Shown piece by piece: positions 1 through 64,000 of a stretch of DNA of 64,000 nucleotides. Both the position numbers and the translations under genes were made by a program. Below the pieces are notes generated by a model. That model saw nothing but the letters and a program-made list of their open reading frames with translations, did not search any database and had not been told where the DNA came from. Position 1 is the first letter of the stretch. Every line of letters starts with the position of its first letter. Source of the DNA: a virus; the IMG/VR virus record IMGVR_UViG_3300035698_007208, positions 1 through 64,000 of that record. The stretch is one strand, 5' to 3'.

Positions 1-6
1 AGTCAC

Positions 7-34
7 AAAAAACCCCTAATAAAAGGGGTTTTTT
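7..34 (-). terminator. Rho-independent terminator after gp23
   Basis: An A-run and CCCCT (7-17) pair with AAGGGG and a T-run (23-34) around a short loop. Read on the minus strand this is a GC stem followed by a T-tract 20 bases past the gp23 stop codon, so it probably ends the head-gene transcript. The symmetry would let it work in both directions. Confidence 0.85.
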
Positions 35-54
35 ACTGCTTATCTTTTTCTGTT

Positions 55-1194
55 TTACTGGAAAGAGATATTTGTCATGCTAATAGCGTCCAAATAGTCC
101 GCTGCATTACCAAGTGAAGAAGCAGTGTTTGTAAGCTCTTTGTACCCGTATCGAGTCATAAAGCTTACTACTGGTTCAAATGTGCTTGGATCCATTACTG
201 GGCCTGTGCTCATTAGTGGTATATAAGGTGCATAGAACGCCGGAGCGTCAGTTTCGCTTGAACCTTTATAGCCGATTAGTACCGGAGTACCATCTGCTGC
301 ATAGTTATCAACAAATACACGGATTGTACCATTCAAAGTACCAACAAACTTAGTGTTTGTAGGAGCTTCAAAGCTACCTTCAGTTGTACGTGCGAACGTT
401 GAAGTGCTTGCGCTTTGCAATATAGTCAAAGTCTCTGGAGAAACTACAATGTAGTTACCAGCACCGCGACGTGTGCGTGCAGCAATTCTGTTACAAGCTC
501 GGTTGATCTCGATAGCAAGAACCGCGTGACGGTCACCAATGTAAGTTTGTACACCAGTTACTGCTGCAAAATCAAGTGCTGTACCAGCGCCAGCAAGGTT
601 GCGAAGTGAACCAATGATTTCTTGGTCAATTTCAACAACAATTTCTTGTGCTAGTGCTTGCATAATTTCAGCTTCAACATCAACGCCATGCATTGATTGT
701 GCGTCTTGTGCTGCCTCAAAAGTCCAGCGAGCGCTTAGACGTCTGGTCTTAGCTTCAACAGTTTCTTTCAAGATTTGAATGCTCATTTTACGACCAGGCG
801 TTCCTTCAGATGCGGCTGTAGCGTCTGGAGATCCGGCGTAAGAGTTAGCTAGGTTAAAAGGACTTAATGCCTCTGATCCAGCTGTAACACCACCAAATGT
901 TTCGCTGTAGCGAACACGTAGTGTATGGATTTGGCCAACTGGGCCAGTCATTGGCTGTACACCAACTAATTCGTTTGCAATTACCGATGGCATTACACGT
1001 CGAATTAGAGGTAACATTACCTTGTTAAGTGTTGCTACTGAGCCTGCACCTGTTCCACCTGCTGTTGCAGATTCTGCTAGGTACCGCTTAGTGTTTTCAA
1101 GAACCACGTCTAATGAAGATTTTCTGTTGCCAGTTACGCCTTCAAGCAGTGCTTCCTTGGTCGCTGACCAATTGCTTTCAAATAAATTTGCCAT
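55..1194 (-). CDS. 23: Major capsid protein gp23
   Basis: This 379-residue protein forms the hexameric capsomers of the T4-type head. The N-terminal part and the downstream order gp22-gp21-gp20 identify it. A prohead-protease site of the form LxE is visible at residues 39-41 (LAE, followed by SATAGG), so the mature protein should start near residue 42, as T4 gp23 is cut after its propeptide. At 379 residues it is much shorter than T4 gp23 (521), so insertion-domain or loop regions are probably missing. The start is supported by AGGAG about 10 bases upstream on the minus strand. It is the last gene of the minus-strand head operon and is followed by a strong terminator. Identity is secure; which domains are lost is inferred from length only. 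Confidence 0.95.
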   Translation of the reverse strand: MANLFESNWSATKEALLEGVTGNRKSSLDVVLENTKRYLAESATAGGTGAGSVATLNKVMLPLIRRVMPSVIANELVGVQPMTGPVGQIHTLRVRYSETFGGVTAGSEALSPFNLANSYAGSPDATAASEGTPGRKMSIQILKETVEAKTRRLSARWTFEAAQDAQSMHGVDVEAEIMQALAQEIVVEIDQEIIGSLRNLAGAGTALDFAAVTGVQTYIGDRHAVLAIEINRACNRIAARTRRGAGNYIVVSPETLTILQSASTSTFARTTEGSFEAPTNTKFVGTLNGTIRVFVDNYAADGTPVLIGYKGSSETDAPAFYAPYIPLMSTGPVMDPSTFEPVVSFMTRYGYKELTNTASSLGNAADYLDAISMTNISFQ

Positions 1195-1210
1195 TTTTGA
1201 TTAACTCCTG

Positions 1211-2314
1211 TTAAATTCCGGCTAGTTTTTTCATGTAATCGAGGTCGATTACATTATTGGTTTCGTCGCTGGCTTCTGCTTGCACAGTGGCCTTATTACC
1301 AGTGTAATCTTTCTTCACTGATTCAGACAATGTTTTCTTTACACGATTCACTTCGCCATCTAACACGTTTGGTAAGTACTTGTTAAAAGCAGCTTCCAAA
1401 TTAGAGGTTTTATGAGATTCAAGTAAATCCAACATGATTTCTTTCTTTTCTCTGCCTAACGGGCCTAAAAGGCTGTTAAGTTTTTCTTTACGTGCATAAC
1501 GATCTTCTGCTATACGTAGCTTGCTTTCTGTGATTACTGCTGCTGCATCTTTGTTTAATGCTACAGTAATAGATTCTGCAAGTTTCTTTTCTGTATTGGA
1601 TAGTGTTTTCTGTAGTGTCCTAAGGTCCTTACTTTCGTTTAGGTAACTAGTACCATATTCGCTAGCATAAGCCTCAAATATTCTACGACCGAAGTCATTT
1701 TCTCTTGCTTTAGTGATGTCGCCACGTAGTTGTCTAACTTCTTCAGTAATAACCTTGGAAACAACCTTTTGGATGTTACCAGATGCTTTCTTAATAAAAT
1801 TGCGTTTAGACTCAACAAGCTGACGCTTGCCTTCACGTACCATTTTAACTTTTTGCTCAACTAGTGCTTTCTTATCTTCGTGGAATTCAGCAATTTCACA
1901 TGCTAACTGTTCAGTAACAAACTCATCGAGTTTAGCTACGTGTTCAGCAACACGAGATTTGTCTGCACGAAGTTCCTTAACTTCATTTGCAACAATTTTT
2001 GTTACAAATGTGTCAAGTAGCTTTGCATGTTCACTAATGGCTTTTCGATATTTTACACGATCCTGCACGAGTTGCTCACGCTCTTCGGCTAATTCTGATA
2101 TTTCTGCTGATACTTTTTCAGAGATGAAGCTGTCAACAGCTCCAACAATTTTGCTCTTGTCTTGTTCATAACGTTGAGCAAACTCTTCACGTAATTCAGC
2201 AGTAAGATCGTCTCTAGCTTCGGATAGTTTTGCTTCCCAAGCTTCTTGTAGTGCTGTTTTAACATCTTCTGTTAATTCTGCATTTTCAAGTAGGTCTTTA
2301 AATGTAACTGCCAT
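1211..2314 (-). CDS. 22: Prohead core scaffolding protein gp22-like
   Basis: A 367-residue, highly charged protein rich in Glu, Lys, Ala and Leu with long predicted coiled-coil stretches and no transmembrane segments. Its place between gp21 and gp23 and its composition match T4 gp22, the main scaffold of the prohead core, which gp21 degrades during maturation. It is longer than T4 gp22 (269). The middle contains loosely repeated units in which 'ExVxELxxDK' and 'KLLDTFVTKIV/KLDEFVTEQLA' patterns recur (roughly residues 60-160), suggesting internal duplication of a helical unit. The start is preceded by AGGAG. The call rests on synteny plus composition. Confidence 0.85.
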   Translation of the reverse strand: MAVTFKDLLENAELTEDVKTALQEAWEAKLSEARDDLTAELREEFAQRYEQDKSKIVGAVDSFISEKVSAEISELAEEREQLVQDRVKYRKAISEHAKLLDTFVTKIVANEVKELRADKSRVAEHVAKLDEFVTEQLACEIAEFHEDKKALVEQKVKMVREGKRQLVESKRNFIKKASGNIQKVVSKVITEEVRQLRGDITKARENDFGRRIFEAYASEYGTSYLNESKDLRTLQKTLSNTEKKLAESITVALNKDAAAVITESKLRIAEDRYARKEKLNSLLGPLGREKKEIMLDLLESHKTSNLEAAFNKYLPNVLDGEVNRVKKTLSESVKKDYTGNKATVQAEASDETNNVIDLDYMKKLAGI

Positions 2315-2329
2315 AGTAGTCTCCTACCT

Positions 2330-2953
2330 CTATAGTTTAAGTTCATTAATTAAAGCTTTAACGGCTTCAATTAAGTGCTTTTCTGCTTTTTTGTCATATA
2401 CTACATCTTTAGCAAGGCCATGTATAACTGCTCCACCTTTCATGTTGTATAAACTTTCGTAAATTGTCTTGGGATAAGCATCTGGTGCGCTTGGTTGTGC
2501 AACAATGTCAACTGTAATAATATCAAATTCTGAAACGTGTCCAGATTCATTAACATTACCGCTACCTCTGCTACTTACGCCAAGTTTAGCTCCTGCTTTT
2601 AATAGTGCTCTTGCAATATTACCCATCGGTGTGTCTATGATCTTTAGCTTTCCTAAACCATCAGCACCATCAACTCGCATTTCAGTAATAATATGACTTA
2701 CTCTATCCAAGTTAATTTGCAACTCTTCTGGGTGATCTAACTCACCCATTACAGTTTCACCAGTGCTTAATCGCTCAGTAACGCTTTGGACGGCCTTCAT
2801 GATTTCGTTTCTAGGATAAACTCGTCCATTTTGATTTTTTACATCACCTTGAATAAATAATCCCTGCATAAACAATTCCTTTCCATCGTCAGATTCCACT
2901 AAGTGGACTTTAGATGCTTCTGGACTCATGTATTCGAATAACTGTCTGGCCAT
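2330..2953 (-). CDS. 21: Prohead core protease gp21
   Basis: A 207-residue serine protease of the T4 gp21 (S77) family that cleaves scaffold and capsid proteins after assembly. The catalytic signatures are visible: His74 in GELDHP, Ser127/Ser128 in GVSSRG, and Asp149 in the VDIVAQPSAPDA segment, matching the His-Ser-Asp arrangement of the family. It lies between the scaffold and an acidic core-like gene, as in T4. AAAGGAAA precedes the ATG. Its expected substrates here include gp23 (LAE site at residue 41) and gp22. The length is close to T4 gp21. Confidence 0.93.
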   Translation of the reverse strand: MARQLFEYMSPEASKVHLVESDDGKELFMQGLFIQGDVKNQNGRVYPRNEIMKAVQSVTERLSTGETVMGELDHPEELQINLDRVSHIITEMRVDGADGLGKLKIIDTPMGNIARALLKAGAKLGVSSRGSGNVNESGHVSEFDIITVDIVAQPSAPDAYPKTIYESLYNMKGGAVIHGLAKDVVYDKKAEKHLIEAVKALINELKL

Positions 2954-2971
2954 TTTATTTCCTTTTAAGAA

Positions 2972-3922
2972 TTACTTTTTTGGTATTGCACTTTTTGCAT
3001 TACTGCGATCGTCACCGGAATTAGGCATTTTGCTGCTTTTTCCGTGGTCAATCATACCAGCTTTATGGTTTACGTTAATGTTAGAAGTTGTTGGATTCTT
3101 TTTATCTGAATCGTTACCAGTCCATGCCATTTTGCCTTCGCTGCCGTTGTTTGCACGAACTGGCTTAGCGTTATTTTTACCAATTGTTGTTGGCTTAGGT
3201 GCATCAGTGTACGGTGACTTTGCGTTTGCACTGTCATGTTCTGATCCGTTAAGACCGCCGCCCATCATTGCTTGCTGTGCTGTCTTTTTAGAAAGCACAG
3301 TAGCTTCCTCAACAACATCACCATCTAAGTCATAATCAAAGCTTTCAAAGTTATTTTCATCGTCCATGTCATCGTCCATGTCATCGTCCATGTCATCCAT
3401 GTCGTCTTCCATGCCGTCGTCCATACCATCGTCCATTTCGCCGTTTTCATCTTCAAGATCATTGCCCATAATGTCGTTCATTAATGAGTCAAAATGTGCT
3501 GAAAGATCAGCAAAATCATCTGAAACTGCTTGAGCCTTGTCGCTTAAATCTGCATCCATGCCGTCGTCTTCGCTTCCGTAGTCGTCGTAGCTGTCGCCTG
3601 CGTCATCGTCGTCATATTCGTCTGAACTAATTTCATCTTCGTCACCACTAAGATCGTCAGTTACGTCATCTTCAAAATCATTATCACGATGAATATCTTC
3701 ATCAACACCAGTTTCGTCCACATGTACATGGATATCTTCATCAATTGAATCGTCATCAGTGTCTTCGTTTTCGTCTACTTCTTCATCATCTGACTCATCT
3801 AAAATACTTTCGTATTCTGCCCGTGCCTTGTTAACTACATATTCGTGTAGTAATTCTTCAGCCTGGTTATTGTCTTCAGAAAGGAGTAGTTCTAAAATTT
3901 GTTCTAATTTTTGCGACATCAT
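2972..3922 (-). CDS. Asp-rich putative prohead core protein
   Basis: A 316-residue, extremely acidic protein in the position of the T4 prohead core genes 67/68, between portal and protease. The N-terminal 35 residues look helical. They are followed by a long Asp/Glu/Ser-rich tract (about residues 40-130) and a DDxMDD repeat tract (about residues 165-195). The last 90 residues are neutral to basic, with many Asn, Lys and Gly. An internal-core role is inferred from position and charge; no catalytic motif is visible. Two adjacent ATG codons exist. GGAG lies 3 bases before the first and 6 before the second, so translation may start at 3919. Confidence 0.6.
   Translation of the reverse strand: MMSQKLEQILELLLSEDNNQAEELLHEYVVNKARAEYESILDESDDEEVDENEDTDDDSIDEDIHVHVDETGVDEDIHRDNDFEDDVTDDLSGDEDEISSDEYDDDDAGDSYDDYGSEDDGMDADLSDKAQAVSDDFADLSAHFDSLMNDIMGNDLEDENGEMDDGMDDGMEDDMDDMDDDMDDDMDDENNFESFDYDLDGDVVEEATVLSKKTAQQAMMGGGLNGSEHDSANAKSPYTDAPKPTTIGKNNAKPVRANNGSEGKMAWTGNDSDKKNPTTSNINVNHKAGMIDHGKSSKMPNSGDDRSNAKSAIPKK
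3358..3430 (-). repeat. Short tandem repeat in the acidic gene
   Basis: Copies of a 15-base unit (tcatcgtccatg plus variants), on the minus strand encoding Met-Asp-Asp-Asp/Gly units. Such tracts expand and contract easily by slippage. Confidence 0.75.
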
Positions 3923-4037
3923 TGTCTCCTTAAATTATTCATGTCTGTAGAAAGAATTATTCTTATTTTACAGATATACCTGTACTTATATGTATTATTG
4001 TTTTAAGGGTAGAAACGGTGTTTTTTTGACGTGAAAT

Positions 4038-4069
4038 GCACCAAAAGAAAATTTGGTACATTTTGGTGC
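4038..4069. promoter_or_regulatory. 9-bp perfect inverted repeat between core genes
   Basis: GCACCAAAA (4038-4046) and TTTTGGTGC (4061-4069) are perfect inverted arms 14 bases apart, in the 155-base gap between the 67-residue gene and the acidic gene. Neither side is followed by a T-tract, so it is not a typical terminator. It could be a processing hairpin or an operator. The rest of the gap shows no gene and no clear promoter. Confidence 0.5.
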
Positions 4070-4077
4070 GGATTAGG

Positions 4078-4281
4078 TTAGAGGCCTGTGTCGGCTTCTG
4101 ATGGTGCTGCGTACATTACCTTTACAAACTTATCATGCTCAATTGCTTCTGCTCTTGCTATTTCTCTAACTTTTCGCAACTTGTTTAATTGCTTTAATGT
4201 CATCCTAGCTTTTCTATTATCGTTTGTTTTTATTTGCGCGGCTCGATCATTTTCTGGTTCATAAAATTCGTCTAGTCTCAT
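4078..4281 (-). CDS. Small basic prohead core-like protein (gp67/68 position)
   Basis: A 67-residue protein beginning MRLDEFYEPE, with a lysine/arginine-rich helical middle. The gene overlaps the gp20 stop codon in a TAATG arrangement, so it is translationally coupled to the portal gene. Short proteins starting MRLDEFY are common directly downstream of gp20 in T4-like marine phages (from memory, not checked). In T4 this place is held by prohead core gene 67. Function by position only. Confidence 0.6.
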   Translation of the reverse strand: MRLDEFYEPENDRAAQIKTNDNRKARMTLKQLNKLRKVREIARAEAIEHDKFVKVMYAAPSEADTGL

Positions 4282-5987
4282 TATACTTCTCCACCGCCAG
4301 GAGGTACTGTTGCTGACGCTACACCTGTATTTATGCCTTCCTCACCTTCTATTGGCATTTCAATATCTGAAAGATCAGCGTCTGCTTCTGGGTCTAATGT
4401 ATCACTTGGAACGGGACGAATACCAATATTTTTTAGATCCAAACTTTCCTGTGAATCTTTATATTTTTCATAATCATTTTCCTGCCTCCAAAGTTCCTCA
4501 TTTTGCTTCATTTCAGTTTCAGTAAAGCCCATATATTTCTTTAATGCAAATTGTTTACTTATGTATGGTAAGTCTGCAACTTGGCTATACATGCTTGCTC
4601 GTTCAGAATCTAGTTGTAATTCTCGGTAACTACTAAAATTCATTGGCTTATTAAATTGTACTTTAAAGTTACTACTATCAATCGTAATACCTTTATACTT
4701 AAGGTACATTTTGAATTCATGATCCATGTCTTCTTGTATTTGTTTTTGAAGTCGCTCTACGTAATTTGCAAATCGATATTCTTGTATATAAGCTATACCA
4801 ACCTTACCGTCATTAGTAGTTTGTGTGCCATCTTCAGGACCTGAAGGCAAATAACTACTTGGAATACGCAAGCCCCGCAATAATTTGTTATTAAAGTAAC
4901 GTAAATCATCTATTTGTCCTAAATTTTCACCACCAGGTAATGTGTCGACTTTCGACCCTCTTCCATCTGCTGTTTGTGCAAAATAATAGTCTTCAAGCAT
5001 TGACATTGGGTTATATGCTGAATCAGCTACACTCGCACCACTGCCATTTTTATTTGGAATACGCTTCTGTGTTACTTCATACTTTACTTGTTCTAAGTAT
5101 TGCTTTGCTTTATGTGGGGGCATGTTACCAACATCAATCATGAAAACTCGGCGTTCAGGTGCCCTATGCACTCGATAAATTATGATTGAATCTTCTAGTA
5201 ATTCTTTTTGCTTATATATTTTAAAAATTGGTTCTAATATACTAACACCAAACGGCCAAGCTGCATCCATACCATCTGTTAAACTAATATGCACTACGTG
5301 CTTTGCGTCAACAGGAATACCTTGGTCGGCACCTTGTGTTGATGACGTAGAGTAATTACCTGTGGTTGAATTAACTGGACTCATTATGCCTGCTAAACCT
5401 TGACCACTGCCATATGGGCGTGCATGTAACGCTGATACGTTTGTTGCTAATTGTTCTTGGAAATTAGGCTGCAAGTTTTTAATAAAATAAGTTTCAATTT
5501 TTTTACCTTCACTTTCGTTGACTATAACTTTTTCAACATTAGCAGGATCAATCCAAAATAATTCATAAGTTTCAGGGTCTCGTATAAAAAACTGATCGCC
5601 ATACTTACATACATTTCTAAAAGTCCTAAACGCCCGCTTATGCATTTTATTTAAGTTACACCAGCTTATTAATGTTTTATCAATAATTTTGCTTTCTGAG
5701 TCGCTTGGAGGCGAATCATAATGTATATTAAAAGGAGAATTTGTTTCTGATTCTTGAGTGCCAAACTCAGCAATTGTGTCAAGGGCTGCATTTACTTCCA
5801 AATCACCATCCATTTGGTCCATTTGCTGATACCTAACTAGCCGGTTTGGTGAGCCTGCATATATTTCCGGCAACCAACTACTAAAGTTGCTCGATGTACT
5901 TGCACCGCCGTTACCGCCATCTGTTGGCTGTAGGTTTAATGGTAAACCTGAATTATTGTACGGGGTAAAGTGTTTTTTCCATGACAT
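4281..5987 (-). CDS. 20: Portal vertex protein gp20
   Basis: A 568-residue protein matching the T4 portal family throughout. The N-terminal region (SSWLPEIYAGSPNR, then QMDGDLEVNAALD) and the central region with YRVHRAPERRVF and RGSKVDTLPGG are characteristic. The portal forms the dodecameric ring at the unique head vertex through which DNA is packaged and to which the neck attaches. It is slightly longer than T4 gp20 (524), with a Gly/acidic C-terminal tail. The ATG follows a GGAAA sequence. A TATAAATA late box lies 37-44 bases upstream on the minus strand, so this gene probably heads the head operon running to gp23. Confidence 0.95.
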   Translation of the reverse strand: MSWKKHFTPYNNSGLPLNLQPTDGGNGGASTSSNFSSWLPEIYAGSPNRLVRYQQMDQMDGDLEVNAALDTIAEFGTQESETNSPFNIHYDSPPSDSESKIIDKTLISWCNLNKMHKRAFRTFRNVCKYGDQFFIRDPETYELFWIDPANVEKVIVNESEGKKIETYFIKNLQPNFQEQLATNVSALHARPYGSGQGLAGIMSPVNSTTGNYSTSSTQGADQGIPVDAKHVVHISLTDGMDAAWPFGVSILEPIFKIYKQKELLEDSIIIYRVHRAPERRVFMIDVGNMPPHKAKQYLEQVKYEVTQKRIPNKNGSGASVADSAYNPMSMLEDYYFAQTADGRGSKVDTLPGGENLGQIDDLRYFNNKLLRGLRIPSSYLPSGPEDGTQTTNDGKVGIAYIQEYRFANYVERLQKQIQEDMDHEFKMYLKYKGITIDSSNFKVQFNKPMNFSSYRELQLDSERASMYSQVADLPYISKQFALKKYMGFTETEMKQNEELWRQENDYEKYKDSQESLDLKNIGIRPVPSDTLDPEADADLSDIEMPIEGEEGINTGVASATVPPGGGEV

Positions 5988-6023
5988 GTTTTGTTTTTTT
6001 CCTTTATTTTGACGTTATATGGG

Positions 6024-6031
6024 TATTTATA
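6024..6031 (-). promoter_or_regulatory. T4-type late promoter for the head operon
   Basis: TATAAATA on the minus strand (TATTTATA on plus) exactly matches the T4 late consensus. Start of transcription would be near 6018, giving a leader of about 31 bases before gp20. No sigma70-like -35 element is obvious. Confidence 0.75.
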
Positions 6032-6062
6032 CTATACATACACGTTTAAATAGTTTAAATGG

Positions 6063-9044
6063 TTATAATGCGTTAGTTAAATCAGTCATGCCTTTATTTC
6101 CAGACCTTAAAAGTCGATTAGTTGTTTTAGCTTGGTCCAACAATGCCATTAATAATTCTTTTTCTGCAGAATCAACTAGTGATGCTGAGTCTATTGCGTT
6201 ACGTTCACCTACTTTTTGTTGTGATTGACTCACCATTGCAGGTGATAATTTGTTATTAAGCTCTTCTTTGCGTTGTTCTGTCCTGGTAGTTACTTCCATT
6301 GGTCTTTCAATTTGCTGCGGCAGTGGTCTTGCTGGAACAACTGGTATTGGCTTAACAATTGGGTCCTTAAGTTCAATTTTAACTGGTGCGGGTTCTGGTT
6401 TTTTAGGTTCAGCCTTGACCGGTTCTGGTTCTTTAGGTTCAATTTTAACCGGTGCAATTTTAACTGGTTCTGGTTCTGATTCTTTAGGTTCAGACTTGAC
6501 CGGTTCTGGTTTAACTGGTTCTGGTTTTTTAGGTTCAATTTTAACCGGTTCAGGCTTAACTGGTTCTGGTTTTTTAGGTTCAGGCTTAACTGGTTCTGGT
6601 TCTGGTTCTTTAGGTTCTGGTGGGACAATAACTGCTGTTTGCTTTCTCAATGCATCAACCATTCCTGCTTGGGCACGGTTTGCATTAATAATTGCCTCTG
6701 CATTAAATGCGATTTGCTTCCCATCTAAGCCTGCAAATGCATTCATTGAATCTATAAACTTGGTCGTGCCATCAATACTTTCTCCGCTAAAAAAGTCCAT
6801 AAATCCTGAACCAAATCCACCTTCCTTACTTATTACAGTGTCAGCAAACGATTTCATAGCAAGAGCAATAGCGTTTATGCCATTTGCTGTATTAAATAAA
6901 TTATCACTTGGTATACTTGCTAATCCAAGTATGCCTTTATTAACTGCGACTATTTGTTCTGTTTGCAATGCCATCATTGCTTCTTGGTCGCCTTTGACTG
7001 CGTTAATTACGTTAGCTATTCCTTCTGATATCGCAGTAATACCGCCAACAACTGCGTTGCTGATTGCAGTAATAACAGTAGCCATTCCTTCAAACACAGA
7101 TTTAACCATATTCCCGAACGGTTCAAGAGCATCTTTTGCTAGCCATAAAGCTGCACCCACTGCAAGAGTTGCTACTGAAAATGCTAACATACCAGGAACT
7201 GCTGCTGATAGTCCTTTTAGTCCGCCACCAGCAAGACCGCCAAGTTTGCCAACCTTACCAGTTGCGCCAGCTGTGGCACCTCCAGCTTTTGCGGCGCCAA
7301 ATAAGCTTCCAAGTTTTCCAAAAGATTTAAGTGTAAGCGAGGCCACCGTGACTCCGGCAATCAATGCACCAATAGCAGCACCAAATAATCCTATTTTTCC
7401 AATAACCTTAGCAGTAGTAAGTATAGCACTGCCTATTACCTTAACAGCATTAATTATGTCTGGAATTACTTCAATAAAAGAACCAACAGTTTCTGCAATT
7501 TTAACTATTATTTCAGGCAAATGTTTTGCAAATTGCTTACCCATGTCTTTTGCAGAGCCGTTAATGTCCTTAAATATATCACCAGTACCGCCAAATGATT
7601 GCATTGCAGTACTAATAGCTGACAAAATTATTTTTTTGGACTGTTCCATCGCACCCGATAACTCAGATGCGCTATCGCCTAGTCCAGCAAAAAATGAATA
7701 CTTAAATGATTCAAACATTCCAGTAATTTCTTCATAGGAAGACATAAGTATGTTTGTTCCTTTTTGCACATCACTCATTTCGAAGCTTGCATTCATTTTT
7801 TTAAGCTTTTCTGCACCTTGTTCAAATTGTAAAATAGCTTTAGCTATTGAGGCAGCTTGTTGGTTACCTTGTCTTTCTAGTAAGAATATGCGCTCTTTCT
7901 CAGCATTTGATAACTTTCCCAGTTTGTTAGTAATAAGATCAACTGCCATTTGGTTACCTTGGGCCTGTGATAACGCGCCTGAATCTATTGCTGCAATATA
8001 ATCATTCATTGGTTCGGCTAAACTAGGAAGTGCAGTAATATAACCAACCATTGTGTCACTAAATCCAAGAGCACCACCTGCTGCGGCTTCTGTCATTGCC
8101 ATTGCAATTTTTCCGCCTTCTTCGCCGCCTAGTGATCGCATTACTGTACCAAAGTCAGTAATTCCCGCTATTACTGTACTTCTCAACTCTGGTCCCATTT
8201 TTAGTAGTGCTGAAGTTAATATTGGTGTCTGTGTAATTATAGAATTTGCAAATTCTACTAATTTATCTGTGCTTACGCCTAATACAGACGAGTATTTTTG
8301 CTGTTGTTTGATGCTAGTTTCAATTTGTTGAGTTACTTTCGCTTGACTTATACCGTCAAGCGCACCCATTAACTGTCTCTTGTTAAGTTCTTCGCCCATC
8401 CTCTCAACACTGTCATTTAATGTCATGCCTAACTGTACACCACTATCAGTTGCATCAAGGAATGCGCGTGTCAGCCCTGTGAATTCATTCTTACCTATGG
8501 CCTGTACTACGTTACTAAATTGTGCTAAAGTTTTAGCAGCATTTACACCCATAGCACTTAAATTAGCTAATGAATCAGTTGAACTCATTCCGCCTTCGAG
8601 TAAACTATCAGTAAATCCTACTCCAGCCTTTGTTAATTCATTCAACTCGCCACCGACATTAAAAAATGCCATACCTAATGAAGTAACTGTAGTATTTAAT
8701 GCTGCTAAAACACCAACCGTAACTGCACCAATTGCACCAAAAATACCACTGCCCAGTCTTTCACCTAATGACGCAGATTTATCCTCATTAGATAATTCAC
8801 CAAGTCCATCTTTAAGACTATTTGAAGCTTCTATGCTTTTATCGTGCTGTTCTTTTGATTGTTTTTGGCCTCGGCTTTCCCTTTTTGCATTTTCAAGCAA
8901 TACGTTAGCAACATCGCTTAATTTTGAATTCATTTCCACCAATTGCGCTTTTATTAGCAGTGAAGTGACTTCCAAAGCTGCATCCGTAATTTCACCTTCA
9001 ACAGTTTCTTCAGTCTGTAAATTTGTCCATGTAATTTTAGCCAT
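6063..9044 (-). CDS. Tail tape measure-like protein
   Basis: A large (993-residue) protein with the character of a tail tape measure. It has a charged coiled-coil-like N-terminus, then long Ala/Gly/Ile-rich helices, several hydrophobic segments (about residues 115-140 and 570-700), and a Gly/Lys/Ala-rich stretch. A Pro-Glu-Lys repeat tract lies at about residues 800-910. It lies next to, and divergent from, the gp26-like gene with its slippery site, which fits the usual chaperone/tape-measure pairing. The start was set at 9044 rather than an upstream GTG/ATG because AAAGGAAAAG directly precedes this ATG. T4 gp29 is 590 residues, so this would predict a longer tail or extra domains. The tape-measure role is inferred from composition and context, not from a named domain. 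Confidence 0.7.
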   Translation of the reverse strand: MAKITWTNLQTEETVEGEITDAALEVTSLLIKAQLVEMNSKLSDVANVLLENAKRESRGQKQSKEQHDKSIEASNSLKDGLGELSNEDKSASLGERLGSGIFGAIGAVTVGVLAALNTTVTSLGMAFFNVGGELNELTKAGVGFTDSLLEGGMSSTDSLANLSAMGVNAAKTLAQFSNVVQAIGKNEFTGLTRAFLDATDSGVQLGMTLNDSVERMGEELNKRQLMGALDGISQAKVTQQIETSIKQQQKYSSVLGVSTDKLVEFANSIITQTPILTSALLKMGPELRSTVIAGITDFGTVMRSLGGEEGGKIAMAMTEAAAGGALGFSDTMVGYITALPSLAEPMNDYIAAIDSGALSQAQGNQMAVDLITNKLGKLSNAEKERIFLLERQGNQQAASIAKAILQFEQGAEKLKKMNASFEMSDVQKGTNILMSSYEEITGMFESFKYSFFAGLGDSASELSGAMEQSKKIILSAISTAMQSFGGTGDIFKDINGSAKDMGKQFAKHLPEIIVKIAETVGSFIEVIPDIINAVKVIGSAILTTAKVIGKIGLFGAAIGALIAGVTVASLTLKSFGKLGSLFGAAKAGGATAGATGKVGKLGGLAGGGLKGLSAAVPGMLAFSVATLAVGAALWLAKDALEPFGNMVKSVFEGMATVITAISNAVVGGITAISEGIANVINAVKGDQEAMMALQTEQIVAVNKGILGLASIPSDNLFNTANGINAIALAMKSFADTVISKEGGFGSGFMDFFSGESIDGTTKFIDSMNAFAGLDGKQIAFNAEAIINANRAQAGMVDALRKQTAVIVPPEPKEPEPEPVKPEPKKPEPVKPEPVKIEPKKPEPVKPEPVKSEPKESEPEPVKIAPVKIEPKEPEPVKAEPKKPEPAPVKIELKDPIVKPIPVVPARPLPQQIERPMEVTTRTEQRKEELNNKLSPAMVSQSQQKVGERNAIDSASLVDSAEKELLMALLDQAKTTNRLLRSGNKGMTDLTNAL
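6372..6625 (-). repeat. Pro-Glu-Lys tandem repeats in the tape-measure gene
   Basis: Irregular repeats of about 15-30 bases (ggttctggtt, ttaggttcaattttaacc and relatives) encode PEPVKPEPKK-type units on the minus strand. The repeated DNA also keeps a long reading frame open on the opposite strand, which is a composition artefact. Confidence 0.8.
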
Positions 9045-9072
9045 CTTTTCCTTTAAAACGCACTTTATCAAT

Positions 9073-9080
9073 GATAAATA
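9073..9080 (+). promoter_or_regulatory. Late-type promoter GATAAATA for the gp26-like gene
   Basis: GATAAATA differs from the T4 late consensus by one base and recurs upstream of other structural genes here (16251, 23623, 44103). Transcription would start near 9086, 61 bases before the ATG at 9147. Confidence 0.6.
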
Positions 9081-9113
9081 GTCTTTAGTGTATACCAAAA
9101 GCCGTCTAACAAC

Positions 9114-9121
9114 TATTTATC
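9114..9121 (-). promoter_or_regulatory. Late-type promoter GATAAATA for the tape-measure gene
   Basis: TATTTATC on the plus strand is GATAAATA on the minus strand. Together with the box at 9073 it forms overlapping divergent promoters. Predicted start is near 9108, with a leader of about 64 bases before 9044. Confidence 0.6.
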
Positions 9122-9146
9122 GGTTTTGTTTAACAGGAGTTATAAC

Positions 9147-10028
9147 ATGAGCAACAAGTCCAACCCACTAAGCGGTTATTTTAGAGCGCCAAAAATGTAT
9201 GTACCAATCCCAAGTGGCGGTAAATTTTATACTGATGCTGTAGTTGAAATGACAGAATCTAAAGAATTGCCAATTTTTGCAATGACAGGAAGGGACGAAA
9301 TGATAATGAAAAATCCTGATGCATTACTTAATGGTGAAGCAGTTGCAGAAGTTATCAAAAGCTGTTGTCCTAATGTTAAAGCTCCTAGGCAAATGCTTAG
9401 TAGCGACATAGACGTGCTACTAGTTGCAATACAAGGTGCAACTATTGGAGATGTAGTTGAAGTTTCAGCAAAATGCCCTAAATGCAATGAGGAACAGAAA
9501 GGTGATGCAAGTATCGATCAAGCTATTGAAACAATGGCAATATTAAATGATATTTATGAAGTATCACATGAATCACCTGGACTGCCTACTTTAAAAATAG
9601 AAATTCGTCCGTTTACTTATGAAAGCAGTATACAAGCAGGACTTGTTAATTTCCAAAGTCAAAGAAGTTTACAATCATTAGTTGATATTAAAGACGAACT
9701 AGAAAGGTTATCTGCTTTTAATGCAAACTTTATGAAAGTAGCCTCATTGAACTTTTCATTAATTGCAGACAGTATTGCTAGCATTAGTTATAATATTAAT
9801 GATGAAGGCCACTCAGTTATTGACCGTGAGAACATTATTGAATTTTTAGATAATTCAGATAGCAGTGTACTAAAAGCAATTGAGGCTAAAATTAAAGAAA
9901 TTAATAAAATTGGAATCAATCATGAAATGCAAATGCAATGTGAGAATTGTTTAGATGATAATGATGATCCATTTGTATTTACTGGGCAGGTAAATTTTGA
10001 TCCGGTAAATTTTTTCACAGCTTCCTAG
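9147..10028 (+). CDS. 26: gp26-like baseplate/tail assembly chaperone protein
   Basis: A 293-residue protein resembling the T4 baseplate protein family that includes gp26 (KMYVPIPSGGKFY near the N-terminus, then MTGRDEMIMKNPDALLNG). Two Cys pairs, CPKC (110-113) and CENC (265-268), suggest a zinc ribbon. The ATG at 9147 is preceded by AGGAG at 7-base spacing, so the upstream in-frame TTG at 9126 is rejected. The 3' end carries T TTT TTC at 10010-10016. A -1 slip there bypasses the stop at 10026 and adds 77 residues. In phage tails, such frameshifted pairs are chaperones for the tape measure, and the tape-measure-like gene lies next door. The family call is moderately secure; the chaperone role is inferred. 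Confidence 0.75.
   Translation: MSNKSNPLSGYFRAPKMYVPIPSGGKFYTDAVVEMTESKELPIFAMTGRDEMIMKNPDALLNGEAVAEVIKSCCPNVKAPRQMLSSDIDVLLVAIQGATIGDVVEVSAKCPKCNEEQKGDASIDQAIETMAILNDIYEVSHESPGLPTLKIEIRPFTYESSIQAGLVNFQSQRSLQSLVDIKDELERLSAFNANFMKVASLNFSLIADSIASISYNINDEGHSVIDRENIIEFLDNSDSSVLKAIEAKIKEINKIGINHEMQMQCENCLDDNDDPFVFTGQVNFDPVNFFTAS
10010..10016 (+). other. Predicted -1 programmed frameshift site (T TTT TTC)
   Basis: The heptamer is in the correct phase for an X XXY YYZ slip: zero-frame codons are AAT TTT TTC. After slipping, the -1 frame reads HSFLAYAEPEEI and continues without a stop into the ORF ending at 10249, giving a 367-residue product. A weak stem (CTTC/GAAG enclosing AGC/GCT, 10021-10046) starts 5 bases downstream and could stimulate slipping. 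Confidence 0.7.
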
Positions 10029-10051
10029 CTTACGCTGAGCCTGAAGAGATA

Positions 10052-10249
10052 ATGGCATATCTTGGGGAGCTAAAAGACAGTCAAAAAGCCTTAGAAGAAC
10101 AAATAGCTGAGATGGTAATATTCAGTGAAGGGTCTGTGCGATGGGAGGAAGCATGGGCAATGTCACAGCACGATAAAGCTGTTTTCATTAAAATACTTAA
10201 TAAACACAACCAAGCTAAATCTGGAGAGGGGTCAAATGAGCAATTATAA
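10052..10249 (+). CDS. -1 frame extension of the gp26-like protein (gp51-like position)
   Basis: A 65-residue ORF if started at its own ATG (10052), but there is no good ribosome binding site. The frame is open upstream back to the slippery site at 10016, so it is more likely made as a 77-residue C-terminal extension. It is helical, charged and Trp/Glu-containing (RWEEAWAMSQHDK), like the frameshifted T parts of tail assembly chaperones. In T4 the gene after 26 is 51; whether this fragment corresponds to gp51 cannot be judged here. A small hairpin, AGATGC/GCATCT (10276-10290) with a short T-run, follows and may be a weak terminator. Confidence 0.65.
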   Translation: MAYLGELKDSQKALEEQIAEMVIFSEGSVRWEEAWAMSQHDKAVFIKILNKHNQAKSGEGSNEQL

Positions 10250-10928
10250 AAGAACTATCTATTTATTATAGTAATAGATGCTACGCATCTTTATAAACTG
10301 CATTACATTCACTCCGTAAACTACGTTCATTCATTTGTTTATAATAGTTTAGAGTTAAAACACTTAATTAATAATGTTATGTTTAATAATCGGGTTATAA
10401 TACTTCACGAAACTAGAACCATAATACACCTGTAAAGGTGATATAAAAAAACAGAGTTTGTAATTAGAAGGGAAAAACTTCTTCCCTCCCGCTTTCGCTC
10501 ATCACGAGGACTGTCCCCATCTTGGGCGCGGCTGCTTGTTTAGGAAGCGGTGAGCCTTATCTCCCTACAGTACCGTCACGAATCTCACGGAAGTCTACAT
10601 AACCTTGCCAAGTTTAGTTATATAGACGCACTAGTTGCTTTTTCTCAGAGCTAGTATCTTATAATGCCATTACGTTGATTGCATCTTGCCGACTACATCT
10701 CCAGAATCTGATGACAGAGTATGTCATCTCAAGGAGCCCTTAACGGGTTATGGTGTAGTTCCTATGTGTTGCCTTATTGAGTTGATTTAAATGTGAGGGG
10801 AGACTATTGCTCTAAAGTATGCCATGTGTGTTAGTGTGTAGTAGTAGTTATGCCTGAGTGTTATGTGGGTGCCATATTTCTGGAAAGTTATTCTTTACTT
10901 CTGAACAACTTAGGATATAAATATTAAC
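10250..10928 (+). ncRNA. Candidate large structured non-coding RNA region
   Basis: No reading frame of note spans these 679 bases, but hairpins are dense. CACCT-GTAA-AGGTG (10427-10440) is closed by a GNRA-type tetraloop. Others are CCCA-TCT-TGGG (10516-10526), GCTGCTT/AAGCGGT (10531-10551) and GTCTACATAAC/GTTATATAGAC (10593-10627, one mismatch). GACTACA/TGTAGTT (10691-10760) closes a junction containing CTCC/GGAG and the perfect 7-bp stem GATGACA/TGTCATC (10710-10728). Three G-U pairs favour a plus-strand RNA, although one mismatch would pair on the minus strand. The GACTACA/TGTAGTT pairing faintly recalls P7 of group I introns, but no matching P3 or interrupted exon was found. The first 170 bases look mostly unstructured. 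Class unknown. Confidence 0.55.
10916..10923 (+). promoter_or_regulatory. Late promoter TATAAATA, leaderless arrangement
   Basis: A perfect T4 late consensus lies exactly 5 bases before the ATG at 10929. In T4 the box spans -13 to -6, so +1 would be the A of the start codon. There is no ribosome binding site between box and ATG. Confidence 0.75.
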
Positions 10929-11444
10929 ATGGAAAGTAAATATTGTCAACTGAAAACTAAAGATATTAAAGCATTAAAGGAAAAGCTACATGCGGAGCAA
11001 GATGGGATATGCCCTTTACTTGGTTTACCTTTTCCGCCAGAAGATATGGCCTTAGACCATAAGCATAAGCTGAAAAAAAACCCCGCCGGTCCAAATGGTG
11101 ACGGGTTAGTTCGTGGCGCAATCCATAAGTTTGCCAATTCAATAGAAGGTAAAATTACTAATAATTGGAAACGAACAGGATTGGAATATACGGCAGCAGA
11201 TCTACCAAAGTATTTACGTAACCTTGCCGACTACTTAGAAAACCCACCATGTGAGCAAATATATATTCATCCCAGTGAAAAAGAAGAAGAGCCGAAGATG
11301 TCTAAAAGAAATTATAATAAGCTCAAAAAAGCATATAAATTAAGTGGGAAAAAGGCTAAATTTCCAGATCCCCCAAAATACGGAAAAGTTACAGTTAAAC
11401 TTAAAAAGTTATTTACGGAATTCGAAATCAGCCCCTACAATTAA
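10929..11444 (+). CDS. Endonuclease VII-like HNH nuclease, probable homing endonuclease
   Basis: A 171-residue protein with an N-terminal endonuclease VII/HNH fold: CPLLGLPF (residues 28-35), LDHKHK around residue 44, then GLVRGAIHKFANSIEGKI. The Asp-His pair and the RG-x-x-H-x-x-x-N pattern are conserved, while the second cysteine of the T4 endonuclease VII zinc site is absent, as in a known subfamily. The C-terminal 45 residues (YNKLKKAY to KLKKLF) resemble the tail of the next gene, a GIY-YIG protein. Preceded by a late promoter at leaderless spacing. It could resolve branched DNA like T4 gp49. Its place beside a second endonuclease and a structured RNA, between conserved convergent blocks, favours a mobile endonuclease. 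Confidence 0.75.
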   Translation: MESKYCQLKTKDIKALKEKLHAEQDGICPLLGLPFPPEDMALDHKHKLKKNPAGPNGDGLVRGAIHKFANSIEGKITNNWKRTGLEYTAADLPKYLRNLADYLENPPCEQIYIHPSEKEEEPKMSKRNYNKLKKAYKLSGKKAKFPDPPKYGKVTVKLKKLFTEFEISPYN

Positions 11445-11454
11445 AGCTATTTTG

Positions 11455-11462
11455 TATAAATA
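11455..11462 (+). promoter_or_regulatory. Late promoter TATAAATA, leaderless arrangement
   Basis: A perfect late consensus lies exactly 5 bases before the ATG at 11468. The ATG at 11462 overlaps the box and would lie upstream of the predicted +1, so it is probably not used from this promoter. Confidence 0.7.
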
Positions 11463-11467
11463 TGATT

Positions 11468-12346
11468 ATGATTACCAACAAAATAACCCTTTACATAGCA
11501 ACCCATAATATTACTGGATTAAAATATTTTGGTAAGACTGCTTCATATTTTACATCAGAAGCATTGCAGCATAATTATCACGGTTCTGGATTATATTGGA
11601 AAAGGCATATTAATAAATATGGCGATGATGTAACAATGGCAGTGTATGGTGTTTTTGATCTACATACAGTTGAAGATGTAGCATTGGCATTTAGTAAGGG
11701 CAACAATATAGTAGAGTCTTCTATGTGGGCTAATTTTAAAGATGAAAACGGGCTTGATGGGAATCCGAAAGGTATCAAATTCTCAGAAACACATAAGAAA
11801 AATATCGGCATAGCATCTAAGCGAAAATTTGAAAATATAGCAAAAACTAATGCTAAAAATTCCTTAGACGCATTAAACTATTGTACATATAAAACAGATA
11901 GCGAATTAGATATTATAAACAAAAAGAAAGCAAACCATGGATCAAAAAATGGAATGTATGGTACGAGCAGAACTGGAATAGATTGCCCAACTTATAATAG
12001 AGTATGGATAACTAAGGATAACGTCAACCAGATGGTGTATAAAACTGAATTTAAAAAGTTTTTATCATTAGGATGGACGAAGGGTGTTAAACAACAAACA
12101 TCACAATGTAAACATTGTGGTAAAGTAATGTTGAAATTTCATATAACACGATATCACGGTGATAATTGTAAAACATTGTCTGAAGCTCCTATAATTCCTA
12201 AATTTAAAAAAGTTTGCTATAACAAATTAGTTAAAGCAGTTAATGGTAAGCAAAAAGTTCCTAATTATCCTCGGTCTGGTAAATTAACCAAGGGATTAGA
12301 AAAACTGTTTGCTAAGTATAGTGTAGATATAGAGTATTATAAATAA
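11468..12346 (+). CDS. GIY-YIG family endonuclease (Seg-like homing endonuclease)
   Basis: About 292 residues. The N-terminus has a GIY-YIG-type pattern (LYIATHNITGLKYFGKT), followed by a Tyr/His/Gly-rich segment and Glu residues typical of the catalytic domain. A nuclease-associated modular helix (GIKFSETHKKNIGIA) and a second motif (NGMYG) follow, then a zinc-finger-like CKHCGKVMLKFHITRYHGDNC (split Cys2-His-Cys). The C-terminal 40 residues (CYNKLVKA to LEKLFAKY) match the tail of the preceding endonuclease VII-like protein. The start at 11468 was chosen because the promoter predicts +1 there; ATG 11462 is the alternative. The gene ends flush against the convergent gp46 gene. Confidence 0.75.
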   Translation: MITNKITLYIATHNITGLKYFGKTASYFTSEALQHNYHGSGLYWKRHINKYGDDVTMAVYGVFDLHTVEDVALAFSKGNNIVESSMWANFKDENGLDGNPKGIKFSETHKKNIGIASKRKFENIAKTNAKNSLDALNYCTYKTDSELDIINKKKANHGSKNGMYGTSRTGIDCPTYNRVWITKDNVNQMVYKTEFKKFLSLGWTKGVKQQTSQCKHCGKVMLKFHITRYHGDNCKTLSEAPIIPKFKKVCYNKLVKAVNGKQKVPNYPRSGKLTKGLEKLFAKYSVDIEYYK

Positions 12347-14113
12347 CTACTCTATATACTCCACGTCTGTACTGTATTCCGTAAACCCGTTTGTTTTAAC
12401 AACAGTTAAAACATTATTTACTCTGCCAATAAGTTCCTCTTTGTGACTAACAAGTAATATATTTTTACCTTGGTCTCTATTCATTTTTTTCAAAATAGCA
12501 AGTGCATTTTCAACACCTGAAGAATCCATTCCAGAATCAATTAGCTCGTCTATACACAATAAATTCATAGGACGATTTAAGCTTTCATATAAATCACGGA
12601 ATGCCCAACTAAGTCCTAAAATAAGACGGTTTCGTTCTCCACGACTTAAATTATCAAAATCTAAATCTCTACCGTATTCTGTAATTTCCACAGTTAATTC
12701 ATTGCTAAATTTAACTTCATGTGGTAATCCTAATTTTTCTAAGAAATATGCTAGTCTATGATTTAAATATGCAATATTTTGATCAATAATCCGCTTACGT
12801 ATAAAGCTGCCTTTATCTGTAAGTAACTTATATAAACAATCTTGGTGCTCTCTTAAATCGGTTAACTTGTTCATTTCATCAAAATCGATATCTTGTATGC
12901 CAGTTTCATGCAACAGTCTTATTTGTTCCTCGTATGTATTTGCTTCTGCATACTTATCACCAAACTGCCCACATACCTTGTCTAAATTGTGTTTATGTTC
13001 AAGTGCATCTTCTAAAGTAGGATAAAATGTATTAGGAACGTTTACAAGTTCGCCGTATTCATCTAACTTTTCATTTAATTCAGTAGACTGTGTTATTAAT
13101 CCAGCAATGTATTTTTTATCATTTGCAATCTTTTCAATAATTTCATTTGTATAAGCTTCATGTGTTGCCAAATGTGCGGTATCTTGTCCACATGTTGGGC
13201 AGTTACCAGCCTTGGCATTTTCTAAGTCCTTGAGTAAAGATTCGAGTATCTGTTCAGCCCTTAACATGCTATCATCTATTTGCCCAAACTCCTTGGTAAC
13301 AGCTTTAATTTTGGAATTAGTTTCTTTAATAATAACAGTCTCTCGCTGAAGATTTACTTCACTATCAATATCAATTTTTTCTAGTAACCCAATAGCTATT
13401 GTAAATTCTTGAAGTTTGTCTTCCTTAGCGCCTTCCCAAACTTTACTTTTACGGCCAAGTGCATCAATGTTTTTGCTAATGCGCTCGTTGCTATCATTAA
13501 CTGCATTAATTCGTAATTCTTCTTCCTTTATTGAGTCTTTGTTGCGTTTCATTAATTCTTTTAATACTTCTGCCTTTAAGGATAAGTCTGTGATGCCAAG
13601 CAGTTGCTCAATCATATCTCTTTGATCAGCAGCTCGCATACTAAGGAATGGCTCACTGTACGTATTGAGAGCAATTAAATGCTTAAACATGTTATGTGGG
13701 AATCCAATAACTTTTTCAATGTCTTTTTGTGTTTCTCGATTTTCACCTTGTTGTTCTTGGTTACCAAGTTCAACGCCATCTACATAAAACCGCAACACAG
13801 CAGGTCTACGCCCCCTTTCGATGCGGTATTCAACACCATCAATAGAAAAATCAACAGTAACAATCATGCCTTTACCATTGGTTTTATTAATTAAGTTATC
13901 TTTCTTAATGCTAGTTAGTGCAACACCATATAATGCAAAACTTAATGCATTAATGATGGTAGTTTTCCCGGTTCCATTTCTAGAACCATCGCCACCTAGA
14001 TCTAAGTTATTGCCTAAGACTAATGTTAATTGACAACCATCAAAGTTTACTGCTTGGATGTTGTTGCCAATGCTCATAAAATTCTTGGCTGAAACATTTT
14101 TTATTTTTAGCAT
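12347..14113 (-). CDS. 46: Recombination endonuclease subunit gp46 (Rad50/SMC-like ATPase)
   Basis: A 588-residue SMC-type ATPase that works with gp47 in end resection, recombination-dependent replication and host DNA degradation. Walker A lies at about residues 44-52 (GSRNGTGKTT). The zinc hook CPTCGQ is near residue 303, flanked by coiled coil. The ABC signature LSRGERNR is near residue 490 and Walker B (LLCIDELID) near residue 520. Length is close to T4 gp46 (560). The gene abuts gp47 with no gap (14113/14114), so the two are translated together. Its 3' end meets the convergent GIY-YIG gene with no spacer, and no terminator is visible between them. Confidence 0.95.
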   Translation of the reverse strand: MLKIKNVSAKNFMSIGNNIQAVNFDGCQLTLVLGNNLDLGGDGSRNGTGKTTIINALSFALYGVALTSIKKDNLINKTNGKGMIVTVDFSIDGVEYRIERGRRPAVLRFYVDGVELGNQEQQGENRETQKDIEKVIGFPHNMFKHLIALNTYSEPFLSMRAADQRDMIEQLLGITDLSLKAEVLKELMKRNKDSIKEEELRINAVNDSNERISKNIDALGRKSKVWEGAKEDKLQEFTIAIGLLEKIDIDSEVNLQRETVIIKETNSKIKAVTKEFGQIDDSMLRAEQILESLLKDLENAKAGNCPTCGQDTAHLATHEAYTNEIIEKIANDKKYIAGLITQSTELNEKLDEYGELVNVPNTFYPTLEDALEHKHNLDKVCGQFGDKYAEANTYEEQIRLLHETGIQDIDFDEMNKLTDLREHQDCLYKLLTDKGSFIRKRIIDQNIAYLNHRLAYFLEKLGLPHEVKFSNELTVEITEYGRDLDFDNLSRGERNRLILGLSWAFRDLYESLNRPMNLLCIDELIDSGMDSSGVENALAILKKMNRDQGKNILLVSHKEELIGRVNNVLTVVKTNGFTEYSTDVEYIE

Positions 14114-15127
14114 TTAAATCTCCAAGTCGTTGTATATTGCGATTAATTTTTCTTTTCGTATTACGCCAGAAGCCAGGGTTTCTAATTGTGAAAGTACAAT
14201 TTGGTCAACACTTTCAAAAATAATATCCCCACCTTCATATTCTGTTTCTTCTTTAATTTGAATTAATTGAAGCTCTCTTACTCCATACTGTGCAACCATT
14301 GTTTCTTTAATAAATGTGGCTTCCTCATAGGAAATACTAACATCTAATTTAACACGAGCATATGTATACTTGTCTAAGTATTTTCCTGGGTTTGAAATTA
14401 ACTCTCTTAAATTGACAACTACATATTTTGGGCACTCAGTCCAATTTACAAATATAGGCTCTTCATCCCAAGTAAGGAACATTGCACCCCTGTCATTGTC
14501 TCCAACATCAGCATAATTGTGCGGAAAAGCATTACCAATATAATGTATATTGCCCTTACATTGTCTTTTGTGGAAATGTCCGCTAAACACGTAGTCAGCA
14601 TTAGCCAAGTCAGACGCTTTAATTCCTCCATGATCTGGCATTTCTACCATAGCATTCATTTTAAAGTAAGGAATTTCCATATGTCCAAAAATATATTTAA
14701 CTTTATATTTGTGTATTTTTTTATGTTCGTCACCTACAAGCCATGGCAAAATGGCAACATTCTTTTCAATATAATGTTCGTCGACCATTACAAAATTAGA
14801 TAAGTCACGGGCATACTCAATGGAATTCATTTCTCGTTTATCACGAAAAAATAAATCATGATTTCCTGTTATAAAATAAACAGTTTCAAACGAAGCATTA
14901 AGTCTTTTCAATTGCTTAATGCTAGCATTCATTGTCGCTACATTAACTGAAGATCGTTGATGACTCCAATCTCCCATAAAAATACAAGTTTCTGCATTTC
15001 GGGCCTTAGCTTCAGCTATGAACCATGTTAAATATCGATCACAATCTTCTAAATGTAATCGACTATTTTGTTTTAAACCTAAATGAATATCAGTAAAGAC
15101 CGCAGCGGTCTTAAATAAGTTTTCCAT
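14114..15127 (-). CDS. 47: Recombination endonuclease subunit gp47 (Mre11-like)
   Basis: A 337-residue metallophosphoesterase nuclease and partner of gp46. The metal-binding motifs are visible in order: FTDIHLG (11-17), GDWSHQ (52-57), GNHD (88-91), GHMEIPY and SGHFHKRQ. This matches Mre11/SbcD nucleases and T4 gp47 (339) in length. AAGGTAATT precedes the ATG. It sits between gp55 and gp46 in a minus-strand operon, as in T4, where 55, 47 and 46 are also close neighbours. Confidence 0.95.
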   Translation of the reverse strand: MENLFKTAAVFTDIHLGLKQNSRLHLEDCDRYLTWFIAEAKARNAETCIFMGDWSHQRSSVNVATMNASIKQLKRLNASFETVYFITGNHDLFFRDKREMNSIEYARDLSNFVMVDEHYIEKNVAILPWLVGDEHKKIHKYKVKYIFGHMEIPYFKMNAMVEMPDHGGIKASDLANADYVFSGHFHKRQCKGNIHYIGNAFPHNYADVGDNDRGAMFLTWDEEPIFVNWTECPKYVVVNLRELISNPGKYLDKYTYARVKLDVSISYEEATFIKETMVAQYGVRELQLIQIKEETEYEGGDIIFESVDQIVLSQLETLASGVIRKEKLIAIYNDLEI

Positions 15128-15143
15128 AATTACCTTATTATTA

Positions 15144-16106
15144 TTATTGGTTATTATCTACATCTTCGGCCGCAGCTCTCATGGTGCGTACCTCGTCTTC
15201 GTGCTTTAATTGCCGAGTATAACTAGGCAAATGTCCTTGCTCTATCAGTATATCATCCCTAATGCCTTGATTTTTCTTTTCTAAAAGTAAAACCTTTCTA
15301 AAACTATTAGTAATTACTGCCGTATAGTAAGCAAATGGGTTGTCTGATTTAGCTTCGTTGAATTGTAAGCTAATGTAAGCCAATTGCACTAATGCTTGTC
15401 CTCGCATTTCATCAACGTAAGTGTATCCTCGCCAGTTTGCACGATGGCTATATTTGTCTACTAATTTAAGAAACATAGTTCCTAATTTATTTGTAAGCAT
15501 TCCATGATTTGGATTAAATGACCCATCAGTTAAACTGCCTTTCCAATGGCTCCGAGCGACCTCGCAAATTTCACCAGTTGTTTCATCAAATGCATAGTGT
15601 TTAAAAGGAGGAAAATTTACCTTAGCTTTAGTTTCTGATACATTTTTTGGATTTTTCTTTCTACCAGGTTCTAGTGGTATATGATCAAATGTCATAACTC
15701 TAAATACAAGATTAGCTTTTGGTATAGAGTGTGGATCAACATAGAACTCTTTTTGTTTAGGTTTGTTTTTATAATCAATTCTATCGTGTGTAAGCATGGC
15801 AGCAGCATATCCTGCATCTTTAAAGCGTTTAGCTTGACTTTCCAACGCATCCTGTATATACGACCTATTTTCAGTCCATGCTTCCTTAATGGGCACATCC
15901 GATGTGCGCACTTCATTGTCGTCTACTTCGTATTCAGGAGGATGATTAACTATGTATTCCTTAGTTATGTCATCTACATTATCTAAAATTACGTCTTGCT
16001 GTCCATACTTTGCATTTTCCAAGAAGCAAAATGATAATTTGCTTTTATGTATTTCCTTGAGTATATCTTTATTATTTAAGTAATTTACTGTAGGGCCTTT
16101 CTTCAT
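15144..16106 (-). CDS. 55: Late-gene sigma factor gp55-like
   Basis: A 320-residue protein whose C-terminal half matches T4-type late sigma factors. GMLTNKLGTMFLKLVDKYS is followed by a region 2-like segment (MRGQALVQLAYISLQF, then SDNPFAYYTAVITNSFRKVLLLEKK). It would direct host RNA polymerase to TATAAATA-type boxes, several of which occur in this window. It is much longer than T4 gp55 (185) owing to an N-terminal extension of about 150 residues containing a second conserved-looking segment (FRVMTFDHIPLEPGRKKNP). It is the first gene of the 55-47-46 operon, behind a sigma70-type promoter. No strong ribosome binding site is visible. Confidence 0.88.
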   Translation of the reverse strand: MKKGPTVNYLNNKDILKEIHKSKLSFCFLENAKYGQQDVILDNVDDITKEYIVNHPPEYEVDDNEVRTSDVPIKEAWTENRSYIQDALESQAKRFKDAGYAAAMLTHDRIDYKNKPKQKEFYVDPHSIPKANLVFRVMTFDHIPLEPGRKKNPKNVSETKAKVNFPPFKHYAFDETTGEICEVARSHWKGSLTDGSFNPNHGMLTNKLGTMFLKLVDKYSHRANWRGYTYVDEMRGQALVQLAYISLQFNEAKSDNPFAYYTAVITNSFRKVLLLEKKNQGIRDDILIEQGHLPSYTRQLKHEDEVRTMRAAAEDVDNNQ

Positions 16107-16142
16107 ATATTATTATTATTCTCGATTTAAAAGGGTTCTGCT

Positions 16143-16170
16143 ATTATAACAGATATTGCAAGTATGTCAA
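16143..16170 (-). promoter_or_regulatory. Sigma70-type promoter for the 55-47-46 operon
   Basis: On the minus strand TTGACA (16170-16165) and TATAAT (16148-16143) are perfect consensus elements separated by 16 bases. The -10 lies about 37 bases before the gp55 start. This promoter can be read by the host holoenzyme before gp55 exists. Confidence 0.85.
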
Positions 16171-16250
16171 GTACTATTTAACTCGCAAAGTCAACAAAAT
16201 CAATGAATTTTGGAAATAATCAATAGATATATGAGTGTTTATCTTAACTA

Positions 16251-16258
16251 GATAAATA
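16251..16258 (+). promoter_or_regulatory. Late-type promoter GATAAATA for the baseplate operon
   Basis: The box lies 17 bases before the ATG at 16276. Predicted +1 at 16264 leaves a 12-base leader that contains GGAG (16267-16270). The host-type and late promoters therefore stand back to back in the 169-base gap between gp55 and the baseplate genes. Confidence 0.7.
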
Positions 16259-16275
16259 CCATTATAGGAGATATT

Positions 16276-17136
16276 ATGGCACTTACCCCAAGCGGAATAG
16301 GCAACGTATTAGGCAGCATTTTTCCATTTTTTAGAGGACAAAATAGTTCTGGTGAAATAGAGAGATTAGCTCAAGAGTTTACTAACAACCAAGATCAAAG
16401 GTTGAATGAAGTAAGTAGCCAACTTGAGTCAATAACATCCAGTCAACTAGGAAATGTTGGTGCAGCAGATTGGAGAGCTAGACTGCGACCAAAAGATGGT
16501 GGTAAATCATTATTTTGGACTGGTGACGAAACATCAGTCCAAACCGGCCCACCACAACCTGGAAACACTACTCCGATTGATTATTTATTAGAGCCCCTTC
16601 ATAACACAAATGGTTTAGTTTGGCAATATACCCCGTCAGTAATGATGATGGGGAGAGCAGACTATAATGTTTCTGATTTTCAAGGACAAAATTATCCAGT
16701 TGTTACATATAAAAACACCGCTGCCCAACCAATAACAGTGACTGGTGATTTTACTGCAAACACAGTAGCCGAAGCACGGTATTTATTAGGCGTGATGCAT
16801 TTTTTAAAAGTGTCGGTAAAATCATTTTCCGGAGATGCATCCGTTGCTAACGGTCGATTTGGAACACCACCACCAGTATTGTTATTTGAATACATGGGAG
16901 ATCACGGATTTAATAAAGTACCAGTCGTTGTGACAGAATACAACTTTATATTGCCACCAGAAGTAGATTACGTACCAGTTATAACACGGGTCGATCGTGG
17001 AGAAACAACGTATGTACCAACATCAGTAACAATATCGTTGACACTGCAACCAAGCCACGCACCACATAAATTAAGAAAGAATTTTGATCTTGGTGCATTT
17101 ACGTCAGGCGCAAGCTACAAGGGAGGTTATTTATAA
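16276..17136 (+). CDS. Baseplate tail-tube junction protein (gp48/gp54-like)
   Basis: A 286-residue structural protein located directly before gp53. It has a helical N-terminus (GEIERLAQEFTNNQDQRLNE), then a beta-rich domain with VWQYTPSVMMMGRADYN, VTGDFTANTVAEARY and a C-terminal TSVTISLTLQPSHAP. The last region resembles tail-tube or tube-initiator proteins that cap the baseplate (T4 gp48 and gp54). Which of the two it corresponds to cannot be decided by eye. AGGAG precedes the ATG. It overlaps the next gene by one base and is the first gene of the long baseplate operon. Confidence 0.65.
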   Translation: MALTPSGIGNVLGSIFPFFRGQNSSGEIERLAQEFTNNQDQRLNEVSSQLESITSSQLGNVGAADWRARLRPKDGGKSLFWTGDETSVQTGPPQPGNTTPIDYLLEPLHNTNGLVWQYTPSVMMMGRADYNVSDFQGQNYPVVTYKNTAAQPITVTGDFTANTVAEARYLLGVMHFLKVSVKSFSGDASVANGRFGTPPPVLLFEYMGDHGFNKVPVVVTEYNFILPPEVDYVPVITRVDRGETTYVPTSVTISLTLQPSHAPHKLRKNFDLGAFTSGASYKGGYL

Positions 17137-17435
17137 TGGCTGATTTTCATGAAAACACTAGTTTTTTAAAAGGGGCAGGCACATATGATAATTTTTTAGA
17201 CATTAATAAATTGCCTGCCATCAAGCCTAAAGTTTCTGACTTGGCTTACAGTATAGAACCAAAATATGACCAACGTCCAGACTTGTTAGCATTTGAACTG
17301 TATGGATCAACTAGATTGTGGTGGATATTTGCTTTAAGGAATTTAGATATTATTAATGACCCTATTAGGGATTTCAAGCAAGGACTGAATATTTTACTAC
17401 CATCAAAAGACACAATAGAGAATCTTAAAGGATAA
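17136..17435 (+). CDS. 53: Baseplate wedge protein gp53-like
   Basis: A 99-residue protein with the gp53 signature in its second half: LAFELYGSTRLWWIFALRN (residues 51-69), then DPIRDFKQGLNILLPS (75-90). gp53 joins wedges together in the T4 baseplate. At half the length of T4 gp53 (196), it is reduced to the core LysM-like domain. The start follows GGGAGGTTATTTATA. It overlaps both neighbours by one base (ATG/TAATG), so it is translationally coupled. Confidence 0.85.
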   Translation: MADFHENTSFLKGAGTYDNFLDINKLPAIKPKVSDLAYSIEPKYDQRPDLLAFELYGSTRLWWIFALRNLDIINDPIRDFKQGLNILLPSKDTIENLKG

Positions 17436-19981
17436 TGGCAAACACACAACCACCACCATATAATGAACCATCGTTACCAGGCAATCCTGTTGTTTATGGT
17501 AATGTTTTAGATTTATTTGATAATTATGCATACAATGCCCGGTTATATATGATACCAAAAGTAGCTGCTCCACCGCCAACCGGCAGTGCAGATACCAACA
17601 GCGATGAGGAACGAACAACTACACCTACTTCATCAAATAGTGGCGGTGGTGGTTTTGGTCATGGCTTTTTATCTGCATTACCAGCAGATACAGTTGTACT
17701 TGCACAATCAGCAGTTACTGGTACTCAGATTGACAATATAGATATATCTGTTGTCACTGGTCCAGGTAACACTATTGCGGTATCAAAAGTCAATTTTGAC
17801 ATTATACAGCCTGGCGCAGCTGATTTTTTAGATCAAATTATCGCAGCCAAATTATCGTTAGGTTTGCCAACAGCGTCAAACGATACTCCTATATTTTTAG
17901 AAATAAATTTTAAAGGATATACATCTGAAGTAGATCCTGATGGCGCTGGTATACCTACAGACATTGCTGGGCCTTTTATATATAAGTTAGGAATTGCATC
18001 TGTGGAACTAGCAATAAACGAAGAAGGGTCAAATTATGCATTTTCCTGTGTACCTCTGCCATACTCAGGTTATACTGACGAGTTATATACTGTTCCTACA
18101 TTAATAAAAAGTAGAGGTAGTACAATAGAGGAACATATTGCTATATTCCAAGATGCAATAAATTCACACACAATACAGGCAGATACTGCTTATCAAATAC
18201 CTGATGAAATAGAGTTTGACCTGAGTGGACTAAAAATAGAGGATAACCCAGAGTATGGGTTAAGTGATTTATCTCTCACAACCAGTGACAGAGATCGATC
18301 TGAAGAAGTTAATAGAATAATGAATCCTTCGCTAGAAGGGCTTTCAGAAGACCAATTTATAGAAGCATTGGCTGGTATAGAAACTGACGAAGGTCCACTT
18401 GACATTATAGTAACTAATGATGGAATTGTAGCAAGAGAAGGCATAACAATAGCAAGATATTTAGAAACACTATTGTCTATGAGTGATGAATTTTATAGCA
18501 AAATATCTAGAAAAGTTAATCCCAAAGACCCAAGCAACCTTGAGGTTAACAAAAGCCAAAAGTTTGTAAATTGGTATCGATTGCATACTTATGTAGAACT
18601 AAAAGACTACGATCACAAAAGAAATGCGTATGCAAGAAAAGTTGTATATAAACCAGTAATTTATGGATCAGGAAAAACAGTCATACAGATACAGGATAAT
18701 GAAAACAATTTAAATACAGAAGAAACTTCTTCTAGAATAAAGTCACTAGATATTAAAAAAGCATACCATTATCTTTTTACAGGACAAAATGACCAAATAC
18801 TTAGTTGTGATATAACTTACAAAACTGGTATTGGTATATTAGTTGCACCAACTGGTGGTATGTCTGGTGATGCAAGTACGGCATTTGTTAAGTCTATGGC
18901 AAGCAGCGCATCGCCAACATTGGACTTAACAAATACTGAACTATCGTCAGCATCACTTAAAGGAGAAACATTAGCCAAAATTACAGAACTATTAGGCGAG
19001 GCAGAATCTGGAGAAGTAGAAAGATTAGCATCGTCGGCAGGGTTTAGTTTACTTGATATTAAAGCTGCTATAAATAATGCAGCAAGCCAGTCTAGAATAA
19101 CATTGGCTAAGATTTTATCGGATCAACGACTAGCAGCAGCAGTTATATCCAATTCAATGTCTTCTCGTAGGTCAACATCTAGTGATGCAATTACTAATAC
19201 AGATGGTACTTTTTATTCGCCAACACCTTCAGGATATGTTTACTCAGCAGACTTAATAGGCGGATCAGGTGTAACTGATAGATTAAATACAGAAGCAGCA
19301 CTCAGGGAAGCGCAAGCGGTAGCGGCTAACGATTTAAATGAGTCCGCAGTTTGTGCAATCCCATCAAAAATATCAAAAGTTATACCATCGATTACGGAAG
19401 ATGCAACATACGATGGTACCCCTAGGAATACACTATTTGGCTATATATCTCAACAACACCAAGCAACAGATTTTTTAATTAACTTAGATATGCAAATACG
19501 TGGAGACCCATGGTACTTAGGTGAAGCAAACACAAATAGTTTAGATCCACTTAAAAAACAAGGAGCACTGTATCTAGCAAATTCAACACCAACTGGTGTA
19601 AATTTTAAAGGTAATGATGTTTTTGTATATTTTGACATGCAATCACAAAGAAGATTTGATCAAGACGTGTTAGATGAAGACAACAATACTGGATATTGGT
19701 CACCATCAGGTACAGCTTATTTTATTAGTGGCATTTATCGAGTAGTTACAGTAGTAAGTCGGTTTAGCCAAGGACAATTTACACAGGAATTGCAATTAAA
19801 AAAAGAACCAGGTTTTCAACCGAACAAAATTAGCGATCCAAAAGAATTAACTACAGCAGAATTAAACGATTTGGAAATAGAAACAGAGCAACAAAAACTA
19901 GATGCACGTTATCATTTAGCACTCAGAGAATGGGAAGAATTTGGTAAACCATTTAACGTACCACCACCAACCCGATTTTAA
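17435..19981 (+). CDS. Probable baseplate hub structural protein (gp27 position)
   Basis: An 848-residue protein. After a Pro/Ser/Gly-rich segment (about residues 45-80) there is a beta-rich domain (FLEINFKGYTS, then YKLGIASVELAINEEGSNYAFSCVPLPYSGY) of the kind seen in hub proteins. A long region of mixed structure follows, and a C-terminal domain with LDMQIRGDPWYLGEAN and SGIYRVVTVVSRFSQGQFTQELQLKKE. That last segment resembles the end of hub or tail-tip proteins of the gp27/gpD type. It sits just before lysozyme and gp5, and T4 gp27 carries gp5. It is twice the length of T4 gp27. The role is inferred from position and domain style. Confidence 0.6.
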   Translation: MANTQPPPYNEPSLPGNPVVYGNVLDLFDNYAYNARLYMIPKVAAPPPTGSADTNSDEERTTTPTSSNSGGGGFGHGFLSALPADTVVLAQSAVTGTQIDNIDISVVTGPGNTIAVSKVNFDIIQPGAADFLDQIIAAKLSLGLPTASNDTPIFLEINFKGYTSEVDPDGAGIPTDIAGPFIYKLGIASVELAINEEGSNYAFSCVPLPYSGYTDELYTVPTLIKSRGSTIEEHIAIFQDAINSHTIQADTAYQIPDEIEFDLSGLKIEDNPEYGLSDLSLTTSDRDRSEEVNRIMNPSLEGLSEDQFIEALAGIETDEGPLDIIVTNDGIVAREGITIARYLETLLSMSDEFYSKISRKVNPKDPSNLEVNKSQKFVNWYRLHTYVELKDYDHKRNAYARKVVYKPVIYGSGKTVIQIQDNENNLNTEETSSRIKSLDIKKAYHYLFTGQNDQILSCDITYKTGIGILVAPTGGMSGDASTAFVKSMASSASPTLDLTNTELSSASLKGETLAKITELLGEAESGEVERLASSAGFSLLDIKAAINNAASQSRITLAKILSDQRLAAAVISNSMSSRRSTSSDAITNTDGTFYSPTPSGYVYSADLIGGSGVTDRLNTEAALREAQAVAANDLNESAVCAIPSKISKVIPSITEDATYDGTPRNTLFGYISQQHQATDFLINLDMQIRGDPWYLGEANTNSLDPLKKQGALYLANSTPTGVNFKGNDVFVYFDMQSQRRFDQDVLDEDNNTGYWSPSGTAYFISGIYRVVTVVSRFSQGQFTQELQLKKEPGFQPNKISDPKELTTAELNDLEIETEQQKLDARYHLALREWEEFGKPFNVPPPTRF

Positions 19982-19993
19982 GGAAAACACACA

Positions 19994-20434
19994 ATGAACA
20001 GACAGAACGTATATGAGCAATTGCAGTTAGACGAGGGCATAGAATATAATATTTATAATGACCACTTAGGGCACCCAACTGTTGGTGTTGGTCATTTAAT
20101 ATTAAATACTGATGAAGAATATGGCAAAGCTATTGGTACATTAGTTACCAAAGAACGAGTAGCATTCTTGTTTGACCAAGATTTAAATTTAGCTATTTCT
20201 GAAGCTAACGTGTTATATGATGATTTTAATGACTTGCCTGATGAAGTGCAAGAAATAATAATTAATATGATTTTTAATATGGGCCGCCCACGACTTTCAA
20301 AATTCGTAGGAATGCGTCGAGGTGTTGACGCTAGAGATTGGCACGATGCAGCAGATGAAATGGTTGACAGTATGTGGCATAAGCAAGTTACAAATAGGGC
20401 AAATCGATTAGTTGAGAGAATGAGGAACGTATGA
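19994..20434 (+). CDS. T4-type lysozyme (GH24), probably tail-associated
   Basis: A 146-residue muramidase. The catalytic residues are in place: Glu14 (LDEG), Asp23 (YNDHLG) and Thr29 (HPTVGVGH), each three positions after T4 E lysozyme residues 11, 20 and 26. In T4, a lysozyme domain is inserted in gp5 between the OB fold and the beta-helix. Here it is a separate gene placed just upstream of the gp5 OB-fold gene, overlapping it by 4 bases (ATGA). It may act as the tail-tip enzyme that opens peptidoglycan at infection, as an endolysin, or as both. No signal peptide is visible. Confidence 0.88.
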   Translation: MNRQNVYEQLQLDEGIEYNIYNDHLGHPTVGVGHLILNTDEEYGKAIGTLVTKERVAFLFDQDLNLAISEANVLYDDFNDLPDEVQEIIINMIFNMGRPRLSKFVGMRRGVDARDWHDAADEMVDSMWHKQVTNRANRLVERMRNV

Positions 20435-20895
20435 GTCAAACTATCAGTACAGATGTAAATCGAATAAGTGGAAAAAATCCCACCCAAAAGCTAAACGAGT
20501 TAAAATCGTCTGTTTTTGGTATATATTTGGCTGAAATACAAAGTCCTGTAGACAAATCAAGATCAGGATGGGTTTCAGTGCATATTCCTGCGTTAGGTAA
20601 AGACAAAAACAAAGACACTGTACTTGATGCTATATGGACTACACCTTTTGGCGGCAGTACTGATCCAAGAACAATAGGTACTGATATACAAGACCCATCA
20701 CAAACTATGAGTTCTTATGGATTTTGGGGTGTTGTTCCAGACGCAGGAAATTTCGTACTTGTGACATTTGCTGATGGTAACACTAAGTTTCCCTATGTTA
20801 TTAGTTGTATATTCCCAGATAAGCTTAATAGTATGCTGCCAGGAAATGCGGGCAATAAAACCTATCAAGCACCAGGTAAGAATTGCCATCTTTAA
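20431..20895 (+). CDS. 5: gp5 OB-fold N-terminal part
   Basis: A 154-residue protein with the N-terminal OB domain of T4 gp5/VgrG-type spike proteins: FGIYLAEIQSPVDKSRSGWV, SYGFWGVVPDAGNFVLVTF and FPYVISCIFPDK. It ends in PGKNCHL and a stop. The remaining gp5 sequence continues in the -1 frame from 20883. A single extra T near 20883 would join them as GKNLPSLRKN, which reads naturally. So this is a split gene through a real frameshift, recoding, or a base missed in the sequence. The OB domain holds gp27 in T4. Confidence 0.8.
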   Translation: MSQTISTDVNRISGKNPTQKLNELKSSVFGIYLAEIQSPVDKSRSGWVSVHIPALGKDKNKDTVLDAIWTTPFGGSTDPRTIGTDIQDPSQTMSSYGFWGVVPDAGNFVLVTFADGNTKFPYVISCIFPDKLNSMLPGNAGNKTYQAPGKNCHL

Positions 20896-22937
20896 GAAAA
20901 AATAAACGAACAGCAGACATTAATCATAACGATACATTCAGACCAATTCAGCACACGTTATCAGAATCAATAGTTAAGCAAGGATTGGTTGACGACCCAA
21001 TCCGCGGCGCAGGTACTAGTTCTGCAAGACGAGAATCACCAAGCCAAGTAGTTGGGTTGTTAAGTCCAGGACCAAAAGATCCCGAAAAGAAAAATTACAG
21101 ACTTGGTGGACACTCTATAACATTAGATGATAGTTTAGCAAGTAGAAATATAAGAATAAGAACAGCACAAGGTAATCAATTATTAATGGATGATACGACT
21201 GGTATTATTTATATGATTAACAAAGACGGTAAGGCTTGGATGGAGCTTAATCAGGTAGGCGATGTGCTATTGTATGCAGAAGGCAGTATAAGTATGCGAG
21301 CCAAAGGCGATTTTAACATTAGAGCGGATAACGATGTTAACATTGAAGCAGGCCAGAACGTTAACATTAAGGCAGCAGGGGACACGGTTACAGAAGCAGC
21401 CGCCAACAAATATACCAAACAAACACTTGGCACATTGCCACCAGTTGGTGGATTTGTAAATATTGAATCAGCAGCTGACTTCAATTTAATTGCTAGCACC
21501 AACATTGCCATGACGTCTTTCGGCGGCGAAACTAACCTCAATGCCGCAGGCAATTTTAATATAACAGCAGGAAAGCATATTAATACAAAAGCAAAATCTA
21601 AAATTAATACATCAGCTGGTGAAAATATTAGCTTCAAATCGCAAAGCAGTATAATATCAGAATCAGCAGACAATCTTGTTGTCAAAACTGGCGGGAAAAT
21701 GTTGGTTAACAGTGGCGGATCAACAGCAACGCCGGCATTATCAGCTACTACTGCTAAAACAATTGGGACGATATCGCAACAAGACCAAGGTCAAGAGGCT
21801 CCTGGTTATAACAGGACTGCGGAATCACCACTTACAACGAATGGAGCAAGAACCGGTGATTCGCCTACAATAACTACTATTGTTAAGAATTTAGTTACTG
21901 CGGAACCATACGAAGGACATGCAATTCCAAGCCCAGAAACAGAAAACCCAGCAAGCATTGTGCCTGATGAGACCTTAATGAATAGTTTACCAACAGGCAG
22001 CAATGGTCTACTAGATGCAGCTGGTAATGCCCTACCAGCTCCTGCGAACACGCCTGCTGGTTTTCTAAACGGAACTGGGTATACTGGCACCGGATTGCCA
22101 CAATTTGGCATACCGCTCGCTGTAGCAAATAATTTTAGTCCAGCAGGAGCAAAACAGTTTCTTGGTTCAGCCTCGTTAGCAAACATAGCAGGCGCACTTA
22201 GTTCAAGTATTCCACTTTTACGTACACCAACGGTTACCGCGGGTGGTGTAATACGATTAGGTATACAAGGCACGTTAAGTGAATTTTCAGCAAGACTAGG
22301 ATCAATAGGGATAGACGCCGCCGGCGCTATATCTGACTTGCAACGAGGCGAACTTCAGGGATTTAAAAACAGAATTAATAGGATTAGACAAACTGTACGA
22401 TCGCCAGAGCAATTTCTAGAAGTATTAAGACAGGAAGGAATACAAAGTATTGTTGACGGTGCTGGTACTATATTTGTTGACGCTAATGGTAGGAAAATTA
22501 TTGATTTTAATAAAGGATTGGGGTCAATAAGCCATCAGCTTATTTTGGCAGCAAACTTAGGAACTGTAGCTAACGTTATTAGAAATTTAACAGGCGTACC
22601 AATTAGTGATAACCAACTTGGCGCACTTGTAAGCTTTGCAGATCAAGTTGGTACAGATAATTATGCTAAAAGTCAAGTGCTTACTGAATTGAATGCAGGA
22701 AATTATGCAGGTGTACCAAATGCAATGATGGAATTTACCCAAGGATCTTATGGTATGGGACCAACAGCAGTAACAAGAGCAGACTACGTACAGCGCAGAC
22801 AGTATGAGGGAGAATTATTTGCTACTCCTGACGGGGTTAGTATTCCTACATACAACAGTAGAGTATCGTTTGCACAACAAGCAAGAGATTTAAGGCAAGC
22901 AAGAGAGGACTATGTATGCAGGTGTCAGTCTGCATAG
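20883..22937 (+). CDS. 5: gp5 C-terminal beta-helix spike part
   Basis: A 684-residue continuation of gp5. The early part (GLVDDPIRGAGTSSARRESPS, split motif) and ITLDDSLASRNIRIRTAQGNQLLMDDTTG match the segment between OB fold and spike in phage gp5/VgrG proteins. Residues about 115-280 form repeated short beta units (NIRADNDVNIEAGQNVNIKAAG), the intertwined beta-helix needle that pierces the outer membrane. The C-terminal 350 residues are of unknown fold, with Gly/Ala-rich linkers. As a separate cistron it would have to start at TTG 20883, with only AGG six bases upstream, because TAA at 20877 closes the frame. It is more natural as the second half of the preceding ORF. Confidence 0.75.
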   Translation: MPSLRKNKRTADINHNDTFRPIQHTLSESIVKQGLVDDPIRGAGTSSARRESPSQVVGLLSPGPKDPEKKNYRLGGHSITLDDSLASRNIRIRTAQGNQLLMDDTTGIIYMINKDGKAWMELNQVGDVLLYAEGSISMRAKGDFNIRADNDVNIEAGQNVNIKAAGDTVTEAAANKYTKQTLGTLPPVGGFVNIESAADFNLIASTNIAMTSFGGETNLNAAGNFNITAGKHINTKAKSKINTSAGENISFKSQSSIISESADNLVVKTGGKMLVNSGGSTATPALSATTAKTIGTISQQDQGQEAPGYNRTAESPLTTNGARTGDSPTITTIVKNLVTAEPYEGHAIPSPETENPASIVPDETLMNSLPTGSNGLLDAAGNALPAPANTPAGFLNGTGYTGTGLPQFGIPLAVANNFSPAGAKQFLGSASLANIAGALSSSIPLLRTPTVTAGGVIRLGIQGTLSEFSARLGSIGIDAAGAISDLQRGELQGFKNRINRIRQTVRSPEQFLEVLRQEGIQSIVDGAGTIFVDANGRKIIDFNKGLGSISHQLILAANLGTVANVIRNLTGVPISDNQLGALVSFADQVGTDNYAKSQVLTELNAGNYAGVPNAMMEFTQGSYGMGPTAVTRADYVQRRQYEGELFATPDGVSIPTYNSRVSFAQQARDLRQAREDYVCRCQSA

Positions 22938-22939
22938 TT

Positions 22940-23233
22940 TTATTTTTTATTTAAGTCGACAATGCGTTTATATGCATTATATTTTTCAGAAACTTCATCT
23001 TTAACTGTTTGCTCTAGTATTTTAACTTTCCTATTTAAGTACGAAACTTCTTTCTTTAATTCAGCAACAGTTGTTTCTAAACTAGATTTAGATGGGGAAA
23101 CAGATGTAAAACTTACACCAGTTAAACTTGTTGTAAGTACATTAGTAGGACACTGTTGCCCTACAGTGACCGTAGTTACTGTAGGGCATGCAATCGTAAT
23201 GCTGTTATTTGATGACATATTTGTATTAATCAT
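22940..23233 (-). CDS. Small coiled-coil protein of unknown function
   Basis: A 97-residue protein on the opposite strand to the surrounding baseplate genes. The N-terminal half is Thr/Val/Ser-rich with two CPT motifs. The C-terminal half (about residues 53-95, ETTVAELKKEVSYLNRKVKILE) is a clear leucine-heptad coiled coil. I chose the ATG at 23233, which follows the upstream stop codon (TGA) by one base, rather than the ATG at 23275 inside the upstream gene. A long overlapping frame exists on the plus strand, but only this frame has sensible protein character and a partner gene. Not recognised. Confidence 0.5.
   Translation of the reverse strand: MINTNMSSNNSITIACPTVTTVTVGQQCPTNVLTTSLTGVSFTSVSPSKSSLETTVAELKKEVSYLNRKVKILEQTVKDEVSEKYNAYKRIVDLNKK
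23157..23188. repeat. 11-bp perfect palindromic arms inside the minus-strand gene
   Basis: TGCCCTACAGT (23157-23167) and ACTGTAGGGCA (23178-23188) are perfect inverted arms around a 10-base loop that is itself partly symmetric (AC/GT). It encodes the Thr-Val repeat of the overlapping protein. It lacks a T-tract, so it is not an ordinary terminator. Confidence 0.7.
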
Positions 23234-23234
23234 T

Positions 23235-23492
23235 TCATCCACTGTATCCTCTGATAAGTTTTTCCATCTTATCAAACTCTAATGGTCTGCGGTTTTTGTT
23301 GTATCGATAATTACCAGCAAAATTGATGCTGTCAAACAGTTCATATTTTTTAGTATGTCCGTCGTAAATACCAACAGTTACAAATCGTTTACTTTGCTGA
23401 AAGATCCTATGAAATCTAGGCTTTTTGTAGGCGGAGTTGCTATTATTAGCTTTCTCCCATATTGTTTCGAATTCTTTATTTAATTTGAACAT
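23235..23492 (-). CDS. Small basic protein of unknown function
   Basis: An 85-residue Lys/Arg/Phe/Tyr-rich protein (KPRFHRIFQQSKRFVTVGIYDG), with no transmembrane segment or known motif. It is the first of a two-gene minus-strand unit inserted between gp5 and gp25, with the second gene coupled to its stop codon. A late-like ACTAAATA box (23513-23506) would start transcription about 8 bases before this ATG. Not recognised. Confidence 0.5.
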   Translation of the reverse strand: MFKLNKEFETIWEKANNSNSAYKKPRFHRIFQQSKRFVTVGIYDGHTKKYELFDSINFAGNYRYNKNRRPLEFDKMEKLIRGYSG

Positions 23493-23505
23493 AGCATGTC
23501 TCTAC

Positions 23506-23513
23506 TATTTAGT
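23506..23513 (-). promoter_or_regulatory. Possible late-type promoter ACTAAATA
   Basis: A two-mismatch version of the late box on the minus strand. Predicted +1 near 23500 gives an 8-base leader with no ribosome binding site. Weak evidence. Confidence 0.3.
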
Positions 23514-23622
23514 TAGTGGGTTAAAAGAAATATTTATTACTAAAGTTAATATTATACATTGAATACTGGAAAAGTCAAGTTTTTCAATGGCATCAATAGA
23601 TATGTATGTAGTTAAATTATTA

Positions 23623-23630
23623 GATAAATA
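23623..23630 (+). promoter_or_regulatory. Late-type promoter GATAAATA for gp25-gp6-gp7
   Basis: The box lies 31 bases before the gp25 ATG; predicted +1 is near 23636. It restarts late transcription after the minus-strand island. No host-type -35 element is visible. Confidence 0.65.
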
Positions 23631-23661
23631 AGGATAACACGGTAAAGTAGCTAAGGGTAGC

Positions 23662-24027
23662 ATGGTAACAATATTTAAAGGATTTAACACAGTAGACAAA
23701 GTTCGCGCACCGTACACATTAACGGATGTTGACCTTATTAAACGCGACTTACTTAATGAGTTTTATACAAAAAAGGGTGAGCGAGTAATGCGTCCAAATT
23801 TTGGAAGTATTATATGGGATTTACTTATGAACCCACAAGACAATTTTACTGAGACGGAAGTAAAAGAGGACATTGAGCGCATCATATCAAAGCATAGCAG
23901 AGTAAAGCTAGTAGAAATTACAGTTTTTTCTTCAGATAAAGCAATCAGAGCAGAAATTACCCTAAATTACGTACTATTGGAATCAACAGACGTACTTTAC
24001 CTTGAATTCATAAACGATCAAATATAG
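23662..24027 (+). CDS. 25: Baseplate wedge protein gp25
   Basis: A 121-residue sheath-initiator protein of the gp25/TssE family. The core motif GERVMRPNFGSIIWDLLMNP (residues 39-58) and the following acidic helix are diagnostic. gp25 is the most conserved wedge component and starts sheath polymerisation. Length is close to T4 gp25 (132). It is preceded by AAGGG at moderate spacing and followed 26 bases later by gp6, its direct partner in the wedge core. Confidence 0.93.
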   Translation: MVTIFKGFNTVDKVRAPYTLTDVDLIKRDLLNEFYTKKGERVMRPNFGSIIWDLLMNPQDNFTETEVKEDIERIISKHSRVKLVEITVFSSDKAIRAEITLNYVLLESTDVLYLEFINDQI

Positions 24028-24053
24028 GACAATAAGATGAGAGAACATAACTA

Positions 24054-27000
24054 ATGGCTACTGTATCAAGACAAGACAATTTATTCGCGGCTGAAGACTG
24101 GAAGGTTGCATATACTGCATTTAGTCAAGTAAATTTCCAAGCATACGACTTTGATACTATTCGAGCAGCGTTAGTAGATTACCTCAAAACTAATTTTCCA
24201 GAAAATTTTAGTGATTACACTGATAGTTCAGAAATGATTGCAATTATAGAAATGTTAGCATACTTAAGTCAAAGTCTTGCATTTAGAATGGATTTGAACA
24301 GCAGAGAGAACTTTTTAGAAACTGCTGAAAGGCGTGATAGTGTATTCAAATTAGCAAGAATGCTTGGTTATAACCCAAAACGCAATGTACCAGCAAGTGG
24401 GCTAATGAAAGTTACATCGATCAGGACAACTGAGCCCATTACTGATAGTGTAGGTAATGAATTAAATAACATTAACGTTTTTTGGGATGATGCAAATAAT
24501 CCCGATAGTTATGAGCAGTTTATTACTATATTGAACAGTGCAATGAGTAGTACGAATAGGTTCAGCACCCCAGTTAAAACAGGCAAAGTAGCAGGTATTG
24601 CGACTGATATATATGAAATTAATACTCAACTAAACTCACCGTTAGTGTACAACTTTGCATTGAATGTTAGTGGCATAAATAGGCCATTCCAAGCAGTTAA
24701 TCCTGACTTTAAAGATGGCGGTGTATTTACAGAGCTCCATCCAGACCCATCAAATAACTATAATTTAATTTATAGGAATGATGGATTAGGCATTAGCAGT
24801 GTAAACACTGGATTCTTTGTTATGTTTAAGCAAGGAATATTGCAAACTGAAGATTTTAATTATACGATCCCAATTGAAAGTAGAATACAAGATATAACTA
24901 CAGCAAATGTTAATGAAACTGACATTTTTCTGCAATCAATTAATAAAAGTGGTTCAGTACTGACGAAATGGACAAAAATACCAAATACTGTTGGACAAAC
25001 ACTAAACTTTAATGATATTTCATTAGACACTCGTGACCTGTATTCAACTGAAAATTTAAATAATGATGGCGTTAGGATAAGATTTCCCGATGGTAATTTT
25101 GGAAATATACCAGTCGGACTTTTTCGTTTACATTACAGAACAAGTGCAGGTGAGTTTTTCTCGATCCACCCAGAAGACGCTCGTAATGTTACCATTAATA
25201 TACCTTATGAAAATGCACAAGGCACTAGTTTTACATTAACAGTAACTATGAGCTTACAAGAAACTGTAAGTAATAGCTTGCCACCAGAAACATTAGAAGC
25301 AATCAAAACTAGAGCACCACAGGTATTTTACACTCAAAATAGAATGGTAAGCGCACAAGATTATAATATTTTTCCTTTAAGTCAATCTACCAATATTACT
25401 AAGCTTAAAGCAATCAATCGCACGCATGCAGGGCATAGTCGCTTTATTGATATAAATGACCCAACTGGAACATTTCAAAATGTTGAAACATTTACTGAAG
25501 ATGGTGCATTGTATAGCGAAATTAAAAACGGAATTGAAAGTGTTTCCGTAACAGAAAACAACACAACATCTGAAATTATAACAGGTACATTACCTGTTAT
25601 TTTAAAAAACCAAAATTTAAATAATTTTGTATATAATGATTTCCGTAAAAAATGGATGCAAGCAAATAATAATAAATTTGATATATCAGGAAAGGGCGCA
25701 ATATGGAGAACATTGCCAGTTGTGTCTGGAACAAGTTTTTCCGGTTACTTTGATGAAGGAGTGAGCGACCCTGGAAACACAAGTGTATTGAATAACACAT
25801 TTAGCGGTTTCAGAATGTTTAATGAAAATACATTTATAAAATTTGTTAATCCAATAGACCAGACTCAATTTAAGTGGGCAAGAATCATAAGCGTAGCTAA
25901 TAATGGATCGTTGTCAAGTGGCTTGAGTACTGCAATTGGTCCATTTTTATTAAGTACTGACATACAAAACGGATGGAGGCCATCTGAATATATTGCGACT
26001 ATGCGAAAAACATTCACTCTCTCAGAAGAAGTGCTCATAAAGGACCAAATGGATAGTAAGCAAACATTTGGTTTACGTTATGATATAGAATTAGACGTAT
26101 GGAATGTAATTACAAATGAAAACTTAGATAAAACTAGTGACTGGTCTGCATTAAATTCAGGCTCAACAACTGCCCTGGCCGAAGATTCTAGTTGGTTGTT
26201 AAAATTTATATATACTCCAATTAGTGCATTTTCATACAAGTACTTAATAACACTACGTGGGCAGTTTTACGTAGTGCAAAGTAGAAATAATCTTAAATTT
26301 TATAACATTAATAATGTTAAAATAGCTGATTCTGAAAATCAGGCAAGCAAGGATAAAATTACATTTACTACATTAAACTTCAAACCAGGTGACCGAGAAA
26401 CATTTAAATGGATAGACACTGATTTGAATGACATTGGTGACAGATGGGAAAGTGATGAAACTTTTGAAAAATACCAGTCTGTTGATTATGATACTGGTTT
26501 GCCATTAAGGACAAGATCAACAAAATGGTTTGATCTTGATATTGACTATGTTACAAGCTCTGGTATATTCAAGAACGGTGACTTTACGTCTAATGTTTTT
26601 GTTAACCAGGCTACGATTCCACTTAATCCATACTTTGCAGATGGCACTGAAGGCGCAAGCGGTACCAGTAATATAACTATTTCAAATAACTCAGGAAAAA
26701 TAAATCAATGGCCTAGTAACATTGTAATTGACTTTAGTAATACAACATTTGGTTTTGATATTTTTGATTCAGCAAACGGCAATGTTGTATATAGAGATTT
26801 TAATCCCGCGACAGGCAATGTTGAAATATACCAAGCTAATATTACTGGTGTAACAAAGAGTTTTGGAGTAAACGGCGCACTGTATAATACAGAAAGCACA
26901 GGGAGATTGATTCTTGCTAATGCAAATCTTACAGCGCAAACGGGCAATCTAGTTATAACAAATATGGACGAAAACAACTATTCACATGTTTATGACTCAA

Positions 27001-28232
27001 CTGGTACATTAAGCCAAGATCGATTAGTTGTTAAGTACCAAACAAACAAAGCAAAATTAGAACAAGATGTAATTTGGGATGCAATCTCGCCAGTAAAATT
27101 TAATGACGGTTACACTGATAACAGAAAAATAATAGTTGCAGCAATTGACACAGATGGCGATTTAGTACCTAACCGACCACTACAATTTAATGAGTTAGTT
27201 AGTGCAGCTGATTTGGTATTCTTTGAATTCTATACCGACTTTGATGGTTACTCTTATGATCGCCCTTTAGCTGGCGGAATTATAGATTTTAGAAATGAAG
27301 ATGTGCTAAATATTAACATAGGAAATGATACGGTATTTCCTGGATCACGAACAACTAATGTTACTGATTTAACAAAGCAGCGAGTAATTGTTGTTAAAGA
27401 TGATACGTTCATTTTTGGGTCTGGCTCTCAAATTGGGTTAAACAATTCAGCAGGAAAACTGATTGGGTTAGTTGTTTATGATTTTAGTACTAAAATAATT
27501 TATCAAATGATATCAAGTAGTACAAACCCTTTGGTGGTTGAAGCAACAGTGACTCCTGATTATTTTGTAAGAAATGGTCGGGCAGCAGGACAAAATACGG
27601 CACTGCTAGAAGATGATGAAATTATATTTAAATGGTCACACGTGGCACCTAACGATGTTAGAATAGACCCAAGCATTAGTAATGTGGTTGAAATGTTAAT
27701 ATTATCAACTAGTTACCATAATGAAATATTAAAATATAAAAATGTACCCGGTACTAATTTTCCGGCACCGCCAACTAGTGCCGAATTAAAAAACGAGTTT
27801 ATAGCACTAGATGAATTCAAAAGTGCCAGTGATACATTGGTTTACAGAAGTGCAGCTTTTAAATTATTGTTTGGTACTGATGCAGCACCAGAAAATCAAG
27901 CAAGGTTTAGAATAGTTAAATTACAAAACACTGTATTAAGTGACAATGAAATTAAAAGTAGAGTAATTACTGCATTTAATGAATATTTTACAATTACCAA
28001 TTGGGAATTTGGAGAAATATTTTACTTTACGGAATTAAGTAGTTATGTACATCAACAATTAGGCAGTAATATCGGAAGTATCGTTATTATTCCAAAGAAC
28101 GCCCAAGGATCATTTGGAGATTTGTTTCAAATTAAAGCAGAACCAAACCAGTTATTCTTGAACACAGCGAAAGTAAGTGATATTGAAATTATTGATAAAA
28201 TTTCAGCACAAACATTGAGAGCCGATAGGTAA
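24054..28232 (+). CDS. 6: Baseplate wedge protein gp6
   Basis: A 1392-residue wedge protein. The N-terminal 100 residues (DSSEMIAIIEMLAYLSQSLAFRMDLN, split here, then RRDSVFKLARMLGYNPKRN) are the recognisable gp6/BaseplateJ-like start. The middle TRAPQVFYTQNRMVSAQDYNIFP segment and the C-terminal ITNWEFGEIFYFTEL segment are also family-like. gp6 forms the iris ring that dimerises around the hub. It is twice as long as T4 gp6 (660), with a large inserted beta-rich region of about 700 residues between the MVSAQDYN segment and the C-terminal domain, as in other marine T4-like phages. It is followed by gp7-like after 6 bases, so the two are co-translated. Confidence 0.9.
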   Translation: MATVSRQDNLFAAEDWKVAYTAFSQVNFQAYDFDTIRAALVDYLKTNFPENFSDYTDSSEMIAIIEMLAYLSQSLAFRMDLNSRENFLETAERRDSVFKLARMLGYNPKRNVPASGLMKVTSIRTTEPITDSVGNELNNINVFWDDANNPDSYEQFITILNSAMSSTNRFSTPVKTGKVAGIATDIYEINTQLNSPLVYNFALNVSGINRPFQAVNPDFKDGGVFTELHPDPSNNYNLIYRNDGLGISSVNTGFFVMFKQGILQTEDFNYTIPIESRIQDITTANVNETDIFLQSINKSGSVLTKWTKIPNTVGQTLNFNDISLDTRDLYSTENLNNDGVRIRFPDGNFGNIPVGLFRLHYRTSAGEFFSIHPEDARNVTINIPYENAQGTSFTLTVTMSLQETVSNSLPPETLEAIKTRAPQVFYTQNRMVSAQDYNIFPLSQSTNITKLKAINRTHAGHSRFIDINDPTGTFQNVETFTEDGALYSEIKNGIESVSVTENNTTSEIITGTLPVILKNQNLNNFVYNDFRKKWMQANNNKFDISGKGAIWRTLPVVSGTSFSGYFDEGVSDPGNTSVLNNTFSGFRMFNENTFIKFVNPIDQTQFKWARIISVANNGSLSSGLSTAIGPFLLSTDIQNGWRPSEYIATMRKTFTLSEEVLIKDQMDSKQTFGLRYDIELDVWNVITNENLDKTSDWSALNSGSTTALAEDSSWLLKFIYTPISAFSYKYLITLRGQFYVVQSRNNLKFYNINNVKIADSENQASKDKITFTTLNFKPGDRETFKWIDTDLNDIGDRWESDETFEKYQSVDYDTGLPLRTRSTKWFDLDIDYVTSSGIFKNGDFTSNVFVNQATIPLNPYFADGTEGASGTSNITISNNSGKINQWPSNIVIDFSNTTFGFDIFDSANGNVVYRDFNPATGNVEIYQANITGVTKSFGVNGALYNTESTGRLILANANLTAQTGNLVITNMDENNYSHVYDSTGTLSQDRLVVKYQTNKAKLEQDVIWDAISPVKFNDGYTDNRKIIVAAIDTDGDLVPNRPLQFNELVSAADLVFFEFYTDFDGYSYDRPLAGGIIDFRNEDVLNINIGNDTVFPGSRTTNVTDLTKQRVIVVKDDTFIFGSGSQIGLNNSAGKLIGLVVYDFSTKIIYQMISSSTNPLVVEATVTPDYFVRNGRAAGQNTALLEDDEIIFKWSHVAPNDVRIDPSISNVVEMLILSTSYHNEILKYKNVPGTNFPAPPTSAELKNEFIALDEFKSASDTLVYRSAAFKLLFGTDAAPENQARFRIVKLQNTVLSDNEIKSRVITAFNEYFTITNWEFGEIFYFTELSSYVHQQLGSNIGSIVIIPKNAQGSFGDLFQIKAEPNQLFLNTAKVSDIEIIDKISAQTLRADR

Positions 28233-28238
28233 GCAGTA

Positions 28239-31200
28239 ATGGCAGATAAAATTGTAAAACAATTACCAGTTGTACTTCAAACTACAGCTATAAAAAACTT
28301 CTTTGAGAGTACAGTAGAACAACTGTACAGCAAAGCAAATACTGAACAACTAAAAGGATTTATTGGTAAAAAAACCGGTGATGACTTTGGTTTATCGGGT
28401 GCATTTATACCCGAGGCTACTGCCGACAGGCGAGAATACAATTTAACACCAGCAGTTAACATAATTAATAGTGTTACTGGTGACAGTGAAAACTTGACAT
28501 TTTATGACGAGTTTATTGATATTTTAGAAACATATGGTGTTGATGTGCGCAACCAAAATATATTGTTTGGTAGTAATTATCAAACATTTATGCCACCTAT
28601 TGATATTGATAAATTTATAAATTACCAAGAATACTATTGGTTTCCAAGCGCACCTACTGCTATTACTGTAACGCATTCTGTTGCATCCCCTATCAACATA
28701 GATGTTGACATAATTGGTCAAACGCAGTTTACCTCTGAAACTGGTATTATTTTCCGCAATGGCATGACTGTTGTTTTTGCAGGAGATTATATAATTCCTG
28801 GCGCAAGCGCACTCTTTGCCAGTCATAATGTAGGTGTGGAATACACTGTTGGTGGAGTAGGAAATGCTATATTTTTAGTTGAAACAAGAATCAATACTAG
28901 TACACGATATGGTGGATCGTCTATTGACGAAAAAGATTATATTGTAATTGACAAAGGGTCGCTAAATGGAGCATCATGGTCTAGAGTAAACCACTGGTAT
29001 CACAAAAAGAATTTTGAAGATGCTGGTGACATTATTCCTAGTAAGGAACACAGAGCAAACCGCCCTATTGTTGAGTTTGATAGATATTTAGAATTGATGA
29101 ATCATGGAATAAATTACCGTGGCAGTGTTACTTTAAGTGCAGTAACTGAAACTTTAGCTACTGTGACTGGTCAAGCAAATTTAACAATTGATTCTCATGC
29201 TATTGTTGATGGCGATCGAATTATTTTTCCTAATGAAGTTTCAGCTAATAGAACCTATATTTATTTAGTTAGTAATGCAGCAACATCGATTACGTTAACA
29301 CCGGATCCATCTGAAACAGCATTAATTACAGGCGATACTGTTAGTATAGCAAAGGGTTTTACATATGTTGGTTTAGATTATCTTTATGATGGCAGTTCGT
29401 TGCTAATAGCACAAACTAAAACTAAAATTAATCAACCTCCACTCTTTGTGTTGTATGATGATACTGGTGTTCGATTGGATGACTTGGGCTTATACCCACA
29501 AAGTACATTTGTAGGAAACAGTATATTTGGCTACAAGATTGGTACTGGTGTAAACGATGACGAATTGAAATTTCCAGTTTCTTATGTATCATTTAAAACA
29601 GCTAGTGAATTTGCATTTGAAAATTTCATTGAAACTGATCAAGTAAAGTTTCAAGCATTTGGTAGTACAGAAATTTCAAAAGTGAATGGTACATATTATT
29701 ACAAACTTACAACAACTGTGCCTGAATTTAGTAGTTATTGGAAAACAAGTAACAATCGAAACGAGCAAAAAATTAATTCTACTTATGAACTTAACCAGTT
29801 TGATATTGATGATGCTTTATTAGTTTACAACGTAGGAGCGATACCTAATATCAAAGTAAGTGCAGTGAGCGGTTATGACATTATAACAAAAGTAAATAAT
29901 GTTGTTGTGGTCAATTATACTTATGAATCAGAAAAAATTAAATTTACTAGCTTTGACTTTAGTGTAGGCGATATTATTGAAATTACTGTAAATAGCGACA
30001 TTGGAATAACTACAGCAAGTTCAAGTAGGTATTCATTGCCACTAAGCTGGAGAGCAAATCCTAACAACGAAGAAATAGAAATTATTGCTGAGCCACAATA
30101 TCTAGGACATTTTACTAATTTTATTAAGACACAAGAAGGGTTTACCGGCGACGTGTTAGGATCTAATAATTTTGCCAGTACCTCTAAGGATGTTTCACAC
30201 GCTAAAGACATAGTACAAACAGATCAAGATTTAACATTAGCAGTGTTTATGCTAGATGACCAACCACACAACTTGGTAGATGCTATTAGATTTAATTCAC
30301 GAGAATATGAAAAATATAAAGCTCGTTTAATTAAGGAAATTACAAATTATTACAATTCATTTGACATGAGTACACAAACAAATGAATATATTTTAGATCA
30401 AGTTTTAAGAAGCTTGATTTCATACAGTGTCGGCAAGGCTGTCTTTAACAGTACATATGTAATACCCTTCGGCGATAATTATATTGAAGAAACTTTTGAT
30501 GTGGCTGATACTACTGATGTTGCGTACACGTTAACTAATTATTTAGATACGTCATTAATTACAAACAGTTTGTTAGTTTATAAAGGGACAAGTGCTGTTG
30601 ATCAACAATTATTGTTGCTAGATAGAGATTACACGGTAACTAATGTTAACCCTATCACTATTACATTAACTAGTGCGCTTAATTTAGAACTGGGAAATAG
30701 TATTATTACAAAGCTATATAGTGAAGAAAGAGACAGTGCGCAATGCCCAGCAACACCAAGCACAATGGGAATGTTCCCAATGTTCTTACCACAACGGGAA
30801 ATGGACGTATCGTTTAAGGTTCCAATAGAAGTAATAAAAGGCCACGATGGAAGCAAAATTGCATTGCTTGGTGATGTAAGAGATGATATTCTTTTAGAGT
30901 TTGAAACAAGAATATACAATGCATCAACCCAAGAGTTGCGTGAATCAATAAGTTTGCCCGAATTAAATACGCAAACAGTAACTCCTGGTATTTTTAGAAA
31001 TAACACATTAACGCCAGTTGGTTCTGCAGATTTGCTAAGGTATAATTTTGAATCATGGGTAAGCAACAATAAAGTAGACCCAGTAGTAAATGAATTTTAC
31101 AATGCAACAGATAAATGGACTTGGAACTATAGAGGAAACTCGGATATTCCAGGACACTGGAAGGGCTGGTATGATTATTATTATGACACAACCTCTCCAC

Positions 31201-34200
31201 ATCTTACACCTTGGCGATTGCTAGGATTTTTTGAAATGCCATTATGGTGGGTATCAGAATACGGTACTTATTATGGATCAAACAACATTGCAATGTGGAC
31301 TGATCTTGCAGATGGTATTATAAGAAACGGTAATAGAGAAAATTTAATTAATGGTAGCTACTTAATAGACAACGCATTTAGGCGTATTGGTCTGTTGGAT
31401 GTTTTACCAGTTGATGCAAATGCAAGCATAAAGCCTCCTGCTGAAATTACAACAACAGCAGTGTCTACATTAACAATTAGCTACAATAATGCGCGAGATA
31501 CTAGTAACACTATTTTTCAAACTAATAGCATTGTGCCAACAAATGAGTTAACTGTTGATTATGACATTAATAATGTTTATTTTGACAATAAAGAAATAAC
31601 AAAAATTTACGCTGTACCAATAATTACTTTAGCAAATTTAAGTATAGTTGCAAACACAGCAACAACTATGCCATCTAGCGCAATTGGTATAACAGTAACA
31701 GGCAAGCCAATCCTTAATCCAACATTATTAGAAACTTGGAACAACGAAGGCGATTGGCATTTTAACGCTGTAAGCGCCGGAACAATTTCAAATTTTGGTA
31801 TTTACAATATAATGCCAGAAGATGCTGGCTTAGAAGAATGGGACACTTTGACACACTCTCCAATTGTAGGATGGGCGTTCGATGGTCTACCTATATATGG
31901 CCCATATGGTTATCAAGATACATCAAATATTGCAAGTAACATTGTAGCAATACGCAGTTCGTTTGTTGTAAAACAAAATACACGATTCAATGGTCCTTTT
32001 GGTAAAGCTACTGGTGAATTTATACAAGATTACGAATGGAATGGTACAAGCTTAGAATCAAACACGACTGGTGACGCTGGCCAATACAATATGCGCTATG
32101 GCTTTACTATCGATAGCCAATCTGTTGCCATATATCACTATGTTGTCACACTAGATAGTGATGGGAATCCATCTTTTCCTTATACTGTTGGTGGCGGTGT
32201 GGCTACAAGACCAGTAGGATCAAGCGATGTATTAACATATGCAGGACAATACTACGCATCGCCTCTTAACGACACAAAAAACACATTAGGAACAATAGTT
32301 AATGTTGGTACATTTTCTGCATTAATTAGTGAAAAATTTGAAACTGTAACAGCAAACGCAAAAGAAACAAATGCTGCTTGGAGATTTGGTGATTGCGCTC
32401 CTGTTGAAAATGCATGGAAGTATTCAGTTGGTTATCCTTATGCTGTTACCGAAGGATTATTGTTATCACGTCCTGGTAAATTTGTTAGTGTATTTAGCGA
32501 CCCAAGTAATATTGTTAAGTCTAATCTAGAGCGATTTAAATTAATTAGTGCGCTAACCAGAAAGCCATGGGACTACAGGAGTATAACTGATTTCAGAATA
32601 CATGGCGATGTAAACACTGCGACTAATGCCCTAATAACCAATATTGGATACACCCAATTTGTACACAGCTGGTTAGCCTTCCAAGGACTTAACACAACTG
32701 TGGATTTTGCAGACAGGTTGAGAACAGTTAATATTAAGTTAGCTCATCGTTTAGCTGGGTTTAGTGATAAAGATACGCTAACTGTAAGAAGTGATCAATT
32801 TAGTGCAACAGGCACGTCTACAAGTTTAGTGATACCTGACGAAAATGTACAACTAACTGTACATAGTTCACCATATAAGACAAGAAATTTTTACTCAGGT
32901 GTTATTATTCAGAAAAACGCAGCAGGATACAAAGTAAAAGGATATGATAAAAACTTTGGTTACTTTAATACTCTTGCATTAAATTTAAACGGTAGAACTT
33001 CTCAAATGTCAGTTGGTGGACAGCCTGCTGCATATGTGAACTGGGAACCAAATACACGATACCAAGCATTAACTATAATATTACACCTAGGATTATTTTA
33101 CCAAGCACCTCGATTTGTAACTAGTAGTTTAACATTTATTAGCACATTATGGACAAGATTGCCTTCGTTACCACAGATTGGCGCAGAGCGGGCGGCTTTA
33201 TTTTTAGATTCAACATCACAAATTACACGAGTTGATTATGAAACACAATTTGACACAGTGCAAGAAGTGGTAAACTTTTTATCTGGTCTTGGTCTTTTCC
33301 AAAGTCAGCAAGGATATGATTTTGGTATTTTTGATAACAGTATAAACGATGTAAGGAATTGGACGTATGCTATTAAGCAATTTCTTTTTTGGGTAAGTGG
33401 TGGATGGGATAACAATAATGTTTTAGAATTGAGTCCTTTAGGCGGCCGTGTTAAATTTGATAGTATATCTGGCATGGTAGCTAAGATTGATAGAGTTTCA
33501 AATAACCAATTTACATTACTTGATCAAAATAGTCGATCAATAGCGCCAACAGAATGTACAATTATCAGAGAGGGCAATAGTATAGAAATTATACCGCCAT
33601 CTGGTAGTCAAATTTATGCTGCATTATTATACACTAAAGAAATTGAACATGCCTTAATAATTGACAATACTACAAATTTTAATGATACAATTTTGAATAC
33701 ACTGTATAACCAAAAGCAAACACGGTTACGTCTTAAAGGAAAACGAACTGCCAATTGGAGTGGGTTGTTAAGTACTGAAGGATTTATTATTGATAATGAT
33801 GAACTTAAGCCAAACTTAGACAATATGGCAGAAAGTTTAGGGCGATATCATGAACTTGGGTTTATCCCAGTCGAAAAGCAACTCTATAACACAGCTAGAA
33901 GTTTATTTGGGTACCAAGAACGAGCGTATTTAAATGATTTAGAAATTGAAGATGATGACCAGTTTGAATTTTATACTGGCATGCTACAAAGTAAAGGAAC
34001 TATACCAAGTTTAACAAAAATTGCAGCCAGCAACAGTATTATACAAGGATCAATGGTAGTATTTGATGAATGGGCTTTGCGCGTTGGCGATTTTGGTGAT
34101 TTAGAGAATGAACAGAGTATTGAATTGTCACTTGAAAAAGCAGACATAGTTCAAGATCCGCAATTAATTACGTTAGTGTTTCCAGAAGACACTATTGGTG

Positions 34201-37200
34201 TCATAGACGCAATTCGAGTACTTGACACAAAGCACAAATATAACAGTGTGCCCTTATTAGTAATTGCTCAACCAACCTTAGCGCCAGCAATACAAGCAAG
34301 TGCAGAAGCATTATTGGACAATACTGGCGTAATTTCAGGATTTAAAATTATAGAAGAAGGCAGCGGTTATGTTGAGCCAGTTGTAATTCAAGTAGTAGCT
34401 GGTGATTTAGTTGTATCAAATGTTGATGTGGCATTTTCAACTCCAGTTGCACAAAGCTTATTATATTTACCGTCTAACGTAGCTAGCTTAGGCCTAAGCA
34501 ACATTCTATTATCAGACAACCTAAGTGCTAACGGTATAATAAGTATTGATGTTAGTACAGCCACAGATATTGCTAATGTAGTATCAAGTATCAACACGTC
34601 AGCAGCCACCAACGCAAATGTGTCGGCCCTAGTAGTTGAAAATACATATTTAGTTGGCAATATAGAATTGTCGCAAGTTATATTGCAAATTACAGGTAAT
34701 GATTTTACATTAATTGAAGATGGGGTTACACTTGCTAGTTTAGCAATCACGCCTGGTCGATACGAACCAAAACAACGACATAGTATTAGTACAGTAGACA
34801 ATCACCCAATACTTGGTACTGGCGCGACTGAAGAAGGTAATATTACTGTTAAAATTAACAACATTGATCTTCCACATGCTGGCGGTGGAAATTGGGAGTA
34901 TGATGCAGGGTCACGACAAAACAAGAGTTATATTATAGGCGACTCATCAGTTTCAGGTATTGATTTTGACACAAATGGAATTTACAGTGGCAATGTTACA
35001 ATTCCATTAGTTACTCCAATTGATGCAAATAACACAGCAACCGAAGCTAATGTTTATCGCCATGCGAATGTATTTATAAACGGAACTGAAATTTTAAATT
35101 CTGGAGTAACAAGAGCATATGCTATAACTACAACTGATTTGATTCTTTATAATGTTGATCAATTACCAGAAGGACAATTATTAGTTGGCGCAAATATAAG
35201 TATACACGAACATGCAACAGTTAACTTAGGAAATGCAGTAATAACTGACATACCGGGTGCAAAGTTAAGTATACGAACTGTAACAAACGATGATATTGCA
35301 ATACTTACAAAAAGTAAAAGATTATTTGAAATAAGCGAAGATGCAAAAGGCGATGAAGCAATAGTAATTGACATTGATGACTCGTCACGATTCCTTAAGA
35401 AGCCGCTAGGAGTACGAGATAATAAACTATGGCCTAGTATGTCAAGTGTTAACCATACTGGAATAACTGATGCTAGATATTTTAATATTCCTAATGCTGG
35501 GTATGTAAATAAAGCAAATGTTGATTTTAGATCATTTGATGTAAGCAGCATTGGTCAAATGTTTAGTGACCAAATTTCAATTCATCCAGAACAAAACGAT
35601 TTAATACATGTCGCAGTAAGTGAAAATTTAGACTGGAATGTTTACAAGTTAGCCGCAGCAAATACTGGCATTAGTTATGTAGAACAAGAAAACGATGACG
35701 CGACATCGTATTTATTTACTTCTAATAGTTTGTTTGATTATACTGATAGTAATCAACTACAGGAAACAGATTTAAGTAGATATTTAGATTATCATCTTGT
35801 GTTAAAGAACTCACAACTAAATGAAAAATTTGTAGTATGGGTAAATGAGCAAGTAGTTGATAGCAAACAAGTAAGGTTTAGTAATATTAGTGCAACTGTT
35901 ATGACGGAAGCTAGTGTTACAGAAATTGGACCAGAGTCTAATTCTATACTTGCAATAAGCAATATTAATCCTGGAGTAAGTTCGTTTAGCACTGCAACAG
36001 CAACAGCCAATATAGACGGCAATGGCACTGTACTTATTACAACTGACACATTTGGTGTAGAAGATGGCGATAGTGTTGCGTTCGGCGGCGCACTTGGTAA
36101 TGCTAATCCGTTATGGGCAAACTCATATATAGTATCAAATGTAACAATTGGTACCTTTACAGTATTAGATGCAGCATTAACAAGTAACATTGATATTGCA
36201 AACCTTGTGTATTCTTATTATGGGAAAACACAAATTGAAAGTGTTGATCATGGATTAAGTTCAGGTGAAATGATTAAGATCGTAGCAGGTGTATATAGTG
36301 GTGCATATCTTGTTGAAAGTGCATCAGCAAATACGTTTGTTATTGATGCCCGTTACTTAAGTGGAGCGGCAACAACAGGTAATATATTGTTAGATAACGT
36401 TGTTATAACAGCAATTGGGCATGGAATTGTAGATGCATATTCTGGTAAGCGAATAGCAGTACATAATGCAGACCCAAGGTACTATAACCAAGTTTACACG
36501 GTAGACAGTGTGACAGCTAATACTATATCAGTTAGTGGCATTTTTGCATTTGCTGATGTTGCAAATGTTATGGCAAATGCAGTGGTAACAACATTAGACC
36601 ATGATGTTATTAGATTAAATAACAGTTCAATTAAAATTGACAATTTTAATAGTGTTGACGGCATTGTTGATAGCATTAACCAAGCAGCAGACTTAAGACG
36701 AGGATTTATTACCAGAGAAGGTAGTTTTAGTATGTCAATGCCAATGATGCGATCAAATAGATTGCCAGGCGGTATAACAAGTTCGCAAATAGCAGGTTCC
36801 ATTCCTTACGTAACAAACTTAAATGGGTTTGACCAGTCTGGACTAGTTGTAACTGGTAATAGGACTATTAATCCAGATCTCACACGCAAAATTGGATTCA
36901 ACAATGACGCGGTAGTGAGAGGACAATCTCCTGCACCTAGGACAATAACGAGCGCCGCAAACCAAACACATTCGACTGTATTAAATGTAGGACCATACAG
37001 TCAAACGCTCAATAACCAATTAAACCCGTATGAGGTAAACATTGGGCCAATTAATATACCTAAAATTTCAATAATGGGTCCATTAGAAAATTTTAATCGA
37101 TCAGTAAATAACCCATCACCTAATACCGGTCTTGGGCAATTACCAAATAATAGTGGCGCACCAATTATTAATCCAGCAGCACTGATTGCATTACCAAGCG

Positions 37201-40200
37201 TGCAACTGTGTACACCTGCAATACCTGCAATTCCACCGCCGCGTCCACCAAAGCCTGCTGCACCAGCAGTGCCAGCAGTGCCAGCAATACCAGCAGTGCC
37301 AGCAATACCAGCATCGCCTGGCGTTCCTGAAGTGCCAGCAGTACCAGCAGTACCTGAAGTGCTTGCTATCCCAGGAACAGGAACAGGCAGTTGTATACAG
37401 TATAATAAATGGGAATACATTGAACAATCTACTATGACATCAAATGTGGATGATACTTGGTACTTTATGATACCTATATGTGGTTCTGTTAAGATTATAT
37501 ATGATATGGATTCAGGGGAGGACATCCTTGATGCTTTTCAAATTACTACAAGGACAGCATTTGGTGGCACTCGTATGGGTGGAACAGATACTGGTGTAAG
37601 ATTTGCAACAACAGCAGAAAAAGCACAGTTATTAAAAGGAAACAACGGAGCCGCAGCTTCTTCCTTTACATCCAATTTACCAAAAGATTTTATTAAAACA
37701 AACCCAGGGTCAAAATTTTGCGGAGTTATTGAATTTGATTTTAAACCAACCGCAGGCTCGTATCTACGCATCGACGTTGATAAAAATAGCAGTATTTATA
37801 AATTTTTAATAGGCTACCCATCAACAGTAGGTGTAGTTAATCCGCAACAAAACACAAACCCAGGCCAGCCTGCAAACATACCACCATATAATGGTGTAGG
37901 TGTGGTTCCAAACATGAATACTATACCTCAAACGCCAATAATACAGCCAGCAGGTACGCCAATCAATAAACTCAAAAAAGTAAATGGCGGTATGCGTGAT
38001 GATGAATTTAATTTTAGAAATGGCGCCGGAGGCGGTAGGTATTCTAATGCCGGCGAGTATTATGTTTCTAATTTTAGTGGATTTAGTTCAGCACCAATGG
38101 CCGGTTTTGGATTTATTCCAAGTGTGTTTAAAAAGACAGTAAAAATAACTTCACCATTAAATGTTAACAGACATCAAGCGTTATCATCAGGCCGGTATGT
38201 CAATACAGTAGTGCATCGTGTTTCTGGTGGAATTATAATACCATTTGCAGATCGACTGCCAACTCCAATATTCATAGGAGCAAAGCCAATAAAAGGTTTA
38301 GATTTAATTAATGATCCATTATTTCGTTTGGCTGGTGACATAGCAAATGGACAAAATGTACATTTTAATTACAATCCAAGAAAAATAAGCAGTGCAAATT
38401 ACACAATGGACAGTATTGGCTTACCAGCAAGCATTAATACGGTTACATCTAATGGCAGCATTGGTCCTAATGGCAGCATTAATCCGGTTACACCTAATGG
38501 CAGCATTGGTCCTAATGGCAGCATTGGTCCTAATGGCAGCATTGGTCCTAATGGCAAGGTTACTAGCACCACACCAGGAGTATTTGATTACACGCCATTA
38601 GCTGGTAACTTGCCTTCAACAGTATTGGGATCCCCACTTGTGAGTTTAGAATTAGCACCACCAACTATAGCAGACGCCATAGACTCTCCAGTTGATGTTG
38701 ATAATGTAGAATTTAATAACATTCCTATTATTACTCTTATTCCAAAAGTGAAGACAGTGGACGGATCATTTGTGCCAGCAGGTCCAACTTGTTATTGCCC
38801 GGTACATAGACCGTCGCCAAGCGTAACAATTAGTCCATCTGATCTTATTGGTGCAACACCAGGCGATCAAATATTAATTAACAACACTGCTGTAACTATA
38901 CAATCTAATGTAGATGCTACTATGAATTCAATTGAATGTGCAATTGGTTCAGGGTTTACAACAATGCGCACAACAAGAGACTACAACGAAGCAATTAAGT
39001 TAATATCTTGCACAAATGCACCAATTACATTTAAAGACGGATGCAGGGGTGGCGTTTATAAAGAAGTACTTGATTTTCATGTTGTAAAGTCGTTCAGTTT
39101 ATCATCAACAAGCAATGCATTAGTAGTAGCAGCGTCAACTGGGTATGGTGCTGGTAATACAGCTACATTTGTTACTCCGTCAGTAACTTATACTAGATAC
39201 AGTGAAGAAGGGGAAGTACAAGATACACTACCTCAAACTAGTACAACAACAACAGGTAGCATATTAACTGCTCAAACAGCACACACTGGCGGCGGCGGTT
39301 ATTCTGTTGGCGATAGATTGCGTGTAGTTGGCGGCGTACCAATTGCTTCGCCATATGGTAGCATTACTGAGTTATGTATTGGCGATCCTGGATCAAATTA
39401 TTCCGAAGCTGCTAATGTTAAAATTTATATTGGTGACGGGTCCACTCCTGGAACAGGCGCAGTAGTTGGTAATGTAGTGCTTAATGCAAATGGTGGAATT
39501 TCAACTATTGAATTAATAAATTCAGGAATTGGATATGATGGCGCCCGCCAACCAACAGTAAGGGTTGTTGATATTGGTGCAGCAACAGCACCAACCATTG
39601 CAAGTCCAGCTAAAGTGTCAGTTAAAATTGGAACAGAAACAATTGGACGCAATGGTTTATCAATAACATCTTATGGCCTTCCTGAGCGAGTTGCTAAGTT
39701 TGTAGTAACACAAATAGATGCTACTGGTGCAATTTTAGGATTACAGTCAATTGATAGGGGCATTTATAAACAGTTTCCAAGTGACTTAACGACTGGTATA
39801 CCATTAGAATATGATGCTGTAAATTTAGGTGATGAATGGGGAGGAGAACTTCCACCATCAAGTTCAACAGGGCTGGGTGGGTTTGACCCACTTAACAACC
39901 ATGCCACATTGCCATCGCCTGGTGGATATAATCCGCTAACTGGTGATTTTGCTGGCGGTACCGGCGCAAGGGTATTTTTAACAGCTCGAGAAATTCCAGA
40001 CTGTTCGGAAAAGGGTGACGCAAGAAGCAAGATGGGACTTCCATCTAGCACAGGCGCAGTAAGCATACCGTCACATTTAGCTGATTTACTTAATACTGGC
40101 TTGTTGAACGGTGGTTATACTCCAACCGATATATCTTTTGGAGTAGGATCAATTAATGATGACTTTGATACTATTACTTTAGAATCGCCAACATTTGACG

Positions 40201-43200
40201 GAATTGAAATTGGGGAATTGACCCCTGGATTCCTTGATAAAATAGGCATACCGCCCGGCGATTATAATCCAGACATGGGGGTGCTTTCAGCAGTGAATAC
40301 TACTCCATTGAATGATAGTAACGGTACTACCCCTGACAATATTGGAAACAATAACGGCAATGGAAACAATAACGGCAATGGAACCAATGGAAACAATGGA
40401 AACAATGGAAACACTGCTATTAATGGTATTGGCGCTAGAACGGCATTGCCAATAGAATCAATTGCAATATACGGAGTTGACAATGTTGGTGGAAGTAGTG
40501 GAACAAATGGCCAAGACACAAATAGTGTACTTGGTACAGCAAGTGTCCAATACATTACTGATTTATTTCAATACGAATTAAGAACACTCGCAGGCAATCC
40601 AGTTGTAGCAAATAACCAAGCCCAGCAAACGTCTGTGTTGGTATTTGAAAGTCAGCGATATAATACTGAAAATGATATTGCTATTGCTAACGTGTCATAT
40701 GCAGACATCCCTTCAACCATAGCAGAGTTTGCTAATGTTTGGATTGATGATTATATGACTACAGGGTGGGCTTATCTTGAGGGTAACGTAACACAGCGGA
40801 ATCAAACGTCATTAGTAGATCCAAAATTTATTAATAATGTTATTATTTATGACAGTACAACTGGTGAAAAGGAATTTGATTATGATATATATGACCCGTT
40901 TAAAGGTGTATTGCCTGCATTTATAGAAGCAGCTCTTAATTATATTAGTTCTAATGATCCAGTTGTATATAACAGCACAAAGGCATTTTTTGGAAGAAAA
41001 AATATTGGACAATTGTGGTGGGATACTAGTTCTGTTAGATATAACTGGTATGAACAAGGACCAAATAGAGAGCGTTGGTTAAATTGGGGATCGTCATTCC
41101 CAGGTTCAGCTATTACTATTTACGAATGGGTTGAAAGTGTAAAAACTCCATTAGAATATACTGGTACTGGTACACCTAAAAATGGCAGTGAGTTCTTAAT
41201 AGAACGACGATTGAATCCAACTACAAACAACCACCAAAACTATTACTATTACTGGGTACAAAACGTTCAAGAAATCAATATACAAGCAAAAACTCAATAT
41301 AATAGACAGTTTACTGCATTAGCAATAGCTAGGTACATTTCAGACCCTAATGGTCAGGGATTGAATACTATTGGTTTTATTAGTAGTGGAGATTCCGATT
41401 CTACAAATCTTGCAAGTATGATGATGTCAAACTTAAGTAATACATTAAGAGAAGACGAACAAAATATTCAAATTAATCTTAGTAGAAATTTAAATCCAAT
41501 TGGCCTAAAGCATGTTGCTTGGAAATTATTAAGAGAAGGCGATAATAATAGTGAAATACCAGAAGATTTAAGCGCAAAAATGATCGATAGTTTGTGTGAA
41601 TTAAACAGTGTTGGCCAAACAGTTCCTGAACCAAATTTAAGCGTTGTTGAACGGTTTGGTGTACAGTTTCGACCAAGGCAGACAATATTTAAAAATCCTA
41701 ACGAGGCTCGACGAGCATTGCATTTTGTTTTAAACGAAATATTGGCAGACTTTAAATTGAATTCTTTATTCCCAACATGGGATGATGCGCTACCAAGCAA
41801 AACATACATTAAGTCTGTTAATTGGTACGCAGTAGAACGAATAGACGGTACAACTAATGAAAAAATATATTATAACGCATCGTTCAAGCCGGTTTATACA
41901 GTATCAAGTGCTGGTGAATTGGAGGCTATTAAGCGTAGCAGTTTAGCAGACGGTACGGTAATAATGGTTCGATCAAACTTAACTGAAAGATTCCAACTTT
42001 GGAGATTTAACGCAACTAAGTCAGCATTTGAACAAATTGCAATTGAAAACGAAACAGCAGAACTATCAACTACAATCTTTACTGACGATGTTAATGCAGT
42101 AATGCAAGCTGAATTACGCGCATTTTTAGAAACATTAAGAGATGACATTTTCCTTGGAACTTCACTATGGAACGAAGTATTTTTTGAGATGTTAAGATAT
42201 GCAATAGCAGAACAGCCAGAACTGGATTGGGCATTTAAAACTTCATACTTATTTGTAGAAAAAGAAGAAGAAGATTTGATTCAACGCAAAGGATTTAACC
42301 CTGATAACTTCTCACCAGTATTAGATTATTTAAACGAAGTCAAGCCTTACACGGCTAAAATACGTGGTTACAAAGACGGTAAAAAGACACCAATATTTTT
42401 CATTAAGGACCAAATGATAAGTGACTTTGATAGGCCTCCATATCCTGATTCATCGTTAGGTGAAATAAGAATACTTGATAATAATGATACAGTTGACACT
42501 AGTATACTAGCAACAGATAGTCGTTATATTAAGTGGAACTCTGCAATTAACGATGATAATTCACCAATAAGGACTGGCAATATTAATTTAGTATTTGATA
42601 GAGTTGATTGGAGATTATTAGAACCATATCATGATACGTCTGTATCCAGTTATTCGCGCAGTATAGCAAATAACATTGCTACATTAAATGCAGAATCATT
42701 AGATGACGTAAGTGCTAATTCTACTTATTCAATGTCAAGTAGAATTTTTAAGTTTGACCCAGATGTGCGATCACAATTTAATACGGACATTGATTCATAT
42801 TTTGGTAACGGCGCAAGCGCAAATTCAAGTATTACAGAAAATAGCATGCAATTGCTATCAGCAATACAAGATGGTGGATTAACAACTACACTAACTTTAG
42901 TACAAGAAAAAGTAGGTGGTGGATATCGAGGGGAATTGCTTGATGCTAATGTATTTACTAGAGTAGTAAGTGGTACAGATGCTCTTACTCTACAGTCTGT
43001 ATTTGGGTACGATACTACACCATGGGACAATACACTTGGATTTGGATCAGAATGGGATACAAATATTGAAGTTGAAAATTATGAAGGTATTTTTGATGGC
43101 AATGTAACATTTAGACGTGATGGTGTTACATTTGAAGGATTTGATGGTGTTACTTTTAAGAAACTAATATATGGTGAAGAGCGCCCTGAAGAATTAGTAA

Positions 43201-44078
43201 TGTTATCACCACTAGAAAACTTCATTATGAATGTAAAAACATCTATTGCTGCATTTGATGCAAATGGCTTAATAGTTGACACTATTAGTGTCGGCCCATT
43301 TGATGCTAATGTGAGTCCATCAGATGCAAATGGTACAGTTACAGTAACAAGTATAATTTCAACTCCTTTACTAAATGATAATGATATAATTAATTTAGCA
43401 GGCGAAACAACTACTCCAATAACAGGCTCGTATGTTATATCAAACATTAATATATCAGCTCGTAGTTTTACTATTGACTTAGCTAATGTTGATGCAAATA
43501 TAATAACAACAGCAGGTAATATATTGTTAACAAGTGGAGTTTCAGCAGTTGATGTAGAATTCATAGTACACCAAGATTTGTTTGGCGGAAGCGAGTATAT
43601 CAGAGTGTTATCTGATAGAAGTACAAGTACCAATTCAGCAACACCTATTGCGATATGGGATGAAGAAATTGCTGTAGTGGACGCAACAAAGCTACCAATA
43701 CCAACCCTTGCTGTGCCTGGTGTTGTATGGTTAAATCATTCAGAACGAATAGAGTATAGGACAACAATTAATAATGTGCTTATTGATATTACACGTGGTA
43801 CACGTGGAACTACTATATCAAGTCACCCATCGGGCATAGTTATTGATGATGGCTCATCAGCACAAGTATTTAACAGTGAATTAAATCTTGGTTTTGAAAG
43901 TCGTAACCCAGAAACGGCTACTTGGTTAAACACAAGTGGCACCATTTCGTTAAGTTTGTCAGACATAACAAACAGAAGTAACAGTAACCAAATTGCAGCG
44001 TTTTTACAGGGAGAACTTACTGTAAGTATTGGTTGGGATGCAAGAGGATGGGATAGTGATGCATTTGATAGTGCATAA
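28239..44078 (+). CDS. 7: Giant gp7-like baseplate wedge/structural protein
   Basis: A single 5279-residue frame, five times T4 gp7 (1032). The N-terminus (LYSKANTEQLKGFIG, then DFINYQEYYWFPS-like segments) is typical of the gp7-type wedge protein that follows gp6 in marine T4-like phages. A YHYH-domain signature is present: PIYGPYGY near residue 1217 and YHY at 1299-1301. A Pro-Ala-Val/Ile collagen-like tract (3005-3045), an NGSIGP repeat (3405-3441) and an Asn-Gly repeat (4036-4059) follow. Near the C-terminus are a Trp-rich segment (about residue 4260) and FNPDNFSPVLDYLNEVKPYTAKI (about 4688). Many Asn/Ala/Thr-rich beta units lie between. It may combine gp7 with other peripheral baseplate parts or adhesin-like functions. 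Confidence 0.75.
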   Translation: MADKIVKQLPVVLQTTAIKNFFESTVEQLYSKANTEQLKGFIGKKTGDDFGLSGAFIPEATADRREYNLTPAVNIINSVTGDSENLTFYDEFIDILETYGVDVRNQNILFGSNYQTFMPPIDIDKFINYQEYYWFPSAPTAITVTHSVASPINIDVDIIGQTQFTSETGIIFRNGMTVVFAGDYIIPGASALFASHNVGVEYTVGGVGNAIFLVETRINTSTRYGGSSIDEKDYIVIDKGSLNGASWSRVNHWYHKKNFEDAGDIIPSKEHRANRPIVEFDRYLELMNHGINYRGSVTLSAVTETLATVTGQANLTIDSHAIVDGDRIIFPNEVSANRTYIYLVSNAATSITLTPDPSETALITGDTVSIAKGFTYVGLDYLYDGSSLLIAQTKTKINQPPLFVLYDDTGVRLDDLGLYPQSTFVGNSIFGYKIGTGVNDDELKFPVSYVSFKTASEFAFENFIETDQVKFQAFGSTEISKVNGTYYYKLTTTVPEFSSYWKTSNNRNEQKINSTYELNQFDIDDALLVYNVGAIPNIKVSAVSGYDIITKVNNVVVVNYTYESEKIKFTSFDFSVGDIIEITVNSDIGITTASSSRYSLPLSWRANPNNEEIEIIAEPQYLGHFTNFIKTQEGFTGDVLGSNNFASTSKDVSHAKDIVQTDQDLTLAVFMLDDQPHNLVDAIRFNSREYEKYKARLIKEITNYYNSFDMSTQTNEYILDQVLRSLISYSVGKAVFNSTYVIPFGDNYIEETFDVADTTDVAYTLTNYLDTSLITNSLLVYKGTSAVDQQLLLLDRDYTVTNVNPITITLTSALNLELGNSIITKLYSEERDSAQCPATPSTMGMFPMFLPQREMDVSFKVPIEVIKGHDGSKIALLGDVRDDILLEFETRIYNASTQELRESISLPELNTQTVTPGIFRNNTLTPVGSADLLRYNFESWVSNNKVDPVVNEFYNATDKWTWNYRGNSDIPGHWKGWYDYYYDTTSPHLTPWRLLGFFEMPLWWVSEYGTYYGSNNIAMWTDLADGIIRNGNRENLINGSYLIDNAFRRIGLLDVLPVDANASIKPPAEITTTAVSTLTISYNNARDTSNTIFQTNSIVPTNELTVDYDINNVYFDNKEITKIYAVPIITLANLSIVANTATTMPSSAIGITVTGKPILNPTLLETWNNEGDWHFNAVSAGTISNFGIYNIMPEDAGLEEWDTLTHSPIVGWAFDGLPIYGPYGYQDTSNIASNIVAIRSSFVVKQNTRFNGPFGKATGEFIQDYEWNGTSLESNTTGDAGQYNMRYGFTIDSQSVAIYHYVVTLDSDGNPSFPYTVGGGVATRPVGSSDVLTYAGQYYASPLNDTKNTLGTIVNVGTFSALISEKFETVTANAKETNAAWRFGDCAPVENAWKYSVGYPYAVTEGLLLSRPGKFVSVFSDPSNIVKSNLERFKLISALTRKPWDYRSITDFRIHGDVNTATNALITNIGYTQFVHSWLAFQGLNTTVDFADRLRTVNIKLAHRLAGFSDKDTLTVRSDQFSATGTSTSLVIPDENVQLTVHSSPYKTRNFYSGVIIQKNAAGYKVKGYDKNFGYFNTLALNLNGRTSQMSVGGQPAAYVNWEPNTRYQALTIILHLGLFYQAPRFVTSSLTFISTLWTRLPSLPQIGAERAALFLDSTSQITRVDYETQFDTVQEVVNFLSGLGLFQSQQGYDFGIFDNSINDVRNWTYAIKQFLFWVSGGWDNNNVLELSPLGGRVKFDSISGMVAKIDRVSNNQFTLLDQNSRSIAPTECTIIREGNSIEIIPPSGSQIYAALLYTKEIEHALIIDNTTNFNDTILNTLYNQKQTRLRLKGKRTANWSGLLSTEGFIIDNDELKPNLDNMAESLGRYHELGFIPVEKQLYNTARSLFGYQERAYLNDLEIEDDDQFEFYTGMLQSKGTIPSLTKIAASNSIIQGSMVVFDEWALRVGDFGDLENEQSIELSLEKADIVQDPQLITLVFPEDTIGVIDAIRVLDTKHKYNSVPLLVIAQPTLAPAIQASAEALLDNTGVISGFKIIEEGSGYVEPVVIQVVAGDLVVSNVDVAFSTPVAQSLLYLPSNVASLGLSNILLSDNLSANGIISIDVSTATDIANVVSSINTSAATNANVSALVVENTYLVGNIELSQVILQITGNDFTLIEDGVTLASLAITPGRYEPKQRHSISTVDNHPILGTGATEEGNITVKINNIDLPHAGGGNWEYDAGSRQNKSYIIGDSSVSGIDFDTNGIYSGNVTIPLVTPIDANNTATEANVYRHANVFINGTEILNSGVTRAYAITTTDLILYNVDQLPEGQLLVGANISIHEHATVNLGNAVITDIPGAKLSIRTVTNDDIAILTKSKRLFEISEDAKGDEAIVIDIDDSSRFLKKPLGVRDNKLWPSMSSVNHTGITDARYFNIPNAGYVNKANVDFRSFDVSSIGQMFSDQISIHPEQNDLIHVAVSENLDWNVYKLAAANTGISYVEQENDDATSYLFTSNSLFDYTDSNQLQETDLSRYLDYHLVLKNSQLNEKFVVWVNEQVVDSKQVRFSNISATVMTEASVTEIGPESNSILAISNINPGVSSFSTATATANIDGNGTVLITTDTFGVEDGDSVAFGGALGNANPLWANSYIVSNVTIGTFTVLDAALTSNIDIANLVYSYYGKTQIESVDHGLSSGEMIKIVAGVYSGAYLVESASANTFVIDARYLSGAATTGNILLDNVVITAIGHGIVDAYSGKRIAVHNADPRYYNQVYTVDSVTANTISVSGIFAFADVANVMANAVVTTLDHDVIRLNNSSIKIDNFNSVDGIVDSINQAADLRRGFITREGSFSMSMPMMRSNRLPGGITSSQIAGSIPYVTNLNGFDQSGLVVTGNRTINPDLTRKIGFNNDAVVRGQSPAPRTITSAANQTHSTVLNVGPYSQTLNNQLNPYEVNIGPINIPKISIMGPLENFNRSVNNPSPNTGLGQLPNNSGAPIINPAALIALPSVQLCTPAIPAIPPPRPPKPAAPAVPAVPAIPAVPAIPASPGVPEVPAVPAVPEVLAIPGTGTGSCIQYNKWEYIEQSTMTSNVDDTWYFMIPICGSVKIIYDMDSGEDILDAFQITTRTAFGGTRMGGTDTGVRFATTAEKAQLLKGNNGAAASSFTSNLPKDFIKTNPGSKFCGVIEFDFKPTAGSYLRIDVDKNSSIYKFLIGYPSTVGVVNPQQNTNPGQPANIPPYNGVGVVPNMNTIPQTPIIQPAGTPINKLKKVNGGMRDDEFNFRNGAGGGRYSNAGEYYVSNFSGFSSAPMAGFGFIPSVFKKTVKITSPLNVNRHQALSSGRYVNTVVHRVSGGIIIPFADRLPTPIFIGAKPIKGLDLINDPLFRLAGDIANGQNVHFNYNPRKISSANYTMDSIGLPASINTVTSNGSIGPNGSINPVTPNGSIGPNGSIGPNGSIGPNGKVTSTTPGVFDYTPLAGNLPSTVLGSPLVSLELAPPTIADAIDSPVDVDNVEFNNIPIITLIPKVKTVDGSFVPAGPTCYCPVHRPSPSVTISPSDLIGATPGDQILINNTAVTIQSNVDATMNSIECAIGSGFTTMRTTRDYNEAIKLISCTNAPITFKDGCRGGVYKEVLDFHVVKSFSLSSTSNALVVAASTGYGAGNTATFVTPSVTYTRYSEEGEVQDTLPQTSTTTTGSILTAQTAHTGGGGYSVGDRLRVVGGVPIASPYGSITELCIGDPGSNYSEAANVKIYIGDGSTPGTGAVVGNVVLNANGGISTIELINSGIGYDGARQPTVRVVDIGAATAPTIASPAKVSVKIGTETIGRNGLSITSYGLPERVAKFVVTQIDATGAILGLQSIDRGIYKQFPSDLTTGIPLEYDAVNLGDEWGGELPPSSSTGLGGFDPLNNHATLPSPGGYNPLTGDFAGGTGARVFLTAREIPDCSEKGDARSKMGLPSSTGAVSIPSHLADLLNTGLLNGGYTPTDISFGVGSINDDFDTITLESPTFDGIEIGELTPGFLDKIGIPPGDYNPDMGVLSAVNTTPLNDSNGTTPDNIGNNNGNGNNNGNGTNGNNGNNGNTAINGIGARTALPIESIAIYGVDNVGGSSGTNGQDTNSVLGTASVQYITDLFQYELRTLAGNPVVANNQAQQTSVLVFESQRYNTENDIAIANVSYADIPSTIAEFANVWIDDYMTTGWAYLEGNVTQRNQTSLVDPKFINNVIIYDSTTGEKEFDYDIYDPFKGVLPAFIEAALNYISSNDPVVYNSTKAFFGRKNIGQLWWDTSSVRYNWYEQGPNRERWLNWGSSFPGSAITIYEWVESVKTPLEYTGTGTPKNGSEFLIERRLNPTTNNHQNYYYYWVQNVQEINIQAKTQYNRQFTALAIARYISDPNGQGLNTIGFISSGDSDSTNLASMMMSNLSNTLREDEQNIQINLSRNLNPIGLKHVAWKLLREGDNNSEIPEDLSAKMIDSLCELNSVGQTVPEPNLSVVERFGVQFRPRQTIFKNPNEARRALHFVLNEILADFKLNSLFPTWDDALPSKTYIKSVNWYAVERIDGTTNEKIYYNASFKPVYTVSSAGELEAIKRSSLADGTVIMVRSNLTERFQLWRFNATKSAFEQIAIENETAELSTTIFTDDVNAVMQAELRAFLETLRDDIFLGTSLWNEVFFEMLRYAIAEQPELDWAFKTSYLFVEKEEEDLIQRKGFNPDNFSPVLDYLNEVKPYTAKIRGYKDGKKTPIFFIKDQMISDFDRPPYPDSSLGEIRILDNNDTVDTSILATDSRYIKWNSAINDDNSPIRTGNINLVFDRVDWRLLEPYHDTSVSSYSRSIANNIATLNAESLDDVSANSTYSMSSRIFKFDPDVRSQFNTDIDSYFGNGASANSSITENSMQLLSAIQDGGLTTTLTLVQEKVGGGYRGELLDANVFTRVVSGTDALTLQSVFGYDTTPWDNTLGFGSEWDTNIEVENYEGIFDGNVTFRRDGVTFEGFDGVTFKKLIYGEERPEELVMLSPLENFIMNVKTSIAAFDANGLIVDTISVGPFDANVSPSDANGTVTVTSIISTPLLNDNDIINLAGETTTPITGSYVISNINISARSFTIDLANVDANIITTAGNILLTSGVSAVDVEFIVHQDLFGGSEYIRVLSDRSTSTNSATPIAIWDEEIAVVDATKLPIPTLAVPGVVWLNHSERIEYRTTINNVLIDITRGTRGTTISSHPSGIVIDDGSSAQVFNSELNLGFESRNPETATWLNTSGTISLSLSDITNRSNSNQIAAFLQGELTVSIGWDARGWDSDAFDSA
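37252..37371 (+). repeat. Pro-Ala-Val/Ile repeat tract in the giant gene
   Basis: Twelve-base units (ccagcagtgcca, ccagcaatacca) encode PAVPAVPAIP-type sequence, likely an extended, stiff linker. Frames on both strands stay open here because of the repeat. Confidence 0.85.
38451..38558 (+). repeat. 18-base tandem repeat encoding NGSIGP units
   Basis: aatggcagcattggtcct is repeated about five times with one variant copy (ending in aatccggttaca), encoding Asn-Gly-Ser-Ile-Gly-Pro. Near-identical DNA copies suggest recent expansion. Confidence 0.85.
40344..40412 (+). repeat. Asn-Gly tandem repeat in the giant gene
   Basis: ggaaacaat/aacggcaat units of 9 bases encode Gly-Asn-Asn and Asn-Gly-Asn. 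Likely a flexible linker between two domains. Confidence 0.8.
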
Positions 44079-44102
44079 TAAAACTTAGTTTTAATGGAAG
44101 AT

Positions 44103-44110
44103 GATAAATA
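44103..44110 (+). promoter_or_regulatory. Late-type promoter GATAAATA, leaderless arrangement
   Basis: The box ends exactly 5 bases before the ATG at 44116, so the predicted +1 is the A of that ATG. It separates the giant gene from the fibre-like genes. Confidence 0.65.
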
Positions 44111-44115
44111 GTTAT

Positions 44116-44259
44116 ATGTCAAATACACAAGAACCTAAGCAAGAACAAACGAAAGACGACGATCATGCAATTGATTGTCTCGGATTAAACATGAGTGGTC
44201 ATATTTTAATCCGAGACAAAGAAACTAAAGAAGAATTAGTTAATAAGAGAGCTGAATAA
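44116..44259 (+). CDS. 47-residue mini-protein, partial copy of the next gene's start
   Basis: A short frame starting MSNTQEPKQE with an acidic/charged N-terminus and ending LNMSGHILIRDKETKEELVN plus four residues. This second half closely resembles the start of the next gene (LNMKGHVLVKDKESGEVLAD). Its TAA is immediately followed by the next ATG (44260), so the two are translationally coupled. It begins at the predicted +1 of a late promoter. It could be a truncated duplicate, a leader peptide that delivers ribosomes to the next gene, or a small structural protein. Confidence 0.55.
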   Translation: MSNTQEPKQEQTKDDDHAIDCLGLNMSGHILIRDKETKEELVNKRAE

Positions 44260-44820
44260 ATGAATTTAAATATGAAAGGTCATGTTTTAGTAAAAGATAA
44301 AGAATCTGGTGAAGTGTTAGCTGACCAAAATAACGCTATTCATTACGGAAATATGGCAAGAATCGTAGCATTAGCACTTAATAACACTGCCGATGCTTAT
44401 ATTAATTTTGTAGCATTTGGAAATGGTGGGACTAGTGTAGATACTTCAGGTAAGGTACTGTATAAAACACCAAGAGTGAGTGAGGCATATGATGCCTCAA
44501 GTAACTTATACAATACTACTTATAACAAAGACATATTTCCTGGTGATTCCACAAACAAAATAGAAATTATAACCGGTGCCTCATATACTGATATTAAAAT
44601 GACAGTTACTTTAGGATTTTCAGAGCCTGCAGGGCAAGAGGTATTTGATACAAGTATTACAAATGAAGGTGAGTACATTTTTGATGAATTAGGTGTATTT
44701 ACTAACAGTACGGATTTTGCAGACGCAATAATGCTAACGCATGTTATCTTTCACCCTGTACAAAAAAGTCAAAACCGAGTGATAGAAATAATTTATACAA
44801 TCAGAATACAGTTAAGTTAA
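44260..44820 (+). CDS. Virion structural protein, fibre-associated (unknown)
   Basis: A 186-residue, beta-rich protein. The N-terminal domain (GHVLVKDKESGEVLADQNNAIHYGNMARIVA, split) starts with a sequence duplicated in the preceding mini-ORF. The middle contains YINFVAFGNGGTSVD, and the C-terminal part FDELGVFTNS followed by a final beta-strand IEIIYTIRIQLS. Similar proteins sit next to fibre genes in marine T4-like phages (memory, not checked). No ribosome binding site is seen, consistent with coupling to the mini-ORF. Precise role unknown. Confidence 0.6.
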   Translation: MNLNMKGHVLVKDKESGEVLADQNNAIHYGNMARIVALALNNTADAYINFVAFGNGGTSVDTSGKVLYKTPRVSEAYDASSNLYNTTYNKDIFPGDSTNKIEIITGASYTDIKMTVTLGFSEPAGQEVFDTSITNEGEYIFDELGVFTNSTDFADAIMLTHVIFHPVQKSQNRVIEIIYTIRIQLS

Positions 44821-44832
44821 CGAGGAAACAAA

Positions 44833-46677
44833 ATGGCATATTCAGTAACAACCACAGATGGATTAACACCCATAACAGTAGCGGATACTACTGTAGACAG
44901 TAGCCAATTATCGTTAGCGTTAATTGGAAGAAATGCAACAAACTACGGTGAACCACTTGTCCGAAACTTTGTTCATCATTTAGAAAACTTTTCAAATAGT
45001 ACACCACCAACCCCCAGCACTGTATTACAGGGACAACTTTGGTGGAATAAAACAGAAAAAACATTGCGTGTTTACGATGGCACAGTATGGAAACGAAACA
45101 CTGCAATTCCAGTATCAGCATCTGAACTAACTGATAGCTTAGTGGGTGGTACTGGTTATTTTAATAGTGTTACGCAAGAATTAAAAATGTACAATGGTAC
45201 TGAATTTAAAAACGCACTTGTACCGGGCGGCACAGTTACAGCAGAATATGCTGGCAATGTTACAGCCTCAGGCAATGCTAGTAACTATGGCGCAAAGGTA
45301 GAAACTTTGTTTTTGACCTCGTCAGGTCCTTCACCAGCAATTAAACCAGTATTGGTAATGAAATACGTAAGTGATGGAACCGCAGGTGGAGCAGGAATTG
45401 GGTCACCAGACGTAAATCATGAAAGTGCTAACACAACCATTATGGCTATTTTTAGCTCACATGATACCTTTAGTGTAGATGTATCAAGTGATTTTTATGA
45501 CGAATTAAGTAACGTAAATAGTTTTGGAGCATCAATTACACAAGGCTTTACATTGCGAAATGACTACACTGATTCGGTTGTAGCACAAGCATCGCTTGCC
45601 AACGTAGCAAATGTGGCAAATGCTATTGATACAGGTGTTATTGTAGACGGAGAAGATATTATTCATGTTAGTAGAGGATATGTTCCTACATCTGACAGTA
45701 CATTCAATCTTGGCAGTACAACATTTCGATTTGGTGAAGGCCACTTTGATACATTATTTTTAGGCGGCAATGTTGCAGGTAATACACCATTAGCGATAGT
45801 TGGTAATGTTGACATTGGTAGTAACGTGTCAAGAGTTAATGCATTGTATGCTAAAGATTTAGATGTTTCAGGCAACGTAGTATTCGGCGCTGGCGTACAA
45901 AATATTGGTTCAAATGCAGCACCATTAGAAAACTTTTTTGTTGCAAATGTGAAAATGACAACTGGTAGTATTGCAACAACACCTAGTGCAAACATAGATA
46001 TAGCAAATAAATTATATGTAGATAACCAAGTATCAGGTGTTTCATCTGGATTTGTTGATAAGGTTTCAGCAGAAAGTATTGGCGGAGCAAAAACATTCAC
46101 AAGTGCAGTTGCAGCACCAACATTTTCTGGTGTTGCCACCCAAATCCAAACATCACAGCGAGCAGTTGCGGCAACACACTATTTAACATTTGTTGCAACT
46201 GACAACTCAACAGCTTCAGGCGAAACACTGTATACTGATTCAGGTGTTTCTTATAATCCATCAACTAACGTGCTGTCAACAACTGCCACTGAAGCAAAAT
46301 ATGCTGACGTTGCAGAAATATACAGTTCGGACGAACTTTATGAACCAGGAACCGTAGTCAAGTTAGGTGGAGAAGCAGAAGTAACAGTTACAACTTCACG
46401 GTATGACACTGCTGTGTTTGGTGTGGTATCAACAGCCCCTGCATATTTAATGAATAAAGATGCTACTGGCTTGCCAATTGCATTAGTTGGAAGAGTGCCA
46501 GTTAAAGTAACAGGCACAGTTAATAAAGGGGACAGAATAATATCCTCCAATATACCTGGAATTGCAGAATCAATTGGAATCGATGGGTATGACGCCCGAG
46601 GTATTATAGGCCGGGCATTGCAAGATAAACATACAGATGATCTTGCATTAATTGAAGTAGTAATAGGAGTTAAATAA
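44833..46677 (+). CDS. Tail fibre-like structural protein
   Basis: A 614-residue Ser/Thr/Asn/Val-rich protein with fibre character. The N-terminus has STVLQGQLWWNKTEKTLRVYDGTVW (split), a pattern of fibre attachment or carbohydrate-contact domains. The middle consists of repeated beta units (STFNLGSTTFRFGEGHFDTLFLGG, VGNVDIGSNVSRVNALYAKDL). The C-terminus (ATEAKYADVAEIYSSDELYEPGTVV to IGRALQDK) resembles intramolecular chaperone or trimerisation ends of phage fibres, with an EAKYADVAE motif at the junction. GAGG lies upstream of the ATG. It overlaps the next gene by one base. A host-recognition role is inferred. Confidence 0.7.
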   Translation: MAYSVTTTDGLTPITVADTTVDSSQLSLALIGRNATNYGEPLVRNFVHHLENFSNSTPPTPSTVLQGQLWWNKTEKTLRVYDGTVWKRNTAIPVSASELTDSLVGGTGYFNSVTQELKMYNGTEFKNALVPGGTVTAEYAGNVTASGNASNYGAKVETLFLTSSGPSPAIKPVLVMKYVSDGTAGGAGIGSPDVNHESANTTIMAIFSSHDTFSVDVSSDFYDELSNVNSFGASITQGFTLRNDYTDSVVAQASLANVANVANAIDTGVIVDGEDIIHVSRGYVPTSDSTFNLGSTTFRFGEGHFDTLFLGGNVAGNTPLAIVGNVDIGSNVSRVNALYAKDLDVSGNVVFGAGVQNIGSNAAPLENFFVANVKMTTGSIATTPSANIDIANKLYVDNQVSGVSSGFVDKVSAESIGGAKTFTSAVAAPTFSGVATQIQTSQRAVAATHYLTFVATDNSTASGETLYTDSGVSYNPSTNVLSTTATEAKYADVAEIYSSDELYEPGTVVKLGGEAEVTVTTSRYDTAVFGVVSTAPAYLMNKDATGLPIALVGRVPVKVTGTVNKGDRIISSNIPGIAESIGIDGYDARGIIGRALQDKHTDDLALIEVVIGVK

Positions 46678-47021
46678 TGAACAATAACGATAAAATGCGC
46701 CAGCTAATTAAATTGATAGAATCTGCAGAAGACCAAGCAATAACATCTCACATTACAACAAAGCGTGGTGAAGAAATTGAGGTTGTTGTAAGTTTTAGGT
46801 CATATCCTGGCCGCCCTTCAACGCAATTTGAACCAGAAGAATATGCAGAAACTGAAATTACATCAGTTAAGTTAAATGGGCAAGATATACATGGTGACCT
46901 TAAGGACCACACAATAGCGCGGTTTAACGACGAAATTGAATCTTGGATGGCCGAGCAAGACCCAGATGATGGCTATGGTGACTATATGTATGATATGAAA
47001 AAAGACAATCGAGAGGACTAG
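46677..47021 (+). CDS. Small acidic protein of unknown function
   Basis: A 114-residue acidic protein, starting with a helical segment (DKMRQLIKLIESAED) and ending DDGYGDYMYDMKKDNRED. The start overlaps the fibre gene stop (TAATGA), so it is coupled to it. It might be a fibre chaperone by position, but there is no recognisable domain. Confidence 0.55.
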   Translation: MNNNDKMRQLIKLIESAEDQAITSHITTKRGEEIEVVVSFRSYPGRPSTQFEPEEYAETEITSVKLNGQDIHGDLKDHTIARFNDEIESWMAEQDPDDGYGDYMYDMKKDNRED

Positions 47022-47024
47022 AAA

Positions 47025-47999
47025 ATGGCAACTGGTGCTGATATATTAGTTACTGGCGGGACTTCCATGAAAAATGTAGTGGCGGTTACAGATTCAATAG
47101 AAGCTATTGATTTTAATAAACCAAATCAAAATATGGGATCACTGTTAGGTTCTCCACCAGATCTTGAACTTGGTACTTTTATAGAATCGCTTACTTTTGG
47201 TTACGGACAAGGTGGATCAGGTGTTGCAAACGCAGTAATCGGCGCAAATATATTAGGTACTGGTGCGGCTGGTGCATTTAAGGATTTACAGGATGACATA
47301 CAATCGCTTTGTGCATTTACTGGACAGCCATTGCGTACCGGCGTTGGTACTGATGTAACAACTAGCGACAAGATTACAGCATCAACATGGAACAACTTAA
47401 TGTTAAATGTTAAAGATTGCTGGGATAATAGGTTTATCCCAGCAAGTAGGACAGCATCAACAGATGCTATAGTAACTAGAACCACGTCATGGACAAATAC
47501 ACTAACACAAATTACAACATGGACATTTTCAACAGAAGAAGATTGTCGTTCATTTTTTAATGGAGGTGGCGGATTAGGGGTAAGTGCCTCCCGTACAGGT
47601 GGGTCCTCTTCTACGCAAAATACATCATTGTCTACTAGATTAACTGCATTGAGTGATGTGTTTTTGTACCACAATACTACTATTTCCGGCGCTGGTACTA
47701 ATGCTAATATAGGATTTTATGAGTTGACTACATCAAATCAACAATTAGTCCAATATTTTGGTGCAGCATCGCCATATACCAGCGATCAAGTTCGGGTTTT
47801 AGCGAAAATAGACAATATTACTAATCCTAAAGTAGTAACAATTACTATGGAGTTAACAGACGGCAGTGACAGCTTAGTGGATGCTGCACCAGATGGCACA
47901 CTTAGTATAAATGCAAGAAGGAACCAGCCAGATGCTAATGGTTCAGGTTTTTCTTTTGCAACGGCATCGTTTACTGCAAATCCAATAACCGGATCTTAA
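47025..47999 (+). CDS. Virion structural protein, fibre-like (unknown)
   Basis: A 324-residue Thr/Ser/Gly/Asn-rich protein. The central part (ITASTWNNLMLNVKDCWDNRF) and the C-terminal part (YTSDQVRVLAKIDNITNPKVVTITMELTDG, split) look like beta-structured fibre or collar domains. It is the last gene before a strong terminator, which closes the structural block. GAGGACTAGAAA precedes the ATG. Function is inferred from position and composition. Confidence 0.6.
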   Translation: MATGADILVTGGTSMKNVVAVTDSIEAIDFNKPNQNMGSLLGSPPDLELGTFIESLTFGYGQGGSGVANAVIGANILGTGAAGAFKDLQDDIQSLCAFTGQPLRTGVGTDVTTSDKITASTWNNLMLNVKDCWDNRFIPASRTASTDAIVTRTTSWTNTLTQITTWTFSTEEDCRSFFNGGGGLGVSASRTGGSSSTQNTSLSTRLTALSDVFLYHNTTISGAGTNANIGFYELTTSNQQLVQYFGAASPYTSDQVRVLAKIDNITNPKVVTITMELTDGSDSLVDAAPDGTLSINARRNQPDANGSGFSFATASFTANPITGS

Positions 48000-48013
48000 C
48001 AGTTTACTGAACG

Positions 48014-48044
48014 AGCCAGTAATCCACGTTACTGGCTTTTTTTT
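48014..48044 (+). terminator. Strong Rho-independent terminator
   Basis: AGCCAGTAA (48014-48022) and TTACTGGCT (48029-48037) form a perfect 9-bp stem with a 6-base loop, followed by an unbroken T-tract to 48044. It ends the structural transcript. Confidence 0.93.
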
Positions 48045-48046
48045 GA

Positions 48047-48054
48047 CTTAAATA
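48047..48054 (+). promoter_or_regulatory. Late-like box CTTAAATA, leaderless arrangement
   Basis: Two mismatches to TATAAATA, but placed exactly 5 bases before the ATG at 48060 and immediately after the terminator, where a new promoter is expected. No ribosome binding site lies between terminator and ATG. Confidence 0.45.
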
Positions 48055-48059
48055 GTAGT

Positions 48060-48416
48060 ATGAGCACAAAATTAACTAAAGCATTACAATTTTCAAACAC
48101 ATTAATGACGATTAATAATCATAAGGCTATTTTGTTAGCTAAAACCGAAGCAATGCTAAGTTACAGCGTAAATGGTGGCACGTTTACTGTTAACCGCGAA
48201 CTATTGGGCTTTTTACATTCGTGTATGGAGTTAAATCAGCTGGTGTTGCTTGATGATAACAAAAATCCAATTCTAATTACAGATATTCCTGAGTTTTACG
48301 ATGAAGTAAAAAGTAGATACTTTGAAGTAGTGAATGATTATCACGCCGAATATGAAAAATTACGCAAGCAGCGAAAAATACACACGGTATTAGATTTAAA
48401 CAAAGATGGCGGGTAA
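48060..48416 (+). CDS. Protein of unknown function
   Basis: A 118-residue, mostly helical protein (ALQFSNTLMTINNHKAILLAKTEAML, split; then FTVNRELLGFLHSCMELNQLVLLDDNKNP, split), ending in a charged helix YHAEYEKLRKQRKIHTVLD. It is the first gene after the structural-block terminator and overlaps the downstream glycosyltransferase-like gene. No known family recognised; no membrane segment or signal peptide. Confidence 0.6.
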   Translation: MSTKLTKALQFSNTLMTINNHKAILLAKTEAMLSYSVNGGTFTVNRELLGFLHSCMELNQLVLLDDNKNPILITDIPEFYDEVKSRYFEVVNDYHAEYEKLRKQRKIHTVLDLNKDGG

Positions 48417-49338
48417 CATGCCAGACCAAGCTGCTGCAATTTTAGGAAGCAAAACACCCACACGAGGCGTAATGATGTTTGCGCACAACAACACGGAGAT
48501 TGACTACTTTAAACTCGCAGTAGTTAACGCGTTACTCGTAAAAAAACACATGGGTATTAATAACATTACTTTAGTAACTGATTCCTTTAGTTTAGCATAC
48601 GCCGAACAAACATTAGGCAAAGACTTAATAAAAGCTGCAATTAATAATATTGTGGTTTCTGACAAGACGAGTGTATTTCAGTCAAAAAATATACGAACAT
48701 ATAAAGATACAGTGCATCATACTAAAAGTTTACCCTTCCATAATTTTAACAGATGTGATGCGTATGACATATCGCCATACGATGAAACAATTCTGATAGA
48801 TGCAGATTATTTAATCCTAAGTGACACGCTAAATCAATGCTGGGGCCATAATAATGAACTAATGATGAATTGGAAATGGCAAGACGTAATGCATGAACGA
48901 AAATACACAGGATTGGATCGCTTGCATGATATAGGAATTACAATGTATTGGGCAACGGTTGTTTATTTTCGCAAAACAGCACACAATGAGTCATTCTTTA
49001 ATTGTGTGCAGCATGTACGAAGCAACACTAAATTTTATAAAGAATTATACCAATGGGATGGTAAGTTATATCGTAACGATTACAGTTTTTCAATTGCAGC
49101 ACATATGATGTCAGGATTTATAGACAAGGGAATCCCACAACTGCCAACAACCTTATATAAAACATTTGATACTGACGATGTTCATTCTGTTGACAATACT
49201 AACAGTCTTGTGTTATACTTAGAAAAGCCTAATAGTTCTGGAGATTTTATATTGGCACGATGGACCGGTATAGATTTGCATGTAATGAATAAATGGGCGT
49301 TTAATCGCATAAGTGACCAATTATTGGAAGAGTTATGA
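48406..49338 (+). CDS. Glycosyltransferase-like protein (GT-A type)
   Basis: A 310-residue protein with a GT-A layout: an N-terminal nucleotide-binding-like beta-alpha unit (RGVMMFAHNNTEIDYFKLAVVNALLV, split) and a DxD motif in LIDADYLI near residue 132. A matching protein at 50537 has the same architecture (ISPYDETILIDADY here, MTPYDETVILDTDM there). It would transfer a sugar from an activated donor using a divalent metal. The acceptor is unknown; phage DNA, virion protein or host surface are possible. Two starts are possible: 48406 inside the upstream gene, or 48418 one base after its stop. Neither has a strong ribosome binding site. Confidence 0.65.
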   Translation: MAGNMPDQAAAILGSKTPTRGVMMFAHNNTEIDYFKLAVVNALLVKKHMGINNITLVTDSFSLAYAEQTLGKDLIKAAINNIVVSDKTSVFQSKNIRTYKDTVHHTKSLPFHNFNRCDAYDISPYDETILIDADYLILSDTLNQCWGHNNELMMNWKWQDVMHERKYTGLDRLHDIGITMYWATVVYFRKTAHNESFFNCVQHVRSNTKFYKELYQWDGKLYRNDYSFSIAAHMMSGFIDKGIPQLPTTLYKTFDTDDVHSVDNTNSLVLYLEKPNSSGDFILARWTGIDLHVMNKWAFNRISDQLLEEL

Positions 49339-49565
49339 ATAAAACAGAATACACTATTGTAGATACTGCTGACCCCCTTAACAAACTGAAAGTTGTATTT
49401 GTTCACCGAACTTGCAAATGTATGAGCCAAGGGTGTGTAGATGATGAACTACAAATTTGGGAAGAGGGTGACGAATATCCCTATAGGCTGCAATTGCCCC
49501 AATTAATGACGCCTATTATTGAGGGTTTATTAAATAAAGAATACAAATTGGAAGAATTGAAATGA
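49335..49565 (+). CDS. Small protein of unknown function
   Basis: A 76-residue acidic protein with a Cys-rich centre (HRTCKCMSQGC). It overlaps the upstream and downstream genes by 4 bases each (ATGA), so it belongs to a coupled set of short genes. The Cys cluster might bind a metal. Not recognised. Confidence 0.55.
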   Translation: MNKTEYTIVDTADPLNKLKVVFVHRTCKCMSQGCVDDELQIWEEGDEYPYRLQLPQLMTPIIEGLLNKEYKLEELK

Positions 49566-49873
49566 TAGTGTCATGGCAAAAGAAAGCATTAGAAAAACGA
49601 TGGAATAGCCTGACGCAACTTAAAGATTATATAATAACGAACAAATTAGAAAAGATCTTAAGGTTTACCGGATCTCAATTAGAAACAGACAAGGCGTATT
49701 ATGGATTATACGCTGGAGAAATAAGTGTTACACTTAAGGATAAAACCAAACCTCGTAAAATAAAAACATCACCAATTTTAGCTACTGCAACAGCAAAGGC
49801 AAGTACGCCAAAAACTGGGAAAGTAGTTAAAAAAGTAGTTAAAAAAGTAATAGATAAGAAGAAAAAGAAATGA
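49562..49873 (+). CDS. Small basic protein with Lys-rich tail
   Basis: A 103-residue protein. The N-terminal 65 residues look globular (WQKKALEKRWNSLTQLKDYI). The last 40 are Ala/Thr/Lys-rich and end in a lysine run, like a nucleic-acid-binding or disordered tail. It overlaps both neighbours by 4 bases. Not recognised. Confidence 0.55.
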   Translation: MIVSWQKKALEKRWNSLTQLKDYIITNKLEKILRFTGSQLETDKAYYGLYAGEISVTLKDKTKPRKIKTSPILATATAKASTPKTGKVVKKVVKKVIDKKKKK

Positions 49874-50133
49874 TAGAAATAATAGATTGGTTATCCCAAA
49901 CTGTGATTATATTTACTGGTATTGGCTCAATATACTTAGTATCGTCACAACACGCAAAAACAAGAATGTATGCTGGTATTATTGGGCTTATTGGTGAGCC
50001 TTTTTGGTTAACTACTGCATTAATAAACGGGCAATGGGGACTTGTTATATTAGTAGTCGCCTACGGTATTAACTGGAGTAGAGTATTTTGGAAAAACTAT
50101 AAAGCTTATAAATTAGAGGAAACAAATGAGTAA
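49870..50133 (+). CDS. Small inner-membrane protein
   Basis: An 87-residue protein with three predicted transmembrane helices: residues about 8-25 (TVIIFTGIGSIYLV), 32-50 (MYAGIIGLIGEPFWLTTAL) and 53-73 (GQWGLVILVVAYGINW). Short proteins of this style (GEPFW...QWG....YGINW) occur in many T4-like phages (memory). Function is unknown. It overlaps the pyrophosphohydrolase gene by 8 bases. Confidence 0.65.
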   Translation: MIEIIDWLSQTVIIFTGIGSIYLVSSQHAKTRMYAGIIGLIGEPFWLTTALINGQWGLVILVVAYGINWSRVFWKNYKAYKLEETNE

Positions 50134-50512
50134 TTTCGACAAAGTAAAAGAATTTCACGAAACATATAACTGTTTAATTAATGACACCCCGCAATTTCCT
50201 AACGCAACTGTAGTACAAGCACGTACTGATTTTATCGAAGAGGAAGTACAGGAACTTAAAGACGCAATAGCAGAAAACGACATTGTTGAGGTAGGTGACG
50301 CATTAACTGATATATTGTATTTTGTATATGGTGCCGCACTTTGTTACGGTATTGACATAGACGCATGTTTCGCAGAAGTGCATCGGTCAAACATGAGTAA
50401 ACTGGGTGCTGATGGGTTGCCTATATATAGGGAAGATGGTAAGGTGCTAAAAGGACCAGACTACTTTAAACCAGACTTAACTAAAATTATTAGTGGAAAA
50501 TTGAGTGACTAA
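50126..50512 (+). CDS. MazG-like / phosphoribosyl-ATP pyrophosphohydrolase-fold protein
   Basis: A 128-residue all-alpha NTP pyrophosphohydrolase. The metal-binding pattern is visible: EEEVQELKDAI (about residues 36-46), then EVGDALTDILYFVYG (about 54-68). The C-terminal HRSNMSKLGADG and GPDYFKPDL are typical of the HisE/MazG-like phage group. It hydrolyses nucleoside triphosphates to monophosphates and pyrophosphate. In phages it is thought to adjust nucleotide or (p)ppGpp pools or remove modified nucleotides. The start is supported by AGAGGAAAC. It sits among short accessory genes. Confidence 0.85.
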   Translation: MSNFDKVKEFHETYNCLINDTPQFPNATVVQARTDFIEEEVQELKDAIAENDIVEVGDALTDILYFVYGAALCYGIDIDACFAEVHRSNMSKLGADGLPIYREDGKVLKGPDYFKPDLTKIISGKLSD

Positions 50513-50536
50513 AATAGTATTTGCGCGGCACAGATA

Positions 50537-51421
50537 ATGTCAAGAGGGTATATTTGCATAGCTCAAAATAATTCAACAACTGACTATCTTAGGCAGGCAT
50601 ACGCCCTTGCGTTGAATTTAAAGTTAACACAAAGTGGTGTCAGTAACTTAACTGTATGTGTAGATGCTGATACTAAGAAGTTAATTAAGCCAAAACACAG
50701 AAAGGTATTTGATAAGGTTGTAGATATTCCGTGGAACGATGATGCAAAGGACGCAGAGTGGAAAGTTAACAATAAATGGAAATTTTATCACATGACTCCG
50801 TATGACGAAACTGTCATACTAGACACTGATATGATATTTCCGACAGATGTAAGCTATTGGTGGGATATTCTGTCAGAGCGCGATGTTTGGTCTACTACTA
50901 ATGTAAAAACGTATAGAGGCGAGGACGTTGGCGCTGATAGGCATTATAGGAAGTACTTTTTAGCAAATAATTTACCAAACGTATATACTGCATTCTTTTA
51001 TTTTAAAAAATCAGAACTAGCAAGTGAATTATTTGCTATGATTGAAATCGTATTCCAGCATTGGCAACGCATGTACCACAAATACATGCCTAAAGGCAAA
51101 CCTGATCGGCTAAGTGGTGATGTATCGTATGCGTTAGCTATGCAATTACTAGACATAACACATTTATGTACAAAACACAATGTCAAGCATGTTCCTACCT
51201 TTGCGCACATGAAGAGCAATGTACAACACATACCGTCAAGTAAAATTAGTGATAAGTGGTCAGAAACATTACCTACATATTATAATACTTGTCGGGATTT
51301 TAAAATTGGTAACTTTTCACAAATTTATCCGTTCCATTATGTGGAAAAAGATTGGATAACTCCTGAAATGATAGAACAAATGGAGAAGGAATATGATTTC
51401 ACCAAAAGCACTAGCCCGTAA
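50537..51421 (+). CDS. Glycosyltransferase-like protein (GT-A type)
   Basis: A 294-residue protein and paralogue in architecture to the one at 48406. It has an N-terminal ICIAQNNSTTDYLRQAYALALNL segment (split), a DxD motif DTD at residues 96-98 followed by MIFP, and a conserved C-terminal half with SGDVSYALAM and HPF-like HYVEKDWITPEM. Metal-dependent sugar transfer is predicted; donor and acceptor are unknown. There is no strong ribosome binding site before 50537. It overlaps the next gene by 29 bases. Confidence 0.65.
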   Translation: MSRGYICIAQNNSTTDYLRQAYALALNLKLTQSGVSNLTVCVDADTKKLIKPKHRKVFDKVVDIPWNDDAKDAEWKVNNKWKFYHMTPYDETVILDTDMIFPTDVSYWWDILSERDVWSTTNVKTYRGEDVGADRHYRKYFLANNLPNVYTAFFYFKKSELASELFAMIEIVFQHWQRMYHKYMPKGKPDRLSGDVSYALAMQLLDITHLCTKHNVKHVPTFAHMKSNVQHIPSSKISDKWSETLPTYYNTCRDFKIGNFSQIYPFHYVEKDWITPEMIEQMEKEYDFTKSTSP

Positions 51422-52052
51422 AAAGTTATTTCTTAAAGAAAAAGAAAAGCATGGCGGAATTGAAGGTATTCAAAAGCACATTAATGAAACAAAATGCAAT
51501 ATGTGGTTTAACGACGACGGTGACATTATGTCAATTAGTAAAATAGAAAATAAAAAACTCTCTAAAAAATACAAGCACACTATTTTAACAACGTCACAAT
51601 TAAGATTACTTAAAGATAAAAGCTGGTCATTGTTTAGGGTAAGATTAGATCCTAAATCAGATTTAATATGTCATCTTGAGCAACGGCCAATAGCTGCAAA
51701 TGTCGTTACCAGTAGCAATCAATACTTAACCTTGGTTACTTATAAACGTAAAAACGATAAACTTTATGATATTAAAGTTGAGATCACCCAGAATAACTTT
51801 ATAATAACAGGGCACACTAGTTTAATTTCAAAATATGACAGTATAGAACAAACTAACTGTACAGCAAACGGAAAAAAAGATTTAATATTCCACTTAACAT
51901 CAATAAATAATCCAAGTTTTCTATTGCAAACTATTACAATTCCTCTTGTGGAATTAATAAGCAATAAGCAAGTATCTAGAAAAATGGAAACAGATATGAC
52001 TCAGTGCAGTGTGTACACCATACCTGTAGTTGATAAATATATTCGAAAATAA
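51393..52052 (+). CDS. Protein of unknown function
   Basis: A 219-residue protein. A Lys-rich N-terminal helix (ALARKKLFLKEKEKHGGI) is followed by beta-rich sequence with no obvious catalytic motif. AGAAGGAATATG gives a good ribosome binding site (GAAGGA), so the start inside the upstream gene is credible. It lies between two glycosyltransferase-like genes. Not recognised; a DNA-interacting or structural role cannot be told apart. Confidence 0.55.
   Translation: MISPKALARKKLFLKEKEKHGGIEGIQKHINETKCNMWFNDDGDIMSISKIENKKLSKKYKHTILTTSQLRLLKDKSWSLFRVRLDPKSDLICHLEQRPIAANVVTSSNQYLTLVTYKRKNDKLYDIKVEITQNNFIITGHTSLISKYDSIEQTNCTANGKKDLIFHLTSINNPSFLLQTITIPLVELISNKQVSRKMETDMTQCSVYTIPVVDKYIRK
52032..52039 (+). 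promoter_or_regulatory. Possible late-type promoter GATAAATA
   Basis: Same octamer as the other late boxes, inside the end of the upstream gene, 25 bases before the ATG at 52065. Chance occurrence in coding sequence cannot be excluded. Confidence 0.35.
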
Positions 52053-52064
52053 TAGAGAAAAAGC

Positions 52065-53039
52065 ATGGCAGAAATAGACGTAACAGAATTAGACATATTT
52101 TATATAAGTTATGATGAACCAAACGCTGAAGAAAATTGGGCAGACCTGTTGAATAAGGTTCCTTGGGCAAAACGGGTGCATGGCATTAAAGGATTTGACG
52201 CAGCACATAAGGAATGCGCAAATCAAAGTGAAACAGATCGATTTATTACTGTAGATGGCGACAATAAGGTAATGGAAGACTTTTTTGAACAAGTGCTTGA
52301 TGTTCCAGATACTGATCATGATGGTAACTCGTTAGACGAAAGTATATTCTCATGGAATGCAAAAAACTTACTTAATGGATTAGTGTATGGTAACGGTGGA
52401 ATTAAATGTTGGCCCACGAACTATGCTAAAAATATGAAAACTCATGAAGCAGCAGATGATGGCGAAGGCATGGAGTTTTGTTGGAAGCTTAACTATATTC
52501 AATTAAATGACACTTTTTCTGAAATACACCAAACATCAACACCCTTTCAAGCATTTAGATCAGGATTTAGAGAAGGTGTAAAGATGAGTCTCGCACAAGG
52601 CCTACACGTTGAGCCAGCAGACTTTAAAAATAAAATTTGGTGGCAAAATTTTAATAGGTTACAGGTATGGTGTAATATTGGAAACGATATACAAAATGGA
52701 ATATGGGCAATGTATGGTGCAAGACTTGGCTGTAAAATGACCGTACTAGATAAGTTTGATACTAACTTGATTAGCGATTATGAATGGTTTAATCAGTTTT
52801 TTGATAACTTAAGCAAGACAGTCAAAACACATGACGGTAAGTGGCAATCAGATGAGCCTGATCTAACAACACAGCATTTAGGAGAACTTTTAAATGAAGA
52901 AATACCTGGTATGGTATTAACGCAACCAAATAAAAAAGTAAGCGAATTTTTTAAGCTTACGTACACTAATCCGCCCCGCTGGGGAGTAATGATTCGTGAA
53001 AAACAAATACAGGCGCTATTGGAAGCACAGGCAAAATAA
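52065..53039 (+). CDS. Glycosyltransferase-like protein with TVDGDN motif
   Basis: A 324-residue protein. The N-terminus, DIFYISYDEPNAEENWADL, is followed by WAKRVHGIKGFDAAH and SETDRFITVDGDNKV, with the DGDN acting as the DxD-like metal/nucleotide-sugar site at about residues 65-68. This is a GT-A-type arrangement found in proteins of marine T4-like phages (memory). The C-terminal half is Trp-rich and helical. It may glycosylate phage DNA or virion components. GAGAAAAAGC precedes the ATG. It is followed by a host-type promoter, so it closes this transcription unit. Confidence 0.65.
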   Translation: MAEIDVTELDIFYISYDEPNAEENWADLLNKVPWAKRVHGIKGFDAAHKECANQSETDRFITVDGDNKVMEDFFEQVLDVPDTDHDGNSLDESIFSWNAKNLLNGLVYGNGGIKCWPTNYAKNMKTHEAADDGEGMEFCWKLNYIQLNDTFSEIHQTSTPFQAFRSGFREGVKMSLAQGLHVEPADFKNKIWWQNFNRLQVWCNIGNDIQNGIWAMYGARLGCKMTVLDKFDTNLISDYEWFNQFFDNLSKTVKTHDGKWQSDEPDLTTQHLGELLNEEIPGMVLTQPNKKVSEFFKLTYTNPPRWGVMIREKQIQALLEAQAK

Positions 53040-53054
53040 GACAATCATTACTCC

Positions 53055-53082
53055 TTGACAAATTGCAATTATGTGCTACACT
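53055..53082 (+). promoter_or_regulatory. Sigma70-type promoter for the small-gene cluster
   Basis: TTGACA (53055-53060) is perfect; TACACT (53077-53082) is a 4/6 match at 16-base spacing. GGAG (53097-53100) and the ATG at 53108 follow. Probably used early by host polymerase. Confidence 0.65.
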
Positions 53083-53107
53083 TTGTTAAACAAATAGGAG
53101 CTAAATT

Positions 53108-53293
53108 ATGGATCTTGAGTCAATGACATTGCAGGAATTAGTACTTTATATGTCGAGACATCATAGAGGTATTTCTAATAACTGTTTTGAGGATGAAATC
53201 TACCCAATACTATTTTCCAAAGTAGGACTGCCATCTTATCTCGATGACGATGACTATGATGATGACGATGACTATGATGATCCTACAAAATAA
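53108..53293 (+). CDS. Small protein with poly-Asp/Tyr tail
   Basis: A 61-residue protein: a helical N-terminal 40 residues (LESMTLQELVLYMSRHH), then a tail of Asp-Asp-Tyr repeats encoded by gatgacgat-type DNA repeats (53240-53282). First gene after a sigma70-type promoter, with a good AGGAG site. Acidic early phage proteins often mimic DNA or bind host regulators, but nothing specific is visible here. Confidence 0.6.
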   Translation: MDLESMTLQELVLYMSRHHRGISNNCFEDEIYPILFSKVGLPSYLDDDDYDDDDDYDDPTK

Positions 53294-53303
53294 GGAAATA
53301 ATA

Positions 53304-53630
53304 ATGAAAAATAAAGAAGAATTTTATAAAGCAGTAACAGAAGGCATAGTAACAGTTGAATTTATGAAGACAGGTACAAAAGAGTTACGTATTATGCCTT
53401 GTACTCTTAACGAAGAAGTCAGCAACGGTAACGTTAAAGACGCATTTGACACTATCCCTGAAGCTGACCATATGTCAGTATGGTGTACTGACAAGGAAGG
53501 ATGGAGAAGTTTTCGATTTGACACAGTCATAAATTGGTACATTGGTAATCCTGAAGATAGATTAATGTCCCCATGGACAATTTCCATTACTAGTGTTAAT
53601 CCCATCGCAGATGACAGTAGCAATGAGTAA
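53304..53630 (+). CDS. WYL_2/Sm-like small protein
   Basis: A 108-residue protein. The pattern VTVEFMKTGTKELRIMPCTLNE followed by SVWCTDKEGWRSFRFDTVINW (both split) matches the small Sm/SH3-like beta-barrel family (WYL_2, DUF2693) common in T4-like phages, whose function is unknown. The start at 53304 was chosen because AAGGAAATAATA precedes this ATG. The longer frame from 53244 runs through the Asp-repeat DNA of the upstream gene and gives an artefactual Met-Thr repeat. It overlaps the next gene by 8 bases. Confidence 0.7.
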   Translation: MKNKEEFYKAVTEGIVTVEFMKTGTKELRIMPCTLNEEVSNGNVKDAFDTIPEADHMSVWCTDKEGWRSFRFDTVINWYIGNPEDRLMSPWTISITSVNPIADDSSNE

Positions 53631-54015
53631 GTATTTTTATACAGTTAATGGAGAAGAGTATCCAGATGAAGAACGGATTCTTGCTTTTCTGTTAATAAAG
53701 GAACTAATATTTTGCAATACTGGTTATGGGTGGGATGATACCGATCATAAAGAGCCCAGTACAATACTCTATGTTAACTGTAGTGATTTGTTTATGTGGG
53801 GATGTGCTGATGCTGAAGCATTACCAACTTCGGAAATTGGTAAGTTGTACAAATATATAGAAGCAGATAATAAATGGGGATTAGAAAAATGGACATGCAA
53901 GCAAAGGAATATGCAACCTCAGACTCTCATTATTGATGAAATGAAAAAACAAGGCTACTGGACTGCTGAACTCGAATTATTCGATCTGAATCCAGACCAC
54001 AATGATTACAAGTAG
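53623..54015 (+). CDS. Protein of unknown function
   Basis: A 130-residue acidic protein (YFYTVNGEEYPDEERILAFLLIKELIF). It contains several Cys and Trp residues (YGWDDTDHKEPS, LFMWGCADAEALP), but no known motif. The start at 53623 overlaps the upstream stop, which implies coupling. Small accessory protein driven by the promoter at 53055. Not recognised. Confidence 0.55.
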   Translation: MSKYFYTVNGEEYPDEERILAFLLIKELIFCNTGYGWDDTDHKEPSTILYVNCSDLFMWGCADAEALPTSEIGKLYKYIEADNKWGLEKWTCKQRNMQPQTLIIDEMKKQGYWTAELELFDLNPDHNDYK

Positions 54016-54024
54016 GGCAGTATT

Positions 54025-54246
54025 ATGGAATGGTTAGTGTATGGCGCATCGTTATTTTTGTTAATGTTTGGTGGTTTTATATTCTCAAGACCGTCAGAAA
54101 AGTTTTGTTCTTATTATAATATACATGATTATTCGGATGCAGAACTTAATAAAGATGGCAAGTGGCAAATGACTTGCAACTCACCAAACTGTAATAGTGT
54201 ATTGGTTTTAGATCACTATGAGTGGAAAGAGTATACAAAGAAGTAA
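54025..54246 (+). CDS. Small membrane-anchored protein
   Basis: A 73-residue protein with one N-terminal hydrophobic segment (residues about 4-20, LVYGASLFLLMFGGFIF), then a hydrophilic domain with a Cys pair region (MTCNSPNCNSV) resembling a small zinc site. Likely inner-membrane anchored with a short soluble domain. Function unknown. Last gene before the sugar cluster. Confidence 0.55.
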   Translation: MEWLVYGASLFLLMFGGFIFSRPSEKFCSYYNIHDYSDAELNKDGKWQMTCNSPNCNSVLVLDHYEWKEYTKK

Positions 54247-54253
54247 CCAAGAA

Positions 54254-54300
54254 CTTATTAGTTTCCAAAATAGTTAAGATAAGTAGTATTAACTAATAAG
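54254..54300 (+). promoter_or_regulatory. Leader with mutually exclusive hairpins over the ribosome binding site
   Basis: CTTATTAGTT (54254-54263) pairs perfectly with AACTAATAAG (54291-54300), whose end overlaps the ribosome binding site AAGGAAAC. TAGTTAA (54271-54277) pairs perfectly with TTAACTA (54289-54295), which shares bases with the first right arm, so the two hairpins exclude each other. A late-like box GATAAGTA (54278-54285) also lies here. If used, its transcript would start near 54291 and lack both left arms. Confidence 0.45.
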
Positions 54301-54309
54301 GAAACAAAA

Positions 54310-55662
54310 ATGGCCTCGAGCGGAAATAAATCTAAGGTAGGTTTTATCGGTGTAGGTAAGCTAGGACAAGCTTGCGCCGAGATGGTAGCTGAGATTCATG
54401 ATGTAGTCGGATACGATATTAATACACGAACCCCTGAAAACTTCAAAATGGTTAACACTATGATTGAAGCTGTCCAAGGTAGAGATATTGTTTTTATTGC
54501 AGTGGAAACACCGCACGATCCGCTATATGATGGTAAGGCACCAACCAGTCATTTGCCCAACAAAGACTTTAATTATGACACGGTTAAGCAAGTACTACGT
54601 GAAGTAAATGAAGTAGCAACAAAAAATCAACTAATCGTATTAATCAGTACTGTGCTTCCAGGTACCACTCGTAGAGAATTAGAACCATTGATTCCAAACG
54701 CACGTTTTATTTACAATCCATATTTAATTGCAATGGGTACTGTTAAATGGGATATGGTCAATCCAGAGATGATCATGATCGGTACTGAAGATGGCAGCGA
54801 AACTGGAGATGCTAAACAGCTTGTAGATTTTTATAAAACTATAATGGAAAATGAACCGCCGTATCATGTTGGTACATGGGACGAATGCGAGTGTCTTAAA
54901 GTATTTTATAACACGTTTATTAGTGCAAAAGTATCATTAGTTAATATGATACAAGATGTAGCAGAAAAGCAAGGCAATATTAATGCTGAGTGGGTTTGTG
55001 ATGCCTTAGCAAAATCAGATCGTCGAATTATGGGTCCTGCATACATGAAGCCCGGAATGGGTGATGGCGGTCATTGCCATCCTAGAGATAACATTGCGTT
55101 ACGGTGGATGGCTGATAAATTAGATTTAGGATATGACTTGTTCGATGCAGTGATGCTTAGTCGAGAAGTGCAGGCCAAAAATATGGCATCAAAGCTAATG
55201 GACTTAGCACAAGAGAGTGACATAAGAGATATTGTTATTGTTGGAAAGGCATACAAGCCGCACGTGGCATATGATGGTGGGTCTAGCAGCATGTTGGTTG
55301 GATCTTTCATACAACAGGAACCAAAAGAAACTGATGCCAAAACGCACCAACCGGTTTTTAACTTACATTACTTGGATGAATTAACAGGTGATGTTGTTCC
55401 TGAGAATTTAGGGAGAGCAGTATATCTTTTAGCGCACTGTCCTGAAATTACTTATGGTGAGCAGTTAAATCATGTTGATCAATGGTATGCTAATCATTCT
55501 GTATCGTCAGTAGATGAAGCATTAACTGTTGCTACTGCAAATGGTACAATGTTAGACATGGCAGATGGTAGCATTGTTGTTGATCCTTGGCGCAAAACAC
55601 CAAAATTACCTAATGTGCGAGTTGTGCATTACGGCAATACACGAAAAGATTCTCCGAGGTAA
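54310..55662 (+). CDS. UDP-glucose/UDP-sugar 6-dehydrogenase-like protein
   Basis: A 450-residue member of the UDP-glucose/GDP-mannose dehydrogenase family, oxidising a nucleotide sugar to the uronic acid with NAD+. The Rossmann motif GFIGVGKLG is at residues 11-19. STVLPGTTR, the NPYLIAMG segment and the catalytic-cysteine loop follow. Cys256 lies in GMGDGGHCHPRDN, a variant of the usual GGSCFPKD. The Lys/Asn helix (ECLKVFYNTFISAKVSLVNM) is also present. The C-terminal substrate-sealing domain (VIVGKAYKPHVA) is retained. First gene of the glycan cluster, with AAGGAAAC at the start. The precise sugar is unknown. Confidence 0.85.
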   Translation: MASSGNKSKVGFIGVGKLGQACAEMVAEIHDVVGYDINTRTPENFKMVNTMIEAVQGRDIVFIAVETPHDPLYDGKAPTSHLPNKDFNYDTVKQVLREVNEVATKNQLIVLISTVLPGTTRRELEPLIPNARFIYNPYLIAMGTVKWDMVNPEMIMIGTEDGSETGDAKQLVDFYKTIMENEPPYHVGTWDECECLKVFYNTFISAKVSLVNMIQDVAEKQGNINAEWVCDALAKSDRRIMGPAYMKPGMGDGGHCHPRDNIALRWMADKLDLGYDLFDAVMLSREVQAKNMASKLMDLAQESDIRDIVIVGKAYKPHVAYDGGSSSMLVGSFIQQEPKETDAKTHQPVFNLHYLDELTGDVVPENLGRAVYLLAHCPEITYGEQLNHVDQWYANHSVSSVDEALTVATANGTMLDMADGSIVVDPWRKTPKLPNVRVVHYGNTRKDSPR

Positions 55663-55665
55663 AAT

Positions 55666-57126
55666 ATGAATGAATTAGAACGATACAAAGTAATCTCATC
55701 AACGCTAAATGATGTTAGTCCGACATTTTGCTTGGCTAAATGGTTGCAGGTAACGTTACACTTACAAAATGGTCGGACACATAGCTGCCACCATCCGTCA
55801 ACGCATCACATTCCATTGGAGGAAATTGCGCTTGATCCGTCTGCGTTACACAATACAACATTTAAAAAGTCTATACAAGCAGAAATGATTGATGGCAAAC
55901 GCCCGTCAGAATGCCAATACTGTTGGAATGTAGAGGACTTGCCTGGAGATCATTTATCTGATCGAACGATGAAATCAGCTGACACAGCCTGGGCCGGCCC
56001 ACAGCGGATAGCAAGCGTGTTAGATGCGGTTAAAAATAATAAGCCTATTAACCCAACTTATGTTGAAGTGTCATTCTCAAACGTATGTAACTTTAAATGT
56101 TCTTATTGTTCTCCCGTACATTCGTCTAAGTGGGTTAGCGAAATCCAATCTCACGGTGCATATGACTTAGATGGGCACATGTATAACGGGTTGGAATGGT
56201 TCAAAGAATCTAAATCAATGCCAATTCATCATACTGAACATAATCCTTATGTAGAAGCATTTTGGAACTGGTGGCCAGATCTTTCTAAAGATTTAAAAGT
56301 TTTTCGTGTTACTGGCGGTGAGCCTTTGTTGGACAAAAATACATTTAAAGTAATGGACTTTATGTATGAAAACCCATGCCCTGATATGGAATTTAGTATC
56401 AATACGAATCTGTGCATTCCTAAAAAATTAATTGATTCATATATAGAAAAAATGTTAAAATTAACAAGTGAAAAGAAAATACGCAGGCATGTATTATATA
56501 CTAGTATTGATGGACACGGCAAACAAGCAGAGTACGGCCGCAACGGATTAGATTATGTAACCTGGATACATACACTTGATCGTGTTTTAACAGAATTGCC
56601 TGACGTAAAGGCAACAATTATGTGTACAACTAATATATTTTCAATGACATCAATGGAAAGGTTACTTAAGGATGTTTATAATTTAAAATTAAAACACCGT
56701 TCAGCTGACCGCGATGTCCCGCTCACAATAGATATGAGTATTCTTAGGTGGCCAGTTCATCAGTGCGCAGCAATACTTCCTGGCACTTATGCTGACATGT
56801 TGCTACCTGCATTAGCATTTATGGAGGAACATATGCTAGGCAATATTGAAGACGAACCGTGGCCGGGCTTTTTTGCACCGTATCAAATGTTTCATGTATA
56901 CGAAGTAGAAAAAATGAGGCGCTTTATTGAATATGTAAGACAGCCGCCCAATGAAAATGAAGGCGTATCTGTCGAGACCTCAATGAAACAATTTTATTTA
57001 TTTGTTAATGAACACGATGCTAGACGAGGAACAAATTTCTTAGAAACCTTTCCGGAATTGTCTGATTTTTATTACGATTGCAAAAAACTACACCAAAACA
57101 ACATATCTCTAACAGAAATAACATGA
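55666..57126 (+). CDS. Radical SAM protein with additional Cys motifs
   Basis: A 486-residue radical SAM enzyme. The cluster-binding CxxxCxxC is Cys141, Cys145 and Cys148 (CNFKCSYC). The SAM-binding GGE motif is visible in VTGGEPLLDKNTF. Upstream, SCHHPS and ECQYCW form a second Cys set, as in twitch/SPASM-like proteins that carry an extra cluster. The substrate is unknown. Its place directly after the sugar dehydrogenase (3-base gap) and before glycosyltransferase-like genes suggests a peptide or sugar modification. AGGTAAAAT precedes the ATG. Confidence 0.8.
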   Translation: MNELERYKVISSTLNDVSPTFCLAKWLQVTLHLQNGRTHSCHHPSTHHIPLEEIALDPSALHNTTFKKSIQAEMIDGKRPSECQYCWNVEDLPGDHLSDRTMKSADTAWAGPQRIASVLDAVKNNKPINPTYVEVSFSNVCNFKCSYCSPVHSSKWVSEIQSHGAYDLDGHMYNGLEWFKESKSMPIHHTEHNPYVEAFWNWWPDLSKDLKVFRVTGGEPLLDKNTFKVMDFMYENPCPDMEFSINTNLCIPKKLIDSYIEKMLKLTSEKKIRRHVLYTSIDGHGKQAEYGRNGLDYVTWIHTLDRVLTELPDVKATIMCTTNIFSMTSMERLLKDVYNLKLKHRSADRDVPLTIDMSILRWPVHQCAAILPGTYADMLLPALAFMEEHMLGNIEDEPWPGFFAPYQMFHVYEVEKMRRFIEYVRQPPNENEGVSVETSMKQFYLFVNEHDARRGTNFLETFPELSDFYYDCKKLHQNNISLTEIT

Positions 57127-58811
57127 TTAACGATATACCAAAGGATATAAAGATTGCAGTGTGTATGGCCGGACAAATACGCACAGGTGAGTATGCTTAC
57201 GATAATATAATTCGTTTTTTAGGAAAACATGCAGATCAGTGTGATTTTTTTATACATACATGGGACAACGAGACATCTAAGAGAGTCAATGGTAATTTTT
57301 TGAATAAGGTGTTTCATAATGCAAATCCAGACATAGATGTTTTGCGTAATGTTGATTATCAAGAAAAAATAAATAGATTTATTGAGTTATATTCACCGAA
57401 AGCTTTCTTAGTTGAAAACTCAGATGTGTTAGAAGACTATGTTCAACCGTCATTAAGTGTTGGCCCAATCTGGTATACTACTTCCAAAAGTTTTGAAATA
57501 ATGGATAACTATGCAACAGAAAATAACATACATTATGATGTTGTATTAAAGATTAGACCAGACGTAATCTTTCCTGACTGCAGAACTGTTGATGCTGATA
57601 TTAAGAGCATACTGTCTAACTATGAAACTGTGATTTTAAGTGACATTTATTCATCTACTCGTCTCGATGACGTATTTTGGGTCACAACCCACGCTACAGC
57701 AAAAAAGCTTAAAATAATGTACCAGCACTTAGATAGTCCTCATGCCCCTATTAAGTATTTGTTGAATAATCAGTTAGTAAACAAATCAACAACATGGGGT
57801 AATTATCCGCACACAGTATATAGATACGAGACCTTGCGACTGTCGCCATTGTCAAATTTTACTGAATGCTTTAATATCAGTAATCAATTATATAGTCCGG
57901 ATGAATCAAAAAAGATGTTAACGCCAGCTTCAAAAACTTCAGAAGTTTTTCCAACCAATATTATAATAGTGGCAACTAATTTTGAACAATATAATATTGT
58001 TAGACCTAATTACACATTAAGTGATTATAACGGTATTATGCAGATTGAGCATGTACTTAACGCTACTACAGTAAACCTACGATACAGGATTACAGTAGTG
58101 TTATCAAGTTATAATGAAAAACTACACAGCATAGCGAACTATTTGCGTAAAACATATGCTGCAATTAATCTTAATGTTTTAGTAATAAATGACACACATA
58201 ATGATTGGGTGGAAACTGCAAAATACTGCCTTCCTCAAATCATAACAGGTGACCATGAAGCAATAATTATTAAACATGTGACTACATGCTCAATGATTCC
58301 AAATGAAGACAGTAATTTCCGATGTGTTGATGTTAATAATAACGAAATTGGCTTGCATCGATATACATCAGTAAATGCAATGTTAGACAACTCAACTACA
58401 GTTAAAAATTTACAGTGTGCCATAACACATGATTACCGCAGTTTGTCTGAGTGGATAACAAATAATGATAAGTCTACGATTTTTTGCGACATAGATGGTA
58501 CTATTGTTGTAGCACAACCCAAGGACCAATATCACGTTGACCCTATCCCTTTATCTGAAAATATTAGTGCATTGCAGGAAGCACTATTAAATGGTGCGCG
58601 TATAATATTCACTACTGCACGGCCAAAATCTGCAGATAACAGAACAAAAGAAATGTTGCATAAATTAGGATTTCTTAATTTTGAACTAATATCTGGACTA
58701 ATGAATGCAAAGAGGATTTTAATTAATGATTACACGGACAGTGTTCCGGCACCTAGAGCAATCGGAATAAACATTGAGAGAAACACTAATACATTAAAGG
58801 GAAAATTATGA
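57123..58811 (+). CDS. 'CFSGQ'-family glycosyltransferase-like protein fused to a HAD phosphatase
   Basis: A 562-residue two-part protein. The N-terminal about 270 residues match three other genes here: VCMAGQIRTGEY, DFFIHTWDN and DVVLKIRPDVIFP. The spacing of these blocks suggests a GT-A-like fold with the RxD element as a possible DxD-type site. The C-terminal part (from residue about 450) is a HAD hydrolase: CDIDGT (Asp456, Asp458), FTTARPK, and NDYTDS with a late Asp. A sugar-phosphate or nucleotide phosphatase is likely. The start at 57123 follows the upstream stop overlap (ATGA); the longer frame from 57078 is rejected. The middle region is unrecognised. Confidence 0.7.
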   Translation: MINDIPKDIKIAVCMAGQIRTGEYAYDNIIRFLGKHADQCDFFIHTWDNETSKRVNGNFLNKVFHNANPDIDVLRNVDYQEKINRFIELYSPKAFLVENSDVLEDYVQPSLSVGPIWYTTSKSFEIMDNYATENNIHYDVVLKIRPDVIFPDCRTVDADIKSILSNYETVILSDIYSSTRLDDVFWVTTHATAKKLKIMYQHLDSPHAPIKYLLNNQLVNKSTTWGNYPHTVYRYETLRLSPLSNFTECFNISNQLYSPDESKKMLTPASKTSEVFPTNIIIVATNFEQYNIVRPNYTLSDYNGIMQIEHVLNATTVNLRYRITVVLSSYNEKLHSIANYLRKTYAAINLNVLVINDTHNDWVETAKYCLPQIITGDHEAIIIKHVTTCSMIPNEDSNFRCVDVNNNEIGLHRYTSVNAMLDNSTTVKNLQCAITHDYRSLSEWITNNDKSTIFCDIDGTIVVAQPKDQYHVDPIPLSENISALQEALLNGARIIFTTARPKSADNRTKEMLHKLGFLNFELISGLMNAKRILINDYTDSVPAPRAIGINIERNTNTLKGKL

Positions 58812-59641
58812 AAATAGCACTATGTTTTAGTGGACAGTTGCGCACATGGGAAGCATGCCTCCCATCGTGGGTGTACTTTATTAAGGAATTAAAAAAAGAA
58901 ACTAATGCAGAAATTGATATATTCTTTCATGCCTGGGACTTTAATACAGACCATATGATGGCAGATGGTACTGTTAGTCAGGTTTCGACGCGAATACGAC
59001 CAACAGAACAAGATAATGTAATTAGCAGCCTTGCACCAAAAAACTATCTTTTTGAAAATGAAAAAGTAAGTAAATATAGCAAGCTAGAAATAAAAAGATT
59101 AAAAGACAAAAATGCTGGATATTTTGGTAATGAGTTGTTTAGCTGGTCAGCAAGCCAATTTTATTCAACGATGTATGCTGCCCATTTAAAAAAATTGCAT
59201 GAACTAAAGTATGATTTTAGATATGATATTTGCTTTCGTATGCGGTTTGATTCATATTTTACTATTGACGCTATAGCTACATTGTTTCAAAAAGAACCCT
59301 GGGTTGATTTTAAGATTCCCGTGTATAACAATATATATAGCTGCCACAACGGCAGTGTGGATGACTTTCCATTCGGCCAGATTGGTGATATTTTCTTTTA
59401 TGCAGACAGTGTTACGTATGATCGAATATGTGAATTCTACCGGTGGTTGCCGATATTTGGGGATCAGTTATTTTCTAAAGACAGTCCGCTGGTAGAATCA
59501 GCACTTTTTGCATACATACAGATGTGTAGCATAAAAATTAACTCAATACATGGCGCTCCATTAATTAATCGACCTATATCGTGGGTAGAACAGTTAAAAA
59601 TAGCAAATATTGCACTAAAACCATATGAGACTATAGTATGA
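58808..59641 (+). CDS. 'CFSGQ'-family glycosyltransferase-like protein
   Basis: A 277-residue paralogue of the N-terminal part of the preceding protein: ALCFSGQLRTWEA at the start, then IDIFFHAWDFN, YDICFRMRFDSYF and DIFFYADSVTYDR. The conserved Ser-Gly-Gln-x-Arg-Thr, His-x-Trp-Asp and Arg-x-Asp blocks look catalytic or substrate-binding. I call it glycosyltransferase-like because of the layout and neighbours; I cannot name the family. Overlaps upstream and downstream genes by 4 bases each. Confidence 0.6.
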   Translation: MKIALCFSGQLRTWEACLPSWVYFIKELKKETNAEIDIFFHAWDFNTDHMMADGTVSQVSTRIRPTEQDNVISSLAPKNYLFENEKVSKYSKLEIKRLKDKNAGYFGNELFSWSASQFYSTMYAAHLKKLHELKYDFRYDICFRMRFDSYFTIDAIATLFQKEPWVDFKIPVYNNIYSCHNGSVDDFPFGQIGDIFFYADSVTYDRICEFYRWLPIFGDQLFSKDSPLVESALFAYIQMCSIKINSIHGAPLINRPISWVEQLKIANIALKPYETIV

Positions 59642-60609
59642 TAACCCAAGATAACCGCCAACTTATTGAGCATTTGTCAAAAAAGAAAAAAACGCCAGAT
59701 AATATTAATACCAAGAAAGAAAAAATATTAGTTAATAAAAATGACCTGCTAGGGACAGAGAAAAAATTAAGGGTTGCGGTATGTTTTAGTGGACAACCAA
59801 GAACCTGGAAATCAACATCAACTAACATAAAACATACATTTGAGAAATCACTTAATATTGATGGTAATTGTAAAATCAACGTTGATTATTTTATACACAC
59901 TTGGACTATGGATACTTGGCGAACATTTGGAGAAGATGTGTGGACAGCAAAAAAGCAATTTCATAATCACAAAGAATTGACAAAATCACTAATTGCTGAG
60001 TACAACCCAAAAGGAATTATTATTGACTCGCCGTTATTTTTAACACCAACATTAAATGATCGAGCTTGGGACCCAATGTTTTACAGTCACGAACAATCAT
60101 TGATGTTAAAAAAACAATACGAGTTACAGCACAAATTTTATTACGATATAGTTTTCAAGGTTCGATTTGATGTTATATACGATCCGACTCTGCCATTAGT
60201 AATCAGTAGACCAACTTCCCACTGTTGTTATACAGTGGGGATTAATAAATTTCCCAGGGAATTTAATTATAACAATTTTGATGATGTTATGTTTTACGGT
60301 GACAGCGCAACTATGGATTTAGTTGGTGACTTGTATTCGACATATAAGATACTGCATCGTGTTACAAATATAGTCGATAACTTCGATAATTACGACTATA
60401 CACAATATTATGGGCCTGGTTGCTTGCTCTACAAGCACATGACAAACCTAGGTATATTACCTGTGGTTATGTCTGTCTTAACTGCATACGCAATTTGCCG
60501 CGATCCAACTATTGATTCTCCCTATTCATTAGGTGATTTTGATAAAATTCACAACGTCCACAAGGACTGGTATACCCAAGGATACGATTCTGACTACATG
60601 CAGCAATAA
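59638..60609 (+). CDS. 'CFSGQ'-family glycosyltransferase-like protein
   Basis: A 323-residue protein. A Lys-rich N-terminal extension of about 40 residues precedes the family blocks AVCFSGQPRTWKS, YFIHTWTMD, DIVFKVRFDVIYD and DVMFYGDSATMD. It is closest in layout to the preceding gene, so tandem duplication is likely. The Lys-rich start might bind nucleic acid or membrane lipid head groups. Its 3' end overlaps the next frame by up to 77 bases. Confidence 0.6.
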   Translation: MITQDNRQLIEHLSKKKKTPDNINTKKEKILVNKNDLLGTEKKLRVAVCFSGQPRTWKSTSTNIKHTFEKSLNIDGNCKINVDYFIHTWTMDTWRTFGEDVWTAKKQFHNHKELTKSLIAEYNPKGIIIDSPLFLTPTLNDRAWDPMFYSHEQSLMLKKQYELQHKFYYDIVFKVRFDVIYDPTLPLVISRPTSHCCYTVGINKFPREFNYNNFDDVMFYGDSATMDLVGDLYSTYKILHRVTNIVDNFDNYDYTQYYGPGCLLYKHMTNLGILPVVMSVLTAYAICRDPTIDSPYSLGDFDKIHNVHKDWYTQGYDSDYMQQ

Positions 60610-61483
60610 ATTACAAATAATATGCGACGGGGACAGTTGGGTATTTGGTTCTGAAATAGCATCACCCGAGATAGTGTCCCAGCATCCACCAGACAAGTAT
60701 GTTGGTGAATATGACTTTCTTGAAAGTAATGACAGTTATCGTATTCCTAGAATATTCCCTTCACATTTAGGAAAGCTCCTAGATGCGGAGGTAGTTAATT
60801 TATCTTGGCCAGCTGACGACAATAATACTATATTAACACGTATAATGTCTTATATTTGTGGTGAGTATATTCAAAATAATAAACCAACTGATAATTTAAT
60901 TGTTATGGTAGGATGGACAAGTCCTGAACGAAATAGTTTTTGGTATAAAGATGATAATATCTCTTGTCCATTTCGGTTATGGCCTCATGTTGCAAACTTT
61001 GATACTGTTCAGCAAAAAGAATTTTGGAAACTGTACGTATTGTACATGTATCATAGAGAGGAATATTTAGTAAGACATGTAAAAAATGTGATTCAGTTTC
61101 AAAATTTCTGCAAGGCACATAATATTAATTGGTTATGCTGGAATAGTTTTTATCAAGATCCTACCCAACATGTTAATGAATGGAAAGATCTTGATATTGG
61201 TGCTGAATTAGAAACATTAAATGTAGGCGGATATTCTTTGACCAACAGTGAATTAAATAAACGGGCTAGTGTAGCATCCAATATAAAAGCAATATGGGAT
61301 ACGGTTGATCCAATTCGTTTTTATAAAAAAAATGAAATCAATAACACATTTAAAACATTTCTTACATTGCCAGAAAATAATATTAAAGATCCGTTTATTG
61401 GGTTACATCCTAGTCCTGAAGGCCACGAAGCATGGGCTAAAGAATTAATCAAATACATGAAGGAGAATAAGTTAATTGACTAA
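60533..61483 (+). CDS. SGNH-hydrolase-like protein, start uncertain
   Basis: A frame of 316 residues. The recognisable domain starts only at about residue 27 with CDGDSWVFGSE (SGNH block I, GDS motif). VVNLSWPADDNNT and VMVGWTSPERN (blocks II/III) follow. It ends in GLHPSPEGHEAWA, the catalytic His block. These enzymes de-esterify or acetylate/deacetylate polysaccharides and lipids. The longest frame begins at a GTG (60533) without a ribosome binding site, far inside the upstream gene. No ATG is in frame before the GDS motif, so a rare start such as CTG at 60590, or recoding from the upstream gene, is possible. Confidence 0.65.
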   Translation: MILIKFTTSTRTGIPKDTILTTCSNKLQIICDGDSWVFGSEIASPEIVSQHPPDKYVGEYDFLESNDSYRIPRIFPSHLGKLLDAEVVNLSWPADDNNTILTRIMSYICGEYIQNNKPTDNLIVMVGWTSPERNSFWYKDDNISCPFRLWPHVANFDTVQQKEFWKLYVLYMYHREEYLVRHVKNVIQFQNFCKAHNINWLCWNSFYQDPTQHVNEWKDLDIGAELETLNVGGYSLTNSELNKRASVASNIKAIWDTVDPIRFYKKNEINNTFKTFLTLPENNIKDPFIGLHPSPEGHEAWAKELIKYMKENKLID

Positions 61484-62258
61484 ATCTATAGTAGTATGCG
61501 GCGATAGTTTTGCAGTAGGCATCGGATGTCGAGATCTGAAAACAGAACCATTTGGTCAATTATTATCGGCTAAGTTAAACCAGCCAATTTTAAATCTAGC
61601 AAAAGGGTCTAGTACGAACATGAGTATTTATTTGCAAGCAAAGCATGTCGTTGATAACTTGACTGATACAACAGACCTTGTTATAATTGGAAACACAAGC
61701 TATGACAGAATTGAATGGTTTAAGCATGACCATGACGTCCTATTGAAAGAGGTTACAAACGAGACCGTAATGTATGATAAGTACGCACCGTACGATGGGA
61801 GTTATGTACAAACACTGCCATCTCCAATGCCAAATAGCACACAGGCGTTGTTTACTGAAAATTTACTAGGTATAGTAGACTACTGGGAAACACAGAATAC
61901 CCCAGATGGCTATTACAAAAGATTTAAAGATGAGCCAAAAGCACGAATGAAGGCATTGTACGATTATGCATTGTTAGTACATCATCATGATCTTAATCGG
62001 ATTAACAGTATTGGCGTATTAACTATGGCGCATGAATTATTAAAGCGCGCCAATGTTAATCACCTGATAATCTCACACGAGCCAAATGAATATGCTAAAT
62101 ATATGGATGATATTAACATTGTTAATGTTGATTGGGGTAAGTTAAGTTTGGAATTTCCAGATGATCTACTTACGATGCACACGGGCGCAGGTGGGCATAA
62201 GTCAGCATTTAATAGTGTGTACCAAAAATTAATTGATAATAACTGGATAAAGGAATAG
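61476..62258 (+). CDS. SGNH-hydrolase-like protein
   Basis: A 260-residue protein with block I GDSFAVGIG (residues about 9-17), LNLAKGSSTNMSIYL, DLVIIGNTSYDR, and HTGAGGHKSAF, which carries the catalytic His near the C-terminus. A paralogue in style of the preceding gene. Predicted substrate is an ester group on a sugar chain, possibly acetyl. The start is TTG (61476), supported by AAGGAGAA nine bases upstream. It overlaps the preceding stop codon by 8 bases. Confidence 0.75.
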   Translation: MTKSIVVCGDSFAVGIGCRDLKTEPFGQLLSAKLNQPILNLAKGSSTNMSIYLQAKHVVDNLTDTTDLVIIGNTSYDRIEWFKHDHDVLLKEVTNETVMYDKYAPYDGSYVQTLPSPMPNSTQALFTENLLGIVDYWETQNTPDGYYKRFKDEPKARMKALYDYALLVHHHDLNRINSIGVLTMAHELLKRANVNHLIISHEPNEYAKYMDDINIVNVDWGKLSLEFPDDLLTMHTGAGGHKSAFNSVYQKLIDNNWIKE

Positions 62259-62261
62259 CGT

Positions 62262-62708
62262 GTGGCACACATAGCAAAAAAAGTAGATAAGCCCTGGGGA
62301 TACGAAATTTGGTTAGAAGATGGCAAAAATACTCCGTATGCATTTAAGGAAATATTCTTTAAGGCCAACAATCAAACTAGTCTCCAAGTACATCGCTATA
62401 AAATAGAAACTAGCGTTGTTAAAAGTGGAACAGGTATATTGCTCAAAAGCAAAGAACTATTTGATATTGACGCATTTTTAGAAACCGGAATGACGCCTGA
62501 GGATATAGCAGCTTATATTAGTACTATGGAAATGATACCAATGGTTGAAGGGACGGCAATTACTATTCTACCAGGATTTGTTCATCGGGTTATTGCTACC
62601 ACAGATTTAGTATTTTTTGAAACAAGCACAACTGAGTTAAATGATGTGATTAGACTTCAAGACGATACTAACAGAATGCACGGCAAAATTGATAAGGAAC
62701 ACTTATGA
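62262..62708 (+). CDS. Cupin protein, mannose-6-phosphate isomerase type II-like
   Basis: A 148-residue cupin with KPWGYEIWLEDG at the start, SLQVHRYKIETSVVKSGTG in the first metal-binding strand pair, and ILPGFVHRVIATTDLVFFETSTTEL in the second. The pattern matches the C-terminal isomerase domain of bifunctional mannose-1-phosphate guanylyltransferase/isomerase proteins. It would interconvert fructose-6-P and mannose-6-P or act on a related sugar. The start is GTG with AAAGGAAT upstream. It overlaps the next gene by 4 bases. Confidence 0.75.
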   Translation: MAHIAKKVDKPWGYEIWLEDGKNTPYAFKEIFFKANNQTSLQVHRYKIETSVVKSGTGILLKSKELFDIDAFLETGMTPEDIAAYISTMEMIPMVEGTAITILPGFVHRVIATTDLVFFETSTTELNDVIRLQDDTNRMHGKIDKEHL

Positions 62709-63589
62709 GAATTGCACTATGCTTTAGTGGAATGATCAGAGAGGCATCACCAGCCGCCGCAAATATCAAACAATGGATTGGCAATGTGATGCCGTCAATA
62801 GATTTTTTTATGCATACGTGGGACGTTAGCCAGGATAAGCCGTGGCACCCGGGACACACAGGAATTCATAGTAGCTCGGGACCATCGCGGGCAATATTGC
62901 TTAACAGCAATTATAATCTACATCCGCCAGTAGACAGTAGTGATTTAATTAAAGGAATGCTACAACAATATAAACCATTTAAAAAAATCCGTGTTGATAA
63001 CCTTGAAAGTGCATGTAAAAGACATATTATTGCTGCCCAGCCATTATGGTACTCTTGGGCGCAAAGTAATAAACTAAAAGAAGAGTACGAAAAAGAACAC
63101 AGATTTGTGTATGACATTGTATTAAAGGTACGCACTGACATGGTTAGTCCTTTGGGAATAACCCTTGCATCAGATATTGCATATTATGAAAAAGACCCGG
63201 CAAAATTTTATGTGTGGGGTTCATCCGGCGGTAAGCATATGTCTAATTCTAAGAATTCCAATATTGCTATTGGCTTTGCTGAGTTAGATAAGCTCCGCGA
63301 GTGCAGACTGCATGGTACAGATTTCATGATAGAATTTGATAAATACCTTTATAATCGGCACATTAGAACAAAAGTACCGTTGGACGGTACCGAAACTGTG
63401 TATCGTTCAGTATGTTCGTCAAGCAGCCTAGACTTTATTGCGTGTTTGGTGGTTGAACACTTTTTTTACCATTCAGCAGCGACATTTGACCGCATGTGCA
63501 GGGACAACCTCGAGTTTAAAAACAAGTATTTTTTATTAAAAGACGACCTAGAACAAGCAGCAATGCGTAACACAGGAATGCATGCGTGA
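62705..63589 (+). CDS. 'CFSGQ'-family glycosyltransferase-like protein
   Basis: A 294-residue fourth member of the family: ALCFSGMIREASP (Gln of the motif replaced by Met, Thr by Glu), DFFMHTWDVS, DIVLKVRTDMVSP. The changed first motif suggests a different specificity. AGGAACACTT precedes the ATG. Overlaps the cupin gene and the nucleotidyltransferase gene by 4 bases, so the cluster is translated as a chain. Confidence 0.6.
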   Translation: MRIALCFSGMIREASPAAANIKQWIGNVMPSIDFFMHTWDVSQDKPWHPGHTGIHSSSGPSRAILLNSNYNLHPPVDSSDLIKGMLQQYKPFKKIRVDNLESACKRHIIAAQPLWYSWAQSNKLKEEYEKEHRFVYDIVLKVRTDMVSPLGITLASDIAYYEKDPAKFYVWGSSGGKHMSNSKNSNIAIGFAELDKLRECRLHGTDFMIEFDKYLYNRHIRTKVPLDGTETVYRSVCSSSSLDFIACLVVEHFFYHSAATFDRMCRDNLEFKNKYFLLKDDLEQAAMRNTGMHA

Positions 63590-64000
63590 AAAACACTGTC
63601 ATAATACCAACAGTGGGCTCCGGAAGCCGAATGGGCAGTATTGGATTATGCCTGAACAAAGCGTTAATTCCTTATAAAAACAAACCTATTATATCTCATA
63701 TTATTGCAGGTTTTCCTAAAGATACTAAGTTTATTATTCCTGTTGGTTATCTAGCTGAACAAGTAATTAGTTACTTTGATGTAGCTCACATTGACCTCGA
63801 TGTAGAATTTGTTCGTGTTGACGATTGGACATCATTGGCAAGCGGTACTATGAAAACACTGTTAATGTGCGAGCCATATGTGCATGGTCCATTTTGGTAT
63901 GTATCGTGTGATACGTATTTTGATGAAGACATAATAAAGCAGCGTGAAGAGCGAAATTGTTTTTACATAGAAAGTTGCACCTCTAGTACTCCTGAAGACT
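63586..64000 (+). CDS. Nucleotidyltransferase (sugar-phosphate type), cut by the window end
   Basis: The first 138 residues of a frame that continues beyond the window. It starts at GTG overlapping the upstream stop (GTGA). The N-terminal GSGSRMGSIGLCLNKALIPY corresponds to the GxGxRxx(8)K nucleotide-binding loop of NDP-sugar pyrophosphorylases. Next come KPIISHII, IIPVGYLAEQV, GTMKTLLMCEPYV and SCDTYFDEDI with the DxxF/metal Asp. It would activate a sugar phosphate to a nucleotide sugar, feeding the transferases of this cluster. The specific sugar cannot be told. Confidence 0.75.
   Translation, partial: MKNTVIIPTVGSGSRMGSIGLCLNKALIPYKNKPIISHIIAGFPKDTKFIIPVGYLAEQVISYFDVAHIDLDVEFVRVDDWTSLASGTMKTLLMCEPYVHGPFWYVSCDTYFDEDIIKQREERNCFYIESCTSSTPED

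Follow-up and report, generated by a model that had tools for sequence, protein, structure and literature searches.

The locus

The window (the whole 64,000-nucleotide stretch of DNA analysed here) is part of a 97,926-base virus record (IMGVR_UViG_3300035698_007208), a 97.9-kb contig that is a fragment of a large phage. The contig carries T4-type capsid, protease and portal genes, its structural proteins match those of jumbo phages (PA5oct and 121Q, for example), and the gene for a gp55-type late sigma factor lies in the window; such a sigma was also found in 121Q, PA5oct and three further genomes of the comparison (G001, G002 and G003). A single 5279-aa ORF (28239-44078) takes up a quarter of the window, directly upstream of the promoter of the ORF at 44116, and the large virion structural protein of PA5oct (49627-61200) occupies the same place. 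The features on which the analysis is centred are:

10916-10923, plus strand: late-promoter box TATAAATA, followed by TTAAC and the ATG at 10929 (predicted +1 at 10929)
10929-11444, plus strand: endonuclease VII (T4 gp49-like) gene, predicted leaderless (PF02945, E 3e-6; phrog_423, E 3e-30)
11455-11462, plus strand: late-promoter box TATAAATA, followed by TGATT and the ATG at 11468
11468-12346, plus strand: putative GIY-YIG endonuclease gene, with ATG 11468 as its predicted leaderless start (weak BLASTP match)
15144-16106, minus strand: gp55-type late sigma factor (phrog_12791, E 5e-81; phrog_234, E 1e-21)
16259-16275, plus strand: contrasting 17-nt stretch with AGGAG, between a GATAAATA box (16251-16258) and the ATG at 16276
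44103-44110, plus strand: late-promoter box GATAAATA, followed by GTTAT and the ATG at 44116
44116-44259, plus strand: 47-aa ORF, predicted leaderless, partly duplicating the N-terminus of the gene that follows
44260-44820, plus strand: main cistron (phrog_11259), joined directly to the 44116 ORF by TAAATG, without SD
48013-48038, plus strand: intrinsic terminator (stem of 11 pairs with a T run), shortly ahead of the late box at 48047
48047-48054, plus strand: late-promoter box CTTAAATA, followed by GTAGT and the ATG at 48060
48060-48416, plus strand: 118-aa gene, first of its unit, predicted leaderless

The initial annotation had described a T4-type late box followed by exactly five bases and an ATG (N5 spacing, or d=5) at 10929, 11468, 44116 and 48060, and all four sites were found in the sequence. 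Its statement that they have no ribosome binding site also holds, as there is no SD motif between box and ATG at any of them (the AGGA near 10929 sits upstream of the box, outside the predicted transcript). In T4 the late box lies at -13 to -6 (PMC2988020), so that the sixth base after the box is +1. With this offset, which we took over from T4 for these phages, transcription would begin on the A of each ATG and leave no leader, as had been proposed; promoter geometry supports this as a prediction. The genes cited as normally leadered behave as described, with box and SD upstream of the portal gene (d=36), 23662 (d=31) and 16276 (d=17), and a box about 66 nt upstream of 9147 together with AGGAG. 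Between 9045 and 9147 two GATAAATA boxes diverge (plus strand 9073-9080; minus strand 9121-9114), so that the 9147 gene and the tape-measure gene each have a predicted leader of ~66-69 nt.

Genes behind the boxes

The product of the 10929 gene is the reciprocal best hit of T4 46382 and 121Q 326017, and these two endonuclease VII orthologues have SD-leadered promoters. Together with the PF02945 (Endonuclease_7) and phrog_423 matches, the reciprocal hit with T4 46382 rules out a homing or mobile endonuclease at 10929; gp49/endonuclease VII is a core packaging and recombination enzyme. The suggestion that N5 spacing serves the mobile endonucleases consequently fails for this gene. Nevertheless, it holds in the relatives, in which homing endonucleases are repeatedly N5 (three GIY-YIG enzymes in G011 and G009, and another homing endonuclease in G011). 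Two of these GIY-YIG genes (G011 146046 and G009 136499) lie in or near tRNA clusters, which comprise 25 and 28 genes in loci L225 and L240 (of G011 and G009, respectively).

The gene at 11468 probably encodes a GIY-YIG endonuclease, judging from a weak BLASTP match to a GIY-YIG homing endonuclease of G011 (E 1e-4, in a single comparison). Its product gave no significant PHROG or Pfam profile match, a homologue search found no relatives, and the fold model (pLDDT 30) was unusable. An alternative in-frame ATG at 11462 overlaps the box.

Translation of the 44260 cistron is probably coupled to that of the small 44116 ORF. The arrangement of small ORF and main cistron recurs in PA5oct (gp356/gp357), G011, L065, L073, L077 and L079, the spacing of the small ORF being N5 in PA5oct gp356 and N6 in G011 (209264), and G001 and G002 have a single ORF in place of such a pair. 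PA5oct gp357, the 44260 orthologue, is annotated as detected by ESI-MS/MS. The gene at 48060 comes after the terminator ending at 48038, and its box is therefore the first late-promoter-like element of a new unit.

Box-to-start distances in the contig and its relatives

One rival reading of the four sites is chance, since an AT-rich genome would place TAAATA near many ATGs, of which four were picked. The box is indeed not in excess overall: TATAAATA was found 10 times in the window (11.9 expected) and NATAAATA 47 times in the contig (58 expected). Upstream of genes it is enriched, with ATAAATA ranking second of 21 permuted 7-mers in the contig (14 occurrences against a median of 4). When called starts could be shifted to an adjacent in-frame ATG, five TAAATA sites in the contig stood at d=5 (10929, 11468, 44116, 48060 and 83768 on the minus strand) against 28 over the other 59 distances, or ~0.5 per any other spacing (Poisson p ~1.4e-4). 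The fifth, a GATAAATA-N5-ATG site outside the window (83768 of the contig, 19768 of L003), moves the start of the 83154-83795 gene. With only these five sites, the statistics of this single genome are weak before start alternatives and relatives are brought in.

For the relatives, 85 loci were fetched around homologues of two window genes, and their box-to-ATG distances clustered tightly at 5 and, beyond a gap, spread over a broad hump. Most d=5 cases came from two orthologous families, and the analysis was therefore moved to whole contigs. Four large contigs (G001, 339.8 kb; G002, 250.5 kb; G009, 249.8 kb; G011, 293.3 kb) and a smaller one (G012, 72.9 kb), all from uncultured phages, were set beside T4, 121Q, PA5oct, phiKT1024, G003, G005 and G013. 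Start codons were taken from a home-made gene caller that scores up SD motifs, so that its bias runs against N5 starts.

In the four large contigs the distances are two-peaked, with a spike at exactly 5, a nearly empty interval from 7 to 16 and a broad hump at 17-40 where the genes have SD motifs. Pooling G001, G002, G009 and G011 gave 5 sites at d0-4, 83 at d5-6, 10 at d7-16 and 106 at d17-40. Counting ATAAATA within 60 nt of a start, N5 accounts for 16 of 64 boxes in G001 (plus 6 at N6), 24/66 in G002, 17/39 in G009, 15/65 in G011 (plus 5 at N6) and 4/11 in G012; in the four large contigs, where other distances hold ~0.4-0.9 each, p ranges from 3e-14 to 3e-27. PA5oct (3/41) and G003 (3/52) are intermediate, and no N5 site stands at a gene start in T4 (0/26), 121Q (0/33) or Vibrio phage phiKT1024 (0/45), in which the 17-40 hump is present. 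A cultured carrier of the spike was sought among the T4-like phages CP220, D483, Bellamy, IME-SM1, phiAS5, VH-8 and phiKT1024, with 0-5 raw matches each; none of the five in phiKT1024 is at a called gene start.

The genome-wide distribution of these distances, which the initial annotation had named as a check, thus shows an overwhelming N5 excess in the relatives. The box ranks first of 21 permuted 7-mers for upstream enrichment in G001 and in G002, and permuted 7-mers occur only 0-1 times at d=5. Moreover, TAAATA-N5 precedes 5-10% of called start ATGs versus 0.05-0.1% of all other ATGs. A spike at d=5 only, in several genomes and absent for permuted 7-mers and for non-start ATGs, together with the retention of the exact spacing in orthologues, refutes chance as a general account, which we regard as almost certainly wrong; it could still apply to the single site at 11468.

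The spike genomes fall into two groups in the portal and capsid trees, {G000, G001, G002} and {G009, G011, G012}, with PA5oct plus G003 and 121Q apart from both; the trees leave the order of the groups unsettled.

Start-site signature and translation signals

In the leadered promoters of G000, G001 and G002 the fifth base after the box is T in 65% and the sixth is A in 71%, as compared with 65% and 65% in T4, and an ATG at the predicted +1 of leadered promoters is rare (0-1 per genome in G001, G002, G009 and G011). At N5 genes the predicted -1 base is a pyrimidine in 41/41 cases, followed by the A of the ATG, and the same position is a pyrimidine in 18/21 N5 cases of G009 and 19/19 of G011.

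These data bear on the possibility that TAAATA-N5 acts as a signal for translation, in the form of an A/U-rich element that binds ribosomes, and not as a promoter. The fixed distance to the start codon in the N5 class would suit such an element. On the other hand, the same motif occurs 17-40 nt upstream of other genes that have their own SD, with the T-A step at the T4 start position, it agrees with the consensus known for late promoters, and a gp55-type sigma is encoded by the phage. We consider a translation signal very improbable.

A second possibility is that the boxes are real late promoters with a variable start, yielding a leader of 1-4 nt or a slipped start and a "near-leaderless" translation. 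Some orthologues indeed have N6, N7 or N8 instead of N5; however, N5 dominates (27 N5 versus 0 N6 in G002), and at N5 the -1 base is a pyrimidine in 41/41 cases. This reading, which we judge unlikely, would in any case be a minor mechanistic variant of a start on the A of the ATG.

An SD-like motif precedes 7 of the 99 N5/N6 genes but 91 of the 105 leadered ones (Fisher p 1e-33); among the other genes it is found before 707 of 1254. The N5/N6 genes also start with ATG more often (97/99 versus 1144/1254, p 0.013), and their first 45 nt are less structured at raw base composition (mean -2.8 versus -3.8 kcal/mol, p 1e-4). It could be argued that the N5 ATGs are annotation errors and that the true start is a downstream codon with its own SD. 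Within 30 codons, a downstream start of this kind with an SD-like motif was found in 8/99 N5/N6 genes, but not in the remaining 91/99; the N5 start is, moreover, common to orthologues, and PA5oct gp262, whose annotated start is the N5 ATG, is listed as detected by MS. We give misplaced starts very little credence. An earlier in-frame start is absent in 74/99 of these genes and present in 25/99.

Conservation and switching among orthologues

Exact N5 spacing is common to G001 and G002 orthologues at 31-73% identity, among them the large terminase (68%) and a head-tail adaptor (73%), along with the MKWL (52%) and MTKKLEEEF (51%) genes; in 121Q, PA5oct, G003 and T4 the orthologues of the G001/G002 N5 genes mostly have an SD leader or no box. 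The families of the window genes give a similar picture, in counts that are not of independent events since the relatives are partly non-independent: N5 precedes 14 of 36 distinct homologues of 48060 (more distant ones having an SD leader), and N5, N6 or N8 precedes the 44116-type cistron in 35 of the 72 distinct sequences compared. Homologues of the 10929 endonuclease VII on separate contigs have N5 in L198, L199/L200, L201, L202, L203 and L210, and N6 in L205.

Relation to known systems

The late transcription of T4 is textbook material, with late genes translated from SD leaders. Leaderless initiation is usually viewed as rare or stress-linked in bacteria that use SD. T4-type late promoters and leaderless mRNAs are each already known; our literature searches found no report of a leaderless late class in gp55-type phages.

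The promoters described here resemble the T4 late promoters (gp55/gp33/gp45) in the 8-bp TATAAATA-type box, the lack of a -35 element, the gp55-type sigma and the A/T-rich start region (PMC2988020). They differ in their N5-ATG starts, which T4 lacks among its 26 ATAAATA boxes within 60 nt of a start, the T4 late leaders having SD in 22/23 cases. Structural genes and late sigma are shared with PA5oct (Arenbergviridae) and with the Asteriusvirus 121Q / CBB jumbo phages, and for CBB an ATAAATA late motif has been predicted (PMC5259590); nevertheless, PA5oct has three N5 genes without SD, compared with 15-24 in the spike genomes, and 121Q has none. The PA5oct genes are gp356 (ATG at 49602, minus strand), gp262 (144985, plus strand) and gp213, the latter when read from an internal ATG at 180252, 15 nt inside an annotated ORF whose first base is 180267. 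The predicted transcripts are also like the leaderless mRNAs of the lambda cI type found in bacteria and phages (5'-AUG, no SD, strong ATG preference; PMC9031893), but they are tied to the promoter of one phage sigma factor and concern ~5-10% of called-ATG genes, terminase and virion genes included. A functional parallel is T4 I-TevI, which has a late promoter immediately upstream and is translatable only from late transcripts; there T4 hides the SD in a hairpin of the early transcript that is absent from late ones (PMC2988022), whereas here there is no SD at all.

Translation factors encoded by the phages were considered as an explanation and rejected. IF3 is reported to antagonise leaderless initiation; it was not found in the leaderless-rich genomes tested, and only 121Q has one. 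This IF3-like protein (NC_025447, 34184-34438; PF00707) lies in a genome without N5 genes, a single case that may be coincidence. bS21 (PF01165) occurs in 3 of the 6 genomes searched (G001, G003 and PA5oct), with no correlation. The tRNA-Met genes of G001, G009 and G011 do not have the GGG/CCC anticodon stem and so are not phage initiator tRNAs; the tRNA search of the window contig found none.

A proposed leaderless late mode

The sequence itself shows the boxes with their exact spacing and its conservation, the missing SD, a gene for a gp55-type sigma and the T-A step in leadered promoters. We conclude that the sites are very probably late promoters of the T4 type that depend on gp55 and have their +1 on the A of the start codon, giving leaderless mRNAs that begin 5'-AUG and have no SD. 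The leaderless expression mode proposed in the initial annotation is backed by the N5 spike in relatives, the absence of SD, the T-A signature, the conserved spacing and the negative results in T4, 121Q and phiKT1024. From the letters of the genome we infer that the RNA 5' end would lie at the A of the ATG and that initiation would take place at the 5'-terminal AUG. In the proposed mechanism, the gp55-type sigma would direct late transcription from the box, the RNA would begin at the sixth base after it, which is the A of the ATG, and the resulting 5'-AUG late mRNA would be translated leaderlessly, without SD.

A same-strand gene lies ahead of 75 of the 99 N5/N6 genes, which would therefore also be carried on read-through transcripts from upstream genes, there without an SD before the ORF. 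An N5 ORF may thus be translatable only from its own late promoter, and we propose that leaderlessness in this way ties the protein to late, gp55-dependent transcription. Whether this is a clade-wide second late mode of uncultured jumbo phages, covering ~5-10% of genes (the terminase and other virion genes among them) with the absence of SD acting as a "late gate", we put forward tentatively, as an idea with somewhat less than an even chance of being correct. The efficiency of leaderless translation at late times would be host-dependent.

PA5oct is cultured and has three N5 genes, so that the prediction can be tested now. In these phages a large number of late genes, including virion genes, seem to have been moved to leaderless expression of single-base precision, while those of sister phages have not, and the orthologues with and without leaders offer a natural comparison for how and why a virus chooses leaderless initiation.
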